Origin: Knoellia sp. Soil729 | GTDB lineage: Bacteria; Actinomycetota; Actinomycetes; Actinomycetales; Dermatophilaceae | Reading direction: 5' to 3' | NCBI RefSeq assembly: GCF_001427985.1 | Contig: NZ_LMSA01000001.1 | Span: forward strand, 883,164-947,163 | DNA: 64,000 nt | Shown: positions 1-64,000 of the stretch, one piece after another | How positions within the stretch are numbered: the stretch's first letter is position 1 | Layout: each line of letters opens with the position of its first letter | Notes under the pieces: generated by a model | Database searches by the model: none | Told to the model about the DNA's origin: nothing | Seen by the model: the letters and a program-made list of their open reading frames with translations, nothing else | Translations under genes and position numbers: made by a program

Positions 1-631
1 TCGTGGGCATAGCGACCGAGGAACTTCAGGGGCACCGGTCGAGGTTGGCATCGCGGTTGAACGCGTCCACCTCGAACGTCCAGCCGTGGTCCTCCAGGAA
101 GCGGCCGCCCTTGCGCTGCTCGGTCTCTTCGCAGGTCAGCCAGGTGCCCCACGGCGTCCGGCCTCCGGCGCAGTTGTTGTGGGTGCCGGCGATGCTCACG
201 TACTCGGACCTGCGGTTGGCATGGGTGTCCATGACGATCGTCGTCGTGCCACCGCGAGCGCCCGGGTCGAAGGTCAGCCCGGGGAGCGCGGGGACGCCGT
301 AGGTCTCGCTCCCACCGACCTCGTGGTTGGAGACGAGCGCCCAGCTCGACGGTCCCTCGAACACGGCCGCGCCGTCGGGGTCGCTGGGTGAGGGCTCGCC
401 GGTCTCGAGGACGGTCTCGCCGGCGTGGGCGAGGATCGTGTAGGAGAAGCCGGCTGGCAGGGAGAGGACCCCAGCCGGGTCGGGCACGAGGGGCCCGTAG
501 CCGTCACGACGGCGCGTCAGGGCCACGGCCTCGGGCGCACCGATGGCGTCGATGCTGCCGGCGACGGCGATGCTGAGACCGCCCAGACCACTGGCGCGCA
601 GCAGCGAGCGGCGGGAAACTGATGAGTTCAC
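1..631 (-). pseudogene. PhoX/DUF839-family secreted phosphatase-like protein, partial and frameshifted
   Basis: The N-terminus carries a twin-arginine signal (SRRSLLRASGLGG), then a PhoX-like region with the stretches LPAGFSYTILAHAGE, NHEVGG and CAGGRTPWGTWLTCEE. PhoX-family proteins are exported calcium-dependent phosphatases; activity of this one is inferred only. The start is taken as the GTG at 631 because GGAGG lies 5 bases upstream; an in-frame GTG at 643 lacks this. The frame hits a stop at about position 26 after ANLDRCP, but the next frame continues as PLKFLGRYAHE, which is what the family shows at this point. One base appears to be missing near positions 33-40. The gene runs off the left edge. 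Either the gene is broken or the base is a sequence error. Confidence 0.7.
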
Positions 632-911
632 GAGAACCTCCACGATGAGAGTTGTTGAGCCTTCAGTGAACCGACCGCGTCGTTCCCAGGGCTGTCCGTG
701 AGATGAGCAGGCTGCGAAGAACCGACGACCTGCGGATGAACCGGGGCCGGGATGACACCGGCGGAACCCGCCTGAGGCTCGGCTACATGCGACGCCGTGA
801 AGCCAGCATCAACGACGTGCCCATCGAGGAGTCGCAGCGGCGGGTCACGCCCGGGAAAGGCGAGCTGCCGCCGATTCAAGCGGCTCTCGCCGCTGGACTG
901 TCAACCCGAAC

Positions 912-1107
912 GGCCGCGCGTCGCGGATGCGATCGACAAGCTGCCCGAGAAGCCGTGGTGAAGTACCCGGGGAGCCGGCTGGCTGCACGACAGGAGCGCG
1001 TTGGAGCCGCACTCAACCGCTTCCGCGCCGGCGAGCTCGACGCCTTCGGGGTCGACGCCTTCGGGGTCGATCGGGTCCCTTTTCACTACTCGCGGGCGGC
1101 GGAGTGA
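912..1107 (+). pseudogene. Degraded ORF fragment with 15-bp tandem duplication
   Basis: One frame reads VADAIDKLPEKPW and stops; the shifted frame continues VVKYPGSRLAARQERVGAALNRFRAGELDAF and ends after SRAAE. Joined, the two look like a single protein interrupted by a one-base deletion. A 15-base unit (gacgccttcggggtc) is duplicated in tandem at 1039-1068, adding GVDAF. I have a vague memory of similar actinobacterial hypothetical proteins but cannot name the family. The rest of 632-1136 shows no gene I can support. This is treated as a remnant in decayed DNA. Confidence 0.4.
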
Positions 1108-1136
1108 CGCATACTTCTTTCACCCAGCCTCAGCGG

Positions 1137-1856
1137 TTAGCCGCGACCTATCTGGGCTTCGTGGAGGCCGAGGAGTGCTTTCGCCACGACGGCTTGGGAG
1201 GTGCCGGCCCGTGCGGCAGCGTCCTCGAGAATGGCCTGCGCTTCCCTGGTGTCGACTCCTCCTGCGGCCGACAGGTATCCGATGGCTTGGTCGGTGAGCG
1301 CTTGGTCCTGCAGCCGCGTGGGCGCCTGGGCCGCTTCCAAGCGACTCGCGAAGGAAAGGTCCGCATTCAGTACGGCCCCTGGAGCCCAGGCACCCACGAT
1401 CACTGACAAGGCGTCTTGTTGCCCGACGAACGCGTCAGGGGTGGAGGCGTAGAGATTGACGCCGCCGGTGACCCTGCCGGCCGATTCGAGCGGCATCGAC
1501 AACGTGCTCAAGACCCCGGCGGCAGCACCAGCGCGAGCGAAGGCGGCCCATCGATCCTCACTGAACAGCCCATCCTCGCCAGAGGTGTCGACCAGACGGT
1601 CCTCCATCACGGCGTCGACGCAGGGACCACCCACTGCGTACTGCACACCATCCAGGCCGGCGATCTCCTCGTGCGTGGCCACCAGCGTGAACGTGAGCCC
1701 CTCCCGGTACAGGGACACGCTCATCCCCACGCACTGAGGAACCACCCCGGCCACCCGGGCGGCGGTACGCCTCAGGTCAGCGACCAGATCCCAGTCGACA
1801 AACTCGCCGATCGTCTCCAGCGCTTCCGCTGTTTCCCGCAACGGCTCAAGTGGCAT
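1137..1856 (-). CDS. GAF-ANTAR domain protein
   Basis: A 239-aa soluble protein. Residues about 25-165 resemble a GAF sensor domain (VGMSVSLYREGLTFTLVATHEE, YAVGGPCVDAV, STLSMPLESAGRVTGGVNLYA). Residues about 178-235 resemble an ANTAR domain (ALTDQAIGYLSAAGG through SQAVVAKALLGLHEA). ANTAR proteins bind paired RNA stem-loops and prevent transcription termination; ligand and target here are unknown. The ANTAR part is degenerate compared with the second copy at 2236-2954. The ATG at 1856 follows GGGGATGAGGC. The gene is divergent from the second GAF-ANTAR gene across a 379-base gap. Confidence 0.8.
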   Translation of the reverse strand: MPLEPLRETAEALETIGEFVDWDLVADLRRTAARVAGVVPQCVGMSVSLYREGLTFTLVATHEEIAGLDGVQYAVGGPCVDAVMEDRLVDTSGEDGLFSEDRWAAFARAGAAAGVLSTLSMPLESAGRVTGGVNLYASTPDAFVGQQDALSVIVGAWAPGAVLNADLSFASRLEAAQAPTRLQDQALTDQAIGYLSAAGGVDTREAQAILEDAAARAGTSQAVVAKALLGLHEAQIGRG

Positions 1857-2235
1857 GCCTCATCCCCGTCCTCTCCTCGATAGAGTTCCCCGCATCCGCG
1901 ACACTAAACGGCAGGAATGAACGGGATCGTCATCGGCGTCCTGGCCGCCCCCGGAGCACCCCTGCGGAACTCATCTGGGACGAATGGTCGCCGCAGCCAC
2001 GGGGTAGCACCCCAGCGCGGCACCGTCGCGGTCCAACAGCTCGGCGGTGGCGGTGCCGCCCCACCTCAGCGTGCTGGCACACCGGGCAAACAGGCCAGCG
2101 GGCGGCGCTTTCTCTGCAGCCAAGGTGTATTTTTGGGTTGTTGGTCAAGGAGCGGCCTCTTCCCCACAATTTCAGCAGTCGCGTCTCCATGAGCGATGGC
2201 ATGGGATTGCTCACCCCCATGAGTCTGGAGACGCC
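1857..2235. other. Divergent intergenic region between two GAF-ANTAR genes
   Basis: No supported gene. It contains a small self-complementary GGCGGTGCCGCC near 2044-2060 and an AT-richer patch around 2128-2150 (tgtatttttgggttgttgg), unusual for this genome, where promoter elements would be expected. I could not assign a specific ANTAR target hairpin. Confidence 0.4.
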
Positions 2236-2954
2236 GTGACTGCACACCTGCCCCTTGCTGAGGCGCTCGCCGAGGCCGTCGAGCAGATCAACAGCCGACG
2301 GGCCCTGCCCGAGATCCTGGAGAATCTCGTCGGCACGGCTCGCGTTCCCTGCCCGGCGTCGACCACGCTGGCATCACGATCACCCGACCCGATGGCAGCC
2401 TGGACACCATCGCCGCGAGTGACGACTTCGTTCGGCGTCTCGACCAGCTGCAGTACCACTTGGGCGAGGGCCCCTGCGTGAGCGCCATCCGCGAGGAAAT
2501 GGTCGTCGTCGTCAACCACGCCGACCGCGAACACCGGTGGCCAAACTTCATGAAGCAGGCGGCTGCCATGGGACTGCGCTCGCAGATGGGCGTGCGACTC
2601 AGAGTGGACGACTGCACCCTCGGCGGGCTGAACCTTTATGCGACCGAAGTGGATGCGATCGACCCTGACGTGATCCAGATGGCCCAGCTTTTCGCCTCCC
2701 ACGCCGCCCTCGCCCTCGGCAAGGCCCGGCGTGAGGAGAACCTCATCCAAGGCATGATGACCCGTCAACGTATAGGTGTCGCCGTCGGGATCGTGATGCA
2801 GCAGCACGGTCTTTCCGAACAGGACGCGTTCCAATACCTGGCCCGGGTCTCCCAGAACAGCAACGTCAAGCTGCGCGACATCGCAGACGAGGTCGTGACC
2901 GCCGCCAGCGCAGAAGGCGTACCTCGAACCACGACCCCCGTCGACGCCAGCTAG
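2236..2954 (+). pseudogene. Second GAF-ANTAR protein, frameshifted near residue 36
   Basis: A GTG at 2236, preceded by GGAG, opens VTAHLPLAEALAEAVEQIN and reads to GTAR near 2344. From there the sequence makes sense only in the next frame: SLPGVDHAGITITRPDGSLD, then GAF-like HLGEGPCVSAI and a strong ANTAR domain at the end (RQRIGVAVGIVMQQHG, LSEQDAFQYLARVSQ, NVKLRDIADEV). One base seems lost around 2341-2347. A TTG at 2460 could start a shortened protein (GAF C-terminal half plus ANTAR). The ANTAR half matches the family better than the neighbour at 1137-1856. Decay or sequence error cannot be separated from sequence alone. Confidence 0.72.
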
Positions 2955-3323
2955 ATGACTCCTCGAGCGTCACACCCCCATCCCCGCACGGAACATTCGC
3001 GATGAGGGCCGCACCGTCAGGGGCACCGGTGGACAACCGCCACGACACCGACGTCTTGAGAGCTGTGGCTTGAGGCACTGTTGCACCGACAGGTGGACGT
3101 CGAGCAAGGGAGCTGAACCATGCCAGCCAAGCAGAAGAAGGCTCGGATGGGCCACGACGACTCGTTCGCCAAGCCCTCCTTACGACGGGCCCACAGCTCC
3201 GGCCTGGTGACCCCAGCACTGTTCATCTTCTCCGACTTCTTCGTGCAGTTCCTCGCTCAACCTTCGAGAACTGGCAGTCGGAGTTCCTGCAGCTGATCGG
3301 GCTCGACGAGAGCGGGATCGACA

Positions 3324-3480
3324 GACCCGCTCTTCGTCACCTCGACCGGGCACCGCCTGCACGCCTCGGCGTTCAAACGCACCCTCCACTGGTCCGAGCT
3401 CGCCCCCGGTCGTCGGATCCACGACCTGCGCCACACCGCGGCCTGCGCCACACCGCGGCCTGTCTCTGGCGCTCAAGAGG
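3324..3480 (+). pseudogene. Tyrosine recombinase (integrase) remnant
   Basis: The stretch reads DPLFVTSTGHRLHASAF, RTLHW, then GRRIHDLRHTAA, the HxLRH box of phage-type tyrosine recombinases. A 17-base unit is duplicated in tandem at 3425-3458, exactly over the DLRHTAA codons, and shifts the frame; past it the sense frame is LRHTAACLWRSRG. No start, N-terminal domain or catalytic tyrosine is present. It lies within 70 bases of the 3' end of a tRNA-Ala gene, the usual attachment side for such elements. The rest of 2955-3488 holds no gene I can support. Confidence 0.65.
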
Positions 3481-3488
3481 ACAACGAC

Positions 3489-3530
3489 AAAATCCGCCCG
3501 ACCGAGCACATCGGTGCTGGTCGGACGGAT
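3489..3530 (-). terminator. Rho-independent terminator of tRNA-Ala
   Basis: Read on the minus strand, a stem of about 16 bp (ATCCGTCCGACCAGCA pairing with its near-complement, one mismatch and one extra base) is followed by TTTTG. It begins 10 bases after the tRNA 3' end. Confidence 0.75.
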
Positions 3531-3540
3531 TGCTGTCGGG

Positions 3541-3613
3541 TGGAGCTGAGGGGATTCGAACCCCTGGCCTTCTCATTGCGAACGAGACGCGCTACCAACT
3601 GCGCCACAGCCCC
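3541..3613 (-). tRNA. tRNA-Ala (anticodon CGC)
   Basis: The minus strand folds as a standard cloverleaf: acceptor GGGGCTG/CAGCTCC with discriminator A, D arm with AGTTGGTAG, anticodon loop TTCGCAA (CGC, reads GCG), T arm AGGGG-TTCGAAT-CCCCT. The 3' CCA is not encoded. The integrase remnant next to the 3' end suggests this tRNA once served as an attachment site. Confidence 0.95.
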
Positions 3614-3684
3614 TTGAGCGGGCATCACGATAACACCGGGCGAGGCCGCTCACGAAACCGGACGAGCCGACATACGCTCACGGC

Positions 3685-4911
3685 ATGCGACTTCGTATGC
3701 CGTCCGGCCGGGTTGGCCGTACCGGCCCCGCGGACCTGCCCCGACTCAGCGTGCCCGCACCTGCATCGGAGCTCCCACCCGCCGCCGGCGCCCAGGGCAT
3801 CGACCCGGACCCGACGCACCAGCCGGCTGCCTGGCAGGTCCCCATGGGCGTGCGCACGGCCAGCGAGTGGTCGTGGCGGTTGCTCATCGTGGCAGCCGCC
3901 GTGCTGGGCGCGCTCTGGCTCATCACCTACTTCTCCGAGGTGACGGTGCCCCTCATCGTGGCCCTCCTCCTGGCGGCCCTGCTCATGCCGGTGACCCGCG
4001 CTCTCTCCCGAGCCCTCCCACGGGGGGCTGCCGCCGGCCTCACGGTCCTCGGCACGCTTGCCATCATCGGCGGAGCGCTGAGCTTCGTGGGCTCTCAGTT
4101 CTCGTCGCAGTTCAACGACATCAGCGACCAGGTCGGCCAGGGAATCGTCGAGATCCGCAGCTGGTTCCGCACGAGCTTCGGCGTCACCGACACCCAGGTC
4201 GACGACTGGATCGAGAAGGGCCGCGAACAGCTGAGCTCCGGCGGAGGAAGCCTGGGCGAGACCGCCGCGCAGGCCGGACTCACCGTGACCCACGTCCTTG
4301 CGGGATTCTTCATCGCGATGTTCGCGCTCTTCTTCTTCCTCTACGACGGTGAGCGCATCTGGTCCTGGGCGGTTCGGCTCTTCCCGCGCGACGCCCGCGT
4401 CCGGGTGCACTCGTCGGGGGTCATCGCATGGGGCCAGCTGTCGGCCTTCACCCGCGCGACGATCGTGGTCGCCGCGGTGGACGCCCTCGGAATCGGCATC
4501 GTCGCCGCCGTCCTCGGCGTGCCGTTCGCCTCCGGGGTCGCCGTCCTCGTCTTCTTCGGCGCGTTCGTGCCGGTCATCGGCGCGGCCATCTCGGGTGCGG
4601 TGCCGGTCCTGCTCGCCCTGGTGGCCCTGGGCCCCGTCCAGGCGCTCATCATGCTCGGTGGAGTCATCGCCGTGCAGCAGCTCGAGTCCCACGTCCTGCA
4701 GCCGTTCCTGCTGGGCCGGGCCGTGCGCGTGCACCCCCTGGCCGTCATCCTCGGCATCGCCGCAGGCGTGGTCGCCGCAGGCATCCTTGGCGCCCTGATC
4801 GCCGTGCCGCTCGTCGCCGTGCTCAACGCCGTCGGTCACCACCTCCTCGACAACCGGGCCCTGCCTGCCGGTCTGGAGCACGAGCTCGAGGAGAGCGGCG
4901 AGGCCGGTTAG
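3685..4911 (+). CDS. AI-2E family (PerM-like) membrane transporter
   Basis: A 408-aa integral membrane protein. A 55-residue proline-rich N-terminus is followed by about eight hydrophobic segments, with the usual long soluble loop between the second pair (SQFNDISDQVGQGIVEIRSW) and the family signatures ALFFFLYDGERIW, GAFVPVIGAAISG and LESHVLQPFLLGRAVRVHPL. Family members are annotated as AI-2 exporters or permeases, but the substrate varies and cannot be assigned here. It starts 72 bases after tRNA-Ala and ends at a strong bidirectional terminator facing glpR/sepX. Confidence 0.85.
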   Translation: MRLRMPSGRVGRTGPADLPRLSVPAPASELPPAAGAQGIDPDPTHQPAAWQVPMGVRTASEWSWRLLIVAAAVLGALWLITYFSEVTVPLIVALLLAALLMPVTRALSRALPRGAAAGLTVLGTLAIIGGALSFVGSQFSSQFNDISDQVGQGIVEIRSWFRTSFGVTDTQVDDWIEKGREQLSSGGGSLGETAAQAGLTVTHVLAGFFIAMFALFFFLYDGERIWSWAVRLFPRDARVRVHSSGVIAWGQLSAFTRATIVVAAVDALGIGIVAAVLGVPFASGVAVLVFFGAFVPVIGAAISGAVPVLLALVALGPVQALIMLGGVIAVQQLESHVLQPFLLGRAVRVHPLAVILGIAAGVVAAGILGALIAVPLVAVLNAVGHHLLDNRALPAGLEHELEESGEAG

Positions 4912-4930
4912 TCCGCCAGCCCGGACACGA

Positions 4931-4964
4931 CGAACGCCCCGCGAGGTCTCTCGCGGGGCGTTCG
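4931..4964. terminator. Bidirectional terminator between convergent genes
   Basis: A perfect 14-bp stem, CGAACGCCCCGCGA with its complement, encloses the loop GGTCTC. It lies between the AI-2E gene (ends 4911) and the gene ending at 4978 on the other strand. Confidence 0.8.
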
Positions 4965-4977
4965 CCGTGTGGGGCGT

Positions 4978-5988
4978 TCAGAGTCCGGCGATGCGGCGTT
5001 CCGGAACGTCCTCGTATGCCGGGTGCTCGGCTTGTGCTGTCGGCTGGGGCCGGGGCGCCGGCGCCGGGCGCTCGGCCGCGCGGGCCTTCATGGTGTAGGT
5101 CGGGCGCGGCACCGGGCGGGGGTCCCAGGTGAGCGGGATGTCGTCCTCGTCGAGCTCGGGCAGTGCGACCTCGTGCTCGGCCACGACCGGAGCCGGGTCG
5201 AGCGGGTGCTCTGCCACGCGCTCCTCGCCGAGCGGGGTGCTGGTGCGGCTCTCGGTGTGGGCCGAGACGTCGTAGGGGGCGACCTGCTCGGTCGCAGCCT
5301 CAGCGTCGACGGTGGCGGTGACGGCGATGTCGTCCAGGCCCACCGGCTCGCTCGCGGCGGTGGGGACCGATGCCGACTGGGCAGAGGGGCGAGCAGCGAA
5401 GGTGGGAGCCGGGGCCCCGGTGCGCGCGGCGGCGCGACGTGCCCGGCCACGGGCGGCCCGACGCGCCCTGGCCTCGGCCTGGATGCCGGCGCGCAGCCAG
5501 AAGAAGCCGACTCCGGCCATCACGAACGGGACCACGAACGACCACCACACCAGCACGCTCAGGGCGGAGAGAGCGCCGAAGGCGATCGTCCCCAGCAGCC
5601 CGACGAGCAGAACCGTCCCGCGGGTGGCGCGGCTGGGGTGCATACCCGCCGGCGCGGCGACGGCAGCCGTGGGTGCGGCCCTCTCGGCGCTCGCGGGCAC
5701 CTCGACCCTGGGCGCGGGCGCCGCCACGTGGGCCGCCGCGCGCTTGACGGTCACCTGCGGTCGCATGGCGCGAGCCGGGCTCAGGGCGGAGGTGCGAGGT
5801 GCCTGTCCGCCGGAGTCGACGGTCAGCAGCGGGGCGCGCCGCTCGAGGACCCGCATCGTCTGGGAAAAGGCGTCGACGGACCGGATCGTGGCGAGGTGCT
5901 CGCGCCGACGGACCCAGTACTGGACGAAATAAGCAGCCCAGATCCCGATGATGACAAGGAAGATGAGGCTGCTCGGCTGCACGAGCAC
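4978..5988 (-). CDS. GlpR/SepX-like divisome membrane protein
   Basis: A 336-aa protein with an N-terminal membrane helix (LIFLVIIGIWAAYFVQYWVRRRE), an Ala/Pro-rich linker, two further hydrophobic helices near residues 121-165 and a long acidic C-terminal tail containing DEDDIPLTWDPRPVPRPTYTMK. This architecture and the position at the end of the moeA/glp-rimJ run match the membrane receptor of the gephyrin-like protein Glp in corynebacteria (GlpR) and SepX in Streptomyces, both of which act at division sites. Its role here is inferred from family and synteny. A GTG at 5988 starts the frame; no clear ribosome binding site is seen. Confidence 0.7.
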   Translation of the reverse strand: MLVQPSSLIFLVIIGIWAAYFVQYWVRRREHLATIRSVDAFSQTMRVLERRAPLLTVDSGGQAPRTSALSPARAMRPQVTVKRAAAHVAAPAPRVEVPASAERAAPTAAVAAPAGMHPSRATRGTVLLVGLLGTIAFGALSALSVLVWWSFVVPFVMAGVGFFWLRAGIQAEARARRAARGRARRAAARTGAPAPTFAARPSAQSASVPTAASEPVGLDDIAVTATVDAEAATEQVAPYDVSAHTESRTSTPLGEERVAEHPLDPAPVVAEHEVALPELDEDDIPLTWDPRPVPRPTYTMKARAAERPAPAPRPQPTAQAEHPAYEDVPERRIAGL

Positions 5989-6008
5989 GACGTTAGGCGC
6001 GCGAGGCC

Positions 6009-6674
6009 TCAGTCGGTCGGACCCTCAACGGTGTGTCGCTCACGTGACTGCTGTGACCCGTGGGTCAGACGGTCCATGACCGTCGCACCCGCCAGGTCCT
6101 CCGTCGTCAGGGCGAACGAGCGGTGGTCGCGCCAGTCACCGTCGATGTGCAGCATCCGGGCCCGCACGCCCTCGTCCCGGAAGCCGAGCTTGCGGACGAC
6201 GGCCAGGCTGGCTGCGTTCTCGGGCCGGATGTTGATCTCGATGCGGTGCAGCCCGAGCTCACCGATGAGGTGGTCGGACACCAGCGCGAGCGCGGTGGGG
6301 ACGATGCCCCTGCCCGCGACCGATTGGGCCACCCAGTAGCCGACGGTGCAGGACCGGAAGGACCCCAGGACGATGTTGCTGGCGTTGATCTGCCCGACGA
6401 GGCGGCCATCGGTCTCGATGACGAGGGGGACCATCCGCCCCGCGAGGGCGTCACCCTGGTAGACCTCCACGAGGTCCTCGAACGTGCGCGGCGCAGTTGA
6501 CGGCACGGGCGAGGTGGCGTCCCACGGCCCGAGCCACTGCCGGTTGAGGGAACGCACCGAGGTGTACTCGTGCTGGTCCTCGACCCGCATCGGCCGGAGC
6601 AGGATGCGGGTGCCGTCGGGCGTCGTTCCGGCCAGCAGCAGTGACCAGCCGCGACGCGGACGGCTCCAGCGCAT
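6009..6674 (-). CDS. GNAT N-acetyltransferase, RimJ-like
   Basis: A 221-aa acetyltransferase of the RimJ/RimL class. Core strands are visible at RILLRPMRVEDQHEY, GRLVGQINASNIV and CTVGYWVAQSVAGRGI, the acetyl-CoA-binding loop is VAGRGI, and the C-terminal signature is LHRIEINIRPENAASLAVVRKLGF. Such enzymes acetylate protein N-termini or small molecules; the substrate is unknown. Its ATG overlaps the moaB stop as TGATG, implying translational coupling, and it precedes glpR/sepX in the same order as rimJ in other actinobacteria. Confidence 0.88.
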   Translation of the reverse strand: MRWSRPRRGWSLLLAGTTPDGTRILLRPMRVEDQHEYTSVRSLNRQWLGPWDATSPVPSTAPRTFEDLVEVYQGDALAGRMVPLVIETDGRLVGQINASNIVLGSFRSCTVGYWVAQSVAGRGIVPTALALVSDHLIGELGLHRIEINIRPENAASLAVVRKLGFRDEGVRARMLHIDGDWRDHRSFALTTEDLAGATVMDRLTHGSQQSRERHTVEGPTD

Positions 6675-7162
6675 CAGTGATCGCCACCGGCGAGCTGGCT
6701 CAACGCATGCGCCACCACGGGCTCGAGCACGGCGAGAGCGTCGCGCACCCCGCCCGTCGAGCCGGGAAGGTTGACCACGAGGGTCTGGCCCGCGACCCCG
6801 GCCAGCCCGCGGGACAGCATCGCGGTGGGCACCCCGGCCGCCACCCCCGCGGCGCGGATCGCCTCGGCGATGCCTGCCACCTCGCGGTCGAGCAGCGGTG
6901 CCGTGGCCTCGGGCGTCGCGTCGGTCGGGCTGATGCCGGTGCCACCGGTCGTGAGCAAGAGGTCGGGACGCGTGGCGAGGGCGGCCACCAACGTCGGGGC
7001 GATGTCGGCGTCCTCCACGACCGTCGCGTCCTGCACCTCCGCCCCCCAGGCGCGCAGCGTCTCGACGATGAGCGCGCCACCCCTGTCGGGATAGACGCCC
7101 TGCGCCGCCCGGGTCGATGCCGTGACGACGACGGCTCGACGCCCGGCCAGGTCAGCGCTCAC
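6674..7162 (-). CDS. moaB: MoaB/Mog-type molybdopterin adenylyltransferase
   Basis: A 162-aa protein of the MogA/MoaB fold that activates molybdopterin with ATP before molybdenum insertion by MoeA. The phosphate-binding motif LLTTGGTGISPTD is present at about residues 90-102, followed by MLSRGLAGVAG and LVVNLPGSTGGVRDAL, as in the family. A GTG start overlaps the moaC stop (GTGA) and the stop overlaps the GNAT start, so it is part of a tightly coupled operon. Confidence 0.9.
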   Translation of the reverse strand: MSADLAGRRAVVVTASTRAAQGVYPDRGGALIVETLRAWGAEVQDATVVEDADIAPTLVAALATRPDLLLTTGGTGISPTDATPEATAPLLDREVAGIAEAIRAAGVAAGVPTAMLSRGLAGVAGQTLVVNLPGSTGGVRDALAVLEPVVAHALSQLAGGDH

Positions 7163-7659
7163 GGCTCGACCCAGTCGCCGGATCGACCGCCCGACTTGGC
7201 CGTGACGCGGACGTCGGTGATGCGGGCGTGCTTGTCGACGGCCTTGACCATGTCGATGAGCGCGAGGGCCGCGACGCTCACGGCGGTGAGCGCCTCCATC
7301 TCGATGCCCGTGCGGTCGGCGGTGCGGACGGTCGCCGCGATGTCCACCCCGTCGTCGGCCACGTCGAGGTCGACACTGGCCGCGTGGACGGCCACCGGGT
7401 GGGCCAGCGGGATGAGCTCCGGGGTGCGCTTCACCGCCTGTATGCCGGCCAGCCGGGCGACCGCGAGCGCGTCACCCTTGGGGACGGTCCCGTCCCGCAG
7501 GGCCGCGACCGCCGCCGACGAGAGCAGGACCCGGCCCCGGGCGCTGGCCTCACGCGCCGTGACCGCCTTGGCGGACACGTCAACCATGTGGGCCGTGCCG
7601 TCGGCTCGCACATGGGTCAGACCGCTGCGGGTCACGCGGCTGGTGTCATCGGTGGCCAC
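7159..7659 (-). CDS. moaC: Cyclic pyranopterin monophosphate synthase MoaC
   Basis: A 166-aa protein that converts the cyclic GTP intermediate made by MoaA into cyclic pyranopterin monophosphate, the first pathway intermediate of the molybdenum cofactor. Family signatures are KGDALAVARLAGIQAVKRTPE, LIPLAHPV, GIEMEALTAVSVAALALIDM and ITDVRVTAKSGGRSGDW. The start is the GTG at 7659, which lies inside the last 14 bases of moeA; a longer frame upstream lacks MoaC similarity. No moaA, moaD or moaE is visible in the window. Confidence 0.93.
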   Translation of the reverse strand: MATDDTSRVTRSGLTHVRADGTAHMVDVSAKAVTAREASARGRVLLSSAAVAALRDGTVPKGDALAVARLAGIQAVKRTPELIPLAHPVAVHAASVDLDVADDGVDIAATVRTADRTGIEMEALTAVSVAALALIDMVKAVDKHARITDVRVTAKSGGRSGDWVEP

Positions 7660-8869
7660 GGGATGAATCCTCCCCCACCAGCGGCAGGAGATGGACGCCG
7701 TCACCGGGCCGAATCTCGGTGGTCTCGGCACCGACGACCGCGAGGTGCGTCGCATCGGCGAGCGCTCCCAGCATGTGCGAGCCCTGCCCACCGGAGGGCC
7801 GCGCCCCGTCGGCGTCCACGACGACTCGGGTGAACTCGACCTTGCCCGGGATCGATGACCACCCCTGCGACGCAACGCTGTCCGTCGTCACCGGCTCGGG
7901 GTCGAGCCCGGCCAGGGCCCGCAACACCGGCAGGACGAAGACGTGGAAGGACACGAACGAGCTCACGGGGTTGCCGGGCAGGGTGATGATCGGTGTGCGG
8001 CGGTCACCCACGACGCCGCCGCCCTGGGGCATCCCGGGACGCATGGCGACCTTGACGAAGTCGACGGTGCCCGTGGCCGACAGGACCTCCTTGACGGTGT
8101 CGTAGGCGCCCATGGACACCCCGCCGGTGGTGAGGATGAGGTCCGGCTCGCCGGGCACCTGCTCCAGGAGCGACCGCCAGGCGTCGGCATCGTCGGCGAG
8201 GTGGCCCACGCCGACGAGCTCGGCGCCGGCGGCCCGGATGAGGGCGGCGAGCATCGATCCGTTGGAGTCGACGATCTGCCCGTGCTCGAGCGGGAGCCCG
8301 ACCGGCACCAGCTCGTCTCCAGTGGACAGCACATGGACACGGGGCAGGGGCAGGACGAGGACGTCCGGGACGTTGGCGGCGGCGATGAGGGCCAGCCTCC
8401 CGGGCGTCACCCGCACCCCGGCGCGCAGCACCACGTCGCCGGCGCGCACGTCCTCGCCGCGTCGACGCAGGTGTCGACCGGCCTCGGCCGCCAACGTCAG
8501 CGCCACCCGCGACACTCCCCCGTCGCTGGCCTCGACCGGCACGACCGCATCGGCCCCCTCGGGCATCGGGGCACCGGTCATGATCCGCATCGACGCCCCG
8601 GCCCGCAGCACATGGGCCCGCGTGTCCCCCGCAGCGATGTCCCCGTCGACCTCCAGGACCGCCGGCGACGCTGGCGTCGCGCCGACGACGTCGGCCGAGC
8701 GGACGGCATACCCGTCCATGGCACTGTTGTCGAAGCCCGGAAGGTCGACGGCAGCAACGACATCCGCGGCCAGCACCCGGCCCAGCGACTCCGTCAGCCC
8801 CACCGTCACGGGCGGCAGCGCCGAGACCAGGCCGACCAGCGCTGCCCGGTGCTCCTCGACCGTCCTCAC
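7646..8869 (-). CDS. moeA: Gephyrin-like molybdopterin molybdotransferase (MoeA/Glp)
   Basis: A 407-aa MoeA protein: the N-terminal part has DLPGFDNSAMDGYAVRSADV, the catalytic MPT-binding domain has VHVLSTGDELV, ILTTGGVSMGAYD and IITLPGNPVSSFVSF, and a C-terminal beta domain follows. MoeA inserts molybdate into adenylated molybdopterin. In corynebacteria the homologue at this locus (Glp) also binds FtsZ and a membrane receptor to organise division; the receptor-like gene here is 1.7 kb downstream in the same run. The GTG start overlaps the UGPase stop (GTGA). Whether this protein is a cofactor enzyme, a divisome protein or both cannot be told from sequence. Confidence 0.9.
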   Translation of the reverse strand: MRTVEEHRAALVGLVSALPPVTVGLTESLGRVLAADVVAAVDLPGFDNSAMDGYAVRSADVVGATPASPAVLEVDGDIAAGDTRAHVLRAGASMRIMTGAPMPEGADAVVPVEASDGGVSRVALTLAAEAGRHLRRRGEDVRAGDVVLRAGVRVTPGRLALIAAANVPDVLVLPLPRVHVLSTGDELVPVGLPLEHGQIVDSNGSMLAALIRAAGAELVGVGHLADDADAWRSLLEQVPGEPDLILTTGGVSMGAYDTVKEVLSATGTVDFVKVAMRPGMPQGGGVVGDRRTPIITLPGNPVSSFVSFHVFVLPVLRALAGLDPEPVTTDSVASQGWSSIPGKVEFTRVVVDADGARPSGGQGSHMLGALADATHLAVVGAETTEIRPGDGVHLLPLVGEDSSRGHR

Positions 8870-10251
8870 GCGTCACCCTCGAGTCGGGAGCCGTCCGGGA
8901 TCGTGCGCGGCTCGGCGGCCTTGACCCTCACGTCCCCGACGCACGACACGTCGCGGCCGAACGTCACGTCACCGTCGACGACGAGCGACCGCGCCTGCCT
9001 GATCGAGGGCACCCCGTGCGGGAAGCGCGCGTCGAAGTCGGCGATGAACCTGAACTCACCCGACAGGTCGATGAAGGGCTCCTCGTGGTCGATGAGCGAG
9101 ACCACCCGGCTGGCCGAGTCGAGCTCGTAGACGTCGGAGCGCACCAGGAGCAGCTCGTTGGTGGTCTTCACCGGGCGGAACCGGTCGCGGGGCACCAGGA
9201 GTGCCCGCGATCCCTCGAAGACCTCGACGGCCGACCCCATGGACGACTCGATCTGGATGACGGGTGTCGAGTCCTTGCGGGTCGGGTCGACCGTCTTGCG
9301 GTTGACGATGATGGGCAGCTCGAGGACGCCGGCGCGCTCGGCCAGCTCAGCGGCAAGTGCGTCGAGGTCCACCCAGAGGTTGTTGACGTGGAAGTACTCG
9401 TGCCGCTCGTTGTCGGCGAAGTACTCCTCCTCGCCGGGAGCCACCTGAGCGGAGTCTCGCAGGACGAGCCGGCCGTCGTCGCGGCGGTGGGCGAGGTGCC
9501 CGCCCTTGCGGTCGTTGCGCGTGCGCTGGCAGACCTCGGCGACGTAGGGAATGCCCTGGTCCGCCATCCACACCGGGATGCGGGGGTCGCACACCGCCCC
9601 GAGGTTGTCGGCATTGGACAGGAAGAGGTGACGGAAGCCCCTCTCCCGCAACGTGTCCAGCAACCCGCTGGACTGGAGCGCGACGTAGACGTCGCCGTGA
9701 CCCGGCGGGCACCACTCGAGCTCCGGGGCCTGCGGCCACGACACCGGGCTCAGGTCGTCCTCACGCAGCTTGGGCTCGGCGCTCTGGGTGAAGCTCAGCG
9801 GCAGCCCCTCGACCTCGAGCGCGTCGTAGGCCGCGAGCACCTCGAGCGTCTCCTCCTGCGTGCGGAACGAGTCCATGAACACCAGCGGCAGCTCGACGTC
9901 GTACTCCTCGCGGATCGCGAGCACCTGGCGGGCGATGATGTCGAGGAAGGTGAGGCCGTCGCGCACCGGCAGCGCCGACTTGGGTCCACTGATGCCCATC
10001 GACGTGCCGAGTCCGCCGTTGAGCTTGAGCACGACCGAGGTGGTGAGCGCCTCACGGGCCAGTGCCTTGTCGACGGCGAGGTCGCCGAGCGCCTGCACCT
10101 CGCCGAGTGGCTCGATGGTGTCCTCGTGGATGTAGCCGGTCGCGTCCTGCTCGAGCATCGCGTAGAACCGGGTGAACGCACCGATCGCCCGCTCGTCCAC
10201 CCCACGCGCACGCATCAGCTCGGTGCCCTGCTGCAGCCCTTCGATACTCAT
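8866..10251 (-). CDS. UTP-glucose-1-phosphate uridylyltransferase, eukaryotic-type (UDPGP family)
   Basis: A 461-aa enzyme making UDP-glucose from UTP and glucose-1-phosphate, for envelope glycans and trehalose. It has the eukaryotic UGPase signature KLNGGLGTSMGISGPKSALP (residues about 76-95), then FMDSFRTQEET, a uridine-binding GHGDVYVAL and FLSNADNLGA; the shorter bacterial GalU type differs clearly. In other actinobacteria the galU gene occupies this position ahead of moeA and rimJ, so an unrelated enzyme with the same activity seems to have replaced it. TAGGGT lies six bases before the ATG, indicating a leaderless transcript that also reads through moeA-moaC-moaB. Confidence 0.92.
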   Translation of the reverse strand: MSIEGLQQGTELMRARGVDERAIGAFTRFYAMLEQDATGYIHEDTIEPLGEVQALGDLAVDKALAREALTTSVVLKLNGGLGTSMGISGPKSALPVRDGLTFLDIIARQVLAIREEYDVELPLVFMDSFRTQEETLEVLAAYDALEVEGLPLSFTQSAEPKLREDDLSPVSWPQAPELEWCPPGHGDVYVALQSSGLLDTLRERGFRHLFLSNADNLGAVCDPRIPVWMADQGIPYVAEVCQRTRNDRKGGHLAHRRDDGRLVLRDSAQVAPGEEEYFADNERHEYFHVNNLWVDLDALAAELAERAGVLELPIIVNRKTVDPTRKDSTPVIQIESSMGSAVEVFEGSRALLVPRDRFRPVKTTNELLLVRSDVYELDSASRVVSLIDHEEPFIDLSGEFRFIADFDARFPHGVPSIRQARSLVVDGDVTFGRDVSCVGDVRVKAAEPRTIPDGSRLEGDA

Positions 10252-10257
10252 GTCGTC

Positions 10258-10317
10258 ACCCTAGGCGAGCGGCCAGCCGCCGTGCAGGCACCGGTACCAG
10301 TGCGGGTGGACCACACT
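10258..10317. promoter_or_regulatory. Divergent leaderless promoters for UGPase and cyclo-ligase
   Basis: On the minus strand TAGGGT (10258-10263) sits six bases before the UGPase ATG. On the plus strand CACACT (10312-10317) sits six bases before the GTG at 10324. Neither gene has a Shine-Dalgarno sequence. Confidence 0.6.
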
Positions 10318-10323
10318 GGGAGC

Positions 10324-10884
10324 GTGACCCGGGACCTCGCCAGCAACGCCAAGGCTGCGCTGCGGCCGTCGCTGCTCGCGGCCCGCCGTGAGACCGCGTC
10401 CTCCCGCGACCGCGACGCGGACGACCGAGCGCTGGCCACCCAGGTCCTCTCCGTCGTGACGCGGCTCGGCCTGCGGGAGGGCGACACCGTCGCGGCCTAC
10501 GAGGCGCTGCGCACCGAGCCACCCACGTCGGCGACCATCGACACCCTGGTGGCACACGGCATACGGGTCATCGTCCCGATCACGTTGCCGGACAACGACC
10601 TTGACTGGTGCGATGCACGTGACACCCACCGTATGCCGCTGGGTCCCGATACGATCTCGTCCGCCGGTCTCGTCCTCACCCCTGGGCTGGCGGTGGACCT
10701 GGTCGGCACGCGGTTGGGCCGCGGTGGCGGCAGCTATGACCGGGCGCTGCTGCGCCGCTCCCCTGACGCGCGCGTGCTCGTCGTCCTCCACCCGGGCGAG
10801 ATCCACCCGGTCCGGCTGCCGGCGGACGAGCTCGACCAGCCCGTCGACGGCGCGCTGACCGTCGCCGGGGTGACAGAGTTCTGA
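10324..10884 (+). CDS. 5-formyltetrahydrofolate cyclo-ligase
   Basis: A 186-aa enzyme that converts 5-formyl-THF to 5,10-methenyl-THF with ATP, salvaging folate in the cytosol. Family features are the basic N-terminus (LRPSLLAARRETASSRDRDAD), the DLVGTRLGRGGGSYDRAL loop (folate and ATP site) and the LHPGEIHPVRLPADELDQPVDG region. The GTG at 10324 is preferred because a -10-like CACACT lies six bases upstream. The gene diverges from UGPase and ends 12 bases before the convergent penicillin-acylase gene. Confidence 0.9.
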   Translation: MTRDLASNAKAALRPSLLAARRETASSRDRDADDRALATQVLSVVTRLGLREGDTVAAYEALRTEPPTSATIDTLVAHGIRVIVPITLPDNDLDWCDARDTHRMPLGPDTISSAGLVLTPGLAVDLVGTRLGRGGGSYDRALLRRSPDARVLVVLHPGEIHPVRLPADELDQPVDGALTVAGVTEF

Positions 10885-10895
10885 CGTCCCGACCC

Positions 10896-13568
10896 TCAGG
10901 AGGCCTTCTCGGGGACCAGGGACAGCTCGTCCTCGGCGCTCTCACGGACGGCCTTCTCGGTGAAGGGCCAGGGGTCCTGGCGGCCCTTGACCCAGTCCTC
11001 GGTCTGGTCGTCATAGTGGCTGCTGAACGCGTGGCCGCTCGCGCCGGTCTGGTTGATCCACGTCGACCGGTCGAGGTTGCCGAGGTCGACGACCATGCGC
11101 ATGGAGGGCGCCCAGTTGGTCTCGTAGCCGACGCTCGCGTCCCATCCGTTGGCGTTGACGATCGAGGACCCACCCGGCATCCGGTGGCCTCCACGGTTGA
11201 AGACCGCCCGGACGTAGCCCGGGACGCTGTCGCCCCCGAGGACCTGGTGGGTGAGCTCGAGGGTGTGCAGGGCACCCCAACGCCAGTCGTCGGGGTCCTT
11301 GCCGAGTCGCTTGGTCAGCTCCAGGCGGGCCTCGACCTGGGCCTGGCGCAGGATCTCGTCACGCCCCTCGGTGACCCCGGCGGTCTGGCGGTTGTCCCAC
11401 CAGGCGCTCTTGGGGTTGTCCAGGAGCCTGCCGACGGCCGCGAAGTAGCGGCTGCCGCCGTTGGCCTGGAGGTCCTCGGGGACCTCGTCGTCGAAGAGGA
11501 GCCGCAGGAGGTTGGCCCACACGGCGTTGTAGTAGGCCGCGGCCGCACCCGCACGGGAGTCGTCGGCCGGTGTCGTGTGGTCCCAGTCGCGCAGCAGGTC
11601 CTGCGCCTCGCGGGTGAACTCCGCCTCGGTCTCGGAGTCCTCGGCACCTCGCAGGGGCACCGCGAGCAGCGCCTTGACGAGGACCGGCGCGAACTCGTTG
11701 CGGGTGTCCAGCTGGATGCTGGCCATCTTCTGGGCGGTGACCTTGCCGCCGTCCTTGGTCGCCTGGGTGATGAGGTCACGGATGCGCTGTGCGCGGTAGC
11801 CGTAGTCCCACTGCGTGGTGAGGAACGGCGTGGCGCTCGCGGTGACGGCCTGGTTGGCCGTGACGAGGAAGCCCTCCGGCGGGTCGAGCGAGGTGGGCAT
11901 CGACTCGAAGGGCACGTCACCCTTCCAGTCGTAGGCCTCGTCCCAGCCCGGCGCCGGCCAGTAGCCCGGGGGCGACCCGGGGAAGGCCGACGTCCGGACC
12001 GGCACCTGGCCCGGCGCCTGGTAGCCGATGTGCCCGTCGACGTCGGCATAGATGAGGTTCTGGGCCGGCACGGCGAAGGACCTCGCAGCCTCCCGGAACT
12101 CCGGGAAGTTCTGGGCCGCGTTGAGCTTGAGGATGGCGTCTGCGGTCTTGGTCGCGCGCAGTCCGGTCCACGCCATCGACACCGCGTAGTCCTGACCGAT
12201 GACGGCGGGGGCGTCGGACTTCGGCACGGGTGAGCGCTCCCCGGCGTCACCGAAGTCCTCGAGCACGTCGGACATGAGCGGACCGTGCCTCGTCGAGCGC
12301 ACCGTCATGCTCACGTCCGCGGCACCGGCCACCTTGATGACCTCGCGGCGGGTGGTGAGGGGCTCGAACGTGGTGCCGCGCAGCACGGTGTCCCCGTCGA
12401 CCTGCTCGAGGTAGAAGTCGCTGACGTCCGGCCCCAGGTTGGTGAAGCCCCACGAGATCCGGTCGTTGTGGCCGATGACCACGCCCGGCACGCCGGAGAA
12501 CGAGAACCCGGCGACCTCGAGGGGGCACTGCTCGGACTTCTGGCGGCAGTGCAGCCCGATCTGGTACCAGATGCCCGGCTGGCCCGGGCTGAGGTGCGGG
12601 TCGTTGGCGAGCAGCGGCTTGCCGGTCGCGGACTTGTCCGGGCCGACGACCCACGAGTTCGAGCCGATGCCGTCGCCGCGACCGAGCAGCTGGGGGACGG
12701 CATCGAGCGCACGTCCCACCGCGGCATACGCCTGCTGTGCGGAGGGTGTGTCGGAGGCCGCCACGATGCGGGCGACCGAGGAGGACGGCGCCGCGGTGGC
12801 CGCACGGGAGCGGGCGAGCGCCGGTGGCACGGCCGACGACTGGCCCCCGGCTGCGGTGGGCTGCCAGTCCTGCGCGGACAGGATCGGCTCGTTGGCGAGG
12901 TCGTAGGGCGGATACAGCTCGGCGATCTGGGTCGGGGTGACGCGGGTGGAGAGGCGTGCGCGCGCCAGCTCGTCGGAGTAGTCGCCGCGCAGGTCCCACG
13001 CCATCGCCTTGAGCCAGGCGATGGAGTCGGCCGGTGTCCAGTCCTCGATGCTGTAGTCCTTCACCCGGGTCCCCAGGACGACGTACTCGAGGGAGGCCTT
13101 GGACGGCGACCGTCCACGCAGGTAGGCGTTGACGCCGTCGGCGTAGGCCTGCAGGTAGGTGCGCGTGGACGGCTCAAGGGTGGGCAGCTCGGCCTCGGCG
13201 ATGCGTCGCCAGCCCATCGTGCGGATGACCTTGTCGGTCTCCAGCCCCGCGTCGCCCACGAGCTCTGACAGGCGCCCGGAGGTGATGTGTCGCCGCAGGT
13301 CCATCTCGAAGAAGCGGTCCTGCGCGTGGACGAACCCCTGCGCCTTGGCGATGTCGGCGACGCTGTCGCCGTAGATCTGCGGGATGCCGCGGTCGTCACG
13401 CAGGACGTCCACCGTGCCGCTCAGGCCCGGGATGGTGATCTGGCCCTCGGTCTGGGGGAAGGAGCGCCGGACGAGGGAGACGCCGACCATCGAGACGACG
13501 AGAGCGGCGACGGCGAGGACGCCGACGACGGCCAACGTCACCCGTCTGGCGACACGGTGGGAAGTCAT
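10896..13568 (-). CDS. Penicillin acylase family Ntn hydrolase
   Basis: An 890-aa exported precursor. An N-terminal membrane helix or signal (residues 10-33) is followed by an alpha-chain region, a spacer rich in Ala/Ser, and the predicted autocleavage point Gly302-Ser303 in GDGIGSNSWVVGP; Ser303 would become the N-terminal nucleophile of the beta chain. Other family features are KPLLANDPHLS, PGVVIGHNDRISWGFTN and a C-terminal HRMPGGSS with NYAP-like WAPSMRMVVDL. The family hydrolyses amide bonds of beta-lactams, N-acyl-homoserine lactones or related acyl compounds; the substrate is not predictable. TAGTCT six bases before the ATG marks a leaderless promoter. Confidence 0.88.
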   Translation of the reverse strand: MTSHRVARRVTLAVVGVLAVAALVVSMVGVSLVRRSFPQTEGQITIPGLSGTVDVLRDDRGIPQIYGDSVADIAKAQGFVHAQDRFFEMDLRRHITSGRLSELVGDAGLETDKVIRTMGWRRIAEAELPTLEPSTRTYLQAYADGVNAYLRGRSPSKASLEYVVLGTRVKDYSIEDWTPADSIAWLKAMAWDLRGDYSDELARARLSTRVTPTQIAELYPPYDLANEPILSAQDWQPTAAGGQSSAVPPALARSRAATAAPSSSVARIVAASDTPSAQQAYAAVGRALDAVPQLLGRGDGIGSNSWVVGPDKSATGKPLLANDPHLSPGQPGIWYQIGLHCRQKSEQCPLEVAGFSFSGVPGVVIGHNDRISWGFTNLGPDVSDFYLEQVDGDTVLRGTTFEPLTTRREVIKVAGAADVSMTVRSTRHGPLMSDVLEDFGDAGERSPVPKSDAPAVIGQDYAVSMAWTGLRATKTADAILKLNAAQNFPEFREAARSFAVPAQNLIYADVDGHIGYQAPGQVPVRTSAFPGSPPGYWPAPGWDEAYDWKGDVPFESMPTSLDPPEGFLVTANQAVTASATPFLTTQWDYGYRAQRIRDLITQATKDGGKVTAQKMASIQLDTRNEFAPVLVKALLAVPLRGAEDSETEAEFTREAQDLLRDWDHTTPADDSRAGAAAAYYNAVWANLLRLLFDDEVPEDLQANGGSRYFAAVGRLLDNPKSAWWDNRQTAGVTEGRDEILRQAQVEARLELTKRLGKDPDDWRWGALHTLELTHQVLGGDSVPGYVRAVFNRGGHRMPGGSSIVNANGWDASVGYETNWAPSMRMVVDLGNLDRSTWINQTGASGHAFSSHYDDQTEDWVKGRQDPWPFTEKAVRESAEDELSLVPEKAS

Positions 13569-13574
13569 CCTGCG

Positions 13575-13580
13575 AGACTA
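13575..13580 (-). promoter_or_regulatory. -10 element of the acylase gene (leaderless)
   Basis: TAGTCT on the minus strand is separated by six bases from the ATG at 13568, with no Shine-Dalgarno sequence. Confidence 0.55.
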
Positions 13581-13614
13581 GGTCAGTCCACCGCGACGAC
13601 GAACAGGACGGGCC

Positions 13615-15192
13615 GTGACCGACACCCCCGGTGTGCCGCGTCTTCTCAGCGGTGCCCGGGAGACGATGGCTGCCGCCGACTCCGGCAACCTGCACGCCCT
13701 CTCGATCGCCCTGCTCATCGGTGCAGTCGTGCTCATCACGGCCATCGCGGCCGTGCGGCTCTCGACCCGCTCCGGCCTGCCCTCGCTCCTCATCTATCTC
13801 GGCATCGGCATCGCCCTGGGCAACCGTGGACTGGGCATCGACTTCTCCGACGAGGAGCTGACCCAGGTCCTCGGCTACGCGGCCCTCATCCTCATCCTCA
13901 CCGAGGGCGGGGTGACGACGAAATGGGAGTCGATCAAGGGCTCGCTCGCCCCGGCGGCCGCGCTGGCCACGGTGGGCGTCCTCGTCTCCATCGGCGTCGT
14001 CGCGGTGGCGGCACACTTCGTGCTCGACATGTCGTGGAACGTCGCCCTCCTCATCGGGGCGATCCTCGCCTCGACCGACGCCGCCGCGGTGTTCGCCGTG
14101 CTGCGTAGGGTGCCGCTGCCGCGCCGGATCAGCGGCATGCTCGAGGCGGAGTCGGGCTTCAACGACGCCCCCGTCGTCATCCTTGTGACAGCGCTGGCAG
14201 GGCAGACCGCCACCTCCGACTCCTTGGCGGTGGGGTCGATCGCACTGCTCGTCGTCGCCGAGCTCGTCGCCGGCTCGGCCATCGGCCTGGCGGTGGGCTG
14301 GCTCGGCGGCCGGTTCATGGCGCGGGTGGCCGGCGGCTCCTCGGCGCTGTTCGCCATCGGGGTCGTGACGATCTCCGTGCTCGCCTACGCCGCGGCCGAC
14401 ACGGTGCACGCGTCGGGGTTCATCGCCTGCTACCTCGCCTCGCTGGTGCTGGGCAACCTTGGCCTGCCGCACCGGGCCTCGATGCTCGGCTTCGCGACGG
14501 CACTCGGCTGGCTGGCCCAGATCGGGCTCTTCGTCCTGCTCGGGCTGCTCGCCGACCCCTCCGGTTTCCCCTCGCAGATCCTGCCCGCCCTGGTGCTGGG
14601 GCTCGTCCTGCTGCTGGTGGCGCGCCCCCTGTCGGTCATCGTGTCGTGCGCGCCGTTCGGGCTGGGCTGGCGCGCCCAGGTGTTCCTGTCGTGGGCCGGG
14701 CTGCGTGGTGCCGTGCCGGTCGTGCTCGCGACGGTGCCGCTCACCGTCGGCACCCCGGGCGTCGACTGGGTCTTCAACCTCGTCTTCGTCCTCGTCGTCA
14801 TGTTCACGCTCGTCCAGGCGCCGACGCTGCCCTGGGTCGCGAACCGGCTCGGCCTCGACACCTCCCACCACTCGGTCGACCTCACCGTCGAGACCACGGC
14901 CTTCGACGACATCGGCGCCCACCTCATGGAGGTGACCGTGGGCCCCACCTCGCGACTGGCCGGGGTGCAGGTCTACGAGCTGCGCCTGCCACCGGGGGCC
15001 AACGTGGCGCTCATCGTGCGCGACGACGTCGCCTTCGTGCCGAAGGAGACCACCCCGCTGCACCGCCGCGACCAGATGCTCATCATCACCCCTGCCGCCG
15101 TGCGTTCAGTCGTCGAGAGACGCCTGTATGCCGTGAGCCAGGGCGGCCGCCTCGCCGGCTGGTCCGCTGCCGACGGGGCCGCGTCGCCCTGA
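13615..15192 (+). CDS. Potassium/cation-proton antiporter with RCK-C (TrkA-C) domain
   Basis: A 525-aa membrane antiporter of the CPA1 NhaP/CvrA type. About twelve hydrophobic helices cover residues 25-410, including ASTDAAAVFAVLRRVPLPRR and EAESGFNDAPVVIL, the conserved ion-binding Asp regions of the family. A cytosolic C-terminal domain of about 100 residues (MEVTVGPTSRLAGVQVYELR through RRDQMLIITP) matches the regulatory TrkA-C fold. It is inferred to exchange K+ or Na+ for H+. The GTG at 13615 is used; an ATG at 13666 preceded by GGGAGA is an equally reasonable start. Confidence 0.88.
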   Translation: MTDTPGVPRLLSGARETMAAADSGNLHALSIALLIGAVVLITAIAAVRLSTRSGLPSLLIYLGIGIALGNRGLGIDFSDEELTQVLGYAALILILTEGGVTTKWESIKGSLAPAAALATVGVLVSIGVVAVAAHFVLDMSWNVALLIGAILASTDAAAVFAVLRRVPLPRRISGMLEAESGFNDAPVVILVTALAGQTATSDSLAVGSIALLVVAELVAGSAIGLAVGWLGGRFMARVAGGSSALFAIGVVTISVLAYAAADTVHASGFIACYLASLVLGNLGLPHRASMLGFATALGWLAQIGLFVLLGLLADPSGFPSQILPALVLGLVLLLVARPLSVIVSCAPFGLGWRAQVFLSWAGLRGAVPVVLATVPLTVGTPGVDWVFNLVFVLVVMFTLVQAPTLPWVANRLGLDTSHHSVDLTVETTAFDDIGAHLMEVTVGPTSRLAGVQVYELRLPPGANVALIVRDDVAFVPKETTPLHRRDQMLIITPAAVRSVVERRLYAVSQGGRLAGWSAADGAASP

Positions 15193-15312
15193 CTCGTGGC
15201 TGCTGAGCGGTCCGGCGGCCGGACACGGAGGGTGGGCGGACGGCATACCGGAGCACTCCCGTGCGTTCCGTATCCTAGGAACCGCTCATCCCGCAGTGCC
15301 CAGGAGGAAACA

Positions 15313-15630
15313 GTGCCCACGTACGCCTACGCGTGCCGCGAATGCGACCACCGTTTCGAGGTCGTGCAGTCCTTCAGCGACGACTCACTGTCCGTCTGCC
15401 CCGAGTGTGACGGGTCCCTGCGCAAGGTCTTCAACTCGGTGGGCGTCGTCTTCAAGGGTGGCGGGTTCTACCGCACCGACTCCCGCGCCGCCTCGAGCAG
15501 CTCGACCGGTGCAGCGAGCACGAACGGCTCCTCCGACTCCGGGTCGAGCAGCAGCTCCTCGAAGCCGGCCGCCGACACGACGTCCAGCAGCAAGCCCGCG
15601 TCGGCAGCAGCCTCCAGCTCGCCTGCCTGA
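15313..15630 (+). CDS. FmdB-family zinc ribbon protein
   Basis: A 105-aa protein. The first 50 residues form a zinc ribbon with CRECDHRFE and CPECDGSLRKVF (two CxxC pairs), ending in the family motif FKGGGFYRTDSR. The remaining half is a low-complexity Ser/Ala/Lys tail. FmdB-like proteins are putative regulators; function is unknown. AGGAGG lies 4-10 bases before the GTG and is one of the strongest ribosome binding sites in the window. From memory a homologue neighbours the cyclo-ligase gene in mycobacteria as well. Confidence 0.88.
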   Translation: MPTYAYACRECDHRFEVVQSFSDDSLSVCPECDGSLRKVFNSVGVVFKGGGFYRTDSRAASSSSTGAASTNGSSDSGSSSSSSKPAADTTSSSKPASAAASSSPA

Positions 15631-15662
15631 CCCGGCCCATCGGGCTCCGGCCCTCGCTCAGG

Positions 15663-17435
15663 TCAGCTGTGCTGACCCTTGCGATGCGGCTTCTTGTCGG
15701 GGCGCCCGCCGCGCTCCTGTGACTCGCTCAGCTTGATCAGCTGACCGGAGATGCGGGTGGTGCGCAGCCGCTCCCACGTGCCCGCGGGCAGCGCGGCCGG
15801 CAGCTCGACGAGGGAGTGGTCGGGGCGGATGTCGATGTGTCCGAAGTCCTGGCGACCGAGCCCGCCCTCGTTGGCGAGGGCTCCGACGATCTGGCGCGGC
15901 TCGACCTTGTGACGGCGGCCCACCTCGATGCGGTAGGTCGCCATCGGCCCGGACGCACCGCGCCTCGCACCACGCTCACCCTGCGAACCACGGTCGTCGC
16001 GATCACGGCGTGGGCCGCGGTCGTCACGGTCGCGTCCACGCGGGCCGCCCGGGCCGTCGGTGTCCCGCTCGCGGCGCGGGGGCCGCACGGGGTCCGGGCC
16101 GAGCAGCATCGGCTCGTCGCCCTGGAGCACGATCGCGAGCGCCGCCGCCACGTCGCCCTCGGGCGCGTTGTGCTCGCGCACGTAGTGGGCGATGACGTCC
16201 CGGAAGGTGTCGAGCTCGTTCGAGGACAGGGCCGAGGTGATCCGGTCGTCGAAGCGGCCGAGGCGCGTGGCGTTGATGTCCTCGACGCTCGGCAGCTGCA
16301 TCTCGGTGAGCGTGGTCTTCGTGGCCTTCTCGATGGCCTTGAGCAGGTAGCGCTCGCGCGGTGTGACGAACGAGATCGCGTCGCCCGAGCGGCCGGCGCG
16401 GCCGGTGCGACCGATGCGGTGCACATAGGACTCGGTGTCGGTGGGGATGTCGTAGTTGACGACGTGGCTGATGCGCTCGACGTCGAGGCCGCGGGCTGCG
16501 ACGTCAGTGGCCACGAGGATGTCGAGCTTGCCGGACTTGAGCTGTGCGACGGTGCGCTCGCGCTGGGCCTGGGCGATGTCACCGTTGATGGCGGTGGCCG
16601 AGAAGCCTCGGGCGCGCAGCTTCTCGGCGAGCATCTCGGTCTCGTTCTTGGTCCGGACGAAGACGATCATCCCCTCGAAGTTCTCGACCTCGAGGATGCG
16701 CGTGAGCGCGTCGATCTTCTGCGGATAGGACACGAAGAGGTAGCGCTGGGTGATGTTGGGAGCGGTCTCGGTCGTGCGCTCGACGGTGATCTCGAGGGCA
16801 TCGGTGAGGTACTTCTTGGAGATGCGCCGGATCTGGGAGGGCATCGTCGCGGAGAACAGCGCGACGTGCTTGTCGGCCGGGGTGTCCGCGAGGATCGTCT
16901 CGACGTCCTCGGCGAAGCCCATCTTGAGCATCTCGTCGGCCTCGTCCAGGACGAGGAAGCGCAGCTCGGACAAATCGAGCGTGCCCTTCTCGAGGTGGTC
17001 CATGATGCGGCCGGGCGTGCCGACGACGATGTGGACACCGCGACGCAGTGCGCTCAGCTGCACTCCGTAGGCCTGACCGCCGTAGACGGGCAGCACGTGG
17101 ACGCCGGGCATGCGCGAGGCGTACTTCTCGAAGGCCTCGCACACCTGGAGCGCGAGCTCGCGGGTCGGGGCGAGGACGAGGGCCTGCGGCGACTTCTGCT
17201 TGAGGTCGAGCCGGCTGAGGATGGGCAGCGCGAAGGCAGCCGTCTTGCCGGTGCCGGTCTGGGCGAGTCCGACGACGTGGCGACCGGCGAGCAGGGCCGG
17301 GATCGTCGCGGCCTGGATCGGGGAGGGCCGTTCGTAGCCCACGTCCTTGAGCGCCTTGACGACGCGCTCGTCGAGACCGAGGTCGGCGAAGGTGTCCTGC
17401 TCGGGCTCTTGCGGGGTCTCACTGTTGTCGCTCAC
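15663..17435 (-). CDS. DEAD-box RNA helicase (DeaD/CsdA type)
   Basis: A 590-aa ATP-dependent RNA helicase. Q motif PSPIQ (37-41), Walker A AQTGTGKT (58-65), PTREL, TPGRI, DEAD (164-167), SAT, then helicase-C motifs VATDVAARGLD and YVHRIGRTGRAGRSG. A Arg/Asp/Gly-rich linker (RGRDRDDRGPRRDRDDRG) leads to a C-terminal DbpA-like RNA-binding domain (about 505-575, YRIEVGRRHKVEPRQIVGAL). Likely role is ribosome assembly or mRNA unwinding in the cold. The GTG at 17435 is chosen because TACGGT lies six bases upstream; the open frame extends further but without helicase similarity. Confidence 0.93.
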   Translation of the reverse strand: MSDNSETPQEPEQDTFADLGLDERVVKALKDVGYERPSPIQAATIPALLAGRHVVGLAQTGTGKTAAFALPILSRLDLKQKSPQALVLAPTRELALQVCEAFEKYASRMPGVHVLPVYGGQAYGVQLSALRRGVHIVVGTPGRIMDHLEKGTLDLSELRFLVLDEADEMLKMGFAEDVETILADTPADKHVALFSATMPSQIRRISKKYLTDALEITVERTTETAPNITQRYLFVSYPQKIDALTRILEVENFEGMIVFVRTKNETEMLAEKLRARGFSATAINGDIAQAQRERTVAQLKSGKLDILVATDVAARGLDVERISHVVNYDIPTDTESYVHRIGRTGRAGRSGDAISFVTPRERYLLKAIEKATKTTLTEMQLPSVEDINATRLGRFDDRITSALSSNELDTFRDVIAHYVREHNAPEGDVAAALAIVLQGDEPMLLGPDPVRPPRRERDTDGPGGPRGRDRDDRGPRRDRDDRGSQGERGARRGASGPMATYRIEVGRRHKVEPRQIVGALANEGGLGRQDFGHIDIRPDHSLVELPAALPAGTWERLRTTRISGQLIKLSESQERGGRPDKKPHRKGQHS

Positions 17436-17441
17436 GTCACG

Positions 17442-17447
17442 ACCGTA
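17442..17447 (-). promoter_or_regulatory. -10 element of the DEAD-box helicase gene (leaderless)
   Basis: TACGGT, six bases before the GTG at 17435 on the minus strand. This decides the start within a frame that is open for 435 bases further upstream. Confidence 0.55.
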
Positions 17448-17617
17448 CTGGCGCGCACCCCGCCACAGCGAATGCCGTGCTGAGTCACCTGGCCGCTCGG
17501 GCCGGCTGAGACCGCTTCCGTATGCCGTGAGCACGGCCCGTCGTCCACAGCCACCTTCTCCTGGTTGCGTCGTCCACAGCCTGTGGCCGCTCCCTCGCAG
17601 GAGCGCCGCAGCCGACC

Positions 17618-17623
17618 TAGCGT
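17618..17623 (+). promoter_or_regulatory. -10 element of the SAF-domain gene (leaderless)
   Basis: TAGCGT, seven bases before the ATG at 17631; no Shine-Dalgarno sequence is present. Confidence 0.5.
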
Positions 17624-17630
17624 CGACGTC

Positions 17631-18317
17631 ATGCCACGCCCTCGGCTCCCCTCGCTGCACCGGCCCGAGCTCCTCGGGGCATCGAGGCGGGCGCGGTGGC
17701 GGCGCCGCGTGCTGCGTCGTGTGGCGGCGGCCGGGTGTGGCGCAGTCGCCGCCCTCCTCCTCGTGGGGGTGATGCGGCCGCCACCCGTGCCGACGACCGC
17801 GGTGCTCGTCGCCGCCCGCGAGCTGGAGGCGGGTGCCCTGTTGGAGGCGACGGACGTCCGTGTCGCCCACCTGTCAGGCGGCGAGGGCGCTGTCGGGAGC
17901 GTCGGGACGCTGCAGGACACTCACGAGGTGGTCGGACGGCGCCTCACGTCACCGGTGCAGCAGGGAGAGATCGTCACCACAGGGCGGCTCGTGCCCCGCT
18001 CCCCCGCCGACCGTCTCCCGGCCGGCTCCGTGGCGGCACACCTCCTCGTCGCCGACGAGCGCTCCCTGGACCTCGTCTCGGCCGGCCGGAGGGTGACGCT
18101 GTTTGCCGACACCGGTGGTCCCGCGGTGGCACGTGACGTGCTCGTCCTGGCTGTCGACACGCCCGAGACACGCGGGGTGACCGGATCGTTGCCTGGCACC
18201 GGCTCCCCGCCCCGGGGCATCGTCGTGGCCCTGGGCACGCCAGGGCTGGAGGCGGTCTTCGCAGGTCAGCGCCCGGACGGCGGACCCCCGAGAGTGGTGG
18301 CCGTGGTGACGGGCTAG
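17631..18317 (+). CDS. SAF-domain membrane-anchored protein
   Basis: A 228-aa protein with an Arg-rich N-terminus, one membrane helix (about residues 31-48, AAAGCGAVAALLLVGVM) and an extracellular SAF domain (about 55-120: TTAVLVAARELEAGALLEATDVRVAHL, GRRLTSPVQQGEIVTTGRLVP), followed by a beta-rich CpaB-like part. SAF domains occur in flagellar P-ring chaperones, CpaB pilus proteins and antifreeze-like proteins; no pilus genes are nearby, so its role is unknown. It precedes mscL on the same strand, with a separate promoter between them. Confidence 0.8.
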   Translation: MPRPRLPSLHRPELLGASRRARWRRRVLRRVAAAGCGAVAALLLVGVMRPPPVPTTAVLVAARELEAGALLEATDVRVAHLSGGEGAVGSVGTLQDTHEVVGRRLTSPVQQGEIVTTGRLVPRSPADRLPAGSVAAHLLVADERSLDLVSAGRRVTLFADTGGPAVARDVLVLAVDTPETRGVTGSLPGTGSPPRGIVVALGTPGLEAVFAGQRPDGGPPRVVAVVTG

Positions 18318-18362
18318 GCCACGTGCTTCCCGTGCACCCACGTGACCCCCGGTTCGACGCCG

Positions 18363-18390
18363 CTTGGGTTCGTGCAGCGACTTGTACTGT
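18363..18390 (+). promoter_or_regulatory. Candidate promoter of mscL
   Basis: CTTGGG (18363-18368) and TACTGT (18385-18390) are 16 bases apart and lie about 60 bases before the mscL start, which has its own AAGGA ribosome binding site. Confidence 0.4.
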
Positions 18391-18449
18391 GTTGGCGCTT
18401 CGACGATCGCCGTCGGGGCAGCAGTTCTCCGAAGGAAAGGACAGAACCC

Positions 18450-18818
18450 ATGAAGGGCTTCAAGGACTTCGTGATGCGCGGCAACCTCGTCGAGCTCGCG
18501 GTGGCATTCGTCATCGCCGGAGCGTTCGGCGAGGTCGTCAAGAAAATGGTCGACGTCATCATGTCCATCGTCGGCAAGGCCGGGGACCAACCGGACTTCA
18601 ACGCGTGGAAGCCGGGCGACGTGCCGCTCGGCGCGTTCATCACCGCGCTCATCGCCTTCCTCATCCTGGCCGCTGTCGTCTACTTCTTCGTGGTCAAGCC
18701 CTACACGGCGGCGCAGGAGCGCTTCTTCCCCGCCGAGCCGGAGACCGACACGGTCGACCCCAACACCGAGCTGCTCAAGGAGATCCGCGACAGCCTTCGC
18801 GCTCGTCCCAACCTCTGA
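18450..18818 (+). CDS. mscL: Large-conductance mechanosensitive channel MscL
   Basis: A 122-aa channel subunit that opens under membrane tension and releases osmolytes. The N-terminal amphipathic start (MKGFKDFVMRGNLVELAVAF), first membrane helix (VIAGAFGEVVKKMVD), second helix (GAFITALIAFLILAAVVYFFVVKP) and C-terminal cytosolic helix (LLKEIRDSLRAR) all match the family in order and length. The ATG at 18450 is chosen over an upstream in-frame ATG because the protein starts with the conserved N-terminus and AAGGAAAGGA precedes it. Confidence 0.96.
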   Translation: MKGFKDFVMRGNLVELAVAFVIAGAFGEVVKKMVDVIMSIVGKAGDQPDFNAWKPGDVPLGAFITALIAFLILAAVVYFFVVKPYTAAQERFFPAEPETDTVDPNTELLKEIRDSLRARPNL

Positions 18819-18871
18819 GCGGACACGCAGCTCCGAGGTTCACCCGATCTCAACCACCACCACCCGACGTA

Positions 18872-18923
18872 TTGCCCGTTGGGCGAGTTGCGAGGGCAGC
18901 ACGCCACTCTCCCAACGGGCCAT
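18872..18923. repeat. Intergenic inverted repeat, family TGCSCGTTGGG, copy A
   Basis: ATTGCCCGTTGGG (18871-18883) and CCCAACGGGC (18911-18920) form a 10-bp perfect stem, extended imperfectly inward. The element lies between the convergent mscL and 18934-19248 genes. Related copies are at 38426, 48446 (half) and 60184. Confidence 0.65.
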
Positions 18924-18933
18924 AGGTCGCTGG

Positions 18934-19248
18934 TCAGCCCCAGTGCGGCGGGCGGTTCTCGCGCAGCCACCGCGCTGACGCGTCCCCCTCGCCGCGCTCC
19001 CCCCAGCCTTCGTCGGTGTCGTCGCGCGACTGCTCGACTGCGCGTTGCGTGCGCCGCGCGCTCACCTCAGGCGCCTCGCCCTCTGCTGCGGCCCCTCGCG
19101 TGCTGTCCTCGTCGGCGGCGCCGGTCACCGGCAAGTCCTGTCCGTCCGCCACATCCGACCGGTCCAGCGGCAGGCGGCTCGACGTCAGGCCCTCGTCCGA
19201 CCCGACTCGCTGAGGGGCGCTCGACGCACGCCGCGGCCGACGGGTCAC
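18934..19248 (-). CDS. Small protein coupled to the COG1112 helicase, unknown function
   Basis: A 104-aa, charged, probably disordered protein with no membrane segment. Its only distinctive part is the C-terminus SARWLRENRPPHWG, which I recall as a recurring ending in actinobacterial small proteins next to this helicase type. The GTG start overlaps the helicase stop as GTGA, which supports that it is translated. The composition is otherwise low complexity, so a spurious frame is possible. No function can be assigned. Confidence 0.5.
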   Translation of the reverse strand: MTRRPRRASSAPQRVGSDEGLTSSRLPLDRSDVADGQDLPVTGAADEDSTRGAAAEGEAPEVSARRTQRAVEQSRDDTDEGWGERGEGDASARWLRENRPPHWG

Positions 19249-22200
19249 GACCCCCCGCGCTCTGCGAGGTCCTTGATCCGTGCCACGTCACGCGCCGGGT
19301 CGCGGAAGGCGTCGCGGGTCCACACGCGGTGGTGCTGCCAGCCCAAGCGCCCGAGGTGCTCCGCCCGCAGGCGGTCACGATCGCGCGCACTCGACATCGC
19401 GGCATACTCCGGGCCGTCGGACTCGACCGCGACTGCGAGCCGCCCCCGGTGGTTCGGGTCCTCGACCGCGAGGTCGATGGGATCGGCCGAGCTCCCGTAG
19501 CGCTCGTGGACGACGAGACCACCTGCTCGCAGCCGGCGCGCGAACTCGCCCATGACCACGGACCGGGTTTCGACGGTGTCCGCCTGTCCACCGGGGACCT
19601 CGACCCCGTCAGCTGGCGACACCATGGCGGCAGACCCCGGTTCGGCCACGGAGGACGCCGCCGCGTGCGCGAGGAAGTCGCGCAGCAGCTGCGCCCCTCG
19701 GGCCTTGAGCCGTTGCGGGTCGAGCTCGTCCGCGCTGATCGAGGACACCACGGTCATCCGCTTCTTGGCGCGGGTGATCGCGACGTTGAGGCGTCGCTCG
19801 CCGCCCTCGTTGTTGAGCGGGCCGAAGCGGTGCAGCACGCGTCCGTGCGGCGTCTTGCCGTAGCCGACCGACAGGATGATGGCGTCCCGCTCGTCACCCT
19901 GGACGCGCTCGAGGTTCTTGATGAAGAAGCGCTCGTGCACGTCCTCGGTGAAGAAGGCCGCCGTCTCACGGTCGACGCCGCTGAGGGCCCGTCGCACCGC
20001 TTCCTCGAGCCGTTGGGTGTGGGCCAGACCGAGGGCGATGACCCCGAGGCTCTCGCCGGGGCGGCTCCGTGCGTGCTCGAGCACGAGCTCGACGACGCGC
20101 TCGACCTCGGCCTGCGTGGTCTCGACGCTCGCCGCACCGTCGGTGACGACTCCTGCACCGTCGACGAGCTCGTGGCGCAGCACGGGTGCGGCACCGGCGC
20201 CCGGGAAGGTCAGGAGCGAGCCTCCGTAGACGTGCTCGTTGGCGAACGAGATCAGCCGCTCGTCGTGCGACCGGTAGTGCCAGGACAGCCGGCGGCTGGG
20301 CAGGGTCGCGGACATGACGTCGAGGACGGACTCCACCCCCTCGGTGAGGGAGTCGGCCGGAGACGCGTCGCCCTCCTCGGTGACGGTGGTGAAGAACGAG
20401 GTGGGCGGCAGCTGGTGCGCATCTCCGGCCAGGACCACCTGACGGGCGCGCGAGATCGCGGACACCGCCTCGGCGGGAGGGATCTGCGAGGCCTCGTCGA
20501 AGATCACGACGTCGAACCACACTCCCGGAGGCAGCACCGAGGCCACGACGAGGGGGCTCATGACCCAGCAGGGGCGAACGGCGGTGAGGAGGTCGGCAGT
20601 CAGGGGCAGGAGGTCACGCAGCGGGCGGTGCCGACGCGACTTGGCTCCCTCGGCGCGGATGAGGCTTTCGTGCTCGGGTGCCTCCTCGAGGACACGGTCG
20701 ACGTTGGCCCGCACCGCGGCCCGCACCCGGCTGGCGTTCTGCCGCAGGACCTGGCGGTCCGCGGTGGCGAACTCGCTGACTGTCCGCCGGAGGTCCTCGC
20801 CATCGTGCGCACCCACCCGGGGGTCGCGCAGCGAGATGTCGTCGAGGACCGAGCTCCACCACACGAAGTCGGCCTCCGGGGCCACGCCGTCCGCGACGGT
20901 GCGTCGGGCGGAGAGGTCGTCGAGCAGCGGACCGAGGCCTGCCTGGCGCAGCGACTCGACAGGTCCGATGACCGAGGGCACGACGGCCAACCGGTCGGGC
21001 GCGTCAGCGAGGGCCGTCAGCCGCTCGCTGAGCTCCTCGCGCGGCACGTCGAGCAGGGACTGCCCGGCGTCGGTGCTCGGGACGCGTTCGTCGAGCCAGG
21101 TCAGGTCCTCCATGAGCCCGGCATAGGCCTTGAGGGCACGGTCGAGGTCGGCCGGCATCTCGGGGCGGCCGCCGGCCCCCGCCATGTGCTTCCACGCACT
21201 GCGCTGCTCGTTCGCGGAGACGAGTGCCGCGTGCAGGTCGGCAGGTGGGTGGCCGGGACGGACGTGGCGACGCACCTGTCGCCGCAGGGAGCGTCGCTCC
21301 CACCACCCGAGGTCGGCGCCGACCGAGGACCGGTATGCCGCGGTGCCGGTCGCAGCAACGAACTCACCGAGCGGGACGTCGAAGATCTCGGGCCGGAACG
21401 TCTCGAGGGTGTCGCGGACCTCCGAGACGGTGTCGAGGATGCGGCCCCAGTCGCGCACCGTGCGCGACGGCGGCAGGCGCAGCCCGGTGAAGACCTCGGT
21501 GAGGGTGGTCTCGACACCCGCGAGGCCGTCACCGCTCCAGCGTTCGACGAGCTCGCGCGCACGCACGGCCTCGTCGGGGGTGCGCACGGTGGCGCCGAAC
21601 CACGGGTCGTCGGTGCGGTCCGTGCGCCAGGCTCCCAGTGACGCGATGCGGGTCAGCTCGCGCGTGAGCACCTCGTAGCGCTCTCGCGGCAACGACTGCA
21701 GCGCCTCGCCACGGATGCGCACTCGCGAGCGCGGCGGGTTCTTGCTCAGGCCCAGGGCACTGATGGCCTCCTGGACCTCGTGCACCGAGACACCCCAGGG
21801 GTGACGTGCCTCGTGCATGGCGTCGCGGTGCTCCCGCAGGGTCGAGGCGGCGGCACGCAGACGGTCGACGTCGCGCCCGGGCGGGTCGGCGGGCCGGTTG
21901 GTCCGTCCGGGCAGTGCGTCGGCGAGCTCTGTGGCGATGCGACGGCGGCCGCGGGCGCCGTCGTGCAGGTCGAGGACCAGGTCCGCGAGCCCGACACGAT
22001 CAAGACGGCCAACGACCGCGTCGATGGCGGCGCGCTTCTCGGCCACGAAGAGCACGCGCTTGCCGTCGGCCGCGAGCGCGGCGACGAGGTTCGCGATGGT
22101 CTGGGACTTGCCGGTCCCGGGCGGGCCGTGAATGACGAGGTGGGCACCGGAGCGCGCGGCCTCGATGGCCTCCTGCTGCGAGGAGTCGGCATCGAGGACG

Positions 22201-23027
22201 AGGAGCCCCTGGGCGGGGTCGGGAACGCTGTCGGCCGGCCGGGCCGCGAGCTCGTGGCGCACGGAGCGCAGCGCGGTGGGGTCACCGGCCATGGCGGCGA
22301 TGACGTCGTGGTCGGCCAGCGCGTCGCCCTGGGCAGCGAGGTCGGCGACCATGGGCAGCTTGGCGTAGGAGAAGGTGCCGAGCACGATCCGGGGGGTGAT
22401 CTCGAACTCGGGCACGTCCGAGCAGGCCCGGGTCAGGGCGGCATACGCGGGGTAGGGGTCGAAGCCTCCTGCCGTGTGCGTGAGGTTCTCGAGCTGCTCG
22501 GAGTCGATCGTGAGCCCGCGCTCGGAGGTGAGGTAGTGCTCGAGCACCGGGTTGAGCTCGATCTCGTCGCCGAGGTCGAGCTCGTAGTCGTCGTGCTGCG
22601 GCGTCGTCGGCCGCAGCGTGCAGCTGCGCAGCAGCACCGGCGCTGCCGGCTGACGGGTGGCCGCCGCCTTGCCGCGGCCCAGGCTCCAGGTCGCCATCCC
22701 CACGGCAACGAAGCCCGTGTCGATCCCGCGCTCCTCGCGCAGCTCGCGCGCCTTGCCGGCGATGGTGCGAGCGCGTCGACGGGCCTCGTCGAAGGCGGCC
22801 GGCTCACGCACGAGGTCGGACAGGCGCGTGGGACGGCCTGCGAGCAGCATCGAGACGCCGCCCGGGTGGGCCGTGGTGAGGTCGAGCGTGCCCGTGGGCA
22901 GGTCCCGGTACCAGAGCAGGGTGTTGCGCCCACCGAGGTCGACGAGGTTCTTGGTCCACCCTGCGACTGCGTGGCGGACCCGCTCGGCCCGCGAGTCGAT
23001 CTCTGACTGCGGTCCGATGTCACTCAC
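19245..23027 (-). CDS. DUF4011/COG1112-type superfamily 1 helicase with C-terminal nuclease domain
   Basis: A 1260-aa protein. The N-terminal 260 residues resemble DUF4011 (WTKNLVDLGGRNTLLWYRD). The helicase core has Walker A GPPGTGKS (301-308), VLFVAEKRAAIDAV, VVIFDEASQIPPAEAV, LAGDAHQLPPTSF, WHYRSHDERLISFAN and RRLNVAITRAKKRMTVVSS, a DNA2/NAM7-like SF1 set. The last 110 residues (HERYGSSADPIDLAVED, LAVAVESDGPEY, RLRAEHLGRLGWQHHRVW) fit a PD-(D/E)XK or Vsr-like nuclease. Related helicase-nuclease proteins are known in phage defence (for example Mokosh), but this subtype's role is unproven. TAGCCT six bases upstream sets the GTG start. Confidence 0.85.
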   Translation of the reverse strand: MSDIGPQSEIDSRAERVRHAVAGWTKNLVDLGGRNTLLWYRDLPTGTLDLTTAHPGGVSMLLAGRPTRLSDLVREPAAFDEARRRARTIAGKARELREERGIDTGFVAVGMATWSLGRGKAAATRQPAAPVLLRSCTLRPTTPQHDDYELDLGDEIELNPVLEHYLTSERGLTIDSEQLENLTHTAGGFDPYPAYAALTRACSDVPEFEITPRIVLGTFSYAKLPMVADLAAQGDALADHDVIAAMAGDPTALRSVRHELAARPADSVPDPAQGLLVLDADSSQQEAIEAARSGAHLVIHGPPGTGKSQTIANLVAALAADGKRVLFVAEKRAAIDAVVGRLDRVGLADLVLDLHDGARGRRRIATELADALPGRTNRPADPPGRDVDRLRAAASTLREHRDAMHEARHPWGVSVHEVQEAISALGLSKNPPRSRVRIRGEALQSLPRERYEVLTRELTRIASLGAWRTDRTDDPWFGATVRTPDEAVRARELVERWSGDGLAGVETTLTEVFTGLRLPPSRTVRDWGRILDTVSEVRDTLETFRPEIFDVPLGEFVAATGTAAYRSSVGADLGWWERRSLRRQVRRHVRPGHPPADLHAALVSANEQRSAWKHMAGAGGRPEMPADLDRALKAYAGLMEDLTWLDERVPSTDAGQSLLDVPREELSERLTALADAPDRLAVVPSVIGPVESLRQAGLGPLLDDLSARRTVADGVAPEADFVWWSSVLDDISLRDPRVGAHDGEDLRRTVSEFATADRQVLRQNASRVRAAVRANVDRVLEEAPEHESLIRAEGAKSRRHRPLRDLLPLTADLLTAVRPCWVMSPLVVASVLPPGVWFDVVIFDEASQIPPAEAVSAISRARQVVLAGDAHQLPPTSFFTTVTEEGDASPADSLTEGVESVLDVMSATLPSRRLSWHYRSHDERLISFANEHVYGGSLLTFPGAGAAPVLRHELVDGAGVVTDGAASVETTQAEVERVVELVLEHARSRPGESLGVIALGLAHTQRLEEAVRRALSGVDRETAAFFTEDVHERFFIKNLERVQGDERDAIILSVGYGKTPHGRVLHRFGPLNNEGGERRLNVAITRAKKRMTVVSSISADELDPQRLKARGAQLLRDFLAHAAASSVAEPGSAAMVSPADGVEVPGGQADTVETRSVVMGEFARRLRAGGLVVHERYGSSADPIDLAVEDPNHRGRLAVAVESDGPEYAAMSSARDRDRLRAEHLGRLGWQHHRVWTRDAFRDPARDVARIKDLAERGGS

Positions 23028-23033
23028 CGGAGC

Positions 23034-23039
23034 AGGCTA
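23034..23039 (-). promoter_or_regulatory. -10 element of the helicase-nuclease gene (leaderless)
   Basis: TAGCCT on the minus strand lies six bases before the GTG at 23027. Confidence 0.5.
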
Positions 23040-23142
23040 ACAACGACGGCTGGTATGCCGTGAGTGCCACTTCGCCGGTGTCGGGCCAGTCGCGCTCGGC
23101 GCACCCTCGCGGGAGGACGTGCGCATGCCCGAGGATGTCTCC

Positions 23143-23964
23143 ATGCCACAGGACAGCACGCCCTCGCCCGCCGCCGACTCCCCCGACCTGGTCCAGGTGA
23201 TCCGCCACGAGGCCGGCGTCGTCGAGCTGGTGCTGAACCGTCCCGAGGCGATGAATGCGGTCTCGACCGCGATGACGCAGGCGCTCACCGCAGCGGCAGG
23301 CGCCATCGCTGCCGACGACTCCGCGCGCGCCGTGGTCGTGTCGTCCTCGCACCCCAAGGCGTTCTGCGTCGGTGCGGACCTCAAGGAGCGCAACACCCTC
23401 AACGACGACGAGCTGCGGGCGCAACGTCCGGGCAACCGGGCGGCATACCGCAGCATCCTCGACCTGCCCGTGCCGGTGGTCGCGGCCGTCTCCGGCTACG
23501 CCATGGGTGGCGGCTTCGAGATCGCCCTCTCGTGCGACCTCATCGTGGCCTCGCCGGAGGCGACGTTCGCGCTGCCCGAGGTCTCGGTCGGGGTCATCCC
23601 CGGAGGTGGTGGCACGCAGCTGCTCACACGTCGGGTCGGCTGGTCCCGTGCGGCGGACCTCATCTTCACCGCACGACGCGTCGGAGGCGAGGAGGCGCTG
23701 TCGCTGGGCATCGTGGACCGCCTCGTCGACGACGCGCGTGCCGCGGCGCTGGAGATCGCGGGCACCATCGCCCGCCACTCCCCGGTCGGTGTCCGCAACG
23801 CCAAGGCCGCCATGCGTCAGGGCCTCGACGCCACGCTTGCGGAGGGGCTCGACATCGAGGACGCGCGCTGGCATGACACGGCGTTCAGCCCGGACCGGGC
23901 CGAGGGTGTGGCCGCGTTCACGGAGAAGCGCACCCCGAACTGGCCGGGCCTCAGCTCGCGCTGA
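23143..23964 (+). CDS. Enoyl-CoA hydratase/isomerase family protein
   Basis: A 273-aa crotonase-fold enzyme acting on acyl-CoA thioesters. Oxyanion-hole segments are SHPKAFCVGADLKER and GYAMGGGFEIALSCD; the catalytic region LPEVSVGVIPGGGGTQLL contains the Glu seen in hydratases, so hydration of an enoyl-CoA is likely. It could work in fatty-acid or branched-chain catabolism; no beta-oxidation partners are adjacent. GAGGAT lies six bases before the ATG at 23143, so that start is preferred to an in-frame GTG at 23119. It overlaps the convergent MFS gene by 14 bases. Confidence 0.88.
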   Translation: MPQDSTPSPAADSPDLVQVIRHEAGVVELVLNRPEAMNAVSTAMTQALTAAAGAIAADDSARAVVVSSSHPKAFCVGADLKERNTLNDDELRAQRPGNRAAYRSILDLPVPVVAAVSGYAMGGGFEIALSCDLIVASPEATFALPEVSVGVIPGGGGTQLLTRRVGWSRAADLIFTARRVGGEEALSLGIVDRLVDDARAAALEIAGTIARHSPVGVRNAKAAMRQGLDATLAEGLDIEDARWHDTAFSPDRAEGVAAFTEKRTPNWPGLSSR

Positions 23965-25228
23965 CCACCTCGGGCTCGCGCATGACGAGCGCCGCGACAC
24001 CGATCACGACGGCGACCACGAGGCAGCCCAACGCGAGGGCGTGGAAACTGGCGACGTCGACGACGACGCCAGCCAGCGCACCGCCGAGACCGGCAGCCAG
24101 TCCCATGACCAGGTCGCTCGCTCCCTGTGCGCCTGGTCGCTCAGCCGTCGGCACAGCACCGGTGAGCAGGGTCGAGCCCGAGACGAGGGTGCAGGACCAG
24201 CCGAGTCCGAGGAGGAACAGGCCCAGGAGCAGGCGGGTCGACTGACCCATCGGGGCGGTGGACGCCAAGAGGGTGGCGAGGACGAGGATCCCGGAGCCGA
24301 TCATGGCCACGACCCGGCCACCGAGGCGGTCGACCGCCATGCCGGTGAGCGGTGAGAAGGCGAACATCCCGAGGATGTGCATGCTGATGACGAAGCCGAT
24401 CACCGTGAGGTCGGCGTGACCGTGACGCATGTGCAGCGGCGTCATGACCATGACACTGACCATCGTCATGTGCCCCAGCGCCAAGGTGATGAGGCCGAGC
24501 AGGGCCTGCTGCCGGGACAGGATGACGCGCAGGCCACGCCTCACGGAACCGTGCGTCCGGCCGCTGGCCGACGGGTCGGACTCGGTGACCCGGCGGCGGG
24601 CCTCGATCAGGGGGTCGGGCCGCAGGCGCCACAGCAGGACGGCGATGGCCAGCAGCAAGCCGACGAGCGAGAAGACGAACGGTCCGGTGAGTCGTGGGAT
24701 GCCGAGCATCCGCGACACCGGCTCGCTCGGTCCGACGAGGTTGGGCCCGAGGACGCTGCCGATCGTCGTGGCCCACACGACGAGACTCAGGTCGCGTCCA
24801 CGGTGGGTCGGGTCCGCAAGGTCGGCTGCGGCATACCTCGCCTGGTTGTTGGACGCCGTCGAGCCGCCGAAGAGCAGGCTCGCCACGAGGAGCAGGGCGA
24901 AGCTGCCGACGACCCCGGAGGCGATGAGGCCAAGTGCCCCCACGAAGGAGAGCGCATACCCCAGCGCCAGTCCGGGGCGCCGCCCCCGCGCCGCGCTGAG
25001 GCGGGCGAGCGGGACGGCGATGATCGCGGAGCCGAGGACTTGGAACGTCGAGCCGAGGCCGGCATAGGTCGGCGAGCCGGAGACCTGCTCGGCCAGCAGC
25101 GCTCCGACGGCCACCCCGCTCGCCAGCGAGACGCCACCGAGGATCTGCGACATCGACAACGTCGCGACCGTCCGGCGCTGGACCGGGTCGCGATGCGTGG
25201 TCGTCTGCGCGAAGTCCGGTGCCGTCAC
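23951..25228 (-). CDS. MFS transporter
   Basis: A 425-aa major facilitator with about twelve membrane helices. The loop 2-3 region LARLSAARGRRPGLALGY and the loop 8-9 region MAVDRLGGRVVAMIG fit the MFS signature positions. Its substrate cannot be predicted; the general resemblance is to drug or metabolite exporters. Upstream, CATACT lies six bases before the GTG start, and this hexamer is part of a copy of the GTATGCCG/CGGCATAC octamer. The 3' end overlaps the enoyl-CoA hydratase gene by 14 bases tail to tail. Confidence 0.85.
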   Translation of the reverse strand: MTAPDFAQTTTHRDPVQRRTVATLSMSQILGGVSLASGVAVGALLAEQVSGSPTYAGLGSTFQVLGSAIIAVPLARLSAARGRRPGLALGYALSFVGALGLIASGVVGSFALLLVASLLFGGSTASNNQARYAAADLADPTHRGRDLSLVVWATTIGSVLGPNLVGPSEPVSRMLGIPRLTGPFVFSLVGLLLAIAVLLWRLRPDPLIEARRRVTESDPSASGRTHGSVRRGLRVILSRQQALLGLITLALGHMTMVSVMVMTPLHMRHGHADLTVIGFVISMHILGMFAFSPLTGMAVDRLGGRVVAMIGSGILVLATLLASTAPMGQSTRLLLGLFLLGLGWSCTLVSGSTLLTGAVPTAERPGAQGASDLVMGLAAGLGGALAGVVVDVASFHALALGCLVVAVVIGVAALVMREPEVVSAS

Positions 25229-25279
25229 GCGCCGAGTATGCCGTCATCTAGGCTGGTTCGCGGCCTCCGGGCCCTTCCC

Positions 25280-25351
25280 GCCCTCGTAGCTCAGGGGAAG
25301 AGCACTTCTCTCCTAAAGAAGGTGTCGCGTGTTCGAATCACGCCGAGGGCA
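25280..25351 (+). tRNA. tRNA-Arg (anticodon CCT)
   Basis: Acceptor GCCCTCG/CGAGGGC with discriminator A, D arm GCTCAGGGGAAGAGC, anticodon stem-loop CTTCT-CTCCTAA-AGAAG (anticodon CCT, reads AGG), T arm with GTTCGAATC. CCA is not encoded. The DNA after it up to about 29.3 kb looks accessory. Confidence 0.94.
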
Positions 25352-25895
25352 CCCTGTCTGAGCTCCGGGCACGCGGAGTCCTGGTCGTCCAACCGCCGCT
25401 GAAGGCCCTCAATGGGCACCGAGTGGGCACGTGTCAGGCCTCCCATCGCGCGACCGGCTGTGTAGAGCCCGTCGAGCGCGGTCGCGAAGGTGTCGAGCGC
25501 TGGTCCCGCTCGTCCAACCCGCCGCGCCAACGGCCCCCAATCAGCTGGAGCGGGAAGACACCCGCGATCGGTGCCTGGGCTCGGGTGTCAGCGCGTCTGA
25601 TCGGGGGGTCCACCGATGAGCCCGCTGGGCGAGAGATGATCCTTTGGACATGCAGTAGTCGTCCCGGGCGCGATGCACCCGCCCGGGCTGAGCACGAACG
25701 GCCTCCGACTGCCGGGAGTCACCGAAGGACTGCATGTCCGTTGCCCCGCCCGGCCAAGGTCCGAAGTCGGCGATGCCAGGCGGGGCATTCTGCCTCCCGC
25801 AGGGCGACGCCACGCCCGTGTGGGTGGTCATGAGGACCGGCGCAACCGTCGACGTACCGCGGGCGGGTACGAACTCCTCCGGGTAGCGTCGCCTC
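25352..25895. other. Stretch after tRNA-Arg without a supported gene
   Basis: A minus-strand frame from about 25530 reads LDTFATALDGLYTAGRAMGGLTRAHSVPIEGLQ, which looks protein-like but has no recognisable family and runs into the tRNA. I see no integrase and no repeat of the tRNA 3' end. The 182 bases at 26298-26494 are similar: a minus-strand fragment WDFVVHWAPIAPSITAFIRQ could be a gene remnant. Confidence 0.3.
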
Positions 25896-26297
25896 GTGCC
25901 CACCGAAACCACGCTCGATGACCTCGCCGCCGAGAAGTTCGTCTCGCTCACGACCTTTCGCAAGAACGGCGCCGGCGTCCCGACCCCTGTCTGGATCGGG
26001 CGTGACGGCGATGCCCTCGTCGTGACGACACCGGCCGGCAGCGGCAAGGTGAAGAGGCTGCGCAAGAACCGCACGGTCGAGCTGCGGCCGTGCGGCCGTC
26101 GCGGCACCGTCGAGGACGACGCCCCCACGGTCAGGGCCGTGGCCGAGGTCATCGAGGGCGACGATGCCATGCGCCGGCTCGACGAGGTGCTGAAGCCGAA
26201 GTACTCCGTTGAGTACCTCGTCGTCATGAGCATCGAGCGGCTGCTGCGACGAGGGAGCCCCCAGCGGGTCATGCTGCGCATCAGCCCGGTGGACTGA
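25896..26297 (+). CDS. PPOX-class F420- or FMN-dependent oxidoreductase
   Basis: A 133-aa split-barrel flavoprotein. The sequence LAAEKFVSLTTFRKNGAGVPTPVWI, DGDALVVTTPAGSGKVKRLRKNRTVELRPCGRRG matches the pyridoxamine-phosphate-oxidase-like family that in actinobacteria often binds F420 (Rv2074-like). Cofactor and substrate are inferred. TAGCGT lies about six bases before the GTG start, indicating a leaderless transcript. It is the first clear gene after tRNA-Arg. Confidence 0.8.
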   Translation: MPTETTLDDLAAEKFVSLTTFRKNGAGVPTPVWIGRDGDALVVTTPAGSGKVKRLRKNRTVELRPCGRRGTVEDDAPTVRAVAEVIEGDDAMRRLDEVLKPKYSVEYLVVMSIERLLRRGSPQRVMLRISPVD

Positions 26298-26494
26298 CCG
26301 GCTCCCAGGTCGTATCGGACGAACGGCCGCCACGGCACCGCCCCCTGCGCCACGGCCTGACGGATGAACGCAGTGATGGACGGAGCAATGGGTGCCCAAT
26401 GCACGACGAAGTCCCACCATGGCGACGGACGCGAGCACTCGTCACGCACTGACACTGCCGCTGCCAGTGAAGCGCGTCGGTGATGATGTGGACC

Positions 26495-27028
26495 ATGCCG
26501 GTGCACCTTCTCGACGAGCAGCAGACCTCGAAGCTGCGCGCGGCGCCCTTGTCCTTCAGCCGCCATGAAGGGTCAGAGGGTGACGCGCCCGCCGGTTACA
26601 GGCATCTCCACCGTCAGGCCACACTGAACCGTTGCGACTTCGACGCTGCCGCCCGCGACCTTCTCGAATGGCGGATGCACTCGCGGGCCGGACTCCGGGT
26701 GGACGCCTCAGAGATTCCCCTGCGTCAGGACACCGTCGTGCTGATGCGGTGGGGTCCTGGCCCACTTGCAGTCAAGATCCCCTGCCGCGTCCTCGAGGTC
26801 ATCGACGAGTCGCGCCGCCGGGGCTTTGCGTACGGCACGCTGTCCGGCCACCCAGAGGCTGGCGAAGAACGGTTCATCCTCGAACAGCTCGATGACGGCC
26901 GCATCCTGTTCACCATCACCGCCCACTCTCGGCCGGCGTCGACGCTTGCAAAGGTTGGCGGCCCCATCAGCCGTGCCGCGCAAAACTTCATGACCCAGCG
27001 CTACCTCCAGGCCATGGATCGGCTGTAG
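26495..27028 (+). CDS. DUF1990 family protein
   Basis: A 177-aa soluble protein. The conserved stretches HSRAGLRVDASE, PCRVLEVIDESRRRGFAYGTLSGHPEAGEERF, FTITAHSRPASTLAKVGGPISRAAQ and TQRYLQAM match DUF1990, a family of unknown function with a START-like appearance. The ATG at 26495 is preferred because GATGAT lies seven bases upstream; three in-frame start codons precede it. No operon partner is close. Confidence 0.75.
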   Translation: MPVHLLDEQQTSKLRAAPLSFSRHEGSEGDAPAGYRHLHRQATLNRCDFDAAARDLLEWRMHSRAGLRVDASEIPLRQDTVVLMRWGPGPLAVKIPCRVLEVIDESRRRGFAYGTLSGHPEAGEERFILEQLDDGRILFTITAHSRPASTLAKVGGPISRAAQNFMTQRYLQAMDRL

Positions 27029-27113
27029 CAAGGCCCGGTGTTGCCGCTGAGCCCGCACCCTCGAGCCAGCAGGGGCATCTTGCTCTCTTACAACCACCCG
27101 CGACATTCGGACC

Positions 27114-27281
27114 TCAGTCGAGCAGGTGCAGGTACCCGGATCGCGCCTTCATGGCGTGGATGACGAGCTGCTTGGCCGGGGTGTCATCGTCTGGCTGGCT
27201 GACGTACGCCCAGTTCTCGACGGCATAGAGGATGTCGAGTTCGCTGATGCCGTGCTTGAGGGCCGAAGGGGCGACCTTCAC
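27114..27281 (-). CDS. Short toxin-like protein of a toxin-antitoxin pair
   Basis: A 55-aa protein too short for most gene callers. It reads VKVAPSALKHGISELDILYA, then ENWAYVSQPDDD, and ends QLVIHAMKARSGYLHLLD. I recall actinobacterial toxins of about 90 residues that start with KHGIS and end with IVHAM.AR..YL, so this copy seems to lack a central segment of roughly 30 residues. The GTG start overlaps the antitoxin stop as GTGA, the usual antitoxin-first arrangement. It may be an inactive toxin; the assignment rests on arrangement and remembered family pattern. Confidence 0.5.
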   Translation of the reverse strand: MKVAPSALKHGISELDILYAVENWAYVSQPDDDTPAKQLVIHAMKARSGYLHLLD

Positions 27282-27526
27282 GCGACGTACGCGCGGATGG
27301 CGGCACGGATCAGCTCCGACCGGCTGACGTGATCGTGCTCGGCGCGCTGGTCCAGCGCACTGAGCAGGGTGACATCAACGCGGACGGGGACGACGCGTGC
27401 GGGGCCGTCACCCATCGGCTTGCGCCCACGCTTGCGCAGCTGGTGGACGTCGTATCCCCGCTCAGCCTCGTCGGCCCACTCTTGGATCACGTCGTCCGTG
27501 ACCAGGACACCGTCGACCGTTTCCAT
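27278..27526 (-). CDS. Ribbon-helix-helix (CopG-like) antitoxin
   Basis: An 82-aa protein. The C-terminal half (RVVPVRVDVTLLSALDQRAEHDHVSRSELIRAAIRAYVA) is a typical ribbon-helix-helix DNA-binding fold; the N-terminal part (VLVTDDVIQEWADEAERGYD) resembles the toxin-binding arm of such antitoxins. TACGAT lies six bases before the ATG at 27526, which is chosen over an in-frame TTG two codons upstream. It is expected to repress its own promoter together with the overlapping small protein. Confidence 0.78.
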   Translation of the reverse strand: METVDGVLVTDDVIQEWADEAERGYDVHQLRKRGRKPMGDGPARVVPVRVDVTLLSALDQRAEHDHVSRSELIRAAIRAYVA

Positions 27527-27532
27527 GATCAA

Positions 27533-27538
27533 ATCGTA
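27533..27538 (-). promoter_or_regulatory. -10 element of the antitoxin gene (leaderless)
   Basis: TACGAT on the minus strand, six bases before the ATG at 27526. Confidence 0.5.
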
Positions 27539-27635
27539 TTACAGAATGCATGAGCGGACCACCGCCTCGTCGCACTTGCCGCCGCATGGAACGCACCAGC
27601 TTTGCGCTCGGTGAGAATTCTCTGTACTCCGTCAA

Positions 27636-27695
27636 GGGCGGGCCTTCGGCCCGCCACCGCGCCGGGCGTGCCGCCTGGCGAGGTCCCGGCACGCC
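27636..27695. repeat. Two adjacent hairpins in a gene-free gap
   Basis: GGCGGGCC-TTC-GGCCCGCC (27637-27655) is followed by GGCGTGCC...GGCACGCC (27665-27695), two perfect 8-bp stems in a row. The 311-base gap 27527-27837 holds no gene I can support. Neither hairpin has a T-tract, so a terminator role is uncertain. Confidence 0.45.
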
Positions 27696-27837
27696 GCGAC
27701 ACAAGGCAACCACACGGCATACGCAAAGGCACCGGACCACACGATCTGGTGCCGGCCGCTCAGGCGGTCAGCTCAGTACCGCCGCCGACACGACGCTCCA
27801 CGCCCCGCGTCTGACCGCCCCACGCCTCGACGTCGCT

Positions 27838-28554
27838 TCAGCCACCCGATCCCAGCCCTCCGATGGCGCGTGCGACCACGAGCAGTGAGGTCAGCAGGGC
27901 TGCGGACGCCTCCAGACCCATGAGTGCCTTGGCACGAGCTGTCAGGGGCATCGTATCGGTCGGGCTGAACGCGCTGGAGTTGGTGAGCGAGACGTAGAGG
28001 TAGTCGATGAAACCGGGTCTCCAGTCGCTTCGCTCGCTCGATCCGGCCGCGACCTCGCGCACGGTGTCGCGGTTCTCGTCCTGGGAGAACCGCCAGTCAG
28101 CCATCGCCAGCCGATCACGGGCCACCGTGTGGCGCGGCACCGGCCCCCCACGGTCGATCTCCCAGTACAGGAGCCCGAAGCCGATCACGTTGGTGACCCA
28201 CACCTGCATCCCGCCGACCAGCAGCGCGACTCCGTCGGTGCTCGAGGAGTCGAGGGTGGTGACCAACATGCCCAGCGCAGCCAAGTTCGTGGCAATCATC
28301 AGGCAGGCCAACCCGATCGAGACCACTCGCGACCACCGTGTCTGACGCACCATCCGGCGAGGGTTGGTCATCAGCAGGGCAGCCAGGAGCAGCAGCTCGA
28401 TCGCCGGGATGACATAGCGCGGGCCGACCAGCAAGCTCTCCGGCAGGACCCCGTAGACCAGGGCCGCCACGACCACTGCCAGCGCCGGAGGGAGCCGGTT
28501 CTCGCCCAAGGACGTGCGTGGCGCGCGTCGCCTCATGGAGTGGGATGTCGACAT
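27838..28554 (-). CDS. Channel-like multi-pass membrane protein
   Basis: A 238-aa protein with four hydrophobic segments in the first 130 residues, a soluble stretch (about 150-180), a re-entrant-looking segment FIDYLYVSLTNSSAFSPTDT and a last helix (ASAALLTSLLVVARAIGGLG). The arrangement pore-like loop plus final helix is typical of two-helix ion-channel modules, but no TxGYG selectivity filter is present; the matching position reads TNSSAFSPTD. I know this sequence pattern only as uncharacterised actinobacterial membrane proteins. TAGGTT six bases before the ATG suggests a leaderless transcript. Confidence 0.65.
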   Translation of the reverse strand: MSTSHSMRRRAPRTSLGENRLPPALAVVVAALVYGVLPESLLVGPRYVIPAIELLLLAALLMTNPRRMVRQTRWSRVVSIGLACLMIATNLAALGMLVTTLDSSSTDGVALLVGGMQVWVTNVIGFGLLYWEIDRGGPVPRHTVARDRLAMADWRFSQDENRDTVREVAAGSSERSDWRPGFIDYLYVSLTNSSAFSPTDTMPLTARAKALMGLEASAALLTSLLVVARAIGGLGSGG

Positions 28555-28560
28555 GGCGCC

Positions 28561-28566
28561 AACCTA
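28561..28566 (-). promoter_or_regulatory. -10 element of the channel-like gene (leaderless)
   Basis: TAGGTT on the minus strand, six bases before the ATG at 28554. Confidence 0.5.
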
Positions 28567-28727
28567 GTGTGGTGGCCGCGGGTTCCTACGGACATGCGGT
28601 GGTCGTCAGTGGCGCGAACCACCGGCCCGGCTGCCGCCCGAGCGCTGCTCCTCTTGCCGGGACACCCCAAGGAGTGGCTGTCCGCCGGCCCGATCTGTGC
28701 ATCGACGGCGGCAGTGCGACGGGTCGA

Positions 28728-29315
28728 TCACGGGCCAGCCGGGTCCGATCCCATGACGGTGAGGTAGTCCTCGACGGTCGCGGGCCCACCGAGCCCGATG
28801 TGGTGGTCGACGACGAGGTAGGGGGTCGACGTGATGCCCCGCTCGCGGGCCGTCTCGGCGTCCGCGGCGACATCGGACGAGCGCTCGTTCGATGTCGCGA
28901 GCAGGTCCCCGACCCGCTGCTCGTCGACACCTGCTTCCGCCGCCAGTCGCTGCAGGATCCGGTGCGAGCTCACGTCGAGGCCTTCGGTGAACACCGCCGC
29001 ATACAACCTCTCCAGCATGGCTCCCTGCAGGGCCGGCCCGCCAAGGGCCAGAGCCAGCGCGACGAGACGGTGGGCGTCGGTCGTGTCCATGTCCGGTGGC
29101 TGCGTGATGGCGATGTCGATGCCGTCCGGACGGCACGCAATGGCAGCCCGCTCGAGCTCATCGGCGGACACTGGCGGTCCGGGCAGCGCATGGTGGGTCA
29201 GCACGACGTCTGCGGGCCGCTCGGACGCTGCCACGGCCGCTTCGACACGGCGCTTGGCGACATAGGACCACGGGTCCGTGACGTCGCCCCAGAGGTCGAG
29301 GGCGAGGTCGGTCAT
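28728..29315 (-). CDS. DsbA/FrnE-like thioredoxin-fold protein lacking the CXXC motif
   Basis: A 195-aa protein of the FrnE/2-hydroxychromene-2-carboxylate isomerase branch of the DsbA family: LDLWGDVTDPWSYVAKRRVE at the N-terminus, helical insert, then AETARERGITSTPYLVVDHHIGLGGPATVEDY with the cis-Pro loop STPYLV. Where redox members have CPWCYIGK this one has DPWSYVAK, so both cysteines are gone and disulfide exchange is not expected; an isomerase-like or binding role is possible. The ATG at 29315 is chosen since the family N-terminus begins there; the frame is open upstream. Confidence 0.78.
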   Translation of the reverse strand: MTDLALDLWGDVTDPWSYVAKRRVEAAVAASERPADVVLTHHALPGPPVSADELERAAIACRPDGIDIAITQPPDMDTTDAHRLVALALALGGPALQGAMLERLYAAVFTEGLDVSSHRILQRLAAEAGVDEQRVGDLLATSNERSSDVAADAETARERGITSTPYLVVDHHIGLGGPATVEDYLTVMGSDPAGP

Positions 29316-29368
29316 CACCCCACTGAACCACACCACGCCGGGTCGCGGTGTGAAGTGGTGCACCATGA

Positions 29369-29406
29369 CGAACGCCCCCAGGCCCGTGAGGGCTTGGGGG
29401 CGTTCG
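29369..29406 (-). terminator. Terminator of the NlpC/P60 gene
   Basis: A perfect 12-bp stem CGAACGCCCCCA with its complement, extended inward by further pairing (ggccc/gggct), lies 50 bases past the hydrolase stop and before the DsbA-like gene. Confidence 0.75.
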
Positions 29407-29454
29407 ATCAGGCGTATGCCGGGCTGGTCACCTCTGCGAGGCGACCGGGTCCGC

Positions 29455-30312
29455 TCAGAAGCGACCGAAGCCCGTCGGCGTGCCATACATGTGGCGCTCA
29501 CTGGTCGAGGCACCCGGCTTCGGGGAGTCGATCATCATGTCGCCACCGGTGAAGATGCCGACGTGGCCGGCCGGGTAGCCGTAGAAGACGAGGTCTCCGG
29601 GGCGCGGGCTGGACACCGGGGTGGCGGCGCGCTGCTGGGCCGACGCCGTGCGGGGGATGGAGACCCCGGCCTTGGCGTAGACGTACTGGGTGAAGCCCGA
29701 GCAGTCGAAGCCGGCCGGAGTCGTGCCGCCGTAGACGTAGCCGATGCCGAGCAGGGAGCGGGCGATGTTGACGATGCCACTCGCGGACTGCGCGACGTTG
29801 GTGCTGACCGGCGTGCGGGTCGTGGAACGGCTTGCCGTCGACTGGGTGCGAGTGCTCGATGCGGTCGAGCGGGTCGTGGACCGACGCTCGGTGCGCTGCT
29901 CGGTGCGCTGCTTGGTCCGCTGTTCGTGGCGAACGACCGCTGCGGGCGCGACCTCCGCCTTCGGCTCGGCCTTGGGCTTCGGCTTGGGCTTGGGCTTCGG
30001 CTTGGCGACGACCTTGATGCCGGTGACGCCGATGGCCGGGGCCTTGGCGGGGCTGACAGCGCTCGGTGCGCTGATGGCCGGCGCCGCGGGGGCGGCGGAC
30101 GGCGCTGCAGGAGCACTGGTGCTGGTCTTGGTCGCACGGTCGGGAGCAGCAGCGGCCGGCAGGGCGAACGCGGCGACGAGACCACCCGAAGCGGCCAGCA
30201 CTGCGGATGCCTTGGCGCCGGTCGCGCCGGCGCGGGAGGCGAGAACAGACAGTTCGGAGACAGGGTTGTGTCGTCCGGGGGCGCGGTGACGCCCAGGGGT
30301 GGAGTGAGCCAC
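29455..30312 (-). CDS. NlpC/P60 family peptidoglycan endopeptidase under c-di-AMP riboswitch control
   Basis: A 285-aa exported cell-wall hydrolase. A basic N-terminus and hydrophobic segment (ASAVLAASGGLVAAFALPAAAA) form the signal; a Pro/Lys linker (KPKPKPKPKPK) and Arg/Thr-rich stretch follow; the last 120 residues are the NlpC/P60 domain with Cys in GFDCSGFTQYVY, His in GDLVFYGYPAGHVGIFTG and family ending. It likely cuts D-Glu-mDAP type bonds. AGAGG lies seven bases before the GTG at 30312. The 5' leader holds a ydaO-type riboswitch, so c-di-AMP probably controls expression, as known for resuscitation and NlpC genes of actinobacteria. Confidence 0.88.
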   Translation of the reverse strand: MAHSTPGRHRAPGRHNPVSELSVLASRAGATGAKASAVLAASGGLVAAFALPAAAAPDRATKTSTSAPAAPSAAPAAPAISAPSAVSPAKAPAIGVTGIKVVAKPKPKPKPKPKAEPKAEVAPAAVVRHEQRTKQRTEQRTERRSTTRSTASSTRTQSTASRSTTRTPVSTNVAQSASGIVNIARSLLGIGYVYGGTTPAGFDCSGFTQYVYAKAGVSIPRTASAQQRAATPVSSPRPGDLVFYGYPAGHVGIFTGGDMMIDSPKPGASTSERHMYGTPTGFGRF

Positions 30313-30377
30313 GTGGAAACCTCTCGATGCCTGCGGGGTGAGCTGTCGGGTTCGGGCGGAGGTTCTGCCCGGCCAGT

Positions 30378-30500
30378 GCGGAACTGACTTAACCCCAAGG
30401 AGCAACCTCTCGGTCGCCCCACATGCGTGGGTCCCCCGCTCCTGTCAAGCGGATTGCGCTGCAGTCGACAACGGTGACAGGACTCGGCAATCCGTCTCGA
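30378..30500 (-). ncRNA. c-di-AMP (ydaO-yuaA) riboswitch
   Basis: On the minus strand the leader contains, in order, TTGCCGAGTCCTGTC, the complementary GACAGGAGCGGGGGACCCA, and the closing block GGGGTTAAGTC. This is the conserved skeleton of actinobacterial ydaO-type elements (GCCGAGTC, GGAGCGGGGGACCCA, GGGGTGAATC). It lies between a promoter at 30533-30560 and the NlpC/P60 start at 30312. c-di-AMP binding normally lowers expression of such hydrolases. Confidence 0.88.
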
Positions 30501-30532
30501 CAACTCGACCCAGGGGAGGACGAGCCGTCGCA

Positions 30533-30560
30533 ACGGTACCCAATGGTCGCCACAAAGTCA
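30533..30560 (-). promoter_or_regulatory. Promoter of the riboswitch-NlpC/P60 unit
   Basis: On the minus strand TGACTT (30555-30560) and TACCGT (30533-30538) are 16 bases apart. Immediately upstream is a direct repeat GTGAC-N6-GTGAC. The same -35/-10 layout precedes the gene at 30670-31536. Confidence 0.55.
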
Positions 30561-30607
30561 CGTTTGGGTCACGGCCACGTCATCCGGCCTTTCCGGCCCG
30601 GACGTGA

Positions 30608-30648
30608 AGAGGGGCGGCAGGACCCCACGCAGGTCCCGCCGCCCCTCT
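30608..30648 (-). terminator. Terminator of the VanY-like hydrolase gene
   Basis: A 17-bp stem with one mismatch (AGAGGGGCGGCAGGACC with its complement) begins 22 bases after the stop at 30670. Confidence 0.7.
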
Positions 30649-30669
30649 GCCGCACCGTGCCGGTGGACG

Positions 30670-31536
30670 TCACTCCACGGAGATGTGCACGTGGTCGTAG
30701 TGGTTGGCCGTGACCGAGCCGCGGTCCTCCATCGAGCGCCAGCTCGAGGCGCCGCTGAGCCAGATGCGCTGCTTCCAGATCACGTAGGTGATGTTGAGCT
30801 GGCCCATGTGGTTGATGGCCCACTGCGCGACGGCGTCGCCGGTGGAGCCGGACACCATGACGTCGACGGCCTTCCCGGTGCCGTGGTCCCCGGCACCGGC
30901 GCGGAACCCGCCGATGCTGGTGATGCCGAAGTGGGAGCGAACGGCCGAGCAGACGACCGAGGCGTTGCTGCCCAGACCCTTGGCGCCGCACCAGCCGACA
31001 TAGGCACCCGAGCCGGTCCCGGACGGCACCGAGGAGCGCGAGGACGACCTACTGCTCCGGTCAGCCGTGGGCTTCGCCTTGGCCTTGACCGGTGCCTTGG
31101 CAGCCTCGACCGGCTTCGCCTCGGTCTTCGCCTCGGGCTTCGGCTTCACCTTGGGCTTGGGCTTGGGCTTGGCCACAGCGGTGACGCCGGAGGGGCCGGC
31201 AGAGACCTTGACGCTCTCGGCAGCGGCTGGAGACGTCACCGAGGCGCCGGCAGTGCCCACGGCGGTGCGGCCGGAGCCGCGTGAGGTCGTACCCGTCGCC
31301 GCGGCGCCCCGGTCACGGACCATCGCCGCGGACGTCTGGCCGGAGAGCTCGACGCTGCCCGGCTCGGCCTGCACGGGGATCGCCACGGCCGCAGCCAGGC
31401 TCGCGGCCAGTCCGACGCCGACGAGGCCCTTGACGGCGGTGGGTCGGGACATCGAGCCCAGGGCGCTCATGGGGGGCAGTCGCAGCCGGCCTTGTGCGTC
31501 GGCACGACGGCCTCGATGGAAGTCAGGGAAAATCAC
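30670..31536 (-). CDS. Exported LAS/VanY-like peptidoglycan hydrolase (ARB_07466-like C-terminal domain)
   Basis: A 288-aa exported protein. A hydrophobic signal region (AVKGLVGVGLAASLAAAVAIPVQA), a Lys/Pro-rich linker (KPKPKPKVKPKPEAK) and a C-terminal domain of about 120 residues with VRSHFGITSIGGFR, DHGTGKAVDVMV and TANHYDHVHISVE. The HxxxxxxD and HxH spacing fits zinc peptidases of the LAS fold; I know the domain as ARB_07466-like. Cleavage of cell-wall peptides is inferred. The GTG at 31536 follows GAGAGGCC; an ATG 66 bases downstream would still include the signal. Its promoter matches that of the NlpC/P60 gene downstream. Confidence 0.78.
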   Translation of the reverse strand: MIFPDFHRGRRADAQGRLRLPPMSALGSMSRPTAVKGLVGVGLAASLAAAVAIPVQAEPGSVELSGQTSAAMVRDRGAAATGTTSRGSGRTAVGTAGASVTSPAAAESVKVSAGPSGVTAVAKPKPKPKVKPKPEAKTEAKPVEAAKAPVKAKAKPTADRSSRSSSRSSVPSGTGSGAYVGWCGAKGLGSNASVVCSAVRSHFGITSIGGFRAGAGDHGTGKAVDVMVSGSTGDAVAQWAINHMGQLNITYVIWKQRIWLSGASSWRSMEDRGSVTANHYDHVHISVE

Positions 31537-31572
31537 GGAAAGAAGGCCTCTCGGTGGATCAGGGAAGCCCCC

Positions 31573-31621
31573 AACGTAACGGCCCGGCGAGGCAAAGTCA
31601 CATTCCGGTAACGGTGGTTAC
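31573..31621 (-). promoter_or_regulatory. Promoter and GTAAC inverted repeat ahead of the VanY-like gene
   Basis: On the minus strand TGACTT (31595-31600) and TACGTT (31573-31578) are 16 bases apart, as in the NlpC/P60 promoter. Just upstream, GTAAC-GGTG-GTTAC (31608-31621) is a perfect inverted repeat, and a further GTAAC overlaps the -10 region. MtrA, a known regulator of actinobacterial cell-wall hydrolases, binds GTAAC-like half-sites; this assignment is inference. Confidence 0.5.
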
Positions 31622-31659
31622 GGGCCGCGGCGCCACCGAGCGGAGCGTCGAGGAACCCG

Positions 31660-32379
31660 TCAGGCGGTGTCGGAGGCCGGCACGACGGCTCGCGCCACGA
31701 AGACGTGGGAGGCGATGTCGTCCGGCAGCGAGACACCCGTCGACTCGTCCGCTCCGGCGAGCGCGGCGATGACCCGTCCGCCCTCACGACGCACCACCGC
31801 GAGCTGGCCGGGCAGGAGCCCGGCCGCGGTCAGCAGGCCGAGTGCCTCGTGGTCGACCTGGGCGGGCTCGCCGATGCGACGCACCGTCACCGTGGCCGGC
31901 TGGGCCACCGCGATCTCGCTCAACGTGGACAGGCCGAGCCGGAAGTCCTCGCCCAGCGCCTCCCCGAACTCGTCGAGGCCGGGGATCGGGTTGCCGTACG
32001 GCGACTCCGCGTGGTCGGCCAGCAGCGCGAGGATCTTGACCTCGACGCGGTCCGACATGACGTGCTCCCAGCGACAGGCCTCGTCGTGGACGAACTCCCA
32101 CTCGAGCCCGATGACGTCGACGAGGAGCCGCTCGGCGATGCGGTGCTTGCGCATCACCCGCGTGGCGAGCCTGCGTCCCTCCTCGGAGAGCTCGATGTGC
32201 CGGTCACCGGCAACGGCCAGCAGTCCGTCGCGCTCCATGCGGGCCACCGTCTGGGAGACCGTGGGTCCGGAGTGGCCCAGCCGCTCGGCGATCCGGGCGC
32301 GCAGGGGGGTGATGCCCTCTTCCTCCAGTTCGAAGACGGTGCGGAGATACATCTCCGTGGTGTCGATGAGGTCAGTCAC
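31660..32379 (-). CDS. DtxR/IdeR-type metal-dependent transcriptional repressor
   Basis: A 239-aa regulator. N-terminal winged helix (TTEMYLRTVFELEEEGI, RIAERLGHSGPTVSQTVARMERDGLL), a dimerisation and metal-binding domain with VHDEACRWEHVMSDRVE carrying the conserved Cys-Glu-His ligands, and a C-terminal SH3-like domain. Family members sense Fe2+ or Mn2+ and repress uptake genes. GAGACT lies six bases before the GTG start. An MFS gene follows upstream in the coordinate order, on the same strand but transcribed from its own promoter. Confidence 0.92.
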   Translation of the reverse strand: MTDLIDTTEMYLRTVFELEEEGITPLRARIAERLGHSGPTVSQTVARMERDGLLAVAGDRHIELSEEGRRLATRVMRKHRIAERLLVDVIGLEWEFVHDEACRWEHVMSDRVEVKILALLADHAESPYGNPIPGLDEFGEALGEDFRLGLSTLSEIAVAQPATVTVRRIGEPAQVDHEALGLLTAAGLLPGQLAVVRREGGRVIAALAGADESTGVSLPDDIASHVFVARAVVPASDTA

Positions 32380-32385
32380 GACCCC

Positions 32386-32391
32386 AGTCTC
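32386..32391 (-). promoter_or_regulatory. -10 element of the dtxR-type gene (leaderless)
   Basis: GAGACT on the minus strand, six bases before the GTG at 32379. The hexamer lies only 10 bases from the stop of the upstream MFS gene. Confidence 0.5.
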
Positions 32392-32400
32392 TCATCAGGC

Positions 32401-33669
32401 TCAGACCGTCTCCGCCGCTGCGCGGCGCGGGTCGTATGCCGGCAGCCACCGCGCGAGCCACGGTGCGCCTCCCAGCACGACCACGCCGAGAACGACGCAC
32501 GCGACACCGAGGCTGGCGAGGGCGCTCACGGCGCTGACCAGCAAGGGCGCGCCGTTCTGGCCGATGAGTGAGAGGAAGCGCCACACGGAGAGGAACTGGG
32601 CCCTGCCAGCGACGGGCGCAGCGTCGGCGCCCAGCGTCTGGACGATGCCGGAACCCAGTCCGTTGCCGACGCCCATGACGGTCGAGACGGCGGCCACAGC
32701 GGTGAAGCCATGGGCCAGCGGCAGCATGAGCATCCCGGCCCCGAGGACCACGAGGAACGGCACGGCCACCCACACCCGCCCGAAGCGGTCCATGACGGAC
32801 CCTGCGGGATAGAACAGCAGGACCTCCGCTCCTCCGGCGATCCCGAAGATCAGCGCGGTCTGGCTGTCGCTGATGCCGACCGACTCGGCCCACAGGGGCA
32901 CGATGACGAAGCGGCCCTGACGTGCGGCACCGATGAGCAGGACGCCCACACCGATCGTCATCAGCACCCGCCGGTGGCCGCGCACGATGTCGAGCAGGGT
33001 GATGCGCGTGCGTGGGGCAGTGCCCGGATCGCGGAACCCCTCCGCGCCGGACGCCGCCGCCCCGGCAAGGGCATCCGGCCCAGCCGGGTCGTCCACGTCC
33101 TCGTGGCCTCGCAGGCCGAACCACGCCCAGATCGCAGCGCACAGTCCGGCGACGACCCCCACGGCATACGCCGCCTGGGTCCCCCACACCACGATCACCG
33201 GTGCCGCCAGGAACGGCCCGAGAAACATCCCGACGCGCTGGACGCCACCCATGGTCGACATCGCCCGTGCACGCACGTGCACCGGGGCGCGCGCGGTGAG
33301 CCAGGACTGGCGAGCCAGGAGGAAGACCGAGCCCGTCATCCCCATGAGTCCGATGGCGATCCCCAGGGTCCACAGGTTCGGCGCCACGACCGCAAGCGCT
33401 GCACCCAGGGCGTCGACTAGGGCAGCCCCCGCGAGGGCGCGTCGCTCCCCCACCCGGGCCACCAGCGAGCCCGCCGGGAGGGAGGAGACGAACGCCGCGG
33501 CACCTTCGATGAGGACGAACGCCGCGGCCACGGCGACGCTGGCCCCGAGGTTGCGGGCGCTCAGCGCGACGACCGGCATGGCGGCCCCGAGACCGATCGA
33601 CCACACGGCCGTGGGCCCGAACGCCGGCAGCGCGATCCCACGAAGTGAGAACTCGTCCGCCACTGCCAC
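32401..33669 (-). CDS. MFS transporter
   Basis: A 422-aa protein with about twelve membrane helices and a central hydrophilic loop (RGHEDVDDPAGPDALAGAAAS). Signature-like segments are GSLVARVGERRALAGAA and GSVMDRFGRVWVAVP. Substrate unknown. Several in-frame GTG codons exist; 33669 is chosen because CAGGGT lies seven bases upstream, with 33678 and 33663 as alternatives. It is divergent from the hotdog gene, the two promoters lying within 30 bases. Confidence 0.82.
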   Translation of the reverse strand: MAVADEFSLRGIALPAFGPTAVWSIGLGAAMPVVALSARNLGASVAVAAAFVLIEGAAAFVSSLPAGSLVARVGERRALAGAALVDALGAALAVVAPNLWTLGIAIGLMGMTGSVFLLARQSWLTARAPVHVRARAMSTMGGVQRVGMFLGPFLAAPVIVVWGTQAAYAVGVVAGLCAAIWAWFGLRGHEDVDDPAGPDALAGAAASGAEGFRDPGTAPRTRITLLDIVRGHRRVLMTIGVGVLLIGAARQGRFVIVPLWAESVGISDSQTALIFGIAGGAEVLLFYPAGSVMDRFGRVWVAVPFLVVLGAGMLMLPLAHGFTAVAAVSTVMGVGNGLGSGIVQTLGADAAPVAGRAQFLSVWRFLSLIGQNGAPLLVSAVSALASLGVACVVLGVVVLGGAPWLARWLPAYDPRRAAAETV

Positions 33670-33687
33670 GCCTGCCACCCTGACACG

Positions 33688-33693
33688 TAGGTT
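33688..33693 (+). promoter_or_regulatory. -10 element of the hotdog gene (leaderless)
   Basis: TAGGTT, six bases before the GTG at 33700. Confidence 0.5.
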
Positions 33694-33699
33694 GGGCAG

Positions 33700-34386
33700 G
33701 TGCACGTGACGATCCCCGGTCGATACAACGGCCCGCCCACCTCGGGCAACGGAGGCTGGGTGAGTGGCCTCGTCGCGAGCCACACACCCGTGACCGTGGA
33801 GCAGCCGGCGGTGTCCGTGCGACTGCACCTCCCGCCCCCGCTCGATCGCCGGCTCACCCTCGAGCCGGGGGAGCTCACGCTCCTGCGCGATGGAGAAGCC
33901 GTGGTGGCGAGCGCCCGCTGCGCGCCGGCGCCCTCGGGAGACGTGCCCGTCGCACCGACCCTCGCCGAGGCGCGGGATGCCGCGACGCGGGCCGTCACCG
34001 CGGAGGAGCATCCGTTCCCGACCTGCTACGGCTGCGGCCCCCTCAACCCCGACGGCCTGCACCTGGGTGCCGGCCCCGTGGCCGACGACACCGAGAGGTA
34101 TGCCGCGGTGTGGACACCGCGCGAGGTCGCCGTCCCGGAGGTGTGGGCTGCGCTGGACTGCCCCGGCGGCAAGGCGGCCGGCTTCCCCGCCACCCTCATG
34201 GTGCTCGGCACCATGACGGCACAGGTCCTCTCACCCCCCGTGGTGGGCCAGGAGCACGTCGTGCTGTCATGGTCGCGAGGCGACGACGGCCGCAAGCGCC
34301 ACGCGGCGTCCGCACTGTTCACGGCCGACGGCGAGCTCCTGGCCCGCGCAGACCAGACCTGGATCGCCATCGACCCGCCCGCTTGA
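33700..34386 (+). CDS. Hotdog-fold thioesterase-like protein
   Basis: A 228-aa soluble protein. The centre has EEHPFPTCYGCGPLNPDGLHLGAGP, a pattern (CxxCG...PDGL) found in actinobacterial acyl-CoA thioesterase-like hotdog proteins; the C-terminal half (EVWAALDCPGGKAAGF, VLGTMTAQVLSPPVVGQEHVVLSW, HAASALFTADGELLARADQTWI) fits the core hotdog helix and sheet. Substrate unknown. It is followed 68 bases later by citrate synthase on the same strand, which has its own ribosome binding site. Confidence 0.68.
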   Translation: MHVTIPGRYNGPPTSGNGGWVSGLVASHTPVTVEQPAVSVRLHLPPPLDRRLTLEPGELTLLRDGEAVVASARCAPAPSGDVPVAPTLAEARDAATRAVTAEEHPFPTCYGCGPLNPDGLHLGAGPVADDTERYAAVWTPREVAVPEVWAALDCPGGKAAGFPATLMVLGTMTAQVLSPPVVGQEHVVLSWSRGDDGRKRHAASALFTADGELLARADQTWIAIDPPA

Positions 34387-34454
34387 CCCAGCCACCGCGT
34401 GGGGGCATGCACAATGTTGCTGCCCGACACCGGTACACCGAGATGAGGGAACTT

Positions 34455-35615
34455 GTGACACCGACGTCCCAGCCTGACCAGCCCGTCGCCGCCCCGAGCG
34501 CAGCTGCGCCCGCCACCGCGGACCCCGACTTCCGACCCGGTCTCGAGGGCGTCATCGCCTTCGAGTCAACCATCGCCGAGCCGGACAAGGAGGGCGGCGC
34601 CCTGCGGTACCGCGGCGTCGACATCAAGGACCTCGTCGGACGGGTGAGCTTCGGCCAGGTCTGGGGCCTGCTCGTCGACAACGAGTTCGACCCCGGCCTG
34701 CCGCCCGCGGAGCCCTTCCCCCTCCCGGTGCACACCGGCGACATCCGCGTCGACGTCCAGTCCTCGCTCGCACAGCTCGCCCCGGTGTGGGGGTTCAAGC
34801 CGCTGCTGGACATCGACGCCGCCGAGGCCCGTGACAACCTGGCCCGCGCCTCGGTCATGGCCCTGTCCTTCATCGGCCAGTCCGCCCACGGACAGACCTC
34901 GCCCATGGTCCCGCAGAGCCGGGTCGACGAGGGCAAGACGATCGTCGAGCGCTTCATGATCCGCTGGCGCGGCGAGCCCGACCCCAAGCACGTCGAGGCC
35001 ATCGACGCCTACTTCATCTCCGCGGCCGAGCACGGCATGAACGCCTCGACCTTCACCGCCCGCGTCATCGCCTCGACCGGTGCCGACGTCGCCGCCTGCA
35101 TGTCCGGGGCCATCGGCGCACTGTCGGGGCCGCTCCACGGCGGCGCCCCGTCGCGCGCCCAGCACATGATCGAGGGTGTCGAGCGCACGGGTGACGCCAC
35201 GGCATACGTCAAGGGCGTCCTCGACCGCGGCGAGCGCCTCATGGGCTTCGGACACCGCGTCTACCGCGCCTACGACCCCCGGGCAGCCGTCCTGCGCGAC
35301 ACCTGCAAGCGCCTGGGAGCCCCGCGCTACGAGGTCGCCGTCGAGCTCGAGAAGGCCGCCATCGCGGCCCTGGCCGAGCGCCACCCCGAGCGTGTCATGG
35401 AGACCAACGTCGACTACTGGGCCGCGGTCCTGCTCGACTTCGCCAAGGTCCCCGGCGACATGATGACGCCGCTGTTCGTCGCGGCCCGCACCGCCGGCTG
35501 GGCGGCCCACATCCTCGAGCAGAAGCAGACCGGGCGTCTCATCCGCCCCAGCTCGCGCTACATCGGCGAGGCCTCCCGCGGCATCGAGTCCGTCAAGGGG
35601 TACCGCGCCGGCTGA
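34455..35615 (+). CDS. Citrate synthase 2
   Basis: A 386-aa enzyme condensing acetyl-CoA with oxaloacetate. Catalytic regions are GPLHGGAPSRAQHMIE (His), ERLMGFGHRVYRAYDPRA (His) and NVDYWAAVLLDFAKVPGDMM (Asp), with the N-terminal GLEGVIAFESTIAEPDKEGGALRYRGVD. It belongs to the citrate synthase 2 (CitA) type, usually a second, smaller isozyme; methylcitrate activity cannot be excluded. GAGGGA lies four bases before the GTG at 34455; an ATG four codons earlier is also in frame. It ends at a hairpin built from two octamer motifs and is followed by serC, an actinobacterial neighbourhood. Confidence 0.93.
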   Translation: MTPTSQPDQPVAAPSAAAPATADPDFRPGLEGVIAFESTIAEPDKEGGALRYRGVDIKDLVGRVSFGQVWGLLVDNEFDPGLPPAEPFPLPVHTGDIRVDVQSSLAQLAPVWGFKPLLDIDAAEARDNLARASVMALSFIGQSAHGQTSPMVPQSRVDEGKTIVERFMIRWRGEPDPKHVEAIDAYFISAAEHGMNASTFTARVIASTGADVAACMSGAIGALSGPLHGGAPSRAQHMIEGVERTGDATAYVKGVLDRGERLMGFGHRVYRAYDPRAAVLRDTCKRLGAPRYEVAVELEKAAIAALAERHPERVMETNVDYWAAVLLDFAKVPGDMMTPLFVAARTAGWAAHILEQKQTGRLIRPSSRYIGEASRGIESVKGYRAG

Positions 35616-35635
35616 CGGACGCAACGCTCCCGGAC

Positions 35636-35671
35636 GGCACGGCATACGAACGACTTTTCGTATGCCGTGCC
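35636..35671 (+). terminator. Terminator hairpin formed by an inverted pair of the CGGCATAC motif
   Basis: A perfect 15-bp stem, GGCACGGCATACGAA with its complement, around the loop CGACTT. Each arm contains one copy of the overrepresented octamer in opposite orientation. It lies 20 bases after the citrate synthase stop. Confidence 0.75.
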
Positions 35672-35710
35672 GCGCGGTGTGTGGGGCCGCTCACCTCGTC
35701 CGGTGGGTGA

Positions 35711-36877
<1,167 letters not shown>

Positions 36878-36889
36878 CCGCTCCGCCGG

Positions 36890-36948
36890 CTGCCCGTCCC
36901 GCACCACACCTGCACCCCACCGGTGCGGGGCGGCGCGGGGGCGGGCAG
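36890..36948 (+). terminator. Possible terminator of serC
   Basis: CTGCCCG (36890-36896) pairs with CGGGCAG (36942-36948), and inside it GCACC pairs with GGTGC (36912-36926). No T-tract follows. Confidence 0.4.
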
Positions 36949-37023
36949 TTCGCGTTGCCGGGCGTGTGGATTTCCTCACGGCGCGATCCCTGCACGGGGG
37001 TTTCCCCGGGTAACCTTGGTGGT

Positions 37024-37041
37024 GCGCCACTGACGTGGCGC
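37024..37041 (+). promoter_or_regulatory. 5' leader hairpin before the transglycosylase ribosome binding site
   Basis: GCGCCAC-TGAC-GTGGCGC is a perfect 7-bp stem ending a few bases before GGAAGGAG. TAACCT at 37013-37018 could be the -10 box, which would place this hairpin at the very 5' end of the mRNA, where it could stabilise the transcript. Confidence 0.4.
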
Positions 37042-37060
37042 GGGCGGAAGGAGAGCTGAC

Positions 37061-38404
37061 ATGGGTGTCGGCATGCATCGCGGGGCCGTGGCGGCCCTGC
37101 GCACCACGACCGGACGACGGATCGCCGGTGCCGTTGCGGCGCTGGCCGTGACGACGAGCGGTGTCGCGGCAGTGGCCGCCACCGAGAGCCCCACCCAGGC
37201 GCGCCCGCGCATCGTCGTCCCCCCTGTGGCCGTCCAGCAGGCAGGCGGCGTGCGGTCGCTGCCGGCCCTGCCCGCCCTGCCCGCGCTCGAGCTGCCCGAC
37301 CCCAACTCGTCCATCCCGCCGGAGTTCCCCGCGACCGCGCCCGAGCCGCAGACGTGGGGGTTGTCGAGCGTCGCCAGCGGCGGGATCCCCGCCCAGGCCC
37401 TCGCGGCCTACCAAGCGGCACAGCGCCTTCTCGCGACCGCCGATCCCGGCTGCAAGATCGACTGGGCCCTGCTCGCCGGCATCGGCAAGGTCGAGAGCGA
37501 CCACGGACGCTGGGGTCGCAACCTCCTCGACGCAGCCGGCACCGCTGTTCCCGGCATCTTCGGTGTCCCGCTCACGGGGACGGGAGTCGCCCGCATCACC
37601 GACACCGACGGCGGGCGCTTCGACCGCGACACCGTCTATGACCGCGCCGTGGGTCCCATGCAGTTCATCCCCGGCACGTGGAAGTCCGTGGGTGCGGACG
37701 GCAACGGTGACGGCCGCCGCGACCCGCAGAACATGGCTGACGCGGCGACTGCCGCGGGCATCTACCTCTGTTCCGGCCCCGGGGACCTCACCCAGCCGGG
37801 CGACCTCACCCGGGCGATCCTGCGCTACAACTACTCGATGGACTACGTCGCCAAGGTGACGAGCATCGCGGCGTCCTACCGTGCCGGCCACAGCGTCATC
37901 CCCGCGACCGGCCTGCCCGCCGGCTTCGCCGACCGCGCTCCCTACCTGCCCCCGGCCGGCGCCGCCGCCGGGCCCAGTGCGAGCCCGAGCCCGCGTGCCT
38001 CCACTGCTCCGTCCAAGAGCCCTGCGGCTTCCCCCAAGCCGGCAGCCAAGCCCAAGCCCGCGTCCTCGTCCCAGCCCGCCCCCAAGCCGGCCGCCCCGCC
38101 GGCGGCGGCACCCAAGCCGACGACGGCTCCCCTGCCCAAGCCGAAGCCCGTGCCCGCGGTCCCCGTGCCCCCACTGCCGAAGGTCACGGCGACGCCACTG
38201 CCCTCGACGACGGTGGCCGTCGACCCCGACCCGTTCTCGGTCGGTGACACCGTGAAGATCACGGCGGGCAAGTACCTCGGCCTCTCCGCCAAGGTGCTCA
38301 AGGTCGACACCACCAAGAAGACCGTGACCGTCGAGGTCAACGTGGTCGGCCTCATCAAGCCGCAGATCGTGCTCCCCTACGCCGACGTCAAGCTCGTCCC
38401 CTGA
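37061..38404 (+). CDS. Exported lytic transglycosylase with C-terminal KOW-like domain
   Basis: A 447-aa protein. A signal-like N-terminus (GRRIAGAVAALAVTTSGVAAVAA), then a lysozyme-like transglycosylase domain (about 105-280) with the catalytic Glu in LLAGIGKVESDHGRWG, and DRAVGPMQFIPGTWKSVG, DPQNMADAATAAGIYLC, AILRYNYSMDYVAKV. A Pro/Ala/Lys linker of about 90 residues leads to FSVGDTVKITAGKYLGLSAKVLKVD...VEVNVVG, which looks like the KOW/SH3 fold of NusG and ribosomal L24. It should cleave glycan strands. AAGGAG lies eight bases before the ATG. Confidence 0.88.
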   Translation: MGVGMHRGAVAALRTTTGRRIAGAVAALAVTTSGVAAVAATESPTQARPRIVVPPVAVQQAGGVRSLPALPALPALELPDPNSSIPPEFPATAPEPQTWGLSSVASGGIPAQALAAYQAAQRLLATADPGCKIDWALLAGIGKVESDHGRWGRNLLDAAGTAVPGIFGVPLTGTGVARITDTDGGRFDRDTVYDRAVGPMQFIPGTWKSVGADGNGDGRRDPQNMADAATAAGIYLCSGPGDLTQPGDLTRAILRYNYSMDYVAKVTSIAASYRAGHSVIPATGLPAGFADRAPYLPPAGAAAGPSASPSPRASTAPSKSPAASPKPAAKPKPASSSQPAPKPAAPPAAAPKPTTAPLPKPKPVPAVPVPPLPKVTATPLPSTTVAVDPDPFSVGDTVKITAGKYLGLSAKVLKVDTTKKTVTVEVNVVGLIKPQIVLPYADVKLVP

Positions 38405-38425
38405 CCCCGAACCACCCGGTCCCCG

Positions 38426-38487
38426 ACTGATTGCGCGTTGGGACAGTGGCGAGCAGAAGCTCGCCACTGTCCCAACGCGCAATCAGT
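38426..38487. repeat. Intergenic inverted repeat, family TGCSCGTTGGG, copy B (29-bp perfect arms)
   Basis: ACTGATTGCGCGTTGGGACA and nine more bases (38426-38454) pair perfectly with 38459-38487 around the loop AGAA. It lies just after the transglycosylase gene, in the gap before a convergent operon, and could act as a bidirectional terminator. Confidence 0.85.
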
Positions 38488-38598
38488 GGGAGGTCCCGAG
38501 CGGTGAGCCGCACCGGGCCAGCGCGCACGGCGAGGAGGCCGAGGCGACGAGTGGGCCCCGGCGAGGCGGACGAGGCAACGAGCGCGCGGGCGGCGAGG

Positions 38599-38657
38599 GG
38601 ATGGGTCGATGGGTGCGTTTGCGACGAAGGAGCAACTGAGCGCCCATCGACGCATCC
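38599..38657. repeat. Structured stem-loop element with conserved GACGAAGGA loop, copy 1
   Basis: Outer arms 38599-38616 and 38640-38657 pair over 18 positions with one mismatch and one wobble. The 23-base interior contains TTGC-GACGAAGGA-GCAA as a second small stem. The interior matches copy 2 at 48365-48423 in 21 of 23 positions while the outer arms differ. The preceding 38488-38598 is GC-rich, gene-free and repetitive (gaggc-gacgag units). Confidence 0.65.
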
Positions 38658-38696
38658 GTGTCGCCCCACACCAGGGGGACCGACCCGAAGGACCGG

Positions 38697-38783
38697 TCAG
38701 GTCAGGACGGCATACGCAATGGCCACGAGGAGCACGATCGCGAGCACGCCAAGGGTCATGCGCCGCCGGAAGCTGGGCGTCAT
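38697..38783 (-). CDS. 28-aa single-pass membrane peptide at the end of the marR-MFS operon
   Basis: The frame reads MTPSFRRRMTLGVLAIVLLV then AIAYAVLT and a TGA. It has a basic N-terminus and one hydrophobic helix of about 19 residues. Its ATG overlaps the MFS stop (ATGA), the same coupling used between the other genes of this operon, which argues that it is translated. It is too short for routine annotation. By analogy with small transporter-associated peptides (AcrZ, KdpF) it could bind the upstream MFS protein; this is inference. Confidence 0.6.
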   Translation of the reverse strand: MTPSFRRRMTLGVLAIVLLVAIAYAVLT

Positions 38784-40078
38784 CGCGCGGCCTCGGGTGC
38801 GGGCTCGGTGACGGTGTCACGGATCGGGGCCGTCTCGATGGTGATGCGCGGAGAGCGCTGGGACTCGTAGCTCACGCGGACATTCTCGCGGCGGGCCAGC
38901 CAGCTCATAACGGTGACCAGCGTGATGCCCACGGCGATGGGGCCGATGGCGATGGTCCAGCGAGCGCCCCAGACCTCACCGATCCAGCCGATGATGGGAG
39001 CGCCGATCGGGGTGCCGCCCATGAAGATGGCCATGTAGAGCGCCATGACCCGGCCGCGCACGAGCGGGTCGGTGCGCAGCTGCACCATGGCGTTGGCCGT
39101 GGTGAGGGCGGTGAGAGCAGACAGCCCGGTGGGGATGAGCGCCAGCGCGAACCACAGGTAGGTCGGCGCCAGGGCGGCCGCAGTGGTCGACACGGTGAAA
39201 CCGGCGAGGGCGGCCAGGAGCGTGCGCAGGCGGGGGTTCGCCCGGCGCGCGCTCAGCAGGGCGGCGGTGAGCGAACCGATGGCCATGATCGAGCCGAGCA
39301 CGCCGTACTCGGTCGGCCCCTTGTGGAACTCCTGGGTGGCCATGAGCGCCGTCGTGACCTGGAAGTTCATCCCGAAGGTGCCGAGGACGAAGACGAGCAG
39401 CATGACGACCTGGATGTCGGGCCGGTTGCGGACGTAGTGGATGCCGTCACGGATCGCGCCCTTGCCACGGGTCAGCGGCGCGGGCATGAGCTCAGCGGGG
39501 CGCAGCATGAGCAGGGCGACGAGGACGAACACGAACGTCCCGACGTTGACGAGCAGCGTCCAGCCGGTGCCGACGGCGGCGATCATCAGGCCCGCCACAC
39601 CGGGGCCGATGAGGCGGCCTCCGTTGAACGAGGCGCTGTTGAGGGCGACCGCGTTGGCGAGCTTCTCCCTCGGGACCATCTCGGAGACGAACGACTGCCG
39701 CGCCGGGTTGTCGATCGCAGTGATGACGCCTTGGACGAGCGCGATGGCGTAGACCTGCCACAGGGTGGCGACGTCCGCGAGGACGAGGAGGGCGAGCACG
39801 AGGCTCGTGATGAGCAGCAGGACCTGCGTGACCATGAGGATGTGCCGCTTGGGGAAGCGGTCGGCGATGGCCCCGGCCCATGGCGCGAGGAGGAGGAAGG
39901 GGAGGAACTGCAGGCCGGTGACGATGCCGAGGGCCTGGCTGGAGTGGTCGGTCAGCTGGGTGAGGACGAGCCAGTCCTGGGCGACGCGACCCATCCAGGT
40001 GCCGACGTTGGAGACGAAGGCGCCGGCGTAGTAGATCCGGTAGTTGCGCTCGCTGAGCGAGGTGAAGGTGGGGCTCAC
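38780..40078 (-). CDS. MFS transporter (EntS/enterobactin-exporter-like)
   Basis: A 432-aa membrane protein with about twelve helices. The pattern TSLSERNYRIYYAGAFVSNVGTWMGRVAQDWLVL, WAGAIADRFPKRHILM, GLMIAAVGTGWTLLVN and TANAMVQLRTDPLVRGRVMALYMAIFMGGTPIGAPIIGW is that of the DHA3-like branch (EntS, MefA). Export of a toxic or siderophore-like compound is likely but the substrate is unknown. The GTG start overlaps the marR stop as GTGA, so the two are co-translated; a 28-aa peptide follows. Confidence 0.88.
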   Translation of the reverse strand: MSPTFTSLSERNYRIYYAGAFVSNVGTWMGRVAQDWLVLTQLTDHSSQALGIVTGLQFLPFLLLAPWAGAIADRFPKRHILMVTQVLLLITSLVLALLVLADVATLWQVYAIALVQGVITAIDNPARQSFVSEMVPREKLANAVALNSASFNGGRLIGPGVAGLMIAAVGTGWTLLVNVGTFVFVLVALLMLRPAELMPAPLTRGKGAIRDGIHYVRNRPDIQVVMLLVFVLGTFGMNFQVTTALMATQEFHKGPTEYGVLGSIMAIGSLTAALLSARRANPRLRTLLAALAGFTVSTTAAALAPTYLWFALALIPTGLSALTALTTANAMVQLRTDPLVRGRVMALYMAIFMGGTPIGAPIIGWIGEVWGARWTIAIGPIAVGITLVTVMSWLARRENVRVSYESQRSPRITIETAPIRDTVTEPAPEAAR

Positions 40079-40527
40079 TCGGCGGCCACCTTGGTGAGGA
40101 TGGCGGTGGCCCGCTTGAGGACCGCCTGCTCCTCGGGGTCGAGGTGGGAGACCCGGACCGACATCCACGCGTCACGCTTGCGGCGGATGTCCTTGAGGAC
40201 CTGGCGGGCCTCGGGGGTGAGGCTGACGATGACCTGGCGCTTGTCGGTGGGGTCCTGGGCGCGCTCGACATAGCCGAGCTCGGCCAGACCGGCCACGGTG
40301 CGCGTCATGCTCGGGGCACTCACTCGCTCGATCTCGGCGAGCTCACCGGGGGTACGGGGCGTCTCCTCGAGGCGGCACATCACCGAGAAGTGGTGCGGGG
40401 CAACGGTATGGGTGCTCTCGTAGCGCACTCGGCGCGAGATGCGCATGCAGGCCAACCGGAGCTCACCGGCGAGGGAGGACACCGCGGAAGGCCGCATCGC
40501 GGCATACGTCGGGGTGTCATTTGTCAT
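40075..40527 (-). CDS. MarR-family transcriptional regulator
   Basis: A 150-aa winged-helix regulator: dimer helix RISRRVRYESTHTVAPHHFSVMC, recognition region TPGELAEIERVSAPSMTRTVAGLAELGYVERAQDPTDKRQVIVSLT (the DxRxxxxxLT wing), and C-terminal dimer helix. It probably represses its own operon, which contains the MFS transporter. A TTAGCC-N14-GGCTAA inverted repeat overlaps its -10 region. It diverges from a purine permease gene. Confidence 0.92.
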   Translation of the reverse strand: MTNDTPTYAAMRPSAVSSLAGELRLACMRISRRVRYESTHTVAPHHFSVMCRLEETPRTPGELAEIERVSAPSMTRTVAGLAELGYVERAQDPTDKRQVIVSLTPEARQVLKDIRRKRDAWMSVRVSHLDPEEQAVLKRATAILTKVAAE

Positions 40528-40532
40528 AATGC

Positions 40533-40558
40533 TTAGCCTAACTCATTACTTCGGCTAA
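40533..40558. promoter_or_regulatory. MarR promoter with candidate operator
   Basis: TTAGCC (40533-40538) and GGCTAA (40553-40558) form an inverted repeat. The left arm overlaps TAGGCT (minus strand, 40535-40540), which lies seven bases before the marR ATG. Binding here would block marR-MFS transcription. Confidence 0.55.
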
Positions 40559-40622
40559 CTATTCCGGTGATCACTGCGTGATCGACCGAACGGCGCCCGT
40601 ATGCCGTGGTGCGAGTCCTCGC

Positions 40623-40628
40623 TATGGT
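40623..40628 (+). promoter_or_regulatory. -10 element of the purine permease gene (leaderless)
   Basis: TATGGT, six bases before the ATG at 40635; chosen to set the start, since the frame is open further upstream. Confidence 0.55.
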
Positions 40629-40634
40629 TCCGCC

Positions 40635-42119
40635 ATGCCGACTGCCACGACTGCCGACCCGCGCCAGACCGGGTCCTCCACCCTCGACCGCTACTTCAAG
40701 ATCAGCGAGCGGGGCTCGACGATCGGCCAGGAGGTGCGCGGCGGGGTCGTCACGTTCTTCACCATGGCCTACATCGTCGTGCTCAACCCGCTCATCCTCG
40801 GCTTCGCCAAGGACGTCAACGGGGACTTCCTCGGTGGCGGCAGCGGCGACGGCTCCAACCTTCCGGCCATCGCGGCCGGGACGGCGCTGGTCGCCGGCCT
40901 CCTCACGATCCTCATGGGCGTGGTGGCCAACTTCCCGCTGGCGCTGGCGACCGGACTCGGGCTCAACGCGTTCGTGGCCTTCGCGGTGGCGTCGCAGATG
41001 ACGTGGGCCGACGCCATGGGACTCGTGGTCCTCGAGGGGCTCATCATCCTCGTGCTCGTGCTCACCGGCTTCCGGCAGGCGGTCTTCCACGCCGTGCCCA
41101 GGCAGCTCAAGGTCGCGATCTCGGTGGGCATCGGGCTCTTCATCGCCCTCATCGGGTTCGTCGACGCCGGCTTCGTTCGCCGCACGGCCTCCGGCACCGT
41201 GCCGGTCCAGCTCGGCGTCGACGGCTTCCTCGGCGGCTGGCCGACCTTCGTCTTCGTCGTCGGCCTCATCCTCATCATCGTTCTGTGGGTCCGCAAGGTC
41301 CGCGGCGCCATCCTCATCGCCATCGTCGCGACGACCGTGCTCGCCATCGTCATCGAGGCCATCGCCAAGATCGGGCCCATGGTCGTGGGAGACAAGGTCA
41401 ACCCGACGGGCTGGGGGCTCATCGTCCCCGAGCTGCCCGACAAGGTCATCGACTCCCCGTCGTTCGCCACCGTGGGCGAGTTTTCACTGCTGGGCTCGTT
41501 CCAGTCCGTGGGCGTCGTCTCGGCCGCCCTGCTCATCTTCACCCTCATGCTCGCCGACTTCTTCGACACCATGGGCACGATGACCGCCATCGGCGCCGAG
41601 GCCAACCTCCTCGACGAGGACGGCCTGCCGCCCCACACCGACCGCATCCTCGTCGTCGACTCCCTGGCCGCTGCCGCCGGTGGCGCGGCGGGGGTCTCGT
41701 CCAACACGAGCTACATCGAGTCGGCCTCGGGTGTCGGTGAGGGTGCTCGCACGGGTCTGGCTTCGGTCGTCACGGGCGTGCTGTTCCTCGCCTCGATGGT
41801 CTTCGCACCGCTCATCAAGGTCGTCCCGTCCGAGGCGGCCGTCCCGGCCCTGGTCCTCGTGGGCTTCCTCATGATGCAGCAGGTCAAGGACATCGACTGG
41901 GACGACGTCGAGATCGCGATCCCGGCGTTCCTCACCATCGTGCTCATGCCGTTCACGTACTCGATCACCGCGGGCATCGGCGCCGGCTTCGTCGCCTACG
42001 TCCTCATCAAGATCGTGCGCGGCAAGATCTCGGCGATCCACCCGCTCATGTGGCTGGTCGCCGGGCTGTTCGTGCTCTACTTCGCCATCGACCCCATCAA
42101 GGGCCTCTTCGGCGTCTAA
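40635..42119 (+). CDS. NCS2-family purine permease (AzgA/PbuG type)
   Basis: A 494-aa membrane protein with about twelve to fourteen helices. Family features are RYFKISERGSTIGQEVRGGVVTFFTMAYIVVLNPLIL, FPLALATGLGLNAFVAF, ADFFDTMGTMTAIGAEANLLDEDG, and SSNTSYIESASGVGEGARTGLASVVTG. AzgA-type carriers import hypoxanthine, guanine or adenine with protons. It diverges from marR but appears to have its own leaderless promoter. Confidence 0.93.
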   Translation: MPTATTADPRQTGSSTLDRYFKISERGSTIGQEVRGGVVTFFTMAYIVVLNPLILGFAKDVNGDFLGGGSGDGSNLPAIAAGTALVAGLLTILMGVVANFPLALATGLGLNAFVAFAVASQMTWADAMGLVVLEGLIILVLVLTGFRQAVFHAVPRQLKVAISVGIGLFIALIGFVDAGFVRRTASGTVPVQLGVDGFLGGWPTFVFVVGLILIIVLWVRKVRGAILIAIVATTVLAIVIEAIAKIGPMVVGDKVNPTGWGLIVPELPDKVIDSPSFATVGEFSLLGSFQSVGVVSAALLIFTLMLADFFDTMGTMTAIGAEANLLDEDGLPPHTDRILVVDSLAAAAGGAAGVSSNTSYIESASGVGEGARTGLASVVTGVLFLASMVFAPLIKVVPSEAAVPALVLVGFLMMQQVKDIDWDDVEIAIPAFLTIVLMPFTYSITAGIGAGFVAYVLIKIVRGKISAIHPLMWLVAGLFVLYFAIDPIKGLFGV

Positions 42120-42141
42120 ATCATCCACTTATTGGGGGCAG

Positions 42142-42408
42142 TCAGGCATCGTGGGCGTTGCCGCGGCCACGACGGACATAGAGCAGCCCGACGGTGCCGA
42201 GCACGAGCCCGGCCACGCAGGCCCAGGGCCACCAGGACCGGTCCCCCTCATGCAGCGCCGGCACGACGAGCGTGGCCAGGAGCGCCACCGCCCAGATGGC
42301 CAGCCCGATCTCGATGATCCGCTGGGTCGGGACCTGGAGCGCGGCCAGCTCCTCCGGCTCGACGTCGCTCTCGCGCGTCCTCTCGGCGTCGCCCAGGGGC
42401 TCGGTCAT
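42142..42408 (-). CDS. DUF2530 small membrane protein
   Basis: An 88-aa protein with two membrane helices (IIEIGLAIWAVALLATLVVPAL and WWPWACVAGLVLGTVGLLYVRR) and the intervening HEGDRSW, matching DUF2530. Function unknown. It lies six bases after the DUF3027 gene on the same strand, completing a cold-shock - DUF3027 - DUF2530 run. Confidence 0.85.
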   Translation of the reverse strand: MTEPLGDAERTRESDVEPEELAALQVPTQRIIEIGLAIWAVALLATLVVPALHEGDRSWWPWACVAGLVLGTVGLLYVRRGRGNAHDA

Positions 42409-42414
42409 GACGGG

Positions 42415-43152
42415 TCAGACCCGCTCGAGCTCGTTGTCGTCGAGCACGATGGGCGCGATCACCTCGGGCTCGGGAGCCTGCATGTCCACCTCGGAGTGTG
42501 CGCCGCACCCGTGGTCAATGCTCACGACGCGACCGTCGGAGGGCGACCAGGCGTTGGCGCACACGCCGAAAAAATCCCGCAGGGCACCCGCCATCGGCAC
42601 GAAGAAGCCGCACGACGAGCAGGGTGCGGGAGCCTTCTGGGCCACCGGCGCGTTGGGTCCGTGGTCACCCTCGTACCACCGTTGCGCGGCGGCCGCGCGG
42701 CCCTCTGCGGACAGCACGCGGGGACGGCCGAGGCCGAGCTCCCACTGCGCCATCTGGTCGACGTCCTCGTCACCGGTGGCCTCGAACCCGGCCTCGAGCA
42801 ACGGGTCGTCGTCGATCTTGGGGGTGACGTCGCCGGGTCCGACGTCTCCGGGAGCCAGCCGGTCGGCATACGGAAGCCACTCCGGTGACAACAGCGCGCC
42901 GTCACCCGGGACGAGGTTGGTCTCGCACACGGTGACGGTCTTGGAGCGCGGCACGCGCGCGACGGTGATCGCCCAGCGCCAACCGGGATACGCCGCGGCC
43001 GTGCACGTGAAGTAGTGCGTGGCGAGGCGGTCCTCGACCATCTCCATGCCGAGGTGGTCGCCGACGGTGCCGGACTCGGCGATGGACTCGGCGGCCTCAC
43101 GGGCGAGGTCGAGGGCTGCGCGCAGCGTCGGGTCGGGCTTGACGGCCGCCAT
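42415..43152 (-). CDS. DUF3027 family protein
   Basis: A 245-aa soluble protein of the actinobacterial DUF3027 family: ALDLAREAAESIAESGTVGDHLGMEMVEDRLATHYFTCTAAAYPGWRWAITVARVPRSKTVTVCETNLVPGDGALLSPEW-type sequence, and a C-terminal cysteine cluster (APCSSCGFFVPMAG, FGVCANAWSPSDG, DHGCGAHSEVD) that may bind zinc. Function unknown. Its ATG overlaps the cold-shock gene stop (TGATG). Confidence 0.85.
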   Translation of the reverse strand: MAAVKPDPTLRAALDLAREAAESIAESGTVGDHLGMEMVEDRLATHYFTCTAAAYPGWRWAITVARVPRSKTVTVCETNLVPGDGALLSPEWLPYADRLAPGDVGPGDVTPKIDDDPLLEAGFEATGDEDVDQMAQWELGLGRPRVLSAEGRAAAAQRWYEGDHGPNAPVAQKAPAPCSSCGFFVPMAGALRDFFGVCANAWSPSDGRVVSIDHGCGAHSEVDMQAPEPEVIAPIVLDDNELERV

Positions 43153-43556
43153 CAGACGTCGAGGTCGTCGGCGACGGCTCGCAGCACCTGGGCGACCTTG
43201 CCGCCGTGACCGCGGTCGGGGTAGTGCCCCCGCCGCAACGAGCTCTGCACCGAGTCGAGAAGGGTGATGAGGTCCTCGACGATGACGACCATGTCCTCGG
43301 CCGGCTTGCGGTCGCGCACCTTGCGGTTGGCGGTCACGCTCGCGGCGGGCTCGAGCAGGCGCACGGACAGCGCCTGGGCGCCACGGCGTCCCTCGACGAT
43401 CCCGAACTCGATGCGCGCGCCGTTCTTGAGCGACGTCACGCCCTCGGGCAGCGCGCTGGAGGGCACGAAGACGTCGCCACCCTCGGTGGGGTCGTCGGTG
43501 GACACGAACCCGAAGCCCTTGTCGGAGTCGTAGAACTTCACCTTGCCAGTCGGCAC
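43152..43556 (-). CDS. Cold-shock protein with C-terminal helical extension
   Basis: A 134-aa protein. Residues 1-70 form a cold-shock domain (GKVKFYDSDKGFGFVSTDD with RNP1, GDVFVPSSAL with RNP2). Unlike the common 67-aa CspA it carries about 60 extra residues (KPAEDMVVIVEDLITLLDSV, SSLRRGHYPDRGHGGKVAQV), probably helical. AGAGGTG lies about five bases before the GTG at 43556. It is translationally coupled to DUF3027, a pairing also known from other actinobacteria. It likely binds single-stranded RNA or DNA. Confidence 0.87.
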   Translation of the reverse strand: MPTGKVKFYDSDKGFGFVSTDDPTEGGDVFVPSSALPEGVTSLKNGARIEFGIVEGRRGAQALSVRLLEPAASVTANRKVRDRKPAEDMVVIVEDLITLLDSVQSSLRRGHYPDRGHGGKVAQVLRAVADDLDV

Positions 43557-43688
43557 GGGGCACCTCTGTGGTTGCTTTGGGGGGTCCGGAGTGCGGGCAT
43601 CGCACCTCCGGGCTAACGCAGACAGGCTATCTCGGACGAGGTATGCCGTGCGCACGCCTTTCGCGCACTCCGCTGCGGCCGACCGGAC

Positions 43689-43737
43689 GGAACCTTGGGG
43701 TCGGGAGGGTTCGGTTCCCTCCGGACGCCAAGGTTCC
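43689..43737. repeat. Two-tier hairpin in the divergent cold-shock/MFS gap
   Basis: GGAACCTTGG (43689-43698) pairs with CCAAGGTTCC (43728-43737); inside, GGAGGG pairs with CCCTCC. The structure lies about 70 bases before the MFS start and 130 bases before the cold-shock gene. It could be an operator or an RNA structure; I do not recognise it. Confidence 0.55.
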
Positions 43738-43796
43738 CGCAGGGGGAGCGAAAGTTGAGGCGGGGAAGTCGGTTGGTCGAGGTCGGTGCCCACTGG

Positions 43797-43802
43797 GAGA
43801 GT
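43797..43802 (+). promoter_or_regulatory. -10-like element of the MFS gene at 43809
   Basis: GAGAGT lies six bases before the GTG at 43809; together with the next bases it forms GGGAGA-GT-TCTCCC. The frame is open upstream, so this decides the start. Confidence 0.4.
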
Positions 43803-43808
43803 TCTCCC

Positions 43809-45077
43809 GTGAGCACGACGACCGAGCGGCCCAGGGTGAGCCTGCGACAGTTCTGGACCGACCTCCCGGCACCGGGTCGGTGGCTGCTGTCGACGGTGGC
43901 GGTCCAGACGCTCGGGCGCGGCCTGACCCTGCCCTTCACGGTGATCTACATCCACGAGCTCCGGGGCATCAGCCTGTCCACCGCCGGCACCCTCCTCGCC
44001 CTCATCGCGGGGGTGGCCCTGGCCGTCACCGGGCCCGGTGGCGCGCTGACCGACCGCATCGGCGCCCGGCGCATGCTCGTCGCGGGCACGTCCGCCCAGC
44101 TCGTCGGCTGCATCGTCCTCGCCTTCGCGACGACGGTCCCCGTCTTCGTCGTGGGCTTCGTCCTCCTCGGGTTCAACTTCGGAGTCTCCTGGCCGGCCTT
44201 CAACGCGCTCATCGCGTCGGTGGTGACCGGTCCGCTGCGCCAGCAGTACTTCGGGGTCAACTTCGCCCTCGTCAACCTCGGCATCGGGGTGGGCGGCATC
44301 GTCGGCGGGGTGTTCGTCGACGTGCACGAGCCCCTCACCTTCACGCTCATCTTCCTGGCGGACGCGGTGAGCATGCTCGTTCCCATCGGCCTGCTGCTCG
44401 GGCCGTTGCGCCACGTGCACGGCCGAGCCGAGCGCCCCGCCGATGCTGCCACGGTCGGCTACCTCGACCTGCTGCGCCGCCCGCCGGTGCTGTGGCTGAC
44501 CTTCGTCACCTTCCTGTGCACGTTCATCGGCTATGGCCAGATCGAGTCGGGCTTCCCCGCGTTCTCACGCCAGGTCGGTGGGGTGTCCACCGGCACCATC
44601 GGCCTCGCGTTCGCCGTCAACACCGTCGTCATCGTCGCGATGCAGTTCGCGGTCCTCAAGCTCGTCACCGGTCGCCGGCGCACCCGCGTGCTGCTCGTCA
44701 TGGTGGCGGTGTGGCTCACGTCCTGGATCGTGCTGTCAGCGGCCGGCCTGCGGCCGTCGACCCTCGCCGCCACGGTCGCGGTCGTGGGCTTCATGGCGGT
44801 GTTCGGCTTCGGCGAGATCTTCATGCAGATCGCCATCCCGGCCATCACCAACGACATGGCCGACGACCACATCCGTGGCCGGGCCAACGCGGTCAACGCC
44901 GGCGCCTTCCAGGGCGGGGCCATCCTCGGGCCGATCGTCTCCGGCATCCTCCTGGACCGCGGCCTGGGCGCTGTCTTCATCGGGGCGATGCTCGCCGGGC
45001 TCCTCGTCATGGCGGCCGGGATCCTCGCCCTCGAGCGTCACCTCACGCCGGTCGAGAACGGCGTCACCTCGGGCTGA
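43809..45077 (+). CDS. MFS transporter
   Basis: A 422-aa membrane protein with about twelve helices: GRWLLSTVAVQTLGRGLTLPFTVIYIHELRG, GPGGALTDRIGARRML (loop 2-3 signature), FGVSWPAFNALIASVV, FGFGEIFMQIAIPAITNDMADDHIRGRANAVN. The pattern resembles sugar-efflux or drug-efflux MFS proteins; substrate unknown. It overlaps the convergent aldose epimerase gene by 14 bases. Confidence 0.85.
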   Translation: MSTTTERPRVSLRQFWTDLPAPGRWLLSTVAVQTLGRGLTLPFTVIYIHELRGISLSTAGTLLALIAGVALAVTGPGGALTDRIGARRMLVAGTSAQLVGCIVLAFATTVPVFVVGFVLLGFNFGVSWPAFNALIASVVTGPLRQQYFGVNFALVNLGIGVGGIVGGVFVDVHEPLTFTLIFLADAVSMLVPIGLLLGPLRHVHGRAERPADAATVGYLDLLRRPPVLWLTFVTFLCTFIGYGQIESGFPAFSRQVGGVSTGTIGLAFAVNTVVIVAMQFAVLKLVTGRRRTRVLLVMVAVWLTSWIVLSAAGLRPSTLAATVAVVGFMAVFGFGEIFMQIAIPAITNDMADDHIRGRANAVNAGAFQGGAILGPIVSGILLDRGLGAVFIGAMLAGLLVMAAGILALERHLTPVENGVTSG

Positions 45078-45984
45078 TCCCCCACGTGCCGGTCCAGCTC
45101 TGCCCCGGCGGGAGCTCGACCAGTGAGTCGCCGGAGTTGAAGGCGTCGGGCGGGCACGACATCGGCTCGACCGCGATGCCGTGCTCCCCCGGCTGCCCGG
45201 CCTCCGCCTTGCCCGAGAACACCTGCGCCCACGGCAACGACTCAGCCTCCGCCCACACGTCCACGACCGGGCGTCCCGGAGCGGCCACCGTGACCGTCCA
45301 CCGTCCGTCGACGACCTCCAGATCCCGGTATGCCGTGTCGAGACGCCGCTCCCCGATCGCCCGGGACTGACGGAAGTCGAACGGCGAGCCCGCGACCGGG
45401 CTGGTGCCGGTCGGGATGAGCTTCTCGTCGACGTCGACGTACGCGGCGCCGGGCACCGTCACCTCGACCTCACCCACGGGCACGTCACCGATCGCAATGT
45501 AGGGATGGGCGCCATAACCGAACGGAGCGGTGCCCTCCCCCACGTTCGTCACGCGGACGGTGACGGTCAGGCCGTCAGCGGACACGGCATACGTGGTCGT
45601 GGACTCGAGGTGCCAGTCCCAGCCCGGCTGCGGGAAGAGTCGATGAGCCACCGTGAGCGACGAGTCCGTGCGTTCGGCCAGGCGCCAGGGTGCCCAGCGG
45701 ACGAGGCCGTGGCTGGCATTGCCGAGGTCGACCTCGGTGAGGGGCAGCTGGTGCTCCACGCCGTCGTAGGAGTAGCGGCCGTCACGGATCCGGTTGGGCC
45801 ACGGGATGAGCTGCTGCCCGCGACCGCTCGTGCACGGTGAGTCCACCTCGTAGCCCGCGAGGATGTCGACGCCGTCACGCGTCCACGTGCGCAGCCCGCC
45901 ACCGACCTCCACGACCGTGAGCACGTCGGGGCCTGCGGAGAGGTGCCACTGCTCGCCGGTGGGGGACGTCGCGCGTGAGGTCAT
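45064..45984 (-). CDS. Aldose 1-epimerase family protein
   Basis: A 306-aa galactose-mutarotase-fold enzyme. Features are GGLRTWTRDGVDILAGY, QQLIPWPNRIRDGRYSYDG, GNASHGLVRWAPW (catalytic His), FGYGAHPYI (second His) and CPPDAFNSGDSLVELPPGQSWTGTW (catalytic Glu is expected in the VEPMSCPPDAF region). It interconverts alpha and beta sugar anomers. TAGATT lies seven bases before the ATG at 45984, so the transcript is probably leaderless; the frame stays open upstream without similarity. Confidence 0.9.
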   Translation of the reverse strand: MTSRATSPTGEQWHLSAGPDVLTVVEVGGGLRTWTRDGVDILAGYEVDSPCTSGRGQQLIPWPNRIRDGRYSYDGVEHQLPLTEVDLGNASHGLVRWAPWRLAERTDSSLTVAHRLFPQPGWDWHLESTTTYAVSADGLTVTVRVTNVGEGTAPFGYGAHPYIAIGDVPVGEVEVTVPGAAYVDVDEKLIPTGTSPVAGSPFDFRQSRAIGERRLDTAYRDLEVVDGRWTVTVAAPGRPVVDVWAEAESLPWAQVFSGKAEAGQPGEHGIAVEPMSCPPDAFNSGDSLVELPPGQSWTGTWGISPR

Positions 45985-45991
45985 GGCCGCG

Positions 45992-46032
45992 AATCTACGC
46001 GGCACGTAGGGGCGCTGGTGGGGACGTACTGT
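45992..46032. promoter_or_regulatory. Divergent leaderless promoters, epimerase and XPB-N genes
   Basis: Minus strand TAGATT (45992-45997) precedes the epimerase ATG by seven bases. Plus strand TACTGT (46027-46032) precedes the GTG at 46039 by six bases. Confidence 0.55.
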
Positions 46033-46038
46033 AGGGAA

Positions 46039-48324
46039 GTGCTGCCCGAGTCCCCTCCCCCGATCCGTTCGCTCGCCGATGACATCAGGGGCCGCTCCGA
46101 CGAGGAGCTCACGGCCCTGCTCGCAGCCCGGCCCGACCTCGCCCGCCCGGCACCCAGCGACCTCACCGCCCTCGCCTCGCGCAGCTCGACGCGTGCCAGC
46201 ACCGCACGCGCCGTCGACGGCCTCGACACCGCCCACCTGCTGGCCCTCGAAGCCGCTGCCGTCGGCGGAGAGTCAGTCACCCCCACGGCCCTCGCTCGGC
46301 TCCTGGATGGGGCCGACGTGGACCTCGTCGAGTCGCTCCTCGACGACCTCTGGCGGCTCGGCCTGGTCTGGCGGGCGCCGCAGGGGCTCGTCGTCACGCG
46401 CACGGTGGTCGACGTCCTCGGCGAGAGTGTTGCCGGCCTCGGGTTGCCCGCCGACGACCTGCCCGGTCCTGCCGCCGCCGATGACGAGACGCTGCGTGCC
46501 GAGATCGCCACCGCACCGCCGCGTGCCCGCGCCATCCTCGACCGCCTTGCCTGGGGACCACCGGTGGGCATCGTGCCGGCCGACGACGCCCCCGGCCGCC
46601 GCGGACCCTCGGACGACGGCGCCCGCTGGCTGGTCGCGCACGGCCTCGTGCGAGCCATCGCCGCCGACCAGGTCGCGCTGCCCCGCGAGGTGTCGATGGT
46701 GCTGCGCGACGGGCGTGTGCACCGTCAGCCGCGGCTCGACCCACCGGAGCTCGCCGGGGTCACCCGCCAGGTCGAGCAGGTCGACGCCGCCGCGGGGGCG
46801 TCCGCCAGCGAGGTGCTCGCCCTCCTCGACGAGCTCCTCGACTCGTGGTCGCAGAACCCTCCCCGGGTCCTGCGCACCGGAGGCCTCGCGGTCCGGGACC
46901 TCAAGGCCGCGGCGGCCCAGCTCGACACGTCGCCGGAGCACACGGCATACCTCGTCGAGCTCGCCCTCATCGCCGACCTCGTCGCCGACGACGGCGAGGT
47001 CGACCCCCACTGGGTGCCGACCGCCGAGTACGACATCTGGCAGACCGAGCCCGGCGGTGAGCGGTGGGCCCGCCTGGCCCTGGCCTGGTTGACGACGACG
47101 CGGGCACCGCACCGGGTGGGCAGCCGCACCGACGCCGCGGCCGTCATCAACGCGCTGGGTCCTGACGGGCAGTGGCCACCGATCCGCACCCTGCGCCGGG
47201 GCGTCCTCGACCTGCTCGCGGGCGTGCAGGAGGGTGTCGCGGCCTCTGCCACGGACGTCGCCGAGGCCGTGCGCTGGCGCCGTCCACGCCGCGTGCCCCG
47301 CACCCTCGACGCGGTGGTCGCCGCCGTGCTGCGCGAGGCCTCCTGGCTCGGGGTGACCGGTCACGGCGCCCTCAGCGTCGGCGGCCGCGCGCTGCTCGCC
47401 AGCGAAGGCGATGTTCAGGCGCTCGCCGAGTCCATCCACCCGCACTTGCCCGCACCCGTCGACGCCGTGCTGCTCCAGGCAGACCTGACCGCCATCGCCC
47501 CCGGACCCGTCACTGGCTCGCTCGCGGCGTTCCTGCGGCTCGTGGCCGACGTCGAGTCGCGTGGCGGAGCGACGGTGCACCGCTTCAGCGAGGACTCGAT
47601 CCGCCGCTGCCTCGACACGGGCTGGACCGGAGAGGACATCCTCGCCGGGCTGCGTGACGCCAGCAGCACCCCCGTGCCGCAGCCACTCGAGTACCTCGTG
47701 CGTGACGTCGCCCGCCGCCACGGCACCATCCGGGTGCGAGGGGTGAGCTCGGTGATCCGCAGTGAGGACGAGGGCGGCCTCGACGTCATGCTCGCCCACC
47801 GCAAGCTCGCCGCCCTGCAGCTGCGACGCATCGCGCCGACCGTCCTCACCTCCCCCGTCGGCCCCGAGGTCGTGCTCGAGATGCTGCGTGAGGAGGGGTT
47901 CGCGCCCGTCCCCGAGTCGGCCTCCGGCACCGTGACCGTGCCGACCCGGCCGGCGCGCCGGGCAGTGAGACAGCGCGCGGTGGACCCGGCGCTCGTCCAG
48001 CTGATGGATGAGGCCCAGCTCGGCTCCCTCATCGCCGGCCTGCGCGCGGCCGAGGCCCACGCGCGCACCCGCGCGCCGATGACGATGGACGGCCGCACGG
48101 GTCCGGCGATCCCGGCCAACGACCCCACGACGTCGATGGCCGTGCTGCGCGAGGCCATCGCCGACGGACGGCCAGCGTGGCTGGGCTACTCCGACGGCAT
48201 CGGGCGCACCCAGCGGCTGCTCTTCTACCCCGAACGCATCGACGGAGGACGGGTCACGGGCGTCTCGGACGGGGTCACCCGCACGCTCTCGATCCACCGC
48301 ATCACCGGCGTCGTCCCCGACTGA
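46039..48324 (+). CDS. Helicase-associated protein with XPB/Ssl2-like N-terminal domain
   Basis: A 761-aa protein. The N-terminal 150 residues (SDEELTALLAARPDLARPAPSDLTALASRSSTRASTARAVDGLD) and winged-helix-like repeats fit actinobacterial helicase-C-terminal/XPB-Ssl2-N proteins; the C-terminal part (DPALVQLMDEAQLGSLIAGL, AIADGRPAWLGYSDGIGRTQRLLFYPERIDGGRVTGVSDGVTRTLSIHRITG) resembles a WYL-type domain. No ATPase motif is present. In mycobacteria the homologue lies next to XPB helicase; here XPB is 1.9 kb away with two genes between. A role in DNA repair together with XPB is inferred. Confidence 0.82.
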   Translation: MLPESPPPIRSLADDIRGRSDEELTALLAARPDLARPAPSDLTALASRSSTRASTARAVDGLDTAHLLALEAAAVGGESVTPTALARLLDGADVDLVESLLDDLWRLGLVWRAPQGLVVTRTVVDVLGESVAGLGLPADDLPGPAAADDETLRAEIATAPPRARAILDRLAWGPPVGIVPADDAPGRRGPSDDGARWLVAHGLVRAIAADQVALPREVSMVLRDGRVHRQPRLDPPELAGVTRQVEQVDAAAGASASEVLALLDELLDSWSQNPPRVLRTGGLAVRDLKAAAAQLDTSPEHTAYLVELALIADLVADDGEVDPHWVPTAEYDIWQTEPGGERWARLALAWLTTTRAPHRVGSRTDAAAVINALGPDGQWPPIRTLRRGVLDLLAGVQEGVAASATDVAEAVRWRRPRRVPRTLDAVVAAVLREASWLGVTGHGALSVGGRALLASEGDVQALAESIHPHLPAPVDAVLLQADLTAIAPGPVTGSLAAFLRLVADVESRGGATVHRFSEDSIRRCLDTGWTGEDILAGLRDASSTPVPQPLEYLVRDVARRHGTIRVRGVSSVIRSEDEGGLDVMLAHRKLAALQLRRIAPTVLTSPVGPEVVLEMLREEGFAPVPESASGTVTVPTRPARRAVRQRAVDPALVQLMDEAQLGSLIAGLRAAEAHARTRAPMTMDGRTGPAIPANDPTTSMAVLREAIADGRPAWLGYSDGIGRTQRLLFYPERIDGGRVTGVSDGVTRTLSIHRITGVVPD

Positions 48325-48355
48325 CCCCGCCGCGTTCAGCGGACCACGGGGTCAG
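48321..48355 (+). terminator. Terminator overlapping the stop of the XPB-N gene
   Basis: CTGACCCCG (48321-48329) pairs with CGGGGTCAG (48347-48355); inside, CCGC pairs with GCGG. The left arm contains the TGA stop codon. Confidence 0.6.
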
Positions 48356-48364
48356 GGTCGGCTG

Positions 48365-48423
48365 AGATGTGGCGAGGCGTGCGTTCGCGACGAAGGAGCG
48401 ACTGAGCGCGCCTCACCACATCA
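48365..48423. repeat. Structured stem-loop element with conserved GACGAAGGA loop, copy 2
   Basis: Outer arms 48366-48382 and 48406-48422 pair with one mismatch and one wobble. Inside, TCGC-GACGAAGGA-GCGA forms the small stem, a compensatory change relative to TTGC/GCAA in copy 1 at 38599-38657. Confidence 0.65.
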
Positions 48424-48445
48424 CATCCGGCCGTGTTCAGCAGAC

Positions 48446-48474
48446 CGCAGGCTGGCCGAACGGGCAATCAGTCG
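48446..48474. repeat. Degenerate half copy (C) of the TGCSCGTTGGG repeat family
   Basis: CGAACGGGCAATCAGTCGG matches the right arm of copy B (CCAACGCGCAATCAGTGGG) in 16 of 19 positions, but no left arm is found. It reaches into the end of the convergent HMG-CoA lyase gene. Confidence 0.5.
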
Positions 48475-49412
48475 GCGGCGGGGGTGAGGGCTCGGACGAC
48501 CGCGGACGGCGAGGGGCGGCCCAGTTGCGCGGCCATCCAGGCGCTGGTCGACAGGAGGGACTCGAGGTCGACGCCGGTGCGTACGCCCGCGCCAGTCATC
48601 GCCCACACCAGGTCCTCGGTGGCGAGGTTGCCGGTGGCGCTCTCGGCGTAGGGGCAACCGCCGAGGCCACCGGCCGACGAGTCGACGACGGTGACCCCGT
48701 GGCGCAGTGCGACCAAGGTGTTGCTCAGGGCCTGGCCGTAGGTGTCGTGGAAGTGGACACCGATGCGCTCGACGCCAATCTGTTTGTGCCCCAAGGCTTC
48801 CAGCAGGCGGGTGACGTGACCCGAGGTCGCGACACCGATGGTGTCGCCGATGGAGAGCTGGTCGCACCCGAGCTCCATGAGCCGCTCGGCCACCCGGGCG
48901 ACCTGCTCGACCGGGACCGGGCCCTCCCACGGGTCGCCGAAGCACATGGAGATGTAGGCGCGCACCCACAGGCCCGCCTCGCGGGCCCGCTCGACGACCG
49001 GCGCAAACATGTCAATCGACTCGTCGACGGTCCGGTTGAGGTTCTTGCGGGCAAAGGTCTCTGTCGCGCTGCCGAAGATCGCGACGGCACCGACGCCCGC
49101 CTCCAACGCTCGATCCAGCCCGCGCTCGTTGGGCACGAGCACCGGACGTCGCGGTCCACGCCCCTCGTCGCCGAGCAGGGTGAGGACCTCGGCCGCATCC
49201 GCGAGCTGTGGCACCCACTGCGGGTTGACGAACGACGTGGTCTCGATGGTGACCAGGCCCGCGGCCGCAAGCCGTCTGATGAACTCGGCCTTGACGTCCG
49301 CCGGGACGACCGTCTTCTCGTTCTGCAGTCCGTCGCGCGCCCCGACCTCGTAGATCGTGATCTCTGGCGGGAGCGTCGGGTCCGGCTCGACCTGCGGAGT
49401 GCGCATGCTCAT
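48468..49412 (-). CDS. Hydroxymethylglutaryl-CoA lyase
   Basis: A 314-aa TIM-barrel lyase of the HMGL-like family, splitting HMG-CoA into acetoacetate and acetyl-CoA in leucine breakdown. Signatures are ITIYEVGARDGLQNEKT, IETTSFVNPQWVPQLADA, SIGDTIGVATSGHV and VHFHDTYGQALSNTLVAL, and the lid-loop GGLGGCPYAESATGNLATED with the catalytic cysteine. CAGGAT six bases before the ATG at 49412 suggests a leaderless transcript; a second ATG lies two codons further in. Confidence 0.93.
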   Translation of the reverse strand: MSMRTPQVEPDPTLPPEITIYEVGARDGLQNEKTVVPADVKAEFIRRLAAAGLVTIETTSFVNPQWVPQLADAAEVLTLLGDEGRGPRRPVLVPNERGLDRALEAGVGAVAIFGSATETFARKNLNRTVDESIDMFAPVVERAREAGLWVRAYISMCFGDPWEGPVPVEQVARVAERLMELGCDQLSIGDTIGVATSGHVTRLLEALGHKQIGVERIGVHFHDTYGQALSNTLVALRHGVTVVDSSAGGLGGCPYAESATGNLATEDLVWAMTGAGVRTGVDLESLLSTSAWMAAQLGRPSPSAVVRALTPAAD

Positions 49413-49418
49413 GCGTGC

Positions 49419-49424
49419 ATCCTG
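49419..49424 (-). promoter_or_regulatory. -10 element of the HMG-CoA lyase gene (leaderless)
   Basis: CAGGAT on the minus strand, six bases before the ATG at 49412. On the other strand TACCTT (49490-49495) stands six bases before the ATG of the DUF4190 gene at 49502. Confidence 0.5.
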
Positions 49425-49501
49425 ACATGCACCCGCAACCGGAGCTGGCGGGCCATCGGACCATGGCACGCGAGCACACCCGGGCGGGATACCTTGTCGC
49501 C

Positions 49502-50203
49502 ATGAGCGAGAACGACAAGGACCCGCAGCCGGGGGAGTTCAGGGACCCGACGGCGAGCCCGGAGTGGACCGCGCCCCGGGCTCCTCAGGGCGAGCCCACG
49601 GAGCAGATCCCCCAGGCCTCCGGGACGTCCGGTGGGTCCGAGGTGCCTGACGTGCCGCCTGCTCCGGCGGGTCCTGCCGCCCCCAGCTACGACGCCCCCT
49701 ACCAGGCGCCGCGCGGCGAGAGCGATCCCTACTCCGGTTCCAGCACGCAACCCACGAACCCGTATGCCGCGACGCCCCCTCCGCCCCCCGCGGACCCCTA
49801 CGGCGTACCCCAGGCCGCCCACGACCCCTACGCCGCGACGGGTGGGGCGGCAGCGCAGGGCGGCTACCCGGCATACAACGCCCCCGGTCAGTGGCAGGCC
49901 CCGCCCGCGGGCTACGGCGCACCCCCGGAGCAGAACACGAGCGCGCTCGTCCTGACGATCGTCTCGGGCATCACCACGCTGACCTGCTGCCTCCCCGGCA
50001 TCGTCCCCCTCATCCTGGGCATCATGGCCCTCACCCGGAACGCCACCGACCCGGTGGGCTCCCGGCGCCTGGCGAAGTGGGGCTGGATCGCCTTCGGCAT
50101 CGGCATCGCGCTCGCGGTCATCGTCATCGGTGCGGTCATCGTCTTCGGCCTGGCCGGCGCCTTCGACGGCGGCTACAGCTCCGACCCCGACTACACCTAC
50201 TGA
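49502..50203 (+). CDS. DUF4190 domain membrane protein
   Basis: A 233-aa protein. About 140 residues are a disordered Pro/Ala/Tyr/Gln-rich tail (NPYAATPPPPPADPYG, YNAPGQWQAPPAGYG), followed by two membrane helices in a DUF4190 domain (SALVLTIVSGITTLTCCLPGIVPLILGIMALTRN, RLAKWGWIAFGIGIALAVIVIGAVIVFGLAG). Function unknown; such proteins are common in actinobacteria. It lies seven bases before XPB and may be co-transcribed with it. Confidence 0.83.
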   Translation: MSENDKDPQPGEFRDPTASPEWTAPRAPQGEPTEQIPQASGTSGGSEVPDVPPAPAGPAAPSYDAPYQAPRGESDPYSGSSTQPTNPYAATPPPPPADPYGVPQAAHDPYAATGGAAAQGGYPAYNAPGQWQAPPAGYGAPPEQNTSALVLTIVSGITTLTCCLPGIVPLILGIMALTRNATDPVGSRRLAKWGWIAFGIGIALAVIVIGAVIVFGLAGAFDGGYSSDPDYTY

Positions 50204-50210
50204 GGGACGC

Positions 50211-51848
50211 GTGACTGACGGCGCACTGATCGTCCAGAGCGACAAGACGCTCCTGCTCGAGGTCGACCACCCACGGTCGGCCGAGGCCCGGCGCGCGATC
50301 GCACCGTTCGCCGAGCTGGAGCGCGCGCCGGAGCACATCCACACCTATCGCATCACTCCTTTGGGCCTGTGGAACGCCCGCGCCGCGGGGCACGACGCCG
50401 AGCAGGTCATCGACGCCTTGGTGACGCACAGCCGCTACCCCGTGCCCCACGCGCTGCTCATCGACGTCGCCGACACGATGGCCCGCTACGGCCGGCTCAC
50501 CCTCACCAAGGACGGCGATCTTCTCGTCCTGCGCACGACCGACCGTGCCGTGCTCACCGAGGTGCTGCGGCACAAGCGCATCAAGCCCCTCGTCGGCGAG
50601 CGCCTCGACGAGGACACCGTCGTCGTGCACCCCAGCGAGCGCGGCCACCTCAAGCAGGAGCTGCTCAAGGTGGGCTGGCCTGCCGAGGACGAGGCCGGCT
50701 ACGTCGACGGCGAGGCACACACGATCACCTTGGACCAGAGCGACGGCTGGAGCCTGCGCCCCTACCAGGAGCAGGCGGTCGACGGCTTCTGGGACGGAGG
50801 CTCTGGGGTCGTCGTGCTCCCGTGCGGTGCAGGCAAGACGCTCGTCGGCGCCGGCGCGATGGCGAAGGCCTCGGCCACGACCCTCATCCTCGTGACCAAC
50901 ACCGTCTCGGCGCGGCAGTGGAAGGACGAGCTCATCCGCCGCACGAGCCTCACCGAGGACGAGATCGGCGAGTACTCCGGTGCCCGCAAGGAGATCCGCC
51001 CGGTCACCATCGCGACCTACCAGGTGCTCACCACCCGTCGCAAGGGCGTCTACACGCACCTCGACCTCCTCGACGCGCGCGACTGGGGCCTCGTCGTCTA
51101 TGACGAGGTCCACCTGCTTCCCGCACCGATCTTCCGGATGACGGCCGACCTCCAGGCCCGGCGCCGGCTCGGCCTCACCGCGACCCTCGTGCGCGAGGAC
51201 GGCCTCGAGTCCGACGTCTTCTCGCTCATCGGCCCGAAGCGGTTCGACGCACCGTGGAAGGACATCGAGGCGCAGGGCTACATCGCCCCTGCGGACTGCG
51301 TCGAGGTGCGGGTCACGCTCCCGGACGGACAACGCATGGCGTATGCCGTCGCGGAGCCCGAGGACCGCTACCGCCTCGCCTCCTGCTCGGACTCCAAGCT
51401 GCCCGTCGTCGAGAAGCTCGTCGCTCGCCACCACGGCGAGCCGACGCTGGTCATCGGCCAGTACCTCGACCAGCTCGACGAGCTCGCCACCCGACTGCAG
51501 GCGGACGTCATCACCGGCGAGACGTCGGTGACCGAGCGGCAGCGCCTCTACGACGCCTTCCGCACCGGCGAGATCAGCCTGCTCGTCGTCTCCAAGGTCG
51601 CGAACTTCTCGATCGACCTGCCCGAGGCGAGCGTCGCCATCCAGGTGTCGGGCACGTTCGGGTCGCGTCAGGAGGAGGCCCAGCGATTGGGCCGGGTCCT
51701 GCGCCCCAAGGGGGATGGCCGGACCGCGCACTTCTACACCGTCGTCGCGCGCGACACCGTCGACGCCGACTTCGCCGCCCACCGCCAGCGCTTCCTGGCC
51801 GAGCAGGGCTACGCCTACCGCATCGTCGACGCCGACGACCTCGACTAG
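50211..51848 (+). CDS. DNA repair helicase XPB
   Basis: A 545-aa superfamily 2 3'-5' DNA helicase. N-terminal damage-recognition-like region (LIVQSDKTLLLEVDHPRSAEARRAIAPFAELERAPEH), then LRPYQEQAVDGFW, Walker A LPCGAGKT (203-210), VYDEVHLLPAPIFRM, LTATLVREDG, VIGQYLDQLDELA, VVSKVANFSIDLPEA and RQEEAQRLGRVLRPKGDGRTAHFYTVV. In eukaryotes XPB is part of TFIIH; in actinobacteria its role is thought to be in nucleotide excision repair. GAGGGA precedes the GTG at 50211. Confidence 0.94.
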   Translation: MTDGALIVQSDKTLLLEVDHPRSAEARRAIAPFAELERAPEHIHTYRITPLGLWNARAAGHDAEQVIDALVTHSRYPVPHALLIDVADTMARYGRLTLTKDGDLLVLRTTDRAVLTEVLRHKRIKPLVGERLDEDTVVVHPSERGHLKQELLKVGWPAEDEAGYVDGEAHTITLDQSDGWSLRPYQEQAVDGFWDGGSGVVVLPCGAGKTLVGAGAMAKASATTLILVTNTVSARQWKDELIRRTSLTEDEIGEYSGARKEIRPVTIATYQVLTTRRKGVYTHLDLLDARDWGLVVYDEVHLLPAPIFRMTADLQARRRLGLTATLVREDGLESDVFSLIGPKRFDAPWKDIEAQGYIAPADCVEVRVTLPDGQRMAYAVAEPEDRYRLASCSDSKLPVVEKLVARHHGEPTLVIGQYLDQLDELATRLQADVITGETSVTERQRLYDAFRTGEISLLVVSKVANFSIDLPEASVAIQVSGTFGSRQEEAQRLGRVLRPKGDGRTAHFYTVVARDTVDADFAAHRQRFLAEQGYAYRIVDADDLD

Positions 51849-52094
51849 ACCGCGAAACCGGCAACCACACGAAGGCGACGAGCGCGCCGGACCAGCCCAC
51901 CACCGGAAGCGCGGGACCTCCCGTTCGCCGCTGGCTGGGCCTGGCGGCGGGTCCCACGTTCTGCGTGGGCGCGGCGAGCGCGCTCAGCGCGCGAGCCGCG
52001 GATGGGACTGCGGCGAACGAGATGTCGCGCGCGACCCACCCGAAGGTGGGAGGACGGCATACGCCGCAGTGCAGCGTGTGTGAGAGTGGCGCCC

Positions 52095-52718
52095 ATGACG
52101 CAGCCGCCCGAGGGCAACCCGACACCGCAGCCGACCCGCTTCCGGGTGCGCCAGAAGCTCACCCTGATGGTCAACCGCTACGAGGTCCACGGCGTGGGAC
52201 CGGACGGCTCCGAGGTCGGCCTGTGGGCCTTCGCCGAGCAGAAGCGCATGGCGTTCAAGGAGCAGGTGACGTTCTTCTCCGACGCGGGCAAGAGCCAGCC
52301 CGTCTTCGGGTTCAAGGCACGCACCCGCATGGACCTCGGGGCGACCTACGACATCACCGACCCCAGGGGCAACCCGATCGGGCAGTTCCGCAAGGACTTC
52401 GCCAAGTCGTTGCTGCGCTCCACCTGGCACCTCACCGACGGCGCCGGCCGCGTCTCCCTCGGCCAGGAGCGCAACCACGGCATCGCCATCGTCCGGCGCA
52501 TCTGGGACTTCATCCCGGTCGTCGGCGACATCCCCGTGCCGTTCCTGTTCCACTTCGACTTCGCCCTGCCCGACGGCCGGGTCGTCATGAGCAGCACGAA
52601 GAAGCCAGCCCTGCGTGACATCTACGAGGTCGAGCTCCCCGTCGTCGACGGCCACCCGCTGGACTGGCGGGTCGGCGCCGCCATGGCCGTCGCGCTGGAC
52701 GCCCTCCAGTCCCGCTGA
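52095..52718 (+). CDS. LURP-one-related (tubby-like fold) protein
   Basis: A 207-aa soluble protein. The pattern FRVRQKLTLMVNRYEVHG, EVGLWAFAEQKRMAFKEQVTFFSD, PVFGFKARTRMDLGATYDITD, IGQFRKDFAKSLLRSTWHL fits the LURP-one/scramblase-related family, a beta-barrel around a central helix. Function in bacteria is unknown. GAGAGT lies seven bases before the ATG. The 246 bases between XPB and this gene hold no gene I can support. Confidence 0.8.
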   Translation: MTQPPEGNPTPQPTRFRVRQKLTLMVNRYEVHGVGPDGSEVGLWAFAEQKRMAFKEQVTFFSDAGKSQPVFGFKARTRMDLGATYDITDPRGNPIGQFRKDFAKSLLRSTWHLTDGAGRVSLGQERNHGIAIVRRIWDFIPVVGDIPVPFLFHFDFALPDGRVVMSSTKKPALRDIYEVELPVVDGHPLDWRVGAAMAVALDALQSR

Positions 52719-52737
52719 CCGAGAACTGCACAGCACT

Positions 52738-52776
52738 CTCCCAGCCAACTCCCAGATCAGCCCCCGAGACTGGGAG
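52738..52776 (+). promoter_or_regulatory. Autoregulatory region of the response-regulator operon
   Basis: CTCCCAG occurs at 52738-52744 and 52749-52755 (11-base period, one helical turn) and inverted (CTGGGAG) at 52770-52776. GAGACT (52766-52771) is the -10-like hexamer, six bases before the GTG at 52778. Direct repeats with this period are typical of OmpR-type regulators. Confidence 0.6.
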
Positions 52777-52777
52777 C

Positions 52778-53485
52778 GTGAACACCAAGACGCCCGAAGC
52801 CACTCTCCTCGTCGTCGAGGACGAGCCCAACATCCGTGAGCTCCTCGCCACCTCGTTGCGCTTCGCCGGGTTCGAGGTCGTCACCGCTGCCACCGGCGGT
52901 GACGCGGTCAAGCTCGCCGACGAGCACCAGCCCGACCTCTGCGTCCTCGACGTGATGCTCCCCGACATGGACGGCTTCGCCGTGACCCGCAAGCTGCGCG
53001 AGTCCGGCAGACAGCTGCCCATCGTCTTCGTCACCGCGCGCGACTCCGTCGACGACAAGATCAAGGGGCTCACGGTCGGCGGCGACGACTACGTCACCAA
53101 GCCGTTCAGCCTCGAGGAGGTCGTCGCCCGCATCCGTGCCGTCCTGCGACGCACCCGGGGCGACCTCGACGACAGCTCGGCCCTGCACTTCGAGGACCTC
53201 GAGCTCGACGAGGACAGCCACGAGGTGCGCCGCGCCGGCCGCATCATCGAGACGAGCCCGACGGAGTTCAAGCTCCTGCGCTACCTCATGCTCAACCCCA
53301 ACCGCGTGCTCTCCAAGGCCCAGATCCTGGATCACGTGTGGGAGTACGACTTCCGCGGCGAGAGCGGCATCGTCGAGTCCTACATCTCCTACCTGCGTCG
53401 CAAGATCGACGTCGACGGCCTTCCGCCGCTCATCCACACCAAGCGCGGCGTCGGCTACGTGCTGCGCCTCCCTCCCCAGGGCTGA
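52778..53485 (+). CDS. OmpR-family response regulator (MprA-like)
   Basis: A 235-aa regulator. The receiver domain has acidic pocket LVVEDEPNIR, phospho-acceptor Asp58 in LCVLDVMLPDMDGF, TARD and YVTKPFS (Lys near 107). The C-terminal winged helix has SPTEFKLLRYLMLNPNRVLSKAQILDHVW and SYISYLRRKID. It is followed without a gap by its kinase and by an HtrA protease, the order of mprA-mprB-pepD in mycobacteria, where the system senses envelope stress. Regulation by itself is suggested by CTCCCAG repeats at its promoter. Confidence 0.93.
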   Translation: MNTKTPEATLLVVEDEPNIRELLATSLRFAGFEVVTAATGGDAVKLADEHQPDLCVLDVMLPDMDGFAVTRKLRESGRQLPIVFVTARDSVDDKIKGLTVGGDDYVTKPFSLEEVVARIRAVLRRTRGDLDDSSALHFEDLELDEDSHEVRRAGRIIETSPTEFKLLRYLMLNPNRVLSKAQILDHVWEYDFRGESGIVESYISYLRRKIDVDGLPPLIHTKRGVGYVLRLPPQG

Positions 53486-54942
53486 TGGCCAGCCCCACCG
53501 CGCCCCAGGCGGTCGTGCGCCGGCTCGAGGCGATGCCCCTGCGCGTGCGGCTGGTCGCGATCGTCCTGCTCGTCCTCACCGCCGCGCTGCTCTTCTCCAA
53601 CCTCGCCACCGCCTACCTCATGCAGCGGGACCTGCTCGGCCGCGTGGACAGTGAGCTGCGCAGCGTGGCGACGCCCGTCGCGAGCCAGGCCCTCGACGAG
53701 CTCCGCAAGCAGGACGTCGAGGCGACGCCGACCAACTACGCCTTCGTCCTGTTCCCCGTCAACGGGGAGGAGACGACCGTCAACCCCACCGGTGAGAGGC
53801 AGCACCCCGCCGTGCCCCGCCTCGGCCTGCAGGACCTGCGGGTGCGGACGGGCCGCCCGTTCACCGTGAAGTCCGTCGATGGCGAGATGTCGTGGCGCTT
53901 CATCGCGGGCACGGTCAACGACGACAGGGCGACGTTCGCGGTCGGTGTCCCGCTGAGGTCGGTCAAGCAGACGGTGACGCGACTGCTCGTCACCACGGGT
54001 GTGCTCAGCGCGCTCGTCCTCGCCGGGTCGGCACTGCTCGGCTGGTATGCCGTCCGGCGGGCTTTCCGTCCCCTCGCCCAGATCGAGGACACCGCCGCTG
54101 CCATCGCCGGGGGTGACCTGACCAGGCGCATCCCCGTGCGACCGGCCGAGGACGAGGTGACGTCACTCTCCCGCAGCCTCAACGCGATGCTCGCCCAGAT
54201 CGAGACGTCCTTCGCCGTCCGCGAGGCCTCCGAGGTGCGCATGCGGCAGTTCGTCGCGGACGCGAGCCACGAGCTGCGGACGCCCCTGGCCACGGTGCGC
54301 GGCTACGCCGAGCTGCACCGGCAGGGCGCGATCTCCAGCCCGGAGGACACCCGAGCCGCCATGGAGCGCATCGAGTCGGAGTCGGGTCGCATGAGCGGTC
54401 TGGTCGAGGGCCTGCTCACCCTCGCCCGGCTCGACGAGGAGCCGACGACCTCGATGGGCGAGGTCGACCTCACGGTCCTCGCCGCCGACGCCACGGCGGA
54501 CGCGCGGGTGCGCGCCGGCGGCCGTCGCATCACCCTCACCGGCCTGGGCGGCCCGCTCGACGCGACGACCGTCTGGGGATCCGAGGCGCGGCTCCGGCAG
54601 GTGGTGACGAACCTCGTCGCCAACGCCGTCCGGCACACGCCGCAGGGAACACCGATCGAGCTCGCCGTCGGCGTCGACGGCGGCGACGGCGTCATCGAGG
54701 TGCGCGACCACGGCGACGGAATCCCTTCTGGCACAGCGCATCGAGTTTTCGAACGCTTCTACCGCGCCGACCCCTCGCGTGGGCGCAGCACGGGCGGCAA
54801 CGGACTGGGACTCGCGATCGTCGCCGCCATCGTGGCCGCGCACCACGGCCGGGTCGGCGTTCAGGAGACGCCGGGAGGCGGCGCGACCTTCGTCGTCCGC
54901 ATCCCCACAGCGGCCTCACAGGTGAGGTCCAGCGGGTCTTGA
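53485..54942 (+). CDS. Membrane sensor histidine kinase (MprB-like)
   Basis: A 485-aa kinase. Two membrane helices (about 22-45 and 168-190) flank a sensor domain of about 120 residues outside the cell. A HAMP linker (RAFRPLAQIEDTAAAIAGGDLTRRIP), the phospho-acceptor His262 in DASHELRTPLATVRGY, N box LVANAVRHTP, G boxes DHGDGIP and GNGLGLAI follow. The ATG overlaps the regulator stop (TGATG). The pair likely responds to envelope or misfolding stress, with the HtrA protease downstream as target or modulator. Confidence 0.94.
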   Translation: MASPTAPQAVVRRLEAMPLRVRLVAIVLLVLTAALLFSNLATAYLMQRDLLGRVDSELRSVATPVASQALDELRKQDVEATPTNYAFVLFPVNGEETTVNPTGERQHPAVPRLGLQDLRVRTGRPFTVKSVDGEMSWRFIAGTVNDDRATFAVGVPLRSVKQTVTRLLVTTGVLSALVLAGSALLGWYAVRRAFRPLAQIEDTAAAIAGGDLTRRIPVRPAEDEVTSLSRSLNAMLAQIETSFAVREASEVRMRQFVADASHELRTPLATVRGYAELHRQGAISSPEDTRAAMERIESESGRMSGLVEGLLTLARLDEEPTTSMGEVDLTVLAADATADARVRAGGRRITLTGLGGPLDATTVWGSEARLRQVVTNLVANAVRHTPQGTPIELAVGVDGGDGVIEVRDHGDGIPSGTAHRVFERFYRADPSRGRSTGGNGLGLAIVAAIVAAHHGRVGVQETPGGGATFVVRIPTAASQVRSSGS

Positions 54943-54990
54943 TGTCGGCGGGGTTGAGTAGTCGATGACAGCCCAACGAAGGAGAGCATC

Positions 54991-56400
54991 ATGAGCACCA
55001 CCCAGCCAGGATCGACCGGTTCAGAGCCCGGCAGCACGCCCGAGGCCCCCGTCAACCAGGGTGCCGCTCCGACGCAGTCCCTTCCGCAGCAGGGGCCCCA
55101 CACCGAGCAGTCCGCCCGCGAGACGCCTCGTTCGCATCCCACCGAGCCGGCGTCGACCACGTGGTACGGCGCCCACGAACCCGCAGGACCGGTGTTCCCC
55201 CCGCCACCGGCCCACGGGGCAGCTCCGCAGAGCCCTCAACCGCGCCCGCGCCAGCGGCGCCGGGTGGGCGACCTCTTCGCGGTGGCTGCACTCACTGCCG
55301 CCCTGGCAACGGGCGGCACGTACGCCGCGACCCAGCTGGGGTCGCAGGACACGCAGAACCCCTCTGCTGCGGCGTCCTCCTCCAGCCTGGGTCGCGGCGC
55401 ATCGACCGCACCGGTGTCCCAGACCAACCCGCAGTCGCCCAACTGGACGGCCACGGCCGCCGCCGTCTCCCCGAGCGTGGTCGCCATCAAGACCGACAGC
55501 GGCGAGGGCTCGGGCGTCATCATCGACGACTCCGGCCACGTGCTCACGAACAACCACGTCGTCTCCGGCGCGCAGCAGCTCACGGTCACGCTGTTCGACG
55601 GCCGTACCTTCAAGGGCAAGATCCAGGGCACCGACGCGTCGACCGACCTCGCCGTCGTGACGATCGAGGGTGCGCCCGACGACCTCAAGCCCATCTCGGT
55701 CGGCAACTCCGACGACCTCAAGGTCGGCGACCCCGTGATGGCGGTCGGCAACCCGCTCGGCCTCGCCGGCACCGTGACGACGGGCATCGTCAGTGCCCTC
55801 AACCGGCCGGTGACCACCCAGGCCGCCGAGCAGCCCCAGCAGCAGAACCCGTTCGGCAACCAGCTGCCCCAGCAGCAGTCGAGCGAACCGGTCGTCACCA
55901 ACGCCATCCAGACCTCGGCCGCGATCAACCCCGGCAACAGCGGTGGCGCCCTCGTCAACGCCAGCGGACAGCTCGTCGGGATCAACTCCTCGATCGCATC
56001 GCTCGGCTCGGGAGGGTCGTCGCAGAGCGGCAACATCGGCATCGGCTTCGCGATCCCCGTCAAGGAGGCCGCGTCCATCGCCCAGCAGCTCATCAAGGAC
56101 GGCAAGGCGGTGCACGCCTACCTCGGCGTCGCCCCGGTCGACGGCACCGCGTCCGACGGCAACGCCACCCGGTCCGGCTCCAAGCTGCAGACCGTGCAGC
56201 CCGGGACGCCTGCAGACAAGGCCGGCCTCAAGGTCGGAGACGTCATCACGGCGGTCAACGGCGAGCGCGTCGACTCGGCCGAGGCACTCGTCGCCCACAT
56301 CCGCGAGTACTCCGTCGGCGACACCGTGAAGCTCACGGTGCTGCGAGACGACAAGACCCAGGAGATCTCGGCAACGCTGGGCACCGCACCCGCGAACTGA
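54991..56400 (+). CDS. Membrane-anchored HtrA/PepD-type serine protease with PDZ domain
   Basis: A 469-aa S1C protease. A disordered Pro/Gln/Ser-rich cytosolic part (1-90), one membrane helix (about 95-115), then the trypsin-like domain with catalytic His189 (TNNHVV), Asp219 (STDLAVV) and Ser317 (NPGNSGGALV), and a PDZ domain (about 370-460, GVAPVDG through SVGDTVKLTV). It degrades or refolds damaged exported proteins. AAGGAG lies seven bases before the ATG. A 14-bp terminator follows. Position after the two-component genes matches pepD. Confidence 0.94.
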   Translation: MSTTQPGSTGSEPGSTPEAPVNQGAAPTQSLPQQGPHTEQSARETPRSHPTEPASTTWYGAHEPAGPVFPPPPAHGAAPQSPQPRPRQRRRVGDLFAVAALTAALATGGTYAATQLGSQDTQNPSAAASSSSLGRGASTAPVSQTNPQSPNWTATAAAVSPSVVAIKTDSGEGSGVIIDDSGHVLTNNHVVSGAQQLTVTLFDGRTFKGKIQGTDASTDLAVVTIEGAPDDLKPISVGNSDDLKVGDPVMAVGNPLGLAGTVTTGIVSALNRPVTTQAAEQPQQQNPFGNQLPQQQSSEPVVTNAIQTSAAINPGNSGGALVNASGQLVGINSSIASLGSGGSSQSGNIGIGFAIPVKEAASIAQQLIKDGKAVHAYLGVAPVDGTASDGNATRSGSKLQTVQPGTPADKAGLKVGDVITAVNGERVDSAEALVAHIREYSVGDTVKLTVLRDDKTQEISATLGTAPAN

Positions 56401-56476
56401 CCCGCGGTGGGTCCTCCCAGGGGTGGACCCACGCACCGGAGCACTCAGCGGGCCCCCACCGCTTGAGTGACCCGGT

Positions 56477-56507
56477 GAGTACCCCGACTCATGGAGTCGG
56501 GGTACTC
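56477..56507 (+). terminator. Terminator of the two-component/HtrA operon
   Basis: A perfect 14-bp stem GAGTACCCCGACTC with its complement, three-base loop ATG. Confidence 0.78.
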
Positions 56508-56525
56508 GTCGTTCGACCATCAAGC

Positions 56526-58355
56526 ATGAACGATCAGCTGCAGGACGTGCGTCGGCTCGAGTCCGAGTTCGCCGACGCGATGAACCGCATGTATGCCGTG
56601 GGCAACGGGCTCGCCCGGATGCGCACCGTTCTCGAGCTGGACACGGTCGTGCCGGCTCCCACTCCCGCTGCGACGCCCGGCTCCACCACTCCCACACCAG
56701 CACCCGCGACGGCCACCGCACCTGCTGCCTCGGCGCCCACCACTCGCCAGCGTCCAGCCGCCCCCGCCGTCCCGTCCTGGTGGCAACGCGAGGGGGCCGT
56801 CACCCGTGTGCTGGCCCTCGCCGGGGCCGTCGTCACGCTCGTCGGCGTGGCCATGCTGCTCGCCCTCGCGATGCAGCAGGGCTGGTTCGTGCCCGAGCTG
56901 CGCGTCGCCCTCGGCGTCCTGCTCGCCGCGGGGCTCGTGGCCGCCGGTCACGTCGTGCGGGCTCGTGAGGCCTCCCACGGGCGCTCCAGTGCCGCTCCCG
57001 TCGCGATCGCAGCCACCGGGTATGCCGCGGCCTACCTTGACGTCGTGGCGGTCACCACCGTCTATGGCTGGGTCCCGCGCGTGGGAGGCCCGGCGATCGC
57101 AGGGGCTGTCGCCGTCACGGGACTGCTCCTGGCACGTCGCTGGAACAGCCAGCTCCTCGGTGTCCTCACCGTCGTCGGCGCCACCCTCCTGGCCCCCGTC
57201 GTCGCACAGGGCGTCGGGGACGCGGTCTCGCTGTTCGTCGTCGTGCTCTCCGGCGCTGCCCTGCTGGCTCGCGGCGACCGCGGCTGGCCCGTGCTCGCCA
57301 TGTCGCGCACCGTCCCCGCGGCCGGGCTCGTCCTCCTCGGCATCGCTGACGCCGATGGTCAGGGGTCACCCTCCACCGTGGCGATCGTTGCCGCCGGTGC
57401 CCTCACCGTGCTCGCCCTCGTCGGCGCCGTCTCGGCCGGCCGGCACTCCCGCACCGACCTGGTCGGCAGCGCCACCGTGGCTGCCTCGGCCATCTCGCTC
57501 CTCGTCGCCCTCGGCGTCCACGGCCAGACCCTGCAGACGACCGGCTTCGCGCTCGTGGCGGTCGCGTTCGCGGTGACGCTGGCCACCACGTCGCGCTCCC
57601 CCATCGGACCCGTACCCACTCCCCTCGCGACCACCCTCGGCTCCCTCTCGGGGGTCGCAGCGCTCCTCGCCGTCCTGAGCGGAGCACCCGAACGCTGGGT
57701 CGTCACCGGCATCCTCCTCACGGCCCTGGGCTATGCCGCTGCCGCCATCACGACACGCTCCCGCGTGACGCTCTGGGTCGCCGCCGGGACGGCGGTCGTC
57801 GCCTCCGTCGCCTACCTCACCCACCCGGCCGCCTACGTCGAGCTGTGGGAGGCCCGGAACCACGACGCGACCGCGGCCCTGCTCGACAGCCTGCTCGCGG
57901 GCGGGGTTGCCGCCCTGGGCGCCTGGGGCGTGGACGTGGTCCGCGGGATCCCCGTCCGGGTCCGCCGGCTCACGCGCATCGCCGCGCTCGTCGCCGGCCT
58001 GACCACCTCTGCGGTGGCGGTCATCTCCGTGGGGCTGCTCGCCGGCGAGGCGCTCGAGGCCACGTCTGCCGGCTTCCTCGCGGGGCACGCGCTCGCCACC
58101 GTGCTCTGGATGCTCACCTCGGCGTGGCTGCTCCTGCGCGGGCTGGAGGCGGAGTCGCGCCGGGCGCTTTCGCTGCGGCTGGGCCTCGGCCTCGCGGCGG
58201 TCAGCGTCGCCAAGCTGTTCCTCTTCGACCTCGCCACGCTCGACGGGTTGTGGCGGGTCGCCGCGTTCATCGTGACGGGACTGCTCCTCCTGGCCAGCGG
58301 GACGGCATACGCGAAGGCCCTGGACCGGACCCGAGCGCCGGGCGCAGCCGCCTGA
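56526..58355 (+). CDS. DUF2339 multi-pass membrane protein
   Basis: A 609-aa protein. A short cytosolic helix (MNDQLQDVRRLESEFADAMNRM), a Pro/Ala/Thr-rich linker, then about sixteen hydrophobic helices, with AATGYAAAYLDVVAVTTVYG and the ending LGLAAVSVAKLFLFDLATLDGLWRVAAFIVTGLLLLASG-type region (conserved KLFLFDL) of DUF2339. Function unknown; envelope-linked roles have been suggested for the family. The ATG at 56526 is close behind the terminator at 56477-56507. Confidence 0.82.
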   Translation: MNDQLQDVRRLESEFADAMNRMYAVGNGLARMRTVLELDTVVPAPTPAATPGSTTPTPAPATATAPAASAPTTRQRPAAPAVPSWWQREGAVTRVLALAGAVVTLVGVAMLLALAMQQGWFVPELRVALGVLLAAGLVAAGHVVRAREASHGRSSAAPVAIAATGYAAAYLDVVAVTTVYGWVPRVGGPAIAGAVAVTGLLLARRWNSQLLGVLTVVGATLLAPVVAQGVGDAVSLFVVVLSGAALLARGDRGWPVLAMSRTVPAAGLVLLGIADADGQGSPSTVAIVAAGALTVLALVGAVSAGRHSRTDLVGSATVAASAISLLVALGVHGQTLQTTGFALVAVAFAVTLATTSRSPIGPVPTPLATTLGSLSGVAALLAVLSGAPERWVVTGILLTALGYAAAAITTRSRVTLWVAAGTAVVASVAYLTHPAAYVELWEARNHDATAALLDSLLAGGVAALGAWGVDVVRGIPVRVRRLTRIAALVAGLTTSAVAVISVGLLAGEALEATSAGFLAGHALATVLWMLTSAWLLLRGLEAESRRALSLRLGLGLAAVSVAKLFLFDLATLDGLWRVAAFIVTGLLLLASGTAYAKALDRTRAPGAAA

Positions 58356-58367
58356 CAGACTTCCCGC

Positions 58368-59027
58368 ATGCTGCGGGACACATTGTGGGACGAGGCCGTG
58401 CGTGCCGTCAGGGGTGACGTGCACGGCCTCGTCTCCACCCGTGTGGACCTCGTGGAGCGCTGGTCGCAGCACCACCGCGGCTACCACGACCTGCGGCACC
58501 TCGACGAGGTCCTTGGGGCCCTCACGGAGCTGCGTGACACCGCACTCGACACGGAGGAGGACTGGGCCAGCGTGGTCCTCGCGGCCTGGTTCCACGATGC
58601 GGTCTACGACGTCGCGACGCCGGGTGCCGGGGACCCCGAGAACGAGCGCCGCAGTGCCGAGCTGGCGCGAGCCACGCTGTGGGACAACGGAGTGGGCGCC
58701 GCGACGATCGAGTCCGTCGTATCCCTCGTGGAGGCGTCACAGACCCACGAGGTGTCCCAGACCCACGGACCGCAGGCAGTCTTCCACGACGCGGACCTCT
58801 GGATCCTGGGTGCACCGACGGCCCGTTTCGACGAGTACTGCGACGCCGTCCGGCGGGAGTATGCCGCCGTGCCCGACGACGCCTACGCGCAGGGCCGTTC
58901 GGCGATCCTCACGCCTTTCCTCGCGCGCAGCCATGTCTACCGCACGGACCACGCGCGAGGGCACTGGGAGGTCGCTGCCCGCGACAACCTCGCACGTGAG
59001 CTGGCCCGGCTGTCAGTGCGCCCCTGA
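58368..59027 (+). CDS. HD-superfamily metal-dependent phosphohydrolase-like protein
   Basis: A 219-aa protein with the HD-type pattern RGYHDLRHLDEVL, VLAAWFHDAVYD, NERRSAELARATL and FHDADLWILGA. It belongs to the predicted phosphohydrolase group often annotated as N-methyl-D-aspartate receptor NMDAR2C-like; substrate unknown. A short internal duplication (EASQTHEVSQTHG) is present. CAGACT lies six bases before the ATG. It overlaps the convergent gene by 15 bases. Confidence 0.83.
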   Translation: MLRDTLWDEAVRAVRGDVHGLVSTRVDLVERWSQHHRGYHDLRHLDEVLGALTELRDTALDTEEDWASVVLAAWFHDAVYDVATPGAGDPENERRSAELARATLWDNGVGAATIESVVSLVEASQTHEVSQTHGPQAVFHDADLWILGAPTARFDEYCDAVRREYAAVPDDAYAQGRSAILTPFLARSHVYRTDHARGHWEVAARDNLARELARLSVRP

Positions 59028-59750
59028 CCAGAGGCCTGGGCGCACGAGGGGCCACCAGTGGCGCTCCCCCAGCTCGGCCTCCTGCCGCTCCGGCGGGCAC
59101 CAGGTGCCGGTTGCCGGCCCAGAACCCCCGACGGACAGCGCGAAGACCGCGAAGCACGCCGTCGGGGCCGGCCACGGATAGCCCCGGTCCGGCGCCGGCA
59201 CGACGTTGCGGACGTAGCCGACCAGGGTGGCATCCCCGAGCCCGATGCCGAGGTCGGCGCCGAGGGACTCGAGCGCCTGCCGGGCAGACTCACCCTCTGC
59301 CACCGACCGTGTCGGCAGATCGTGACCGGCGCCGTCGGGGCGACTCACGACGAGCATGCCCCTGCCGCTGCTGATGACGGCCCGCACCACGACCGTGCGC
59401 GGAGGTGCGTCCACCTGCCGCGACGCGATGACGTCGGCGCGGCTGCCCGGTGGCAGCCACACGGGGTTTGTCGTGGAGTGCACGACCCGCTCCCGCGTGC
59501 GCTTGGGGATACGAAGTCCGCTGTCCCGCAACGCCAAGAGCAGCTCGCGTCCCTGCACCGGAGTCGCCCCGGCCGCGACGACGGCTGCATGGCGTTCCTC
59601 CGGAATGTCGTAGTGGTCACCCTCGAACGCTCGCCGCGAGATGCCCGCGCGCTCTGCGAACGCATGGAGCTCGGCATACGAGGTCGTGCTCACGAGGTGC
59701 GACCACAACCGTCCGTGGGCCGGCCACGCAGGGGGGTCGATGAGGAGCAC
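59013..59750 (-). CDS. DUF4031-NUDIX fusion protein
   Basis: A 245-aa protein. The N-terminal 85 residues (LLIDPPAWPAHGRLWSHLVSTTSYAELHAFAERAGISRRAFEGDHYDIPEE) match DUF4031. The C-terminal part (RTVVVRAVISSGRGMLVVSRPDG, TRSVAEGESARQALESLGADLGIGLG) resembles a NUDIX hydrolase, but the box GX5EX7REUXEEXGU is eroded: only SVAEGESARQALESLGADLG remains. Function unknown. TACGAT, part of a CGGCATAC-type motif copy, lies six bases before the GTG start. Confidence 0.72.
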   Translation of the reverse strand: MLLIDPPAWPAHGRLWSHLVSTTSYAELHAFAERAGISRRAFEGDHYDIPEERHAAVVAAGATPVQGRELLLALRDSGLRIPKRTRERVVHSTTNPVWLPPGSRADVIASRQVDAPPRTVVVRAVISSGRGMLVVSRPDGAGHDLPTRSVAEGESARQALESLGADLGIGLGDATLVGYVRNVVPAPDRGYPWPAPTACFAVFALSVGGSGPATGTWCPPERQEAELGERHWWPLVRPGLWSGAH

Positions 59751-59756
59751 CCGGGA

Positions 59757-59762
59757 ATCGTA
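59757..59762 (-). promoter_or_regulatory. -10 element of the DUF4031-NUDIX gene (leaderless)
   Basis: TACGAT on the minus strand, six bases before the GTG at 59750; it overlaps the octamer GTATGCCG at 59760. Confidence 0.5.
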
Positions 59763-59876
59763 TGCCGCGCCCGTGCACCGAGCCTGTGGACAACTCCACG
59801 GCGAGTTTCACGATTCTCCCTACCGTCAGGGCAGTGGTCGCGCCACCGGGTGCGACGCCGACAGAGGGGACCAGAC

Positions 59877-60167
59877 ATGGCAACCCAGTTCCAGGTCGAC
59901 ACCGAGCGCATCCAGTCCGCGTCCGGCGACATCGCCCGCATCTCCGGCGAGATCGAGGGCCAGGTCGCCCAGATGCTCGCCCGGCTCACGGCCCTGCAGG
60001 ACGCGTGGAAGGGCGGGGCGGCCACCCAGTTCCACGGCGTCGTCACCCAGTGGCAGGGCACCCAGCGACAGGTGCAGAGCTCGCTGGACTCCATCGGCCA
60101 GGTGCTGGCCGCGGCGGGCGTGCAGTACGCCGAGACCGAGGCCCAGAACATGCGCATGTTCAGCTGA
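59877..60167 (+). CDS. WXG100 family (ESAT-6-like) protein
   Basis: A 96-aa all-helical hairpin protein. The WxG turn is WKG in LQDAWKGGAATQF at the centre, and the helices (DTERIQSASGDIARISGEIEGQV and QVQSSLDSIGQVLAAAGVQYAETEA) fit the family. The protein ends AQNMRMFS with no YxxxD secretion motif, although YAETE comes close. WXG100 proteins are normally type VII substrates; no EccC or other T7SS gene is in the window. GAGGGGA lies upstream of the ATG. Confidence 0.9.
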   Translation: MATQFQVDTERIQSASGDIARISGEIEGQVAQMLARLTALQDAWKGGAATQFHGVVTQWQGTQRQVQSSLDSIGQVLAAAGVQYAETEAQNMRMFS

Positions 60168-60183
60168 ACCACGCCGCTTCCCA

Positions 60184-60246
60184 CTGAGTGCCCGTTGGGC
60201 CGGTCCTCGGACAGCACCCCTGCGCTGGAAGGCGCCCAACGGGCAC
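60184..60246. repeat. Intergenic inverted repeat, family TGCSCGTTGGG, copy D
   Basis: GTGCCCGTTGGGC (60188-60200) pairs perfectly with GCCCAACGGGCAC (60234-60246); it is preceded by ACTGA as in copy B. It lies between the convergent WXG100 gene and the ABC permease gene. Confidence 0.7.
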
Positions 60247-60255
60247 GAAGGGGGT

Positions 60256-62799
60256 TCACTCGGTGGTGACGGCGCGCAGGATGTCGAGCCGGGAGGCGCG
60301 CCATCCCGGCCACCATGCGGCGAGGATCCCGACGAGGCCGGCGATCCCGACGAAGAGCACCAGCTGCGGCCAGGGCACGGCGAGCACGTCGATGCCGTCG
60401 TCACGCAGCGAGCGCTGCAGCGCGATGCCGAAGGCGACGCCGAGTCCGATGCCGAGGGTGGCTCCGAGGAGGGCGATGACGATCGACTCGAGCCGGAGCA
60501 TCCGCTTGAGCTGGCGGCGGCTGAGGCCGACGGCACGCAACAGCCCGATCTCACGGGTGCGCTCGATCACGGACAGGGCGAGGGTGTTGATGATGCCCAG
60601 GATCGCGATGACCACGGCCAAACCGAGGAGTGCATAGATGAGATAGAGCATCTGGTTGATCTGGGTGCGCTGCTCGTCGGCGAACTCGGCCTGGTCCTTG
60701 ACAGTGACGATGGGCAGGTCGTCGACCGTGGCCTCCAGTGCGCGGCCGACCTGGCTGCGCGAGGCGCCGTCGTCGATCCCGATGAACGCGAAGTTGTCGG
60801 TCTTCGGTGATCCGAGCGAGGCCAGGCCGTCGAGCGTCACGAGGTAGTCCGTCCCGACCAGTGCCGACTTGGTGAAGACGCTCGTGACGGTGAACGGCAC
60901 GGTGGTCGTCCCGCGCACCACAGCGACGGTGTCCCCCAGCGCGAGGGTGCCGGCGTCGACGACGTCGCTCGAGATGGCCAACGACGTGGATGTGAGGGCA
61001 CTGAGGTCGCCCTGTACGGCCCGCAGCCCCAGGACGGAGCCGAGCTGGTCGGCCGCTCCGGCCATGACTGTCTCCTCGTCACCGTCGACCTTGGGTCGGT
61101 CGAAGCGGAACGGTGCGACCTCCTTGACCCCCGGGACCGACCGCATGTCCTGCGCGAGCGAGGCCGAGAAGGGGATGCCCACGGCACTGGAGACGACGAA
61201 GTCGGACACGAACTCGGCGTCGATCGCCTTGTCGATGCTCGCCTTCGCGCTCGCACCGAAGACGGCCATCATCGACACGAGCGTCACGCCGATCATGAGC
61301 GCCGACGCGGTGGCGCCGGTGCGCCGTGGGTTGCGCTGCGCGTTCTGCTGGGCCATGAGACCGACCGCGCCGAACACCCGGCGATAGAGCCAGCCGATGG
61401 CGGCGATGACCGGGGCGCCGACGAGCGGGCTGACCAAGGCCACCCCGAGGACGACACCGAGGATGCCGCCCCCGACCCAGTAGGTCGGCTTGGGCACGTC
61501 CACGAAGAGGCCGGTGCCGAGCAGGGCAGCCCCGATGAGAGTGAGCAGCCCTCCCACGATGATGCGACCGCGCATGCCGCTCTCGGCGAGGACGGCGTCG
61601 TCACGCATCGCCGCGACCGGTGGCACCTTGCCGGCCTTGCGGGCAGGCAGGTAGGCCGCGACGAGGGTGACGACGAGTCCGACGACGAGCGAGACGACCA
61701 CGGTGCGTGGCGAGATGATGAGCGACTGGCCACTGAGGTCAAGGCCGAACCGGCCGAAGAACACCCGGATGAGCATCGCGATGACGATGCCCAGCCCGAG
61801 ACCGAGGACCGACCCGATCAGCCCGACGACGGAGGCCTCGAAGAGCACCGAGCGCGCCACCTGGCGACGCGTCGAACCCAGCGCCCGGAACAGGGCCAGC
61901 TCACGGGACCGCTGCGTGACGAGGATGCTGAAGGTGTTGACGATGAGGAAGGAGCCCACGACGAGGGCGACGCCGGCGAAGACGAGCAGGAACGTCGTGA
62001 TGAAGCCGAGCGCCTGCTGCACGTCGCTGGCCGAGGCCTTCGCCGCTGCGTCGCCGGTGACGGCCTCGACGCCGTCCGGCAGCTGGGAGGCCACCGCCGC
62101 CCGCAGCTGCTCCTGGCTCGTGCCAGGCGCGGCCGTCACCCAGATCTCGCTGTACGTGTCCTTGCCACCCATGAAGAGCTTCTGGGCCTCGGTGGTGTCG
62201 AAGATCGCCAGGCTGGCACCGGCGAGTCCGCCCTGCATCGTCGCGATCCCCACGAGCTTGGCCGAGATCCGGGGCTGGGCGCCGGAGGACGCGATCGTGA
62301 CCTTCTCACCGACGAGGTAGCCCGCCTCCTCTGCGGTCTTCTCGTCGAGGACGACCTCCGACGGGGCGTCCGGCCAGGAGCCCTGGAGGAGCTGGAGCGG
62401 CTGCAGCCCCTTGGCGGCCGGTCCGTCGGCGTGGTTCATGCCGAGGCCCGGAGGGCCGAAGCCACCGATGAGCTTGCCCTGCTTGGAGACGACGAAGGTG
62501 CCGAAGTTCGTGATCTTGCCGTCGGCGCGAGCGGCGCCGTCAGTGCCCGCAAGCTGGGTGACGAGAGCTCCGGGCAGCGCCTGCGTGGAGGGTTGTGACT
62601 CGGGATCGCCCCCTGCGGACGCGGGACGCACCACGACGTCACCGACGGTGCCGTTCATGATCGAGTCGAAGCTGCGACCGAGCGTGTCGGTGAAGACGAA
62701 GGAGCCGGCGACGAAGGCCACACCGAGGATGATGGCGAAGGCGCTCATGAACAGCCGCAGCTTGCGGGCCATGAGGCTCTTCCAGCTGGCGCGGAGCAT
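60256..62799 (-). CDS. ABC transporter permease, FtsX/MacB-like, duplicated
   Basis: An 847-aa membrane protein with two FtsX-type units. Each has an N-terminal helix, a large extracellular part and three helices (TFSILVTQRSRELALFRALGSTRRQVARSVLFEA in the first; LSVIERTREIGLLRAVGLSRRQLKRMLRLESIVI in the second). Such permeases export lipids or peptides, or act mechanically on the wall. It starts three bases after the ATPase gene stop and is clearly its partner. Confidence 0.92.
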   Translation of the reverse strand: MLRASWKSLMARKLRLFMSAFAIILGVAFVAGSFVFTDTLGRSFDSIMNGTVGDVVVRPASAGGDPESQPSTQALPGALVTQLAGTDGAARADGKITNFGTFVVSKQGKLIGGFGPPGLGMNHADGPAAKGLQPLQLLQGSWPDAPSEVVLDEKTAEEAGYLVGEKVTIASSGAQPRISAKLVGIATMQGGLAGASLAIFDTTEAQKLFMGGKDTYSEIWVTAAPGTSQEQLRAAVASQLPDGVEAVTGDAAAKASASDVQQALGFITTFLLVFAGVALVVGSFLIVNTFSILVTQRSRELALFRALGSTRRQVARSVLFEASVVGLIGSVLGLGLGIVIAMLIRVFFGRFGLDLSGQSLIISPRTVVVSLVVGLVVTLVAAYLPARKAGKVPPVAAMRDDAVLAESGMRGRIIVGGLLTLIGAALLGTGLFVDVPKPTYWVGGGILGVVLGVALVSPLVGAPVIAAIGWLYRRVFGAVGLMAQQNAQRNPRRTGATASALMIGVTLVSMMAVFGASAKASIDKAIDAEFVSDFVVSSAVGIPFSASLAQDMRSVPGVKEVAPFRFDRPKVDGDEETVMAGAADQLGSVLGLRAVQGDLSALTSTSLAISSDVVDAGTLALGDTVAVVRGTTTVPFTVTSVFTKSALVGTDYLVTLDGLASLGSPKTDNFAFIGIDDGASRSQVGRALEATVDDLPIVTVKDQAEFADEQRTQINQMLYLIYALLGLAVVIAILGIINTLALSVIERTREIGLLRAVGLSRRQLKRMLRLESIVIALLGATLGIGLGVAFGIALQRSLRDDGIDVLAVPWPQLVLFVGIAGLVGILAAWWPGWRASRLDILRAVTTE

Positions 62800-62802
62800 T
62801 GC

Positions 62803-63585
62803 TCAGCCCTGGGCGTTCGCGTCGATGTTCTTCATCGTCTCGAGGATGCGCTCGGGGGTGGGCTTCCGCAGCTCGGTGACGATCCTGCCGTCGGCGAGGA
62901 AGACGACGCGGTCGGTCCAGCTCGCCGCGCCCGGGTCGTGGGTGACCATGACGATGGTCTGTCCGAACTCGTCGACCGAGTGACGCAGGAAGCCCAGCAC
63001 CTCGGCGCCGGACGTCGAGTCCAGGTTGCCGGTGGGCTCGTCGGCGAAGATGATCTCGGGCCGGCTCACCAGCGCGCGGGCACAGGCCACGCGCTGCTGC
63101 TGGCCACCGGACAGCTCGCCGGGCCGGTGCCCGAGGCGGTCACCGAGGCCGACCGTGGAGATGACGTGGTCGAACCAGGCCCGGTCCGGCTTGCGGCCCG
63201 CGATCGACAGCGGCAGGAGGATGTTCTCCTCGGCAGTCAGGGTGGGGATGAGGTTGAACGACTGGAAGACGAAGCCGATGGAGTCGCGCCGGACCTTGGT
63301 CAGGTCCTTCTCCTTGAGGGTCGTCAGCTCGATGTCGCCGAGCTGGACGGAGCCGCGGGTGACCGAGTCGAGTCCGGCGGCGCAGTGCATGAGGGTGGAC
63401 TTGCCCGAACCCGACGGCCCCATGATGGCCGTGAACTCGCACGCGTTGAGGTCCAGGCTCACGCCCTTGAGCGCGGTGACGGCCGTGTCGCCGGAGCCGT
63501 AGGTCTTGACGAGGTCGGTGACGCGGGCTGCCACCGTGATGGGGCTGTTCGTGGTGCCGCGCTCGGGGGCCAGGTCGGTGCTCAT
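62803..63585 (-). CDS. ABC transporter ATP-binding protein, MacB/LolD-like
   Basis: A 260-aa ATPase. Walker [10 protein letters not shown] loop [17 protein letters not shown], signature [16 protein letters not shown], Walker [13 protein letters not shown] and switch His in VMVTHDP. It powers the FtsX-like permease downstream. TACCTT lies seven bases before the ATG at 63585; the frame is open upstream without similarity. A LuxR-type regulator precedes it on the same strand, and it may control this transporter. Confidence 0.95.
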
Positions 63586-63592
63586 GCTGACA

Positions 63593-63598
63593 AAGGTA
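63593..63598 (-). promoter_or_regulatory. -10 element of the ABC ATPase gene (leaderless)
   Basis: TACCTT on the minus strand, seven bases before the ATG at 63585. Confidence 0.45.
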
Positions 63599-63664
63599 GG
63601 TGCGTGGACTGCAGGCGCGCTGTGGGTCTTCCCCCGGGGCCGACCCTGACTCGACCCTGAGATG

Positions 63665-64000
63665 TCATTCCCTGTCCGGGTCGAAGACGGCGTGGACCGC
63701 TGCAGCCCGGCTCTGGACCCCGAGGGCGCCATAGGCGTTCTCGAGGTGCTTGCGCACGGTGCCGGGCGAGACGTCGAGCTGATGCGCGATCTGCTTGTTG
63801 GCCAGTCCGAGGCGCACCAGGCCCAAGACCTCCCGCTGGCGTCGGGTGAGCGGGACCTCCTTCTCCGGAGGGGGCGTGCGGATCGTCATGAGGAGGCGCT
63901 CGAGGTGCGGCGCCAGCAACGCCAGTGCGAGGCGTTCGCGGTCCCCGAAGTGCGCACTGCCCCGCCCTCGTGGAAACAGCAGGCGAACGGTGCGCCCGGG
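63665..64000 (-). CDS. LuxR-family transcriptional regulator, C-terminal part
   Basis: The frame stays open to the right edge, so the gene is partial (111 codons seen). The C-terminal 65 residues are a LuxR/GerE helix-turn-helix: PLTRRQREVLGLVRLGLANKQIAHQLDVSPGTVRKHLENAYGALGVQSRAAAV. Upstream, RTVRLLFPRGRGSAHFGDRERLALALLAPHLE is typical of LuxR proteins with an N-terminal GAF-like sensor rather than a phospho-receiver. It lies 79 bases before the ABC exporter genes. Confidence 0.85.
   Translation of the reverse strand, partial: PGRTVRLLFPRGRGSAHFGDRERLALALLAPHLERLLMTIRTPPPEKEVPLTRRQREVLGLVRLGLANKQIAHQLDVSPGTVRKHLENAYGALGVQSRAAAVHAVFDPDRE

What the first reader, a model, noticed from the sequence alone, without database searches (positions are those of the whole stretch)
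3694..59767. Octamer GTATGCCG/CGGCATAC is about twenty-fold overrepresented
By eye I count about 44 copies: 23 as GTATGCCG and 21 as CGGCATAC on the plus strand, spread evenly from 3.7 to 59.8 kb. At about 70% GC, roughly 2 are expected. They occur in coding regions in several frames (often as the rare codon pairs TAT-GCC and GCA-TAC, while Tyr is otherwise TAC) and between genes, so selection seems to act on DNA and not on protein. None lies in the decayed island at 1-3.6 kb. Density (one per 1.5 kb), conserved 8 bases and lack of strand bias resemble DNA uptake sequences more than KOPS- or Chi-like sites, which are strand-skewed. A methylation or nucleoid-protein site is also possible. This is an inference.
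Basis: partly seen in the sequence, partly recalled or inferred. Interest (0 to 1): 0.85.

Follow-up and report, generated by a model that had tools for sequence, protein, structure and literature searches.

The report
Strand-spaced self-DNA tag in actinobacteria
One family of actinobacteria carries the same eight-letter DNA word thousands of times per genome, spaced out separately on each strand and replaced by a different word in some relatives; it most resembles the 'own DNA' tags that two families of Gram-negative bacteria use to choose which DNA to take up.

Summary
In genes it is about tenfold above synonymous-codon shuffles; its single-base variants are not enriched. Enrichment is confined to one of the 20 families sampled in the order; 107 of 186 genomes of that family hold at least 380 copies. 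Several relatives without it carry another word at comparable density: CGAAGGGG in two genera, one probably Janibacter; CGTAGACC in one species; GTACGGCG/GTACGCCG in others. This is the pattern of uptake-sequence 'dialects'. Density falls in low-GC genes. Unexpected: same-strand copies avoid each other within about 1 kb (26 seen, 71 expected) while opposite-strand copies do not (85 seen, 78 expected), repeated in pooled loci of 11 other genomes and not seen for eight other words. Each strand seems to be read separately. The genome has comEA, comEC and tad loci resembling those of the transformable Micrococcus luteus. Best reading: DNA-uptake (self-recognition) sequences, probably directional. 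Uptake itself is untested, and competence genes separate carriers from non-carriers only weakly.

The parts
3695..3702 (+). GTATGCCG copy (edge of a called gene)
5014..5021 (+). GTATGCCG copy, in gene
7440..7447 (+). GTATGCCG copy, in gene
8704..8711 (-). GTATGCCG copy, in gene
10557..10564 (-). GTATGCCG copy, in gene
10631..10638 (+). GTATGCCG copy, in gene
12722..12729 (-). GTATGCCG copy, in gene
15126..15133 (+). GTATGCCG copy, in gene
15241..15248 (-). GTATGCCG copy, outside called genes
17520..17527 (+). GTATGCCG copy, outside called genes
19400..19407 (-). GTATGCCG copy, in gene
21333..21340 (+). GTATGCCG copy, in gene
22439..22446 (-). GTATGCCG copy, in gene
23053..23060 (+). GTATGCCG copy, outside called genes
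23441..23448 (-). GTATGCCG copy, in gene
24829..24836 (-). GTATGCCG copy, in gene
25236..25243 (+). GTATGCCG copy, outside called genes
27715..27722 (-). GTATGCCG copy, outside called genes
29414..29421 (+). GTATGCCG copy, outside called genes
32434..32441 (+). GTATGCCG copy, in gene
33162..33169 (-). GTATGCCG copy, in gene
34098..34105 (+). GTATGCCG copy, in gene
35200..35207 (-). GTATGCCG copy, in gene
35640..35647 (-). GTATGCCG copy, left arm of an intergenic hairpin
35660..35667 (+). GTATGCCG copy, right arm of the same hairpin (region folds at -36.8 kcal/mol as RNA, 24 bases after a called gene)
38708..38715 (-). GTATGCCG copy, outside called genes
40500..40507 (-). GTATGCCG copy, outside called genes
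40599..40606 (+). GTATGCCG copy, outside called genes
42864..42871 (-). GTATGCCG copy, in gene
43641..43648 (+). GTATGCCG copy, outside called genes
45328..45335 (+). GTATGCCG copy, in gene
45585..45592 (-). GTATGCCG copy, in gene
46943..46950 (-). GTATGCCG copy, in gene
49762..49769 (+). GTATGCCG copy, in gene
49869..49876 (-). GTATGCCG copy, in gene
51341..51348 (+). GTATGCCG copy, in gene
52055..52062 (-). GTATGCCG copy, outside called genes
54045..54052 (+). GTATGCCG copy, in gene
56591..56598 (+). GTATGCCG copy, in gene
57020..57027 (+). GTATGCCG copy, in gene
58303..58310 (-). GTATGCCG copy, in gene
58859..58866 (+). GTATGCCG copy, in gene
59672..59679 (-). GTATGCCG copy, in gene
59760..59767 (+). 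GTATGCCG copy, outside called genes

Best explanation
GTATGCCG is the core of a DNA uptake (self-recognition) sequence of this actinobacterial family. DNA released by kin is bound at the cell surface through the word, pulled in by a Tad/Flp pilus and ComEA/ComEC, and recombined, so sites that improve uptake spread and are conserved (molecular drive, with or without selection for kin DNA). Because same-orientation copies look redundant within about 1 kb and opposite ones do not, I infer that the word is read in one direction: a bound copy promotes entry of one strand, or one flank. Receptor changes create new dialects. Shown: overrepresentation, sharpness, strand-separated spacing, dialects, distribution, presence of the genes. 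Inferred: binding, uptake, direction, receptor.
For: Overrepresentation against codon and Markov controls without enriched variants. No strand skew, and strand counts more equal than chance in 107 enriched genomes (mean z2 0.60, p 3e-4, relatedness not corrected; control word 1.08). One family only: 21 of its 34 genomes and 107 of 186, none of 362 genomes of 19 other families. Other words at comparable density in relatives: CGAAGGGG in 5 of 57 genomes, all five tested of genera g5 and g8 (11 copies in 17.7 kb of Janibacter indicus); CGTAGACC in G400, whose four tested congeners carry GTATGCCG; GTACGGCG in G462, whose two congeners carry GTATGCCG, and less strongly in G405, G466, G396, G397; GTACGCCG in G396, G397, G405, G466, G136, G462. 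Same-strand avoidance within 1 kb: 26 against 71 and 26 against 60, in the window alone 3 against 14, in G066 (CGAAGGGG) 40 against 60, in G462 (CGTACGGCG) 0 against 5; eight other words in G000 show none. Density 0.09 per kb (1 copy in 10.8 kb) in genes under 64% GC, 0.65 above 74%. comEC in 34 of 34, comEA beside it in G000 and in the displayed relatives where a gene was called; tad loci whose Flp, TadE, TadF and TadE2 N-termini resemble by eye those of M. luteus, where tad genes are required for transformation (PMC4322843, abstract and passages). The tad-1-type TadA is kept in 41 of 43 genomes with a known word and 11 of 17 without (p 0.005, relatedness not corrected).
Against: No transformation is known to me in these species; (at least four of six terms) listed no paper. 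ComEC and the tad-2-type TadA occur equally in genomes without a known word. Two carriers, G257 and G066, show no tad-1-type TadA. Even spacing of uptake sequences has been reported, but strand-separated avoidance is not mentioned in the passages I read, and one paper reports uptake independent of orientation (PMC1939737, passages). Close inverted pairs are not clearly in excess in G000 (7 against 4.7 within 60 bases; 9 against 4.0 in the 11 others). For G400 the avoidance is weak (8 against 12.3 +/- 3.5), and G136 shows clustering instead (76 against 40). No receptor was identified.
Confidence: 0.6

Rival explanations
1. A Chi-like site: a helicase-nuclease such as AdnAB meets the word in one orientation while processing a broken end and switches to recombination. 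One-way reading gives strand-separated spacing.
For: Explains same-strand redundancy directly. Known Chi words also differ between species (recalled). CGAAGGGG is G-rich.
Against: No strand skew and alternating neighbours, whereas known Chi sites are skewed along replication (recalled). Complete change of word between congeners would be unusual.
Confidence: 0.13
2. A strand-marking methylation site: an orphan methyltransferase modifies one strand of the word and the mark guides repair within about 1 kb, so new copies are made and kept where no mark on that strand is near. This would adapt the model proposed for HIP1 in cyanobacteria (PMC4390886, passages).
For: That model has a reach of about 1,000 bases and concerns strand choice in repair, which fits the avoidance distance; a non-palindromic word would mark one strand only. 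Words could change with the enzyme.
Against: No methylation data. HIP words are palindromic. Actinobacteria mostly lack MutS/MutL (recalled), so the repair step would be different. Distribution of methyltransferases was not tested.
Confidence: 0.12
3. A binding site for a nucleoid, condensation or segregation protein distributed along the chromosome.
For: Density, presence in genes and between genes, longer consensus in intergenic copies with T about one helical turn downstream.
Against: Such sites would not obviously need strand-separated spacing; KOPS-like sites need skew, which is absent. Turnover of positions between relatives and change of word between congeners are unusual for it.
Confidence: 0.07
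4. A by-product of codon-pair or amino-acid usage (Tyr-Ala, Ala-Tyr) or of mutation bias.
For: Most coding copies are Tyr-Ala or Ala-Tyr (158 of 189).
Against: Codon shuffles give a tenth of the count; intergenic density is 2.4 times higher; near background in 13 of 34 family genomes and in 362 of 362 genomes of other families; strand avoidance.
Confidence: 0.01

Closest known systems
DNA uptake sequences (DUS) of Neisseriaceae, with ComP and type IV pili
   Same: Short non-palindromic word in thousands of copies, no orientation bias, in genes and between genes, several dialects in one family with five family genomes lacking an obvious one, inverted pairs able to form stem-loops (PMC3630211, abstract and passages; PMC1939737, passages).
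   Different: Actinobacterial family; the three pilus-type ATPase loci seen in G000 are Tad/Flp-like and no type IVa pilus or ComP was noticed there (no dedicated search); copies avoid each other only on the same strand; words can differ almost wholly (GTATGCCG, CGAAGGGG), whereas all DUS dialects share CTG. The string ATGCCGT common to GTATGCCGT and the first letters of AT-DUS (recalled) lacks that CTG and is probably chance.
Uptake signal sequences (USS) of Pasteurellaceae
   Same: Core of 9 bases with extended flanks; average spacing about 1,000 bp; two types in the family (PMC7811141 and PMC12616744, passages).
   Different: Unrelated family and pili; no strand-resolved avoidance reported in the passages read.
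HIP1 of cyanobacteria
   Same: Octamer at high density with variant words in some relatives (PMC4390886, passages).
   Different: HIP1 is palindromic and linked to methyltransferases; this word is not palindromic.
Chi sites
   Same: Short asymmetric word, probably read in one direction.
   Different: No skew in the segments; no RecC in this genome.

Membership tests
DNA uptake sequence (DUS/USS) | Strongly overrepresented short asymmetric word genome-wide | tested here: met
DNA uptake sequence (DUS/USS) | No orientation bias along the chromosome | tested here: met
   25 segments, two of which overlap by 10 kb
DNA uptake sequence (DUS/USS) | Enriched between genes | tested here: met
   1.12 against 0.46 per kb, own gene caller
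DNA uptake sequence (DUS/USS) | Inverted pairs as hairpins at gene ends | tested here: inconclusive
   Strong hairpins exist but opposite pairs within 60 bases are 7 against 4.7 expected in G000 and 9 against 4.0 in 11 other genomes
DNA uptake sequence (DUS/USS) | Lineage-specific dialects | tested here: met
DNA uptake sequence (DUS/USS) | Natural competence machinery present | tested here: met
   the genes are also present in genomes without a known word, and two carriers show no tad-1-type TadA
DNA uptake sequence (DUS/USS) | The word increases uptake and transformation | not testable with these tools
   needs experiment
DNA uptake sequence (DUS/USS) | Dedicated receptor (a minor pilin such as ComP) | not tested
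   no candidate singled out
Chi site of RecBCD | RecC present to read it | tested here: not met
   PF04257 absent from G000
Chi site or KOPS | Skew along replication | tested here: not met
   origin and terminus were not mapped, but the segments show no skew
HIP1-like iterated palindrome | Palindromic word | tested here: not met
   GTATGCCG is not its own reverse complement
Methylation site | Base modification in the word | not testable with these tools
   no methylome data

The most novel reading that the evidence does not exclude
A species-coded address is written separately on each DNA strand every 3-4 kb and read in one direction by machinery not yet described: either orientation-specific DNA uptake in monoderm bacteria, with receptor-driven dialects that can change completely between species, or a wholly different strand-reading process such as strand marking for repair.
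Probability: 0.4. Interest if true: 0.93.

Novelty: new variant of a known kind. Interest (0 to 1): 0.82.

Why it matters
Uptake sequences are, in the papers I looked at, a matter of two Gram-negative families, and it is debated whether they are kin tags or by-products of a biased uptake machine. A third, unrelated case in Gram-positive actinobacteria with other pili, several dialects and a strand-resolved spacing rule would allow that question to be tested independently, offer more than a hundred genomes for finding the receptor by co-variation, and perhaps make hard-to-engineer actinobacteria transformable with tagged DNA.

Tried and rejected
Octamer ranking in single loci of 80 leuS neighbourhoods did not discriminate: the top word of 58 Streptomyces and other loci reached z 19.3 (cause not examined), so no conclusion on other families is drawn. 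GGACGTCC (G094, a palindrome, 14 against 2.2 in 78 kb) was not followed; CAGTACTG (G333) was no longer among the top words with more sequence. CGTACGCC in G136 is high genome-wide as GTACGCCG, but its copies cluster, so a repeat family may be superposed. ComEC presence as a discriminator failed (34 of 34), a tad-2-type TadA too (65 of 65, in G453, G470 and G414 only partial). A Fisher test with rough counts was replaced. The strand-balance test left out six enriched genomes by oversight; one search adds them. Of the eight control words, one (ATGCCGTG) overlaps the motif. Paper searches on the topic; for the letters GTATGCCG gave 643 papers, of which 20 were listed and seen as titles and abstract beginnings, none on this topic.

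For the tad-1 comparison the 65 genomes were sorted by hand: 43 with a known word (32 with GTATGCCG, 11 with another), 17 without, 4 intermediate (G407, G409, G414, G422) and 1 not tested for its genus's word (G286) left out. Among the 17, G267 was tested for GTATGCCG only and judged by its congeners. Presence means a match of at least 60% identity, including matches broken by contig ends. Absent: G066, G257, G333, G410, G426, G452, G453, G472.
Full report
OBSERVATION. The window holds exactly 44 copies of GTATGCCG, 23 on plus and 21 on minus; dinucleotide shuffles give 0.81 on average and at most 3. The genome G000 (3.6 Mb, 8 contigs) holds 1055 + 1083, the word read backwards 38 + 51. In 464 kb (window and 20 stretches of 20 kb) the count is 252 against 11.2 expected by an order-3 Markov model, the highest z of all octamers. 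With an own simple gene caller (427 genes), 189 copies lie in genes; shuffling synonymous codons within genes gives 19.4 +/- 4.3. The 24 single-base variants together are at 269 against 307 expected, so there is no halo of decayed copies; GTACGCCG, one synonymous step away, is depleted (15 against 52). The shuffles inherit the TAT codons of the motif copies, which inflates the expectation for variants with TAT.

ANATOMY. Of 252 copies, 89 read as TAT-GCC on the coding strand, 69 as GCA-TAC, 31 lie in other frames, 60 outside called genes and 3 on edges; density is 1.12 per kb between genes and 0.46 in genes. Counting the first base of the word as 0, intergenic copies show a longer consensus, with T at +8 in 60%, G at +11 in 70%, C at +14 in 72% and T at +18 in 53%, about one helical turn beyond the core; copies in genes share the +8 and part of the +18 preference. 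Some opposite copies form strong hairpins, as at 35640/35660 in the window, but such pairs are not clearly in excess in this genome (7 against 4.7 within 60 bases; 9 against 4.0 in 11 other genomes).

STRAND-RESOLVED SPACING. The segments show no strand skew (chi2 11.7 with 24 degrees of freedom; 25 segments, two of which overlap by 10 kb). Without the overlapping segment, neighbouring copies alternate strands: 85 of 262 neighbours lie on the same strand against 124 +/- 7 for random places. Same-strand pairs closer than 1 kb number 26 against 71 expected; opposite-strand pairs are at the random level (85 against 78). In 30 pooled loci of 11 other carrier genomes the figures are 81 of 237 neighbours against 113 +/- 7, and 26 against 60 pairs. 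The first 100 forward copies on contig 1 have a coefficient of variation of gaps of 0.57, whereas 1000 random sets gave 0.98 on average and 0.73 at least. Eight other words in the same sequence, one of them overlapping the motif, show no such avoidance, two a marked opposite. In the window alone: 3 against 14.4 +/- 3.8. In agreement, forward and reverse totals in 107 enriched genomes are closer than binomial (mean squared z 0.60, p 3e-4, related genomes counted separately; control word 1.08, the latter adding six genomes missed in the former). The word therefore seems to act per strand, with a reach of about 1 to 1.5 kb.

DISTRIBUTION. In 396 genomes of the order, 21 of 34 genomes of family f1 are enriched; none of the other 362, from 19 families, exceeds 180 copies, against 625 to 3,277 in the 21. 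In 186 genomes of the family, 107 hold at least 380 copies and a few genera are intermediate.

DIALECTS. Carrier genera prefer different flanks, for example the nonamers that make up CGTATGCCGCTG in G213 (20 to 22 each, with 22 copies of the core) and GGTATGCC in G257. Enriched words were sought in relatives without GTATGCCG by codon shuffles and intergenic counts and then counted in whole genomes. CGAAGGGG: 1,553 to 3,180 copies in the five tested genomes of genera g5 and g8 and 84 to 386 in the other 52; Janibacter indicus has 11 in 17.7 kb and no GTATGCCG, so one of these genera is probably Janibacter. CGTAGACC: 1,183 in G400, 234 to 315 in its four tested congeners, which carry GTATGCCG instead, and at most 454 in the others of 57. 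GTACGGCG: 3,117 in G462, 193 and 429 in its congeners, which carry GTATGCCG; 1,251 to 1,550 in G396, G397, G405, G466; at most 579 in the other 38 of 43. GTACGCCG: 1,359 to 2,618 in G136, G396, G397, G405, G462, G466; 98 to 752 in the other 37 of 43. Strand avoidance within 1 kb recurs for CGAAGGGG in G066 (40 against 60 +/- 7) and CGTACGGCG in G462 (0 against 5.1 +/- 2.0), is weak for CGTAGACC in G400 (8 against 12.3 +/- 3.5) and reversed for CGTACGCC in G136 (76 against 40; clustered copies). Of the 65 genomes examined for tad genes, 17 have no known word.

FOREIGN DNA AND TURNOVER. Density rises with gene GC from 0.09 per kb below 64% (one copy in 10.8 kb) to 0.65 above 74%, although the word itself is poorer in GC than the genome (13 copies in 71 kb below 68% GC against 200 in 390 kb, p 4e-5); low-GC genes are likely acquired (inference). 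Between G000 and G350 (81% identical over 10.5 kb of the comEC region) 4 sites are shared, 2 are only in G000 and 4 only in G350; with the more distant G213 none of 6 is shared. Places turn over while density stays.

MACHINERY. ComEC is found in 34 of 34 family genomes tested, with comEA upstream in G000 and in the displayed relatives where a gene was called (part of that output was cut, and in G050 no gene was called there). G000 has three loci with a TadA-type ATPase. Two of them carry small pilins whose N-termini resemble Flp, TadE, TadF and TadE2 of Micrococcus luteus as printed in PMC6370729 (passages; comparison by eye). In M. luteus both tad clusters are needed for transformation, and the comEA/comEC locus is shown in the same figure of deletion mutants (PMC4322843, abstract and passages). 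The TadA of the tad-1-like locus is kept in 41 of 43 genomes with a known word and 11 of 17 without (p 0.005, related genomes counted separately); the exceptions G257 and G066 speak against a strict link. A tad-2-like TadA match is in 65 of 65, partial in three. Presence of genes thus allows uptake everywhere but does not predict the word.

RIVALS. RecC is absent from 15 of 21 GTATGCCG carriers, G000 among them, and present in 11 of 14 other genomes, so a RecBCD-read Chi is excluded here; AdnAB reading an unskewed Chi is not. The methylation-repair model for HIP1 (PMC4390886, passages) has the right reach and concerns strands, but nothing shows methylation. Codon usage is excluded.

JUDGEMENT. 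The set of features matches uptake sequences as described for Neisseriaceae and Pasteurellaceae (PMC3630211, PMC7811141, PMC1939737, PMC12616744, abstracts or passages) better than any other kind. Even spacing of those has been reported, but the strand-resolved avoidance is new to me and suggests directional reading, whereas known uptake is reported as independent of orientation. I found no report of such words in Actinobacteria in searches (listings only, apart from the papers named); most subscription papers and all bioRxiv preprints are not held, so priority is not certain. It works like an uptake sequence; membership is not claimed until uptake is measured.

Noticed in passing
window 30316-30470 (-): c-di-AMP (ydaO) riboswitch, 67 bits.
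   Followed up: no
window 1-3613: Sparse short genes and a fragment that reads by eye like the C-terminus of a tyrosine recombinase, beside a tRNA gene at 3541-3613 (-): looks like a decayed integrated element.
   Followed up: partly
35 family genomes: RecC is rarer in GTATGCCG carriers (6 of 21) than in other genomes of the family (11 of 14), p 0.006 without correction for relatedness; G400 has RecC and the word CGTAGACC, while its three congeners tested for RecC lack it and carry GTATGCCG.
   Followed up: partly
L028 (G000 contig 5, 1-20000): Low-GC stretch (65%) with genes that look by eye like transport and catabolic genes and only 3 copies of the word in 20 kb, about 12 expected.
   Followed up: partly
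G066 stretches, mainly L138: Runs of C outside genes (CCCCCCCC at 48 overlapping places outside called genes in 198 kb, 30 of them in L138, none in genes).
   Followed up: no
L232-L234, L251-L256 (G400): Intergenic repeat made of overlapping words such as CGTGAATCC and ATCCGCGCA (8 or 9 copies in 180 kb, none or one in genes).
   Followed up: no
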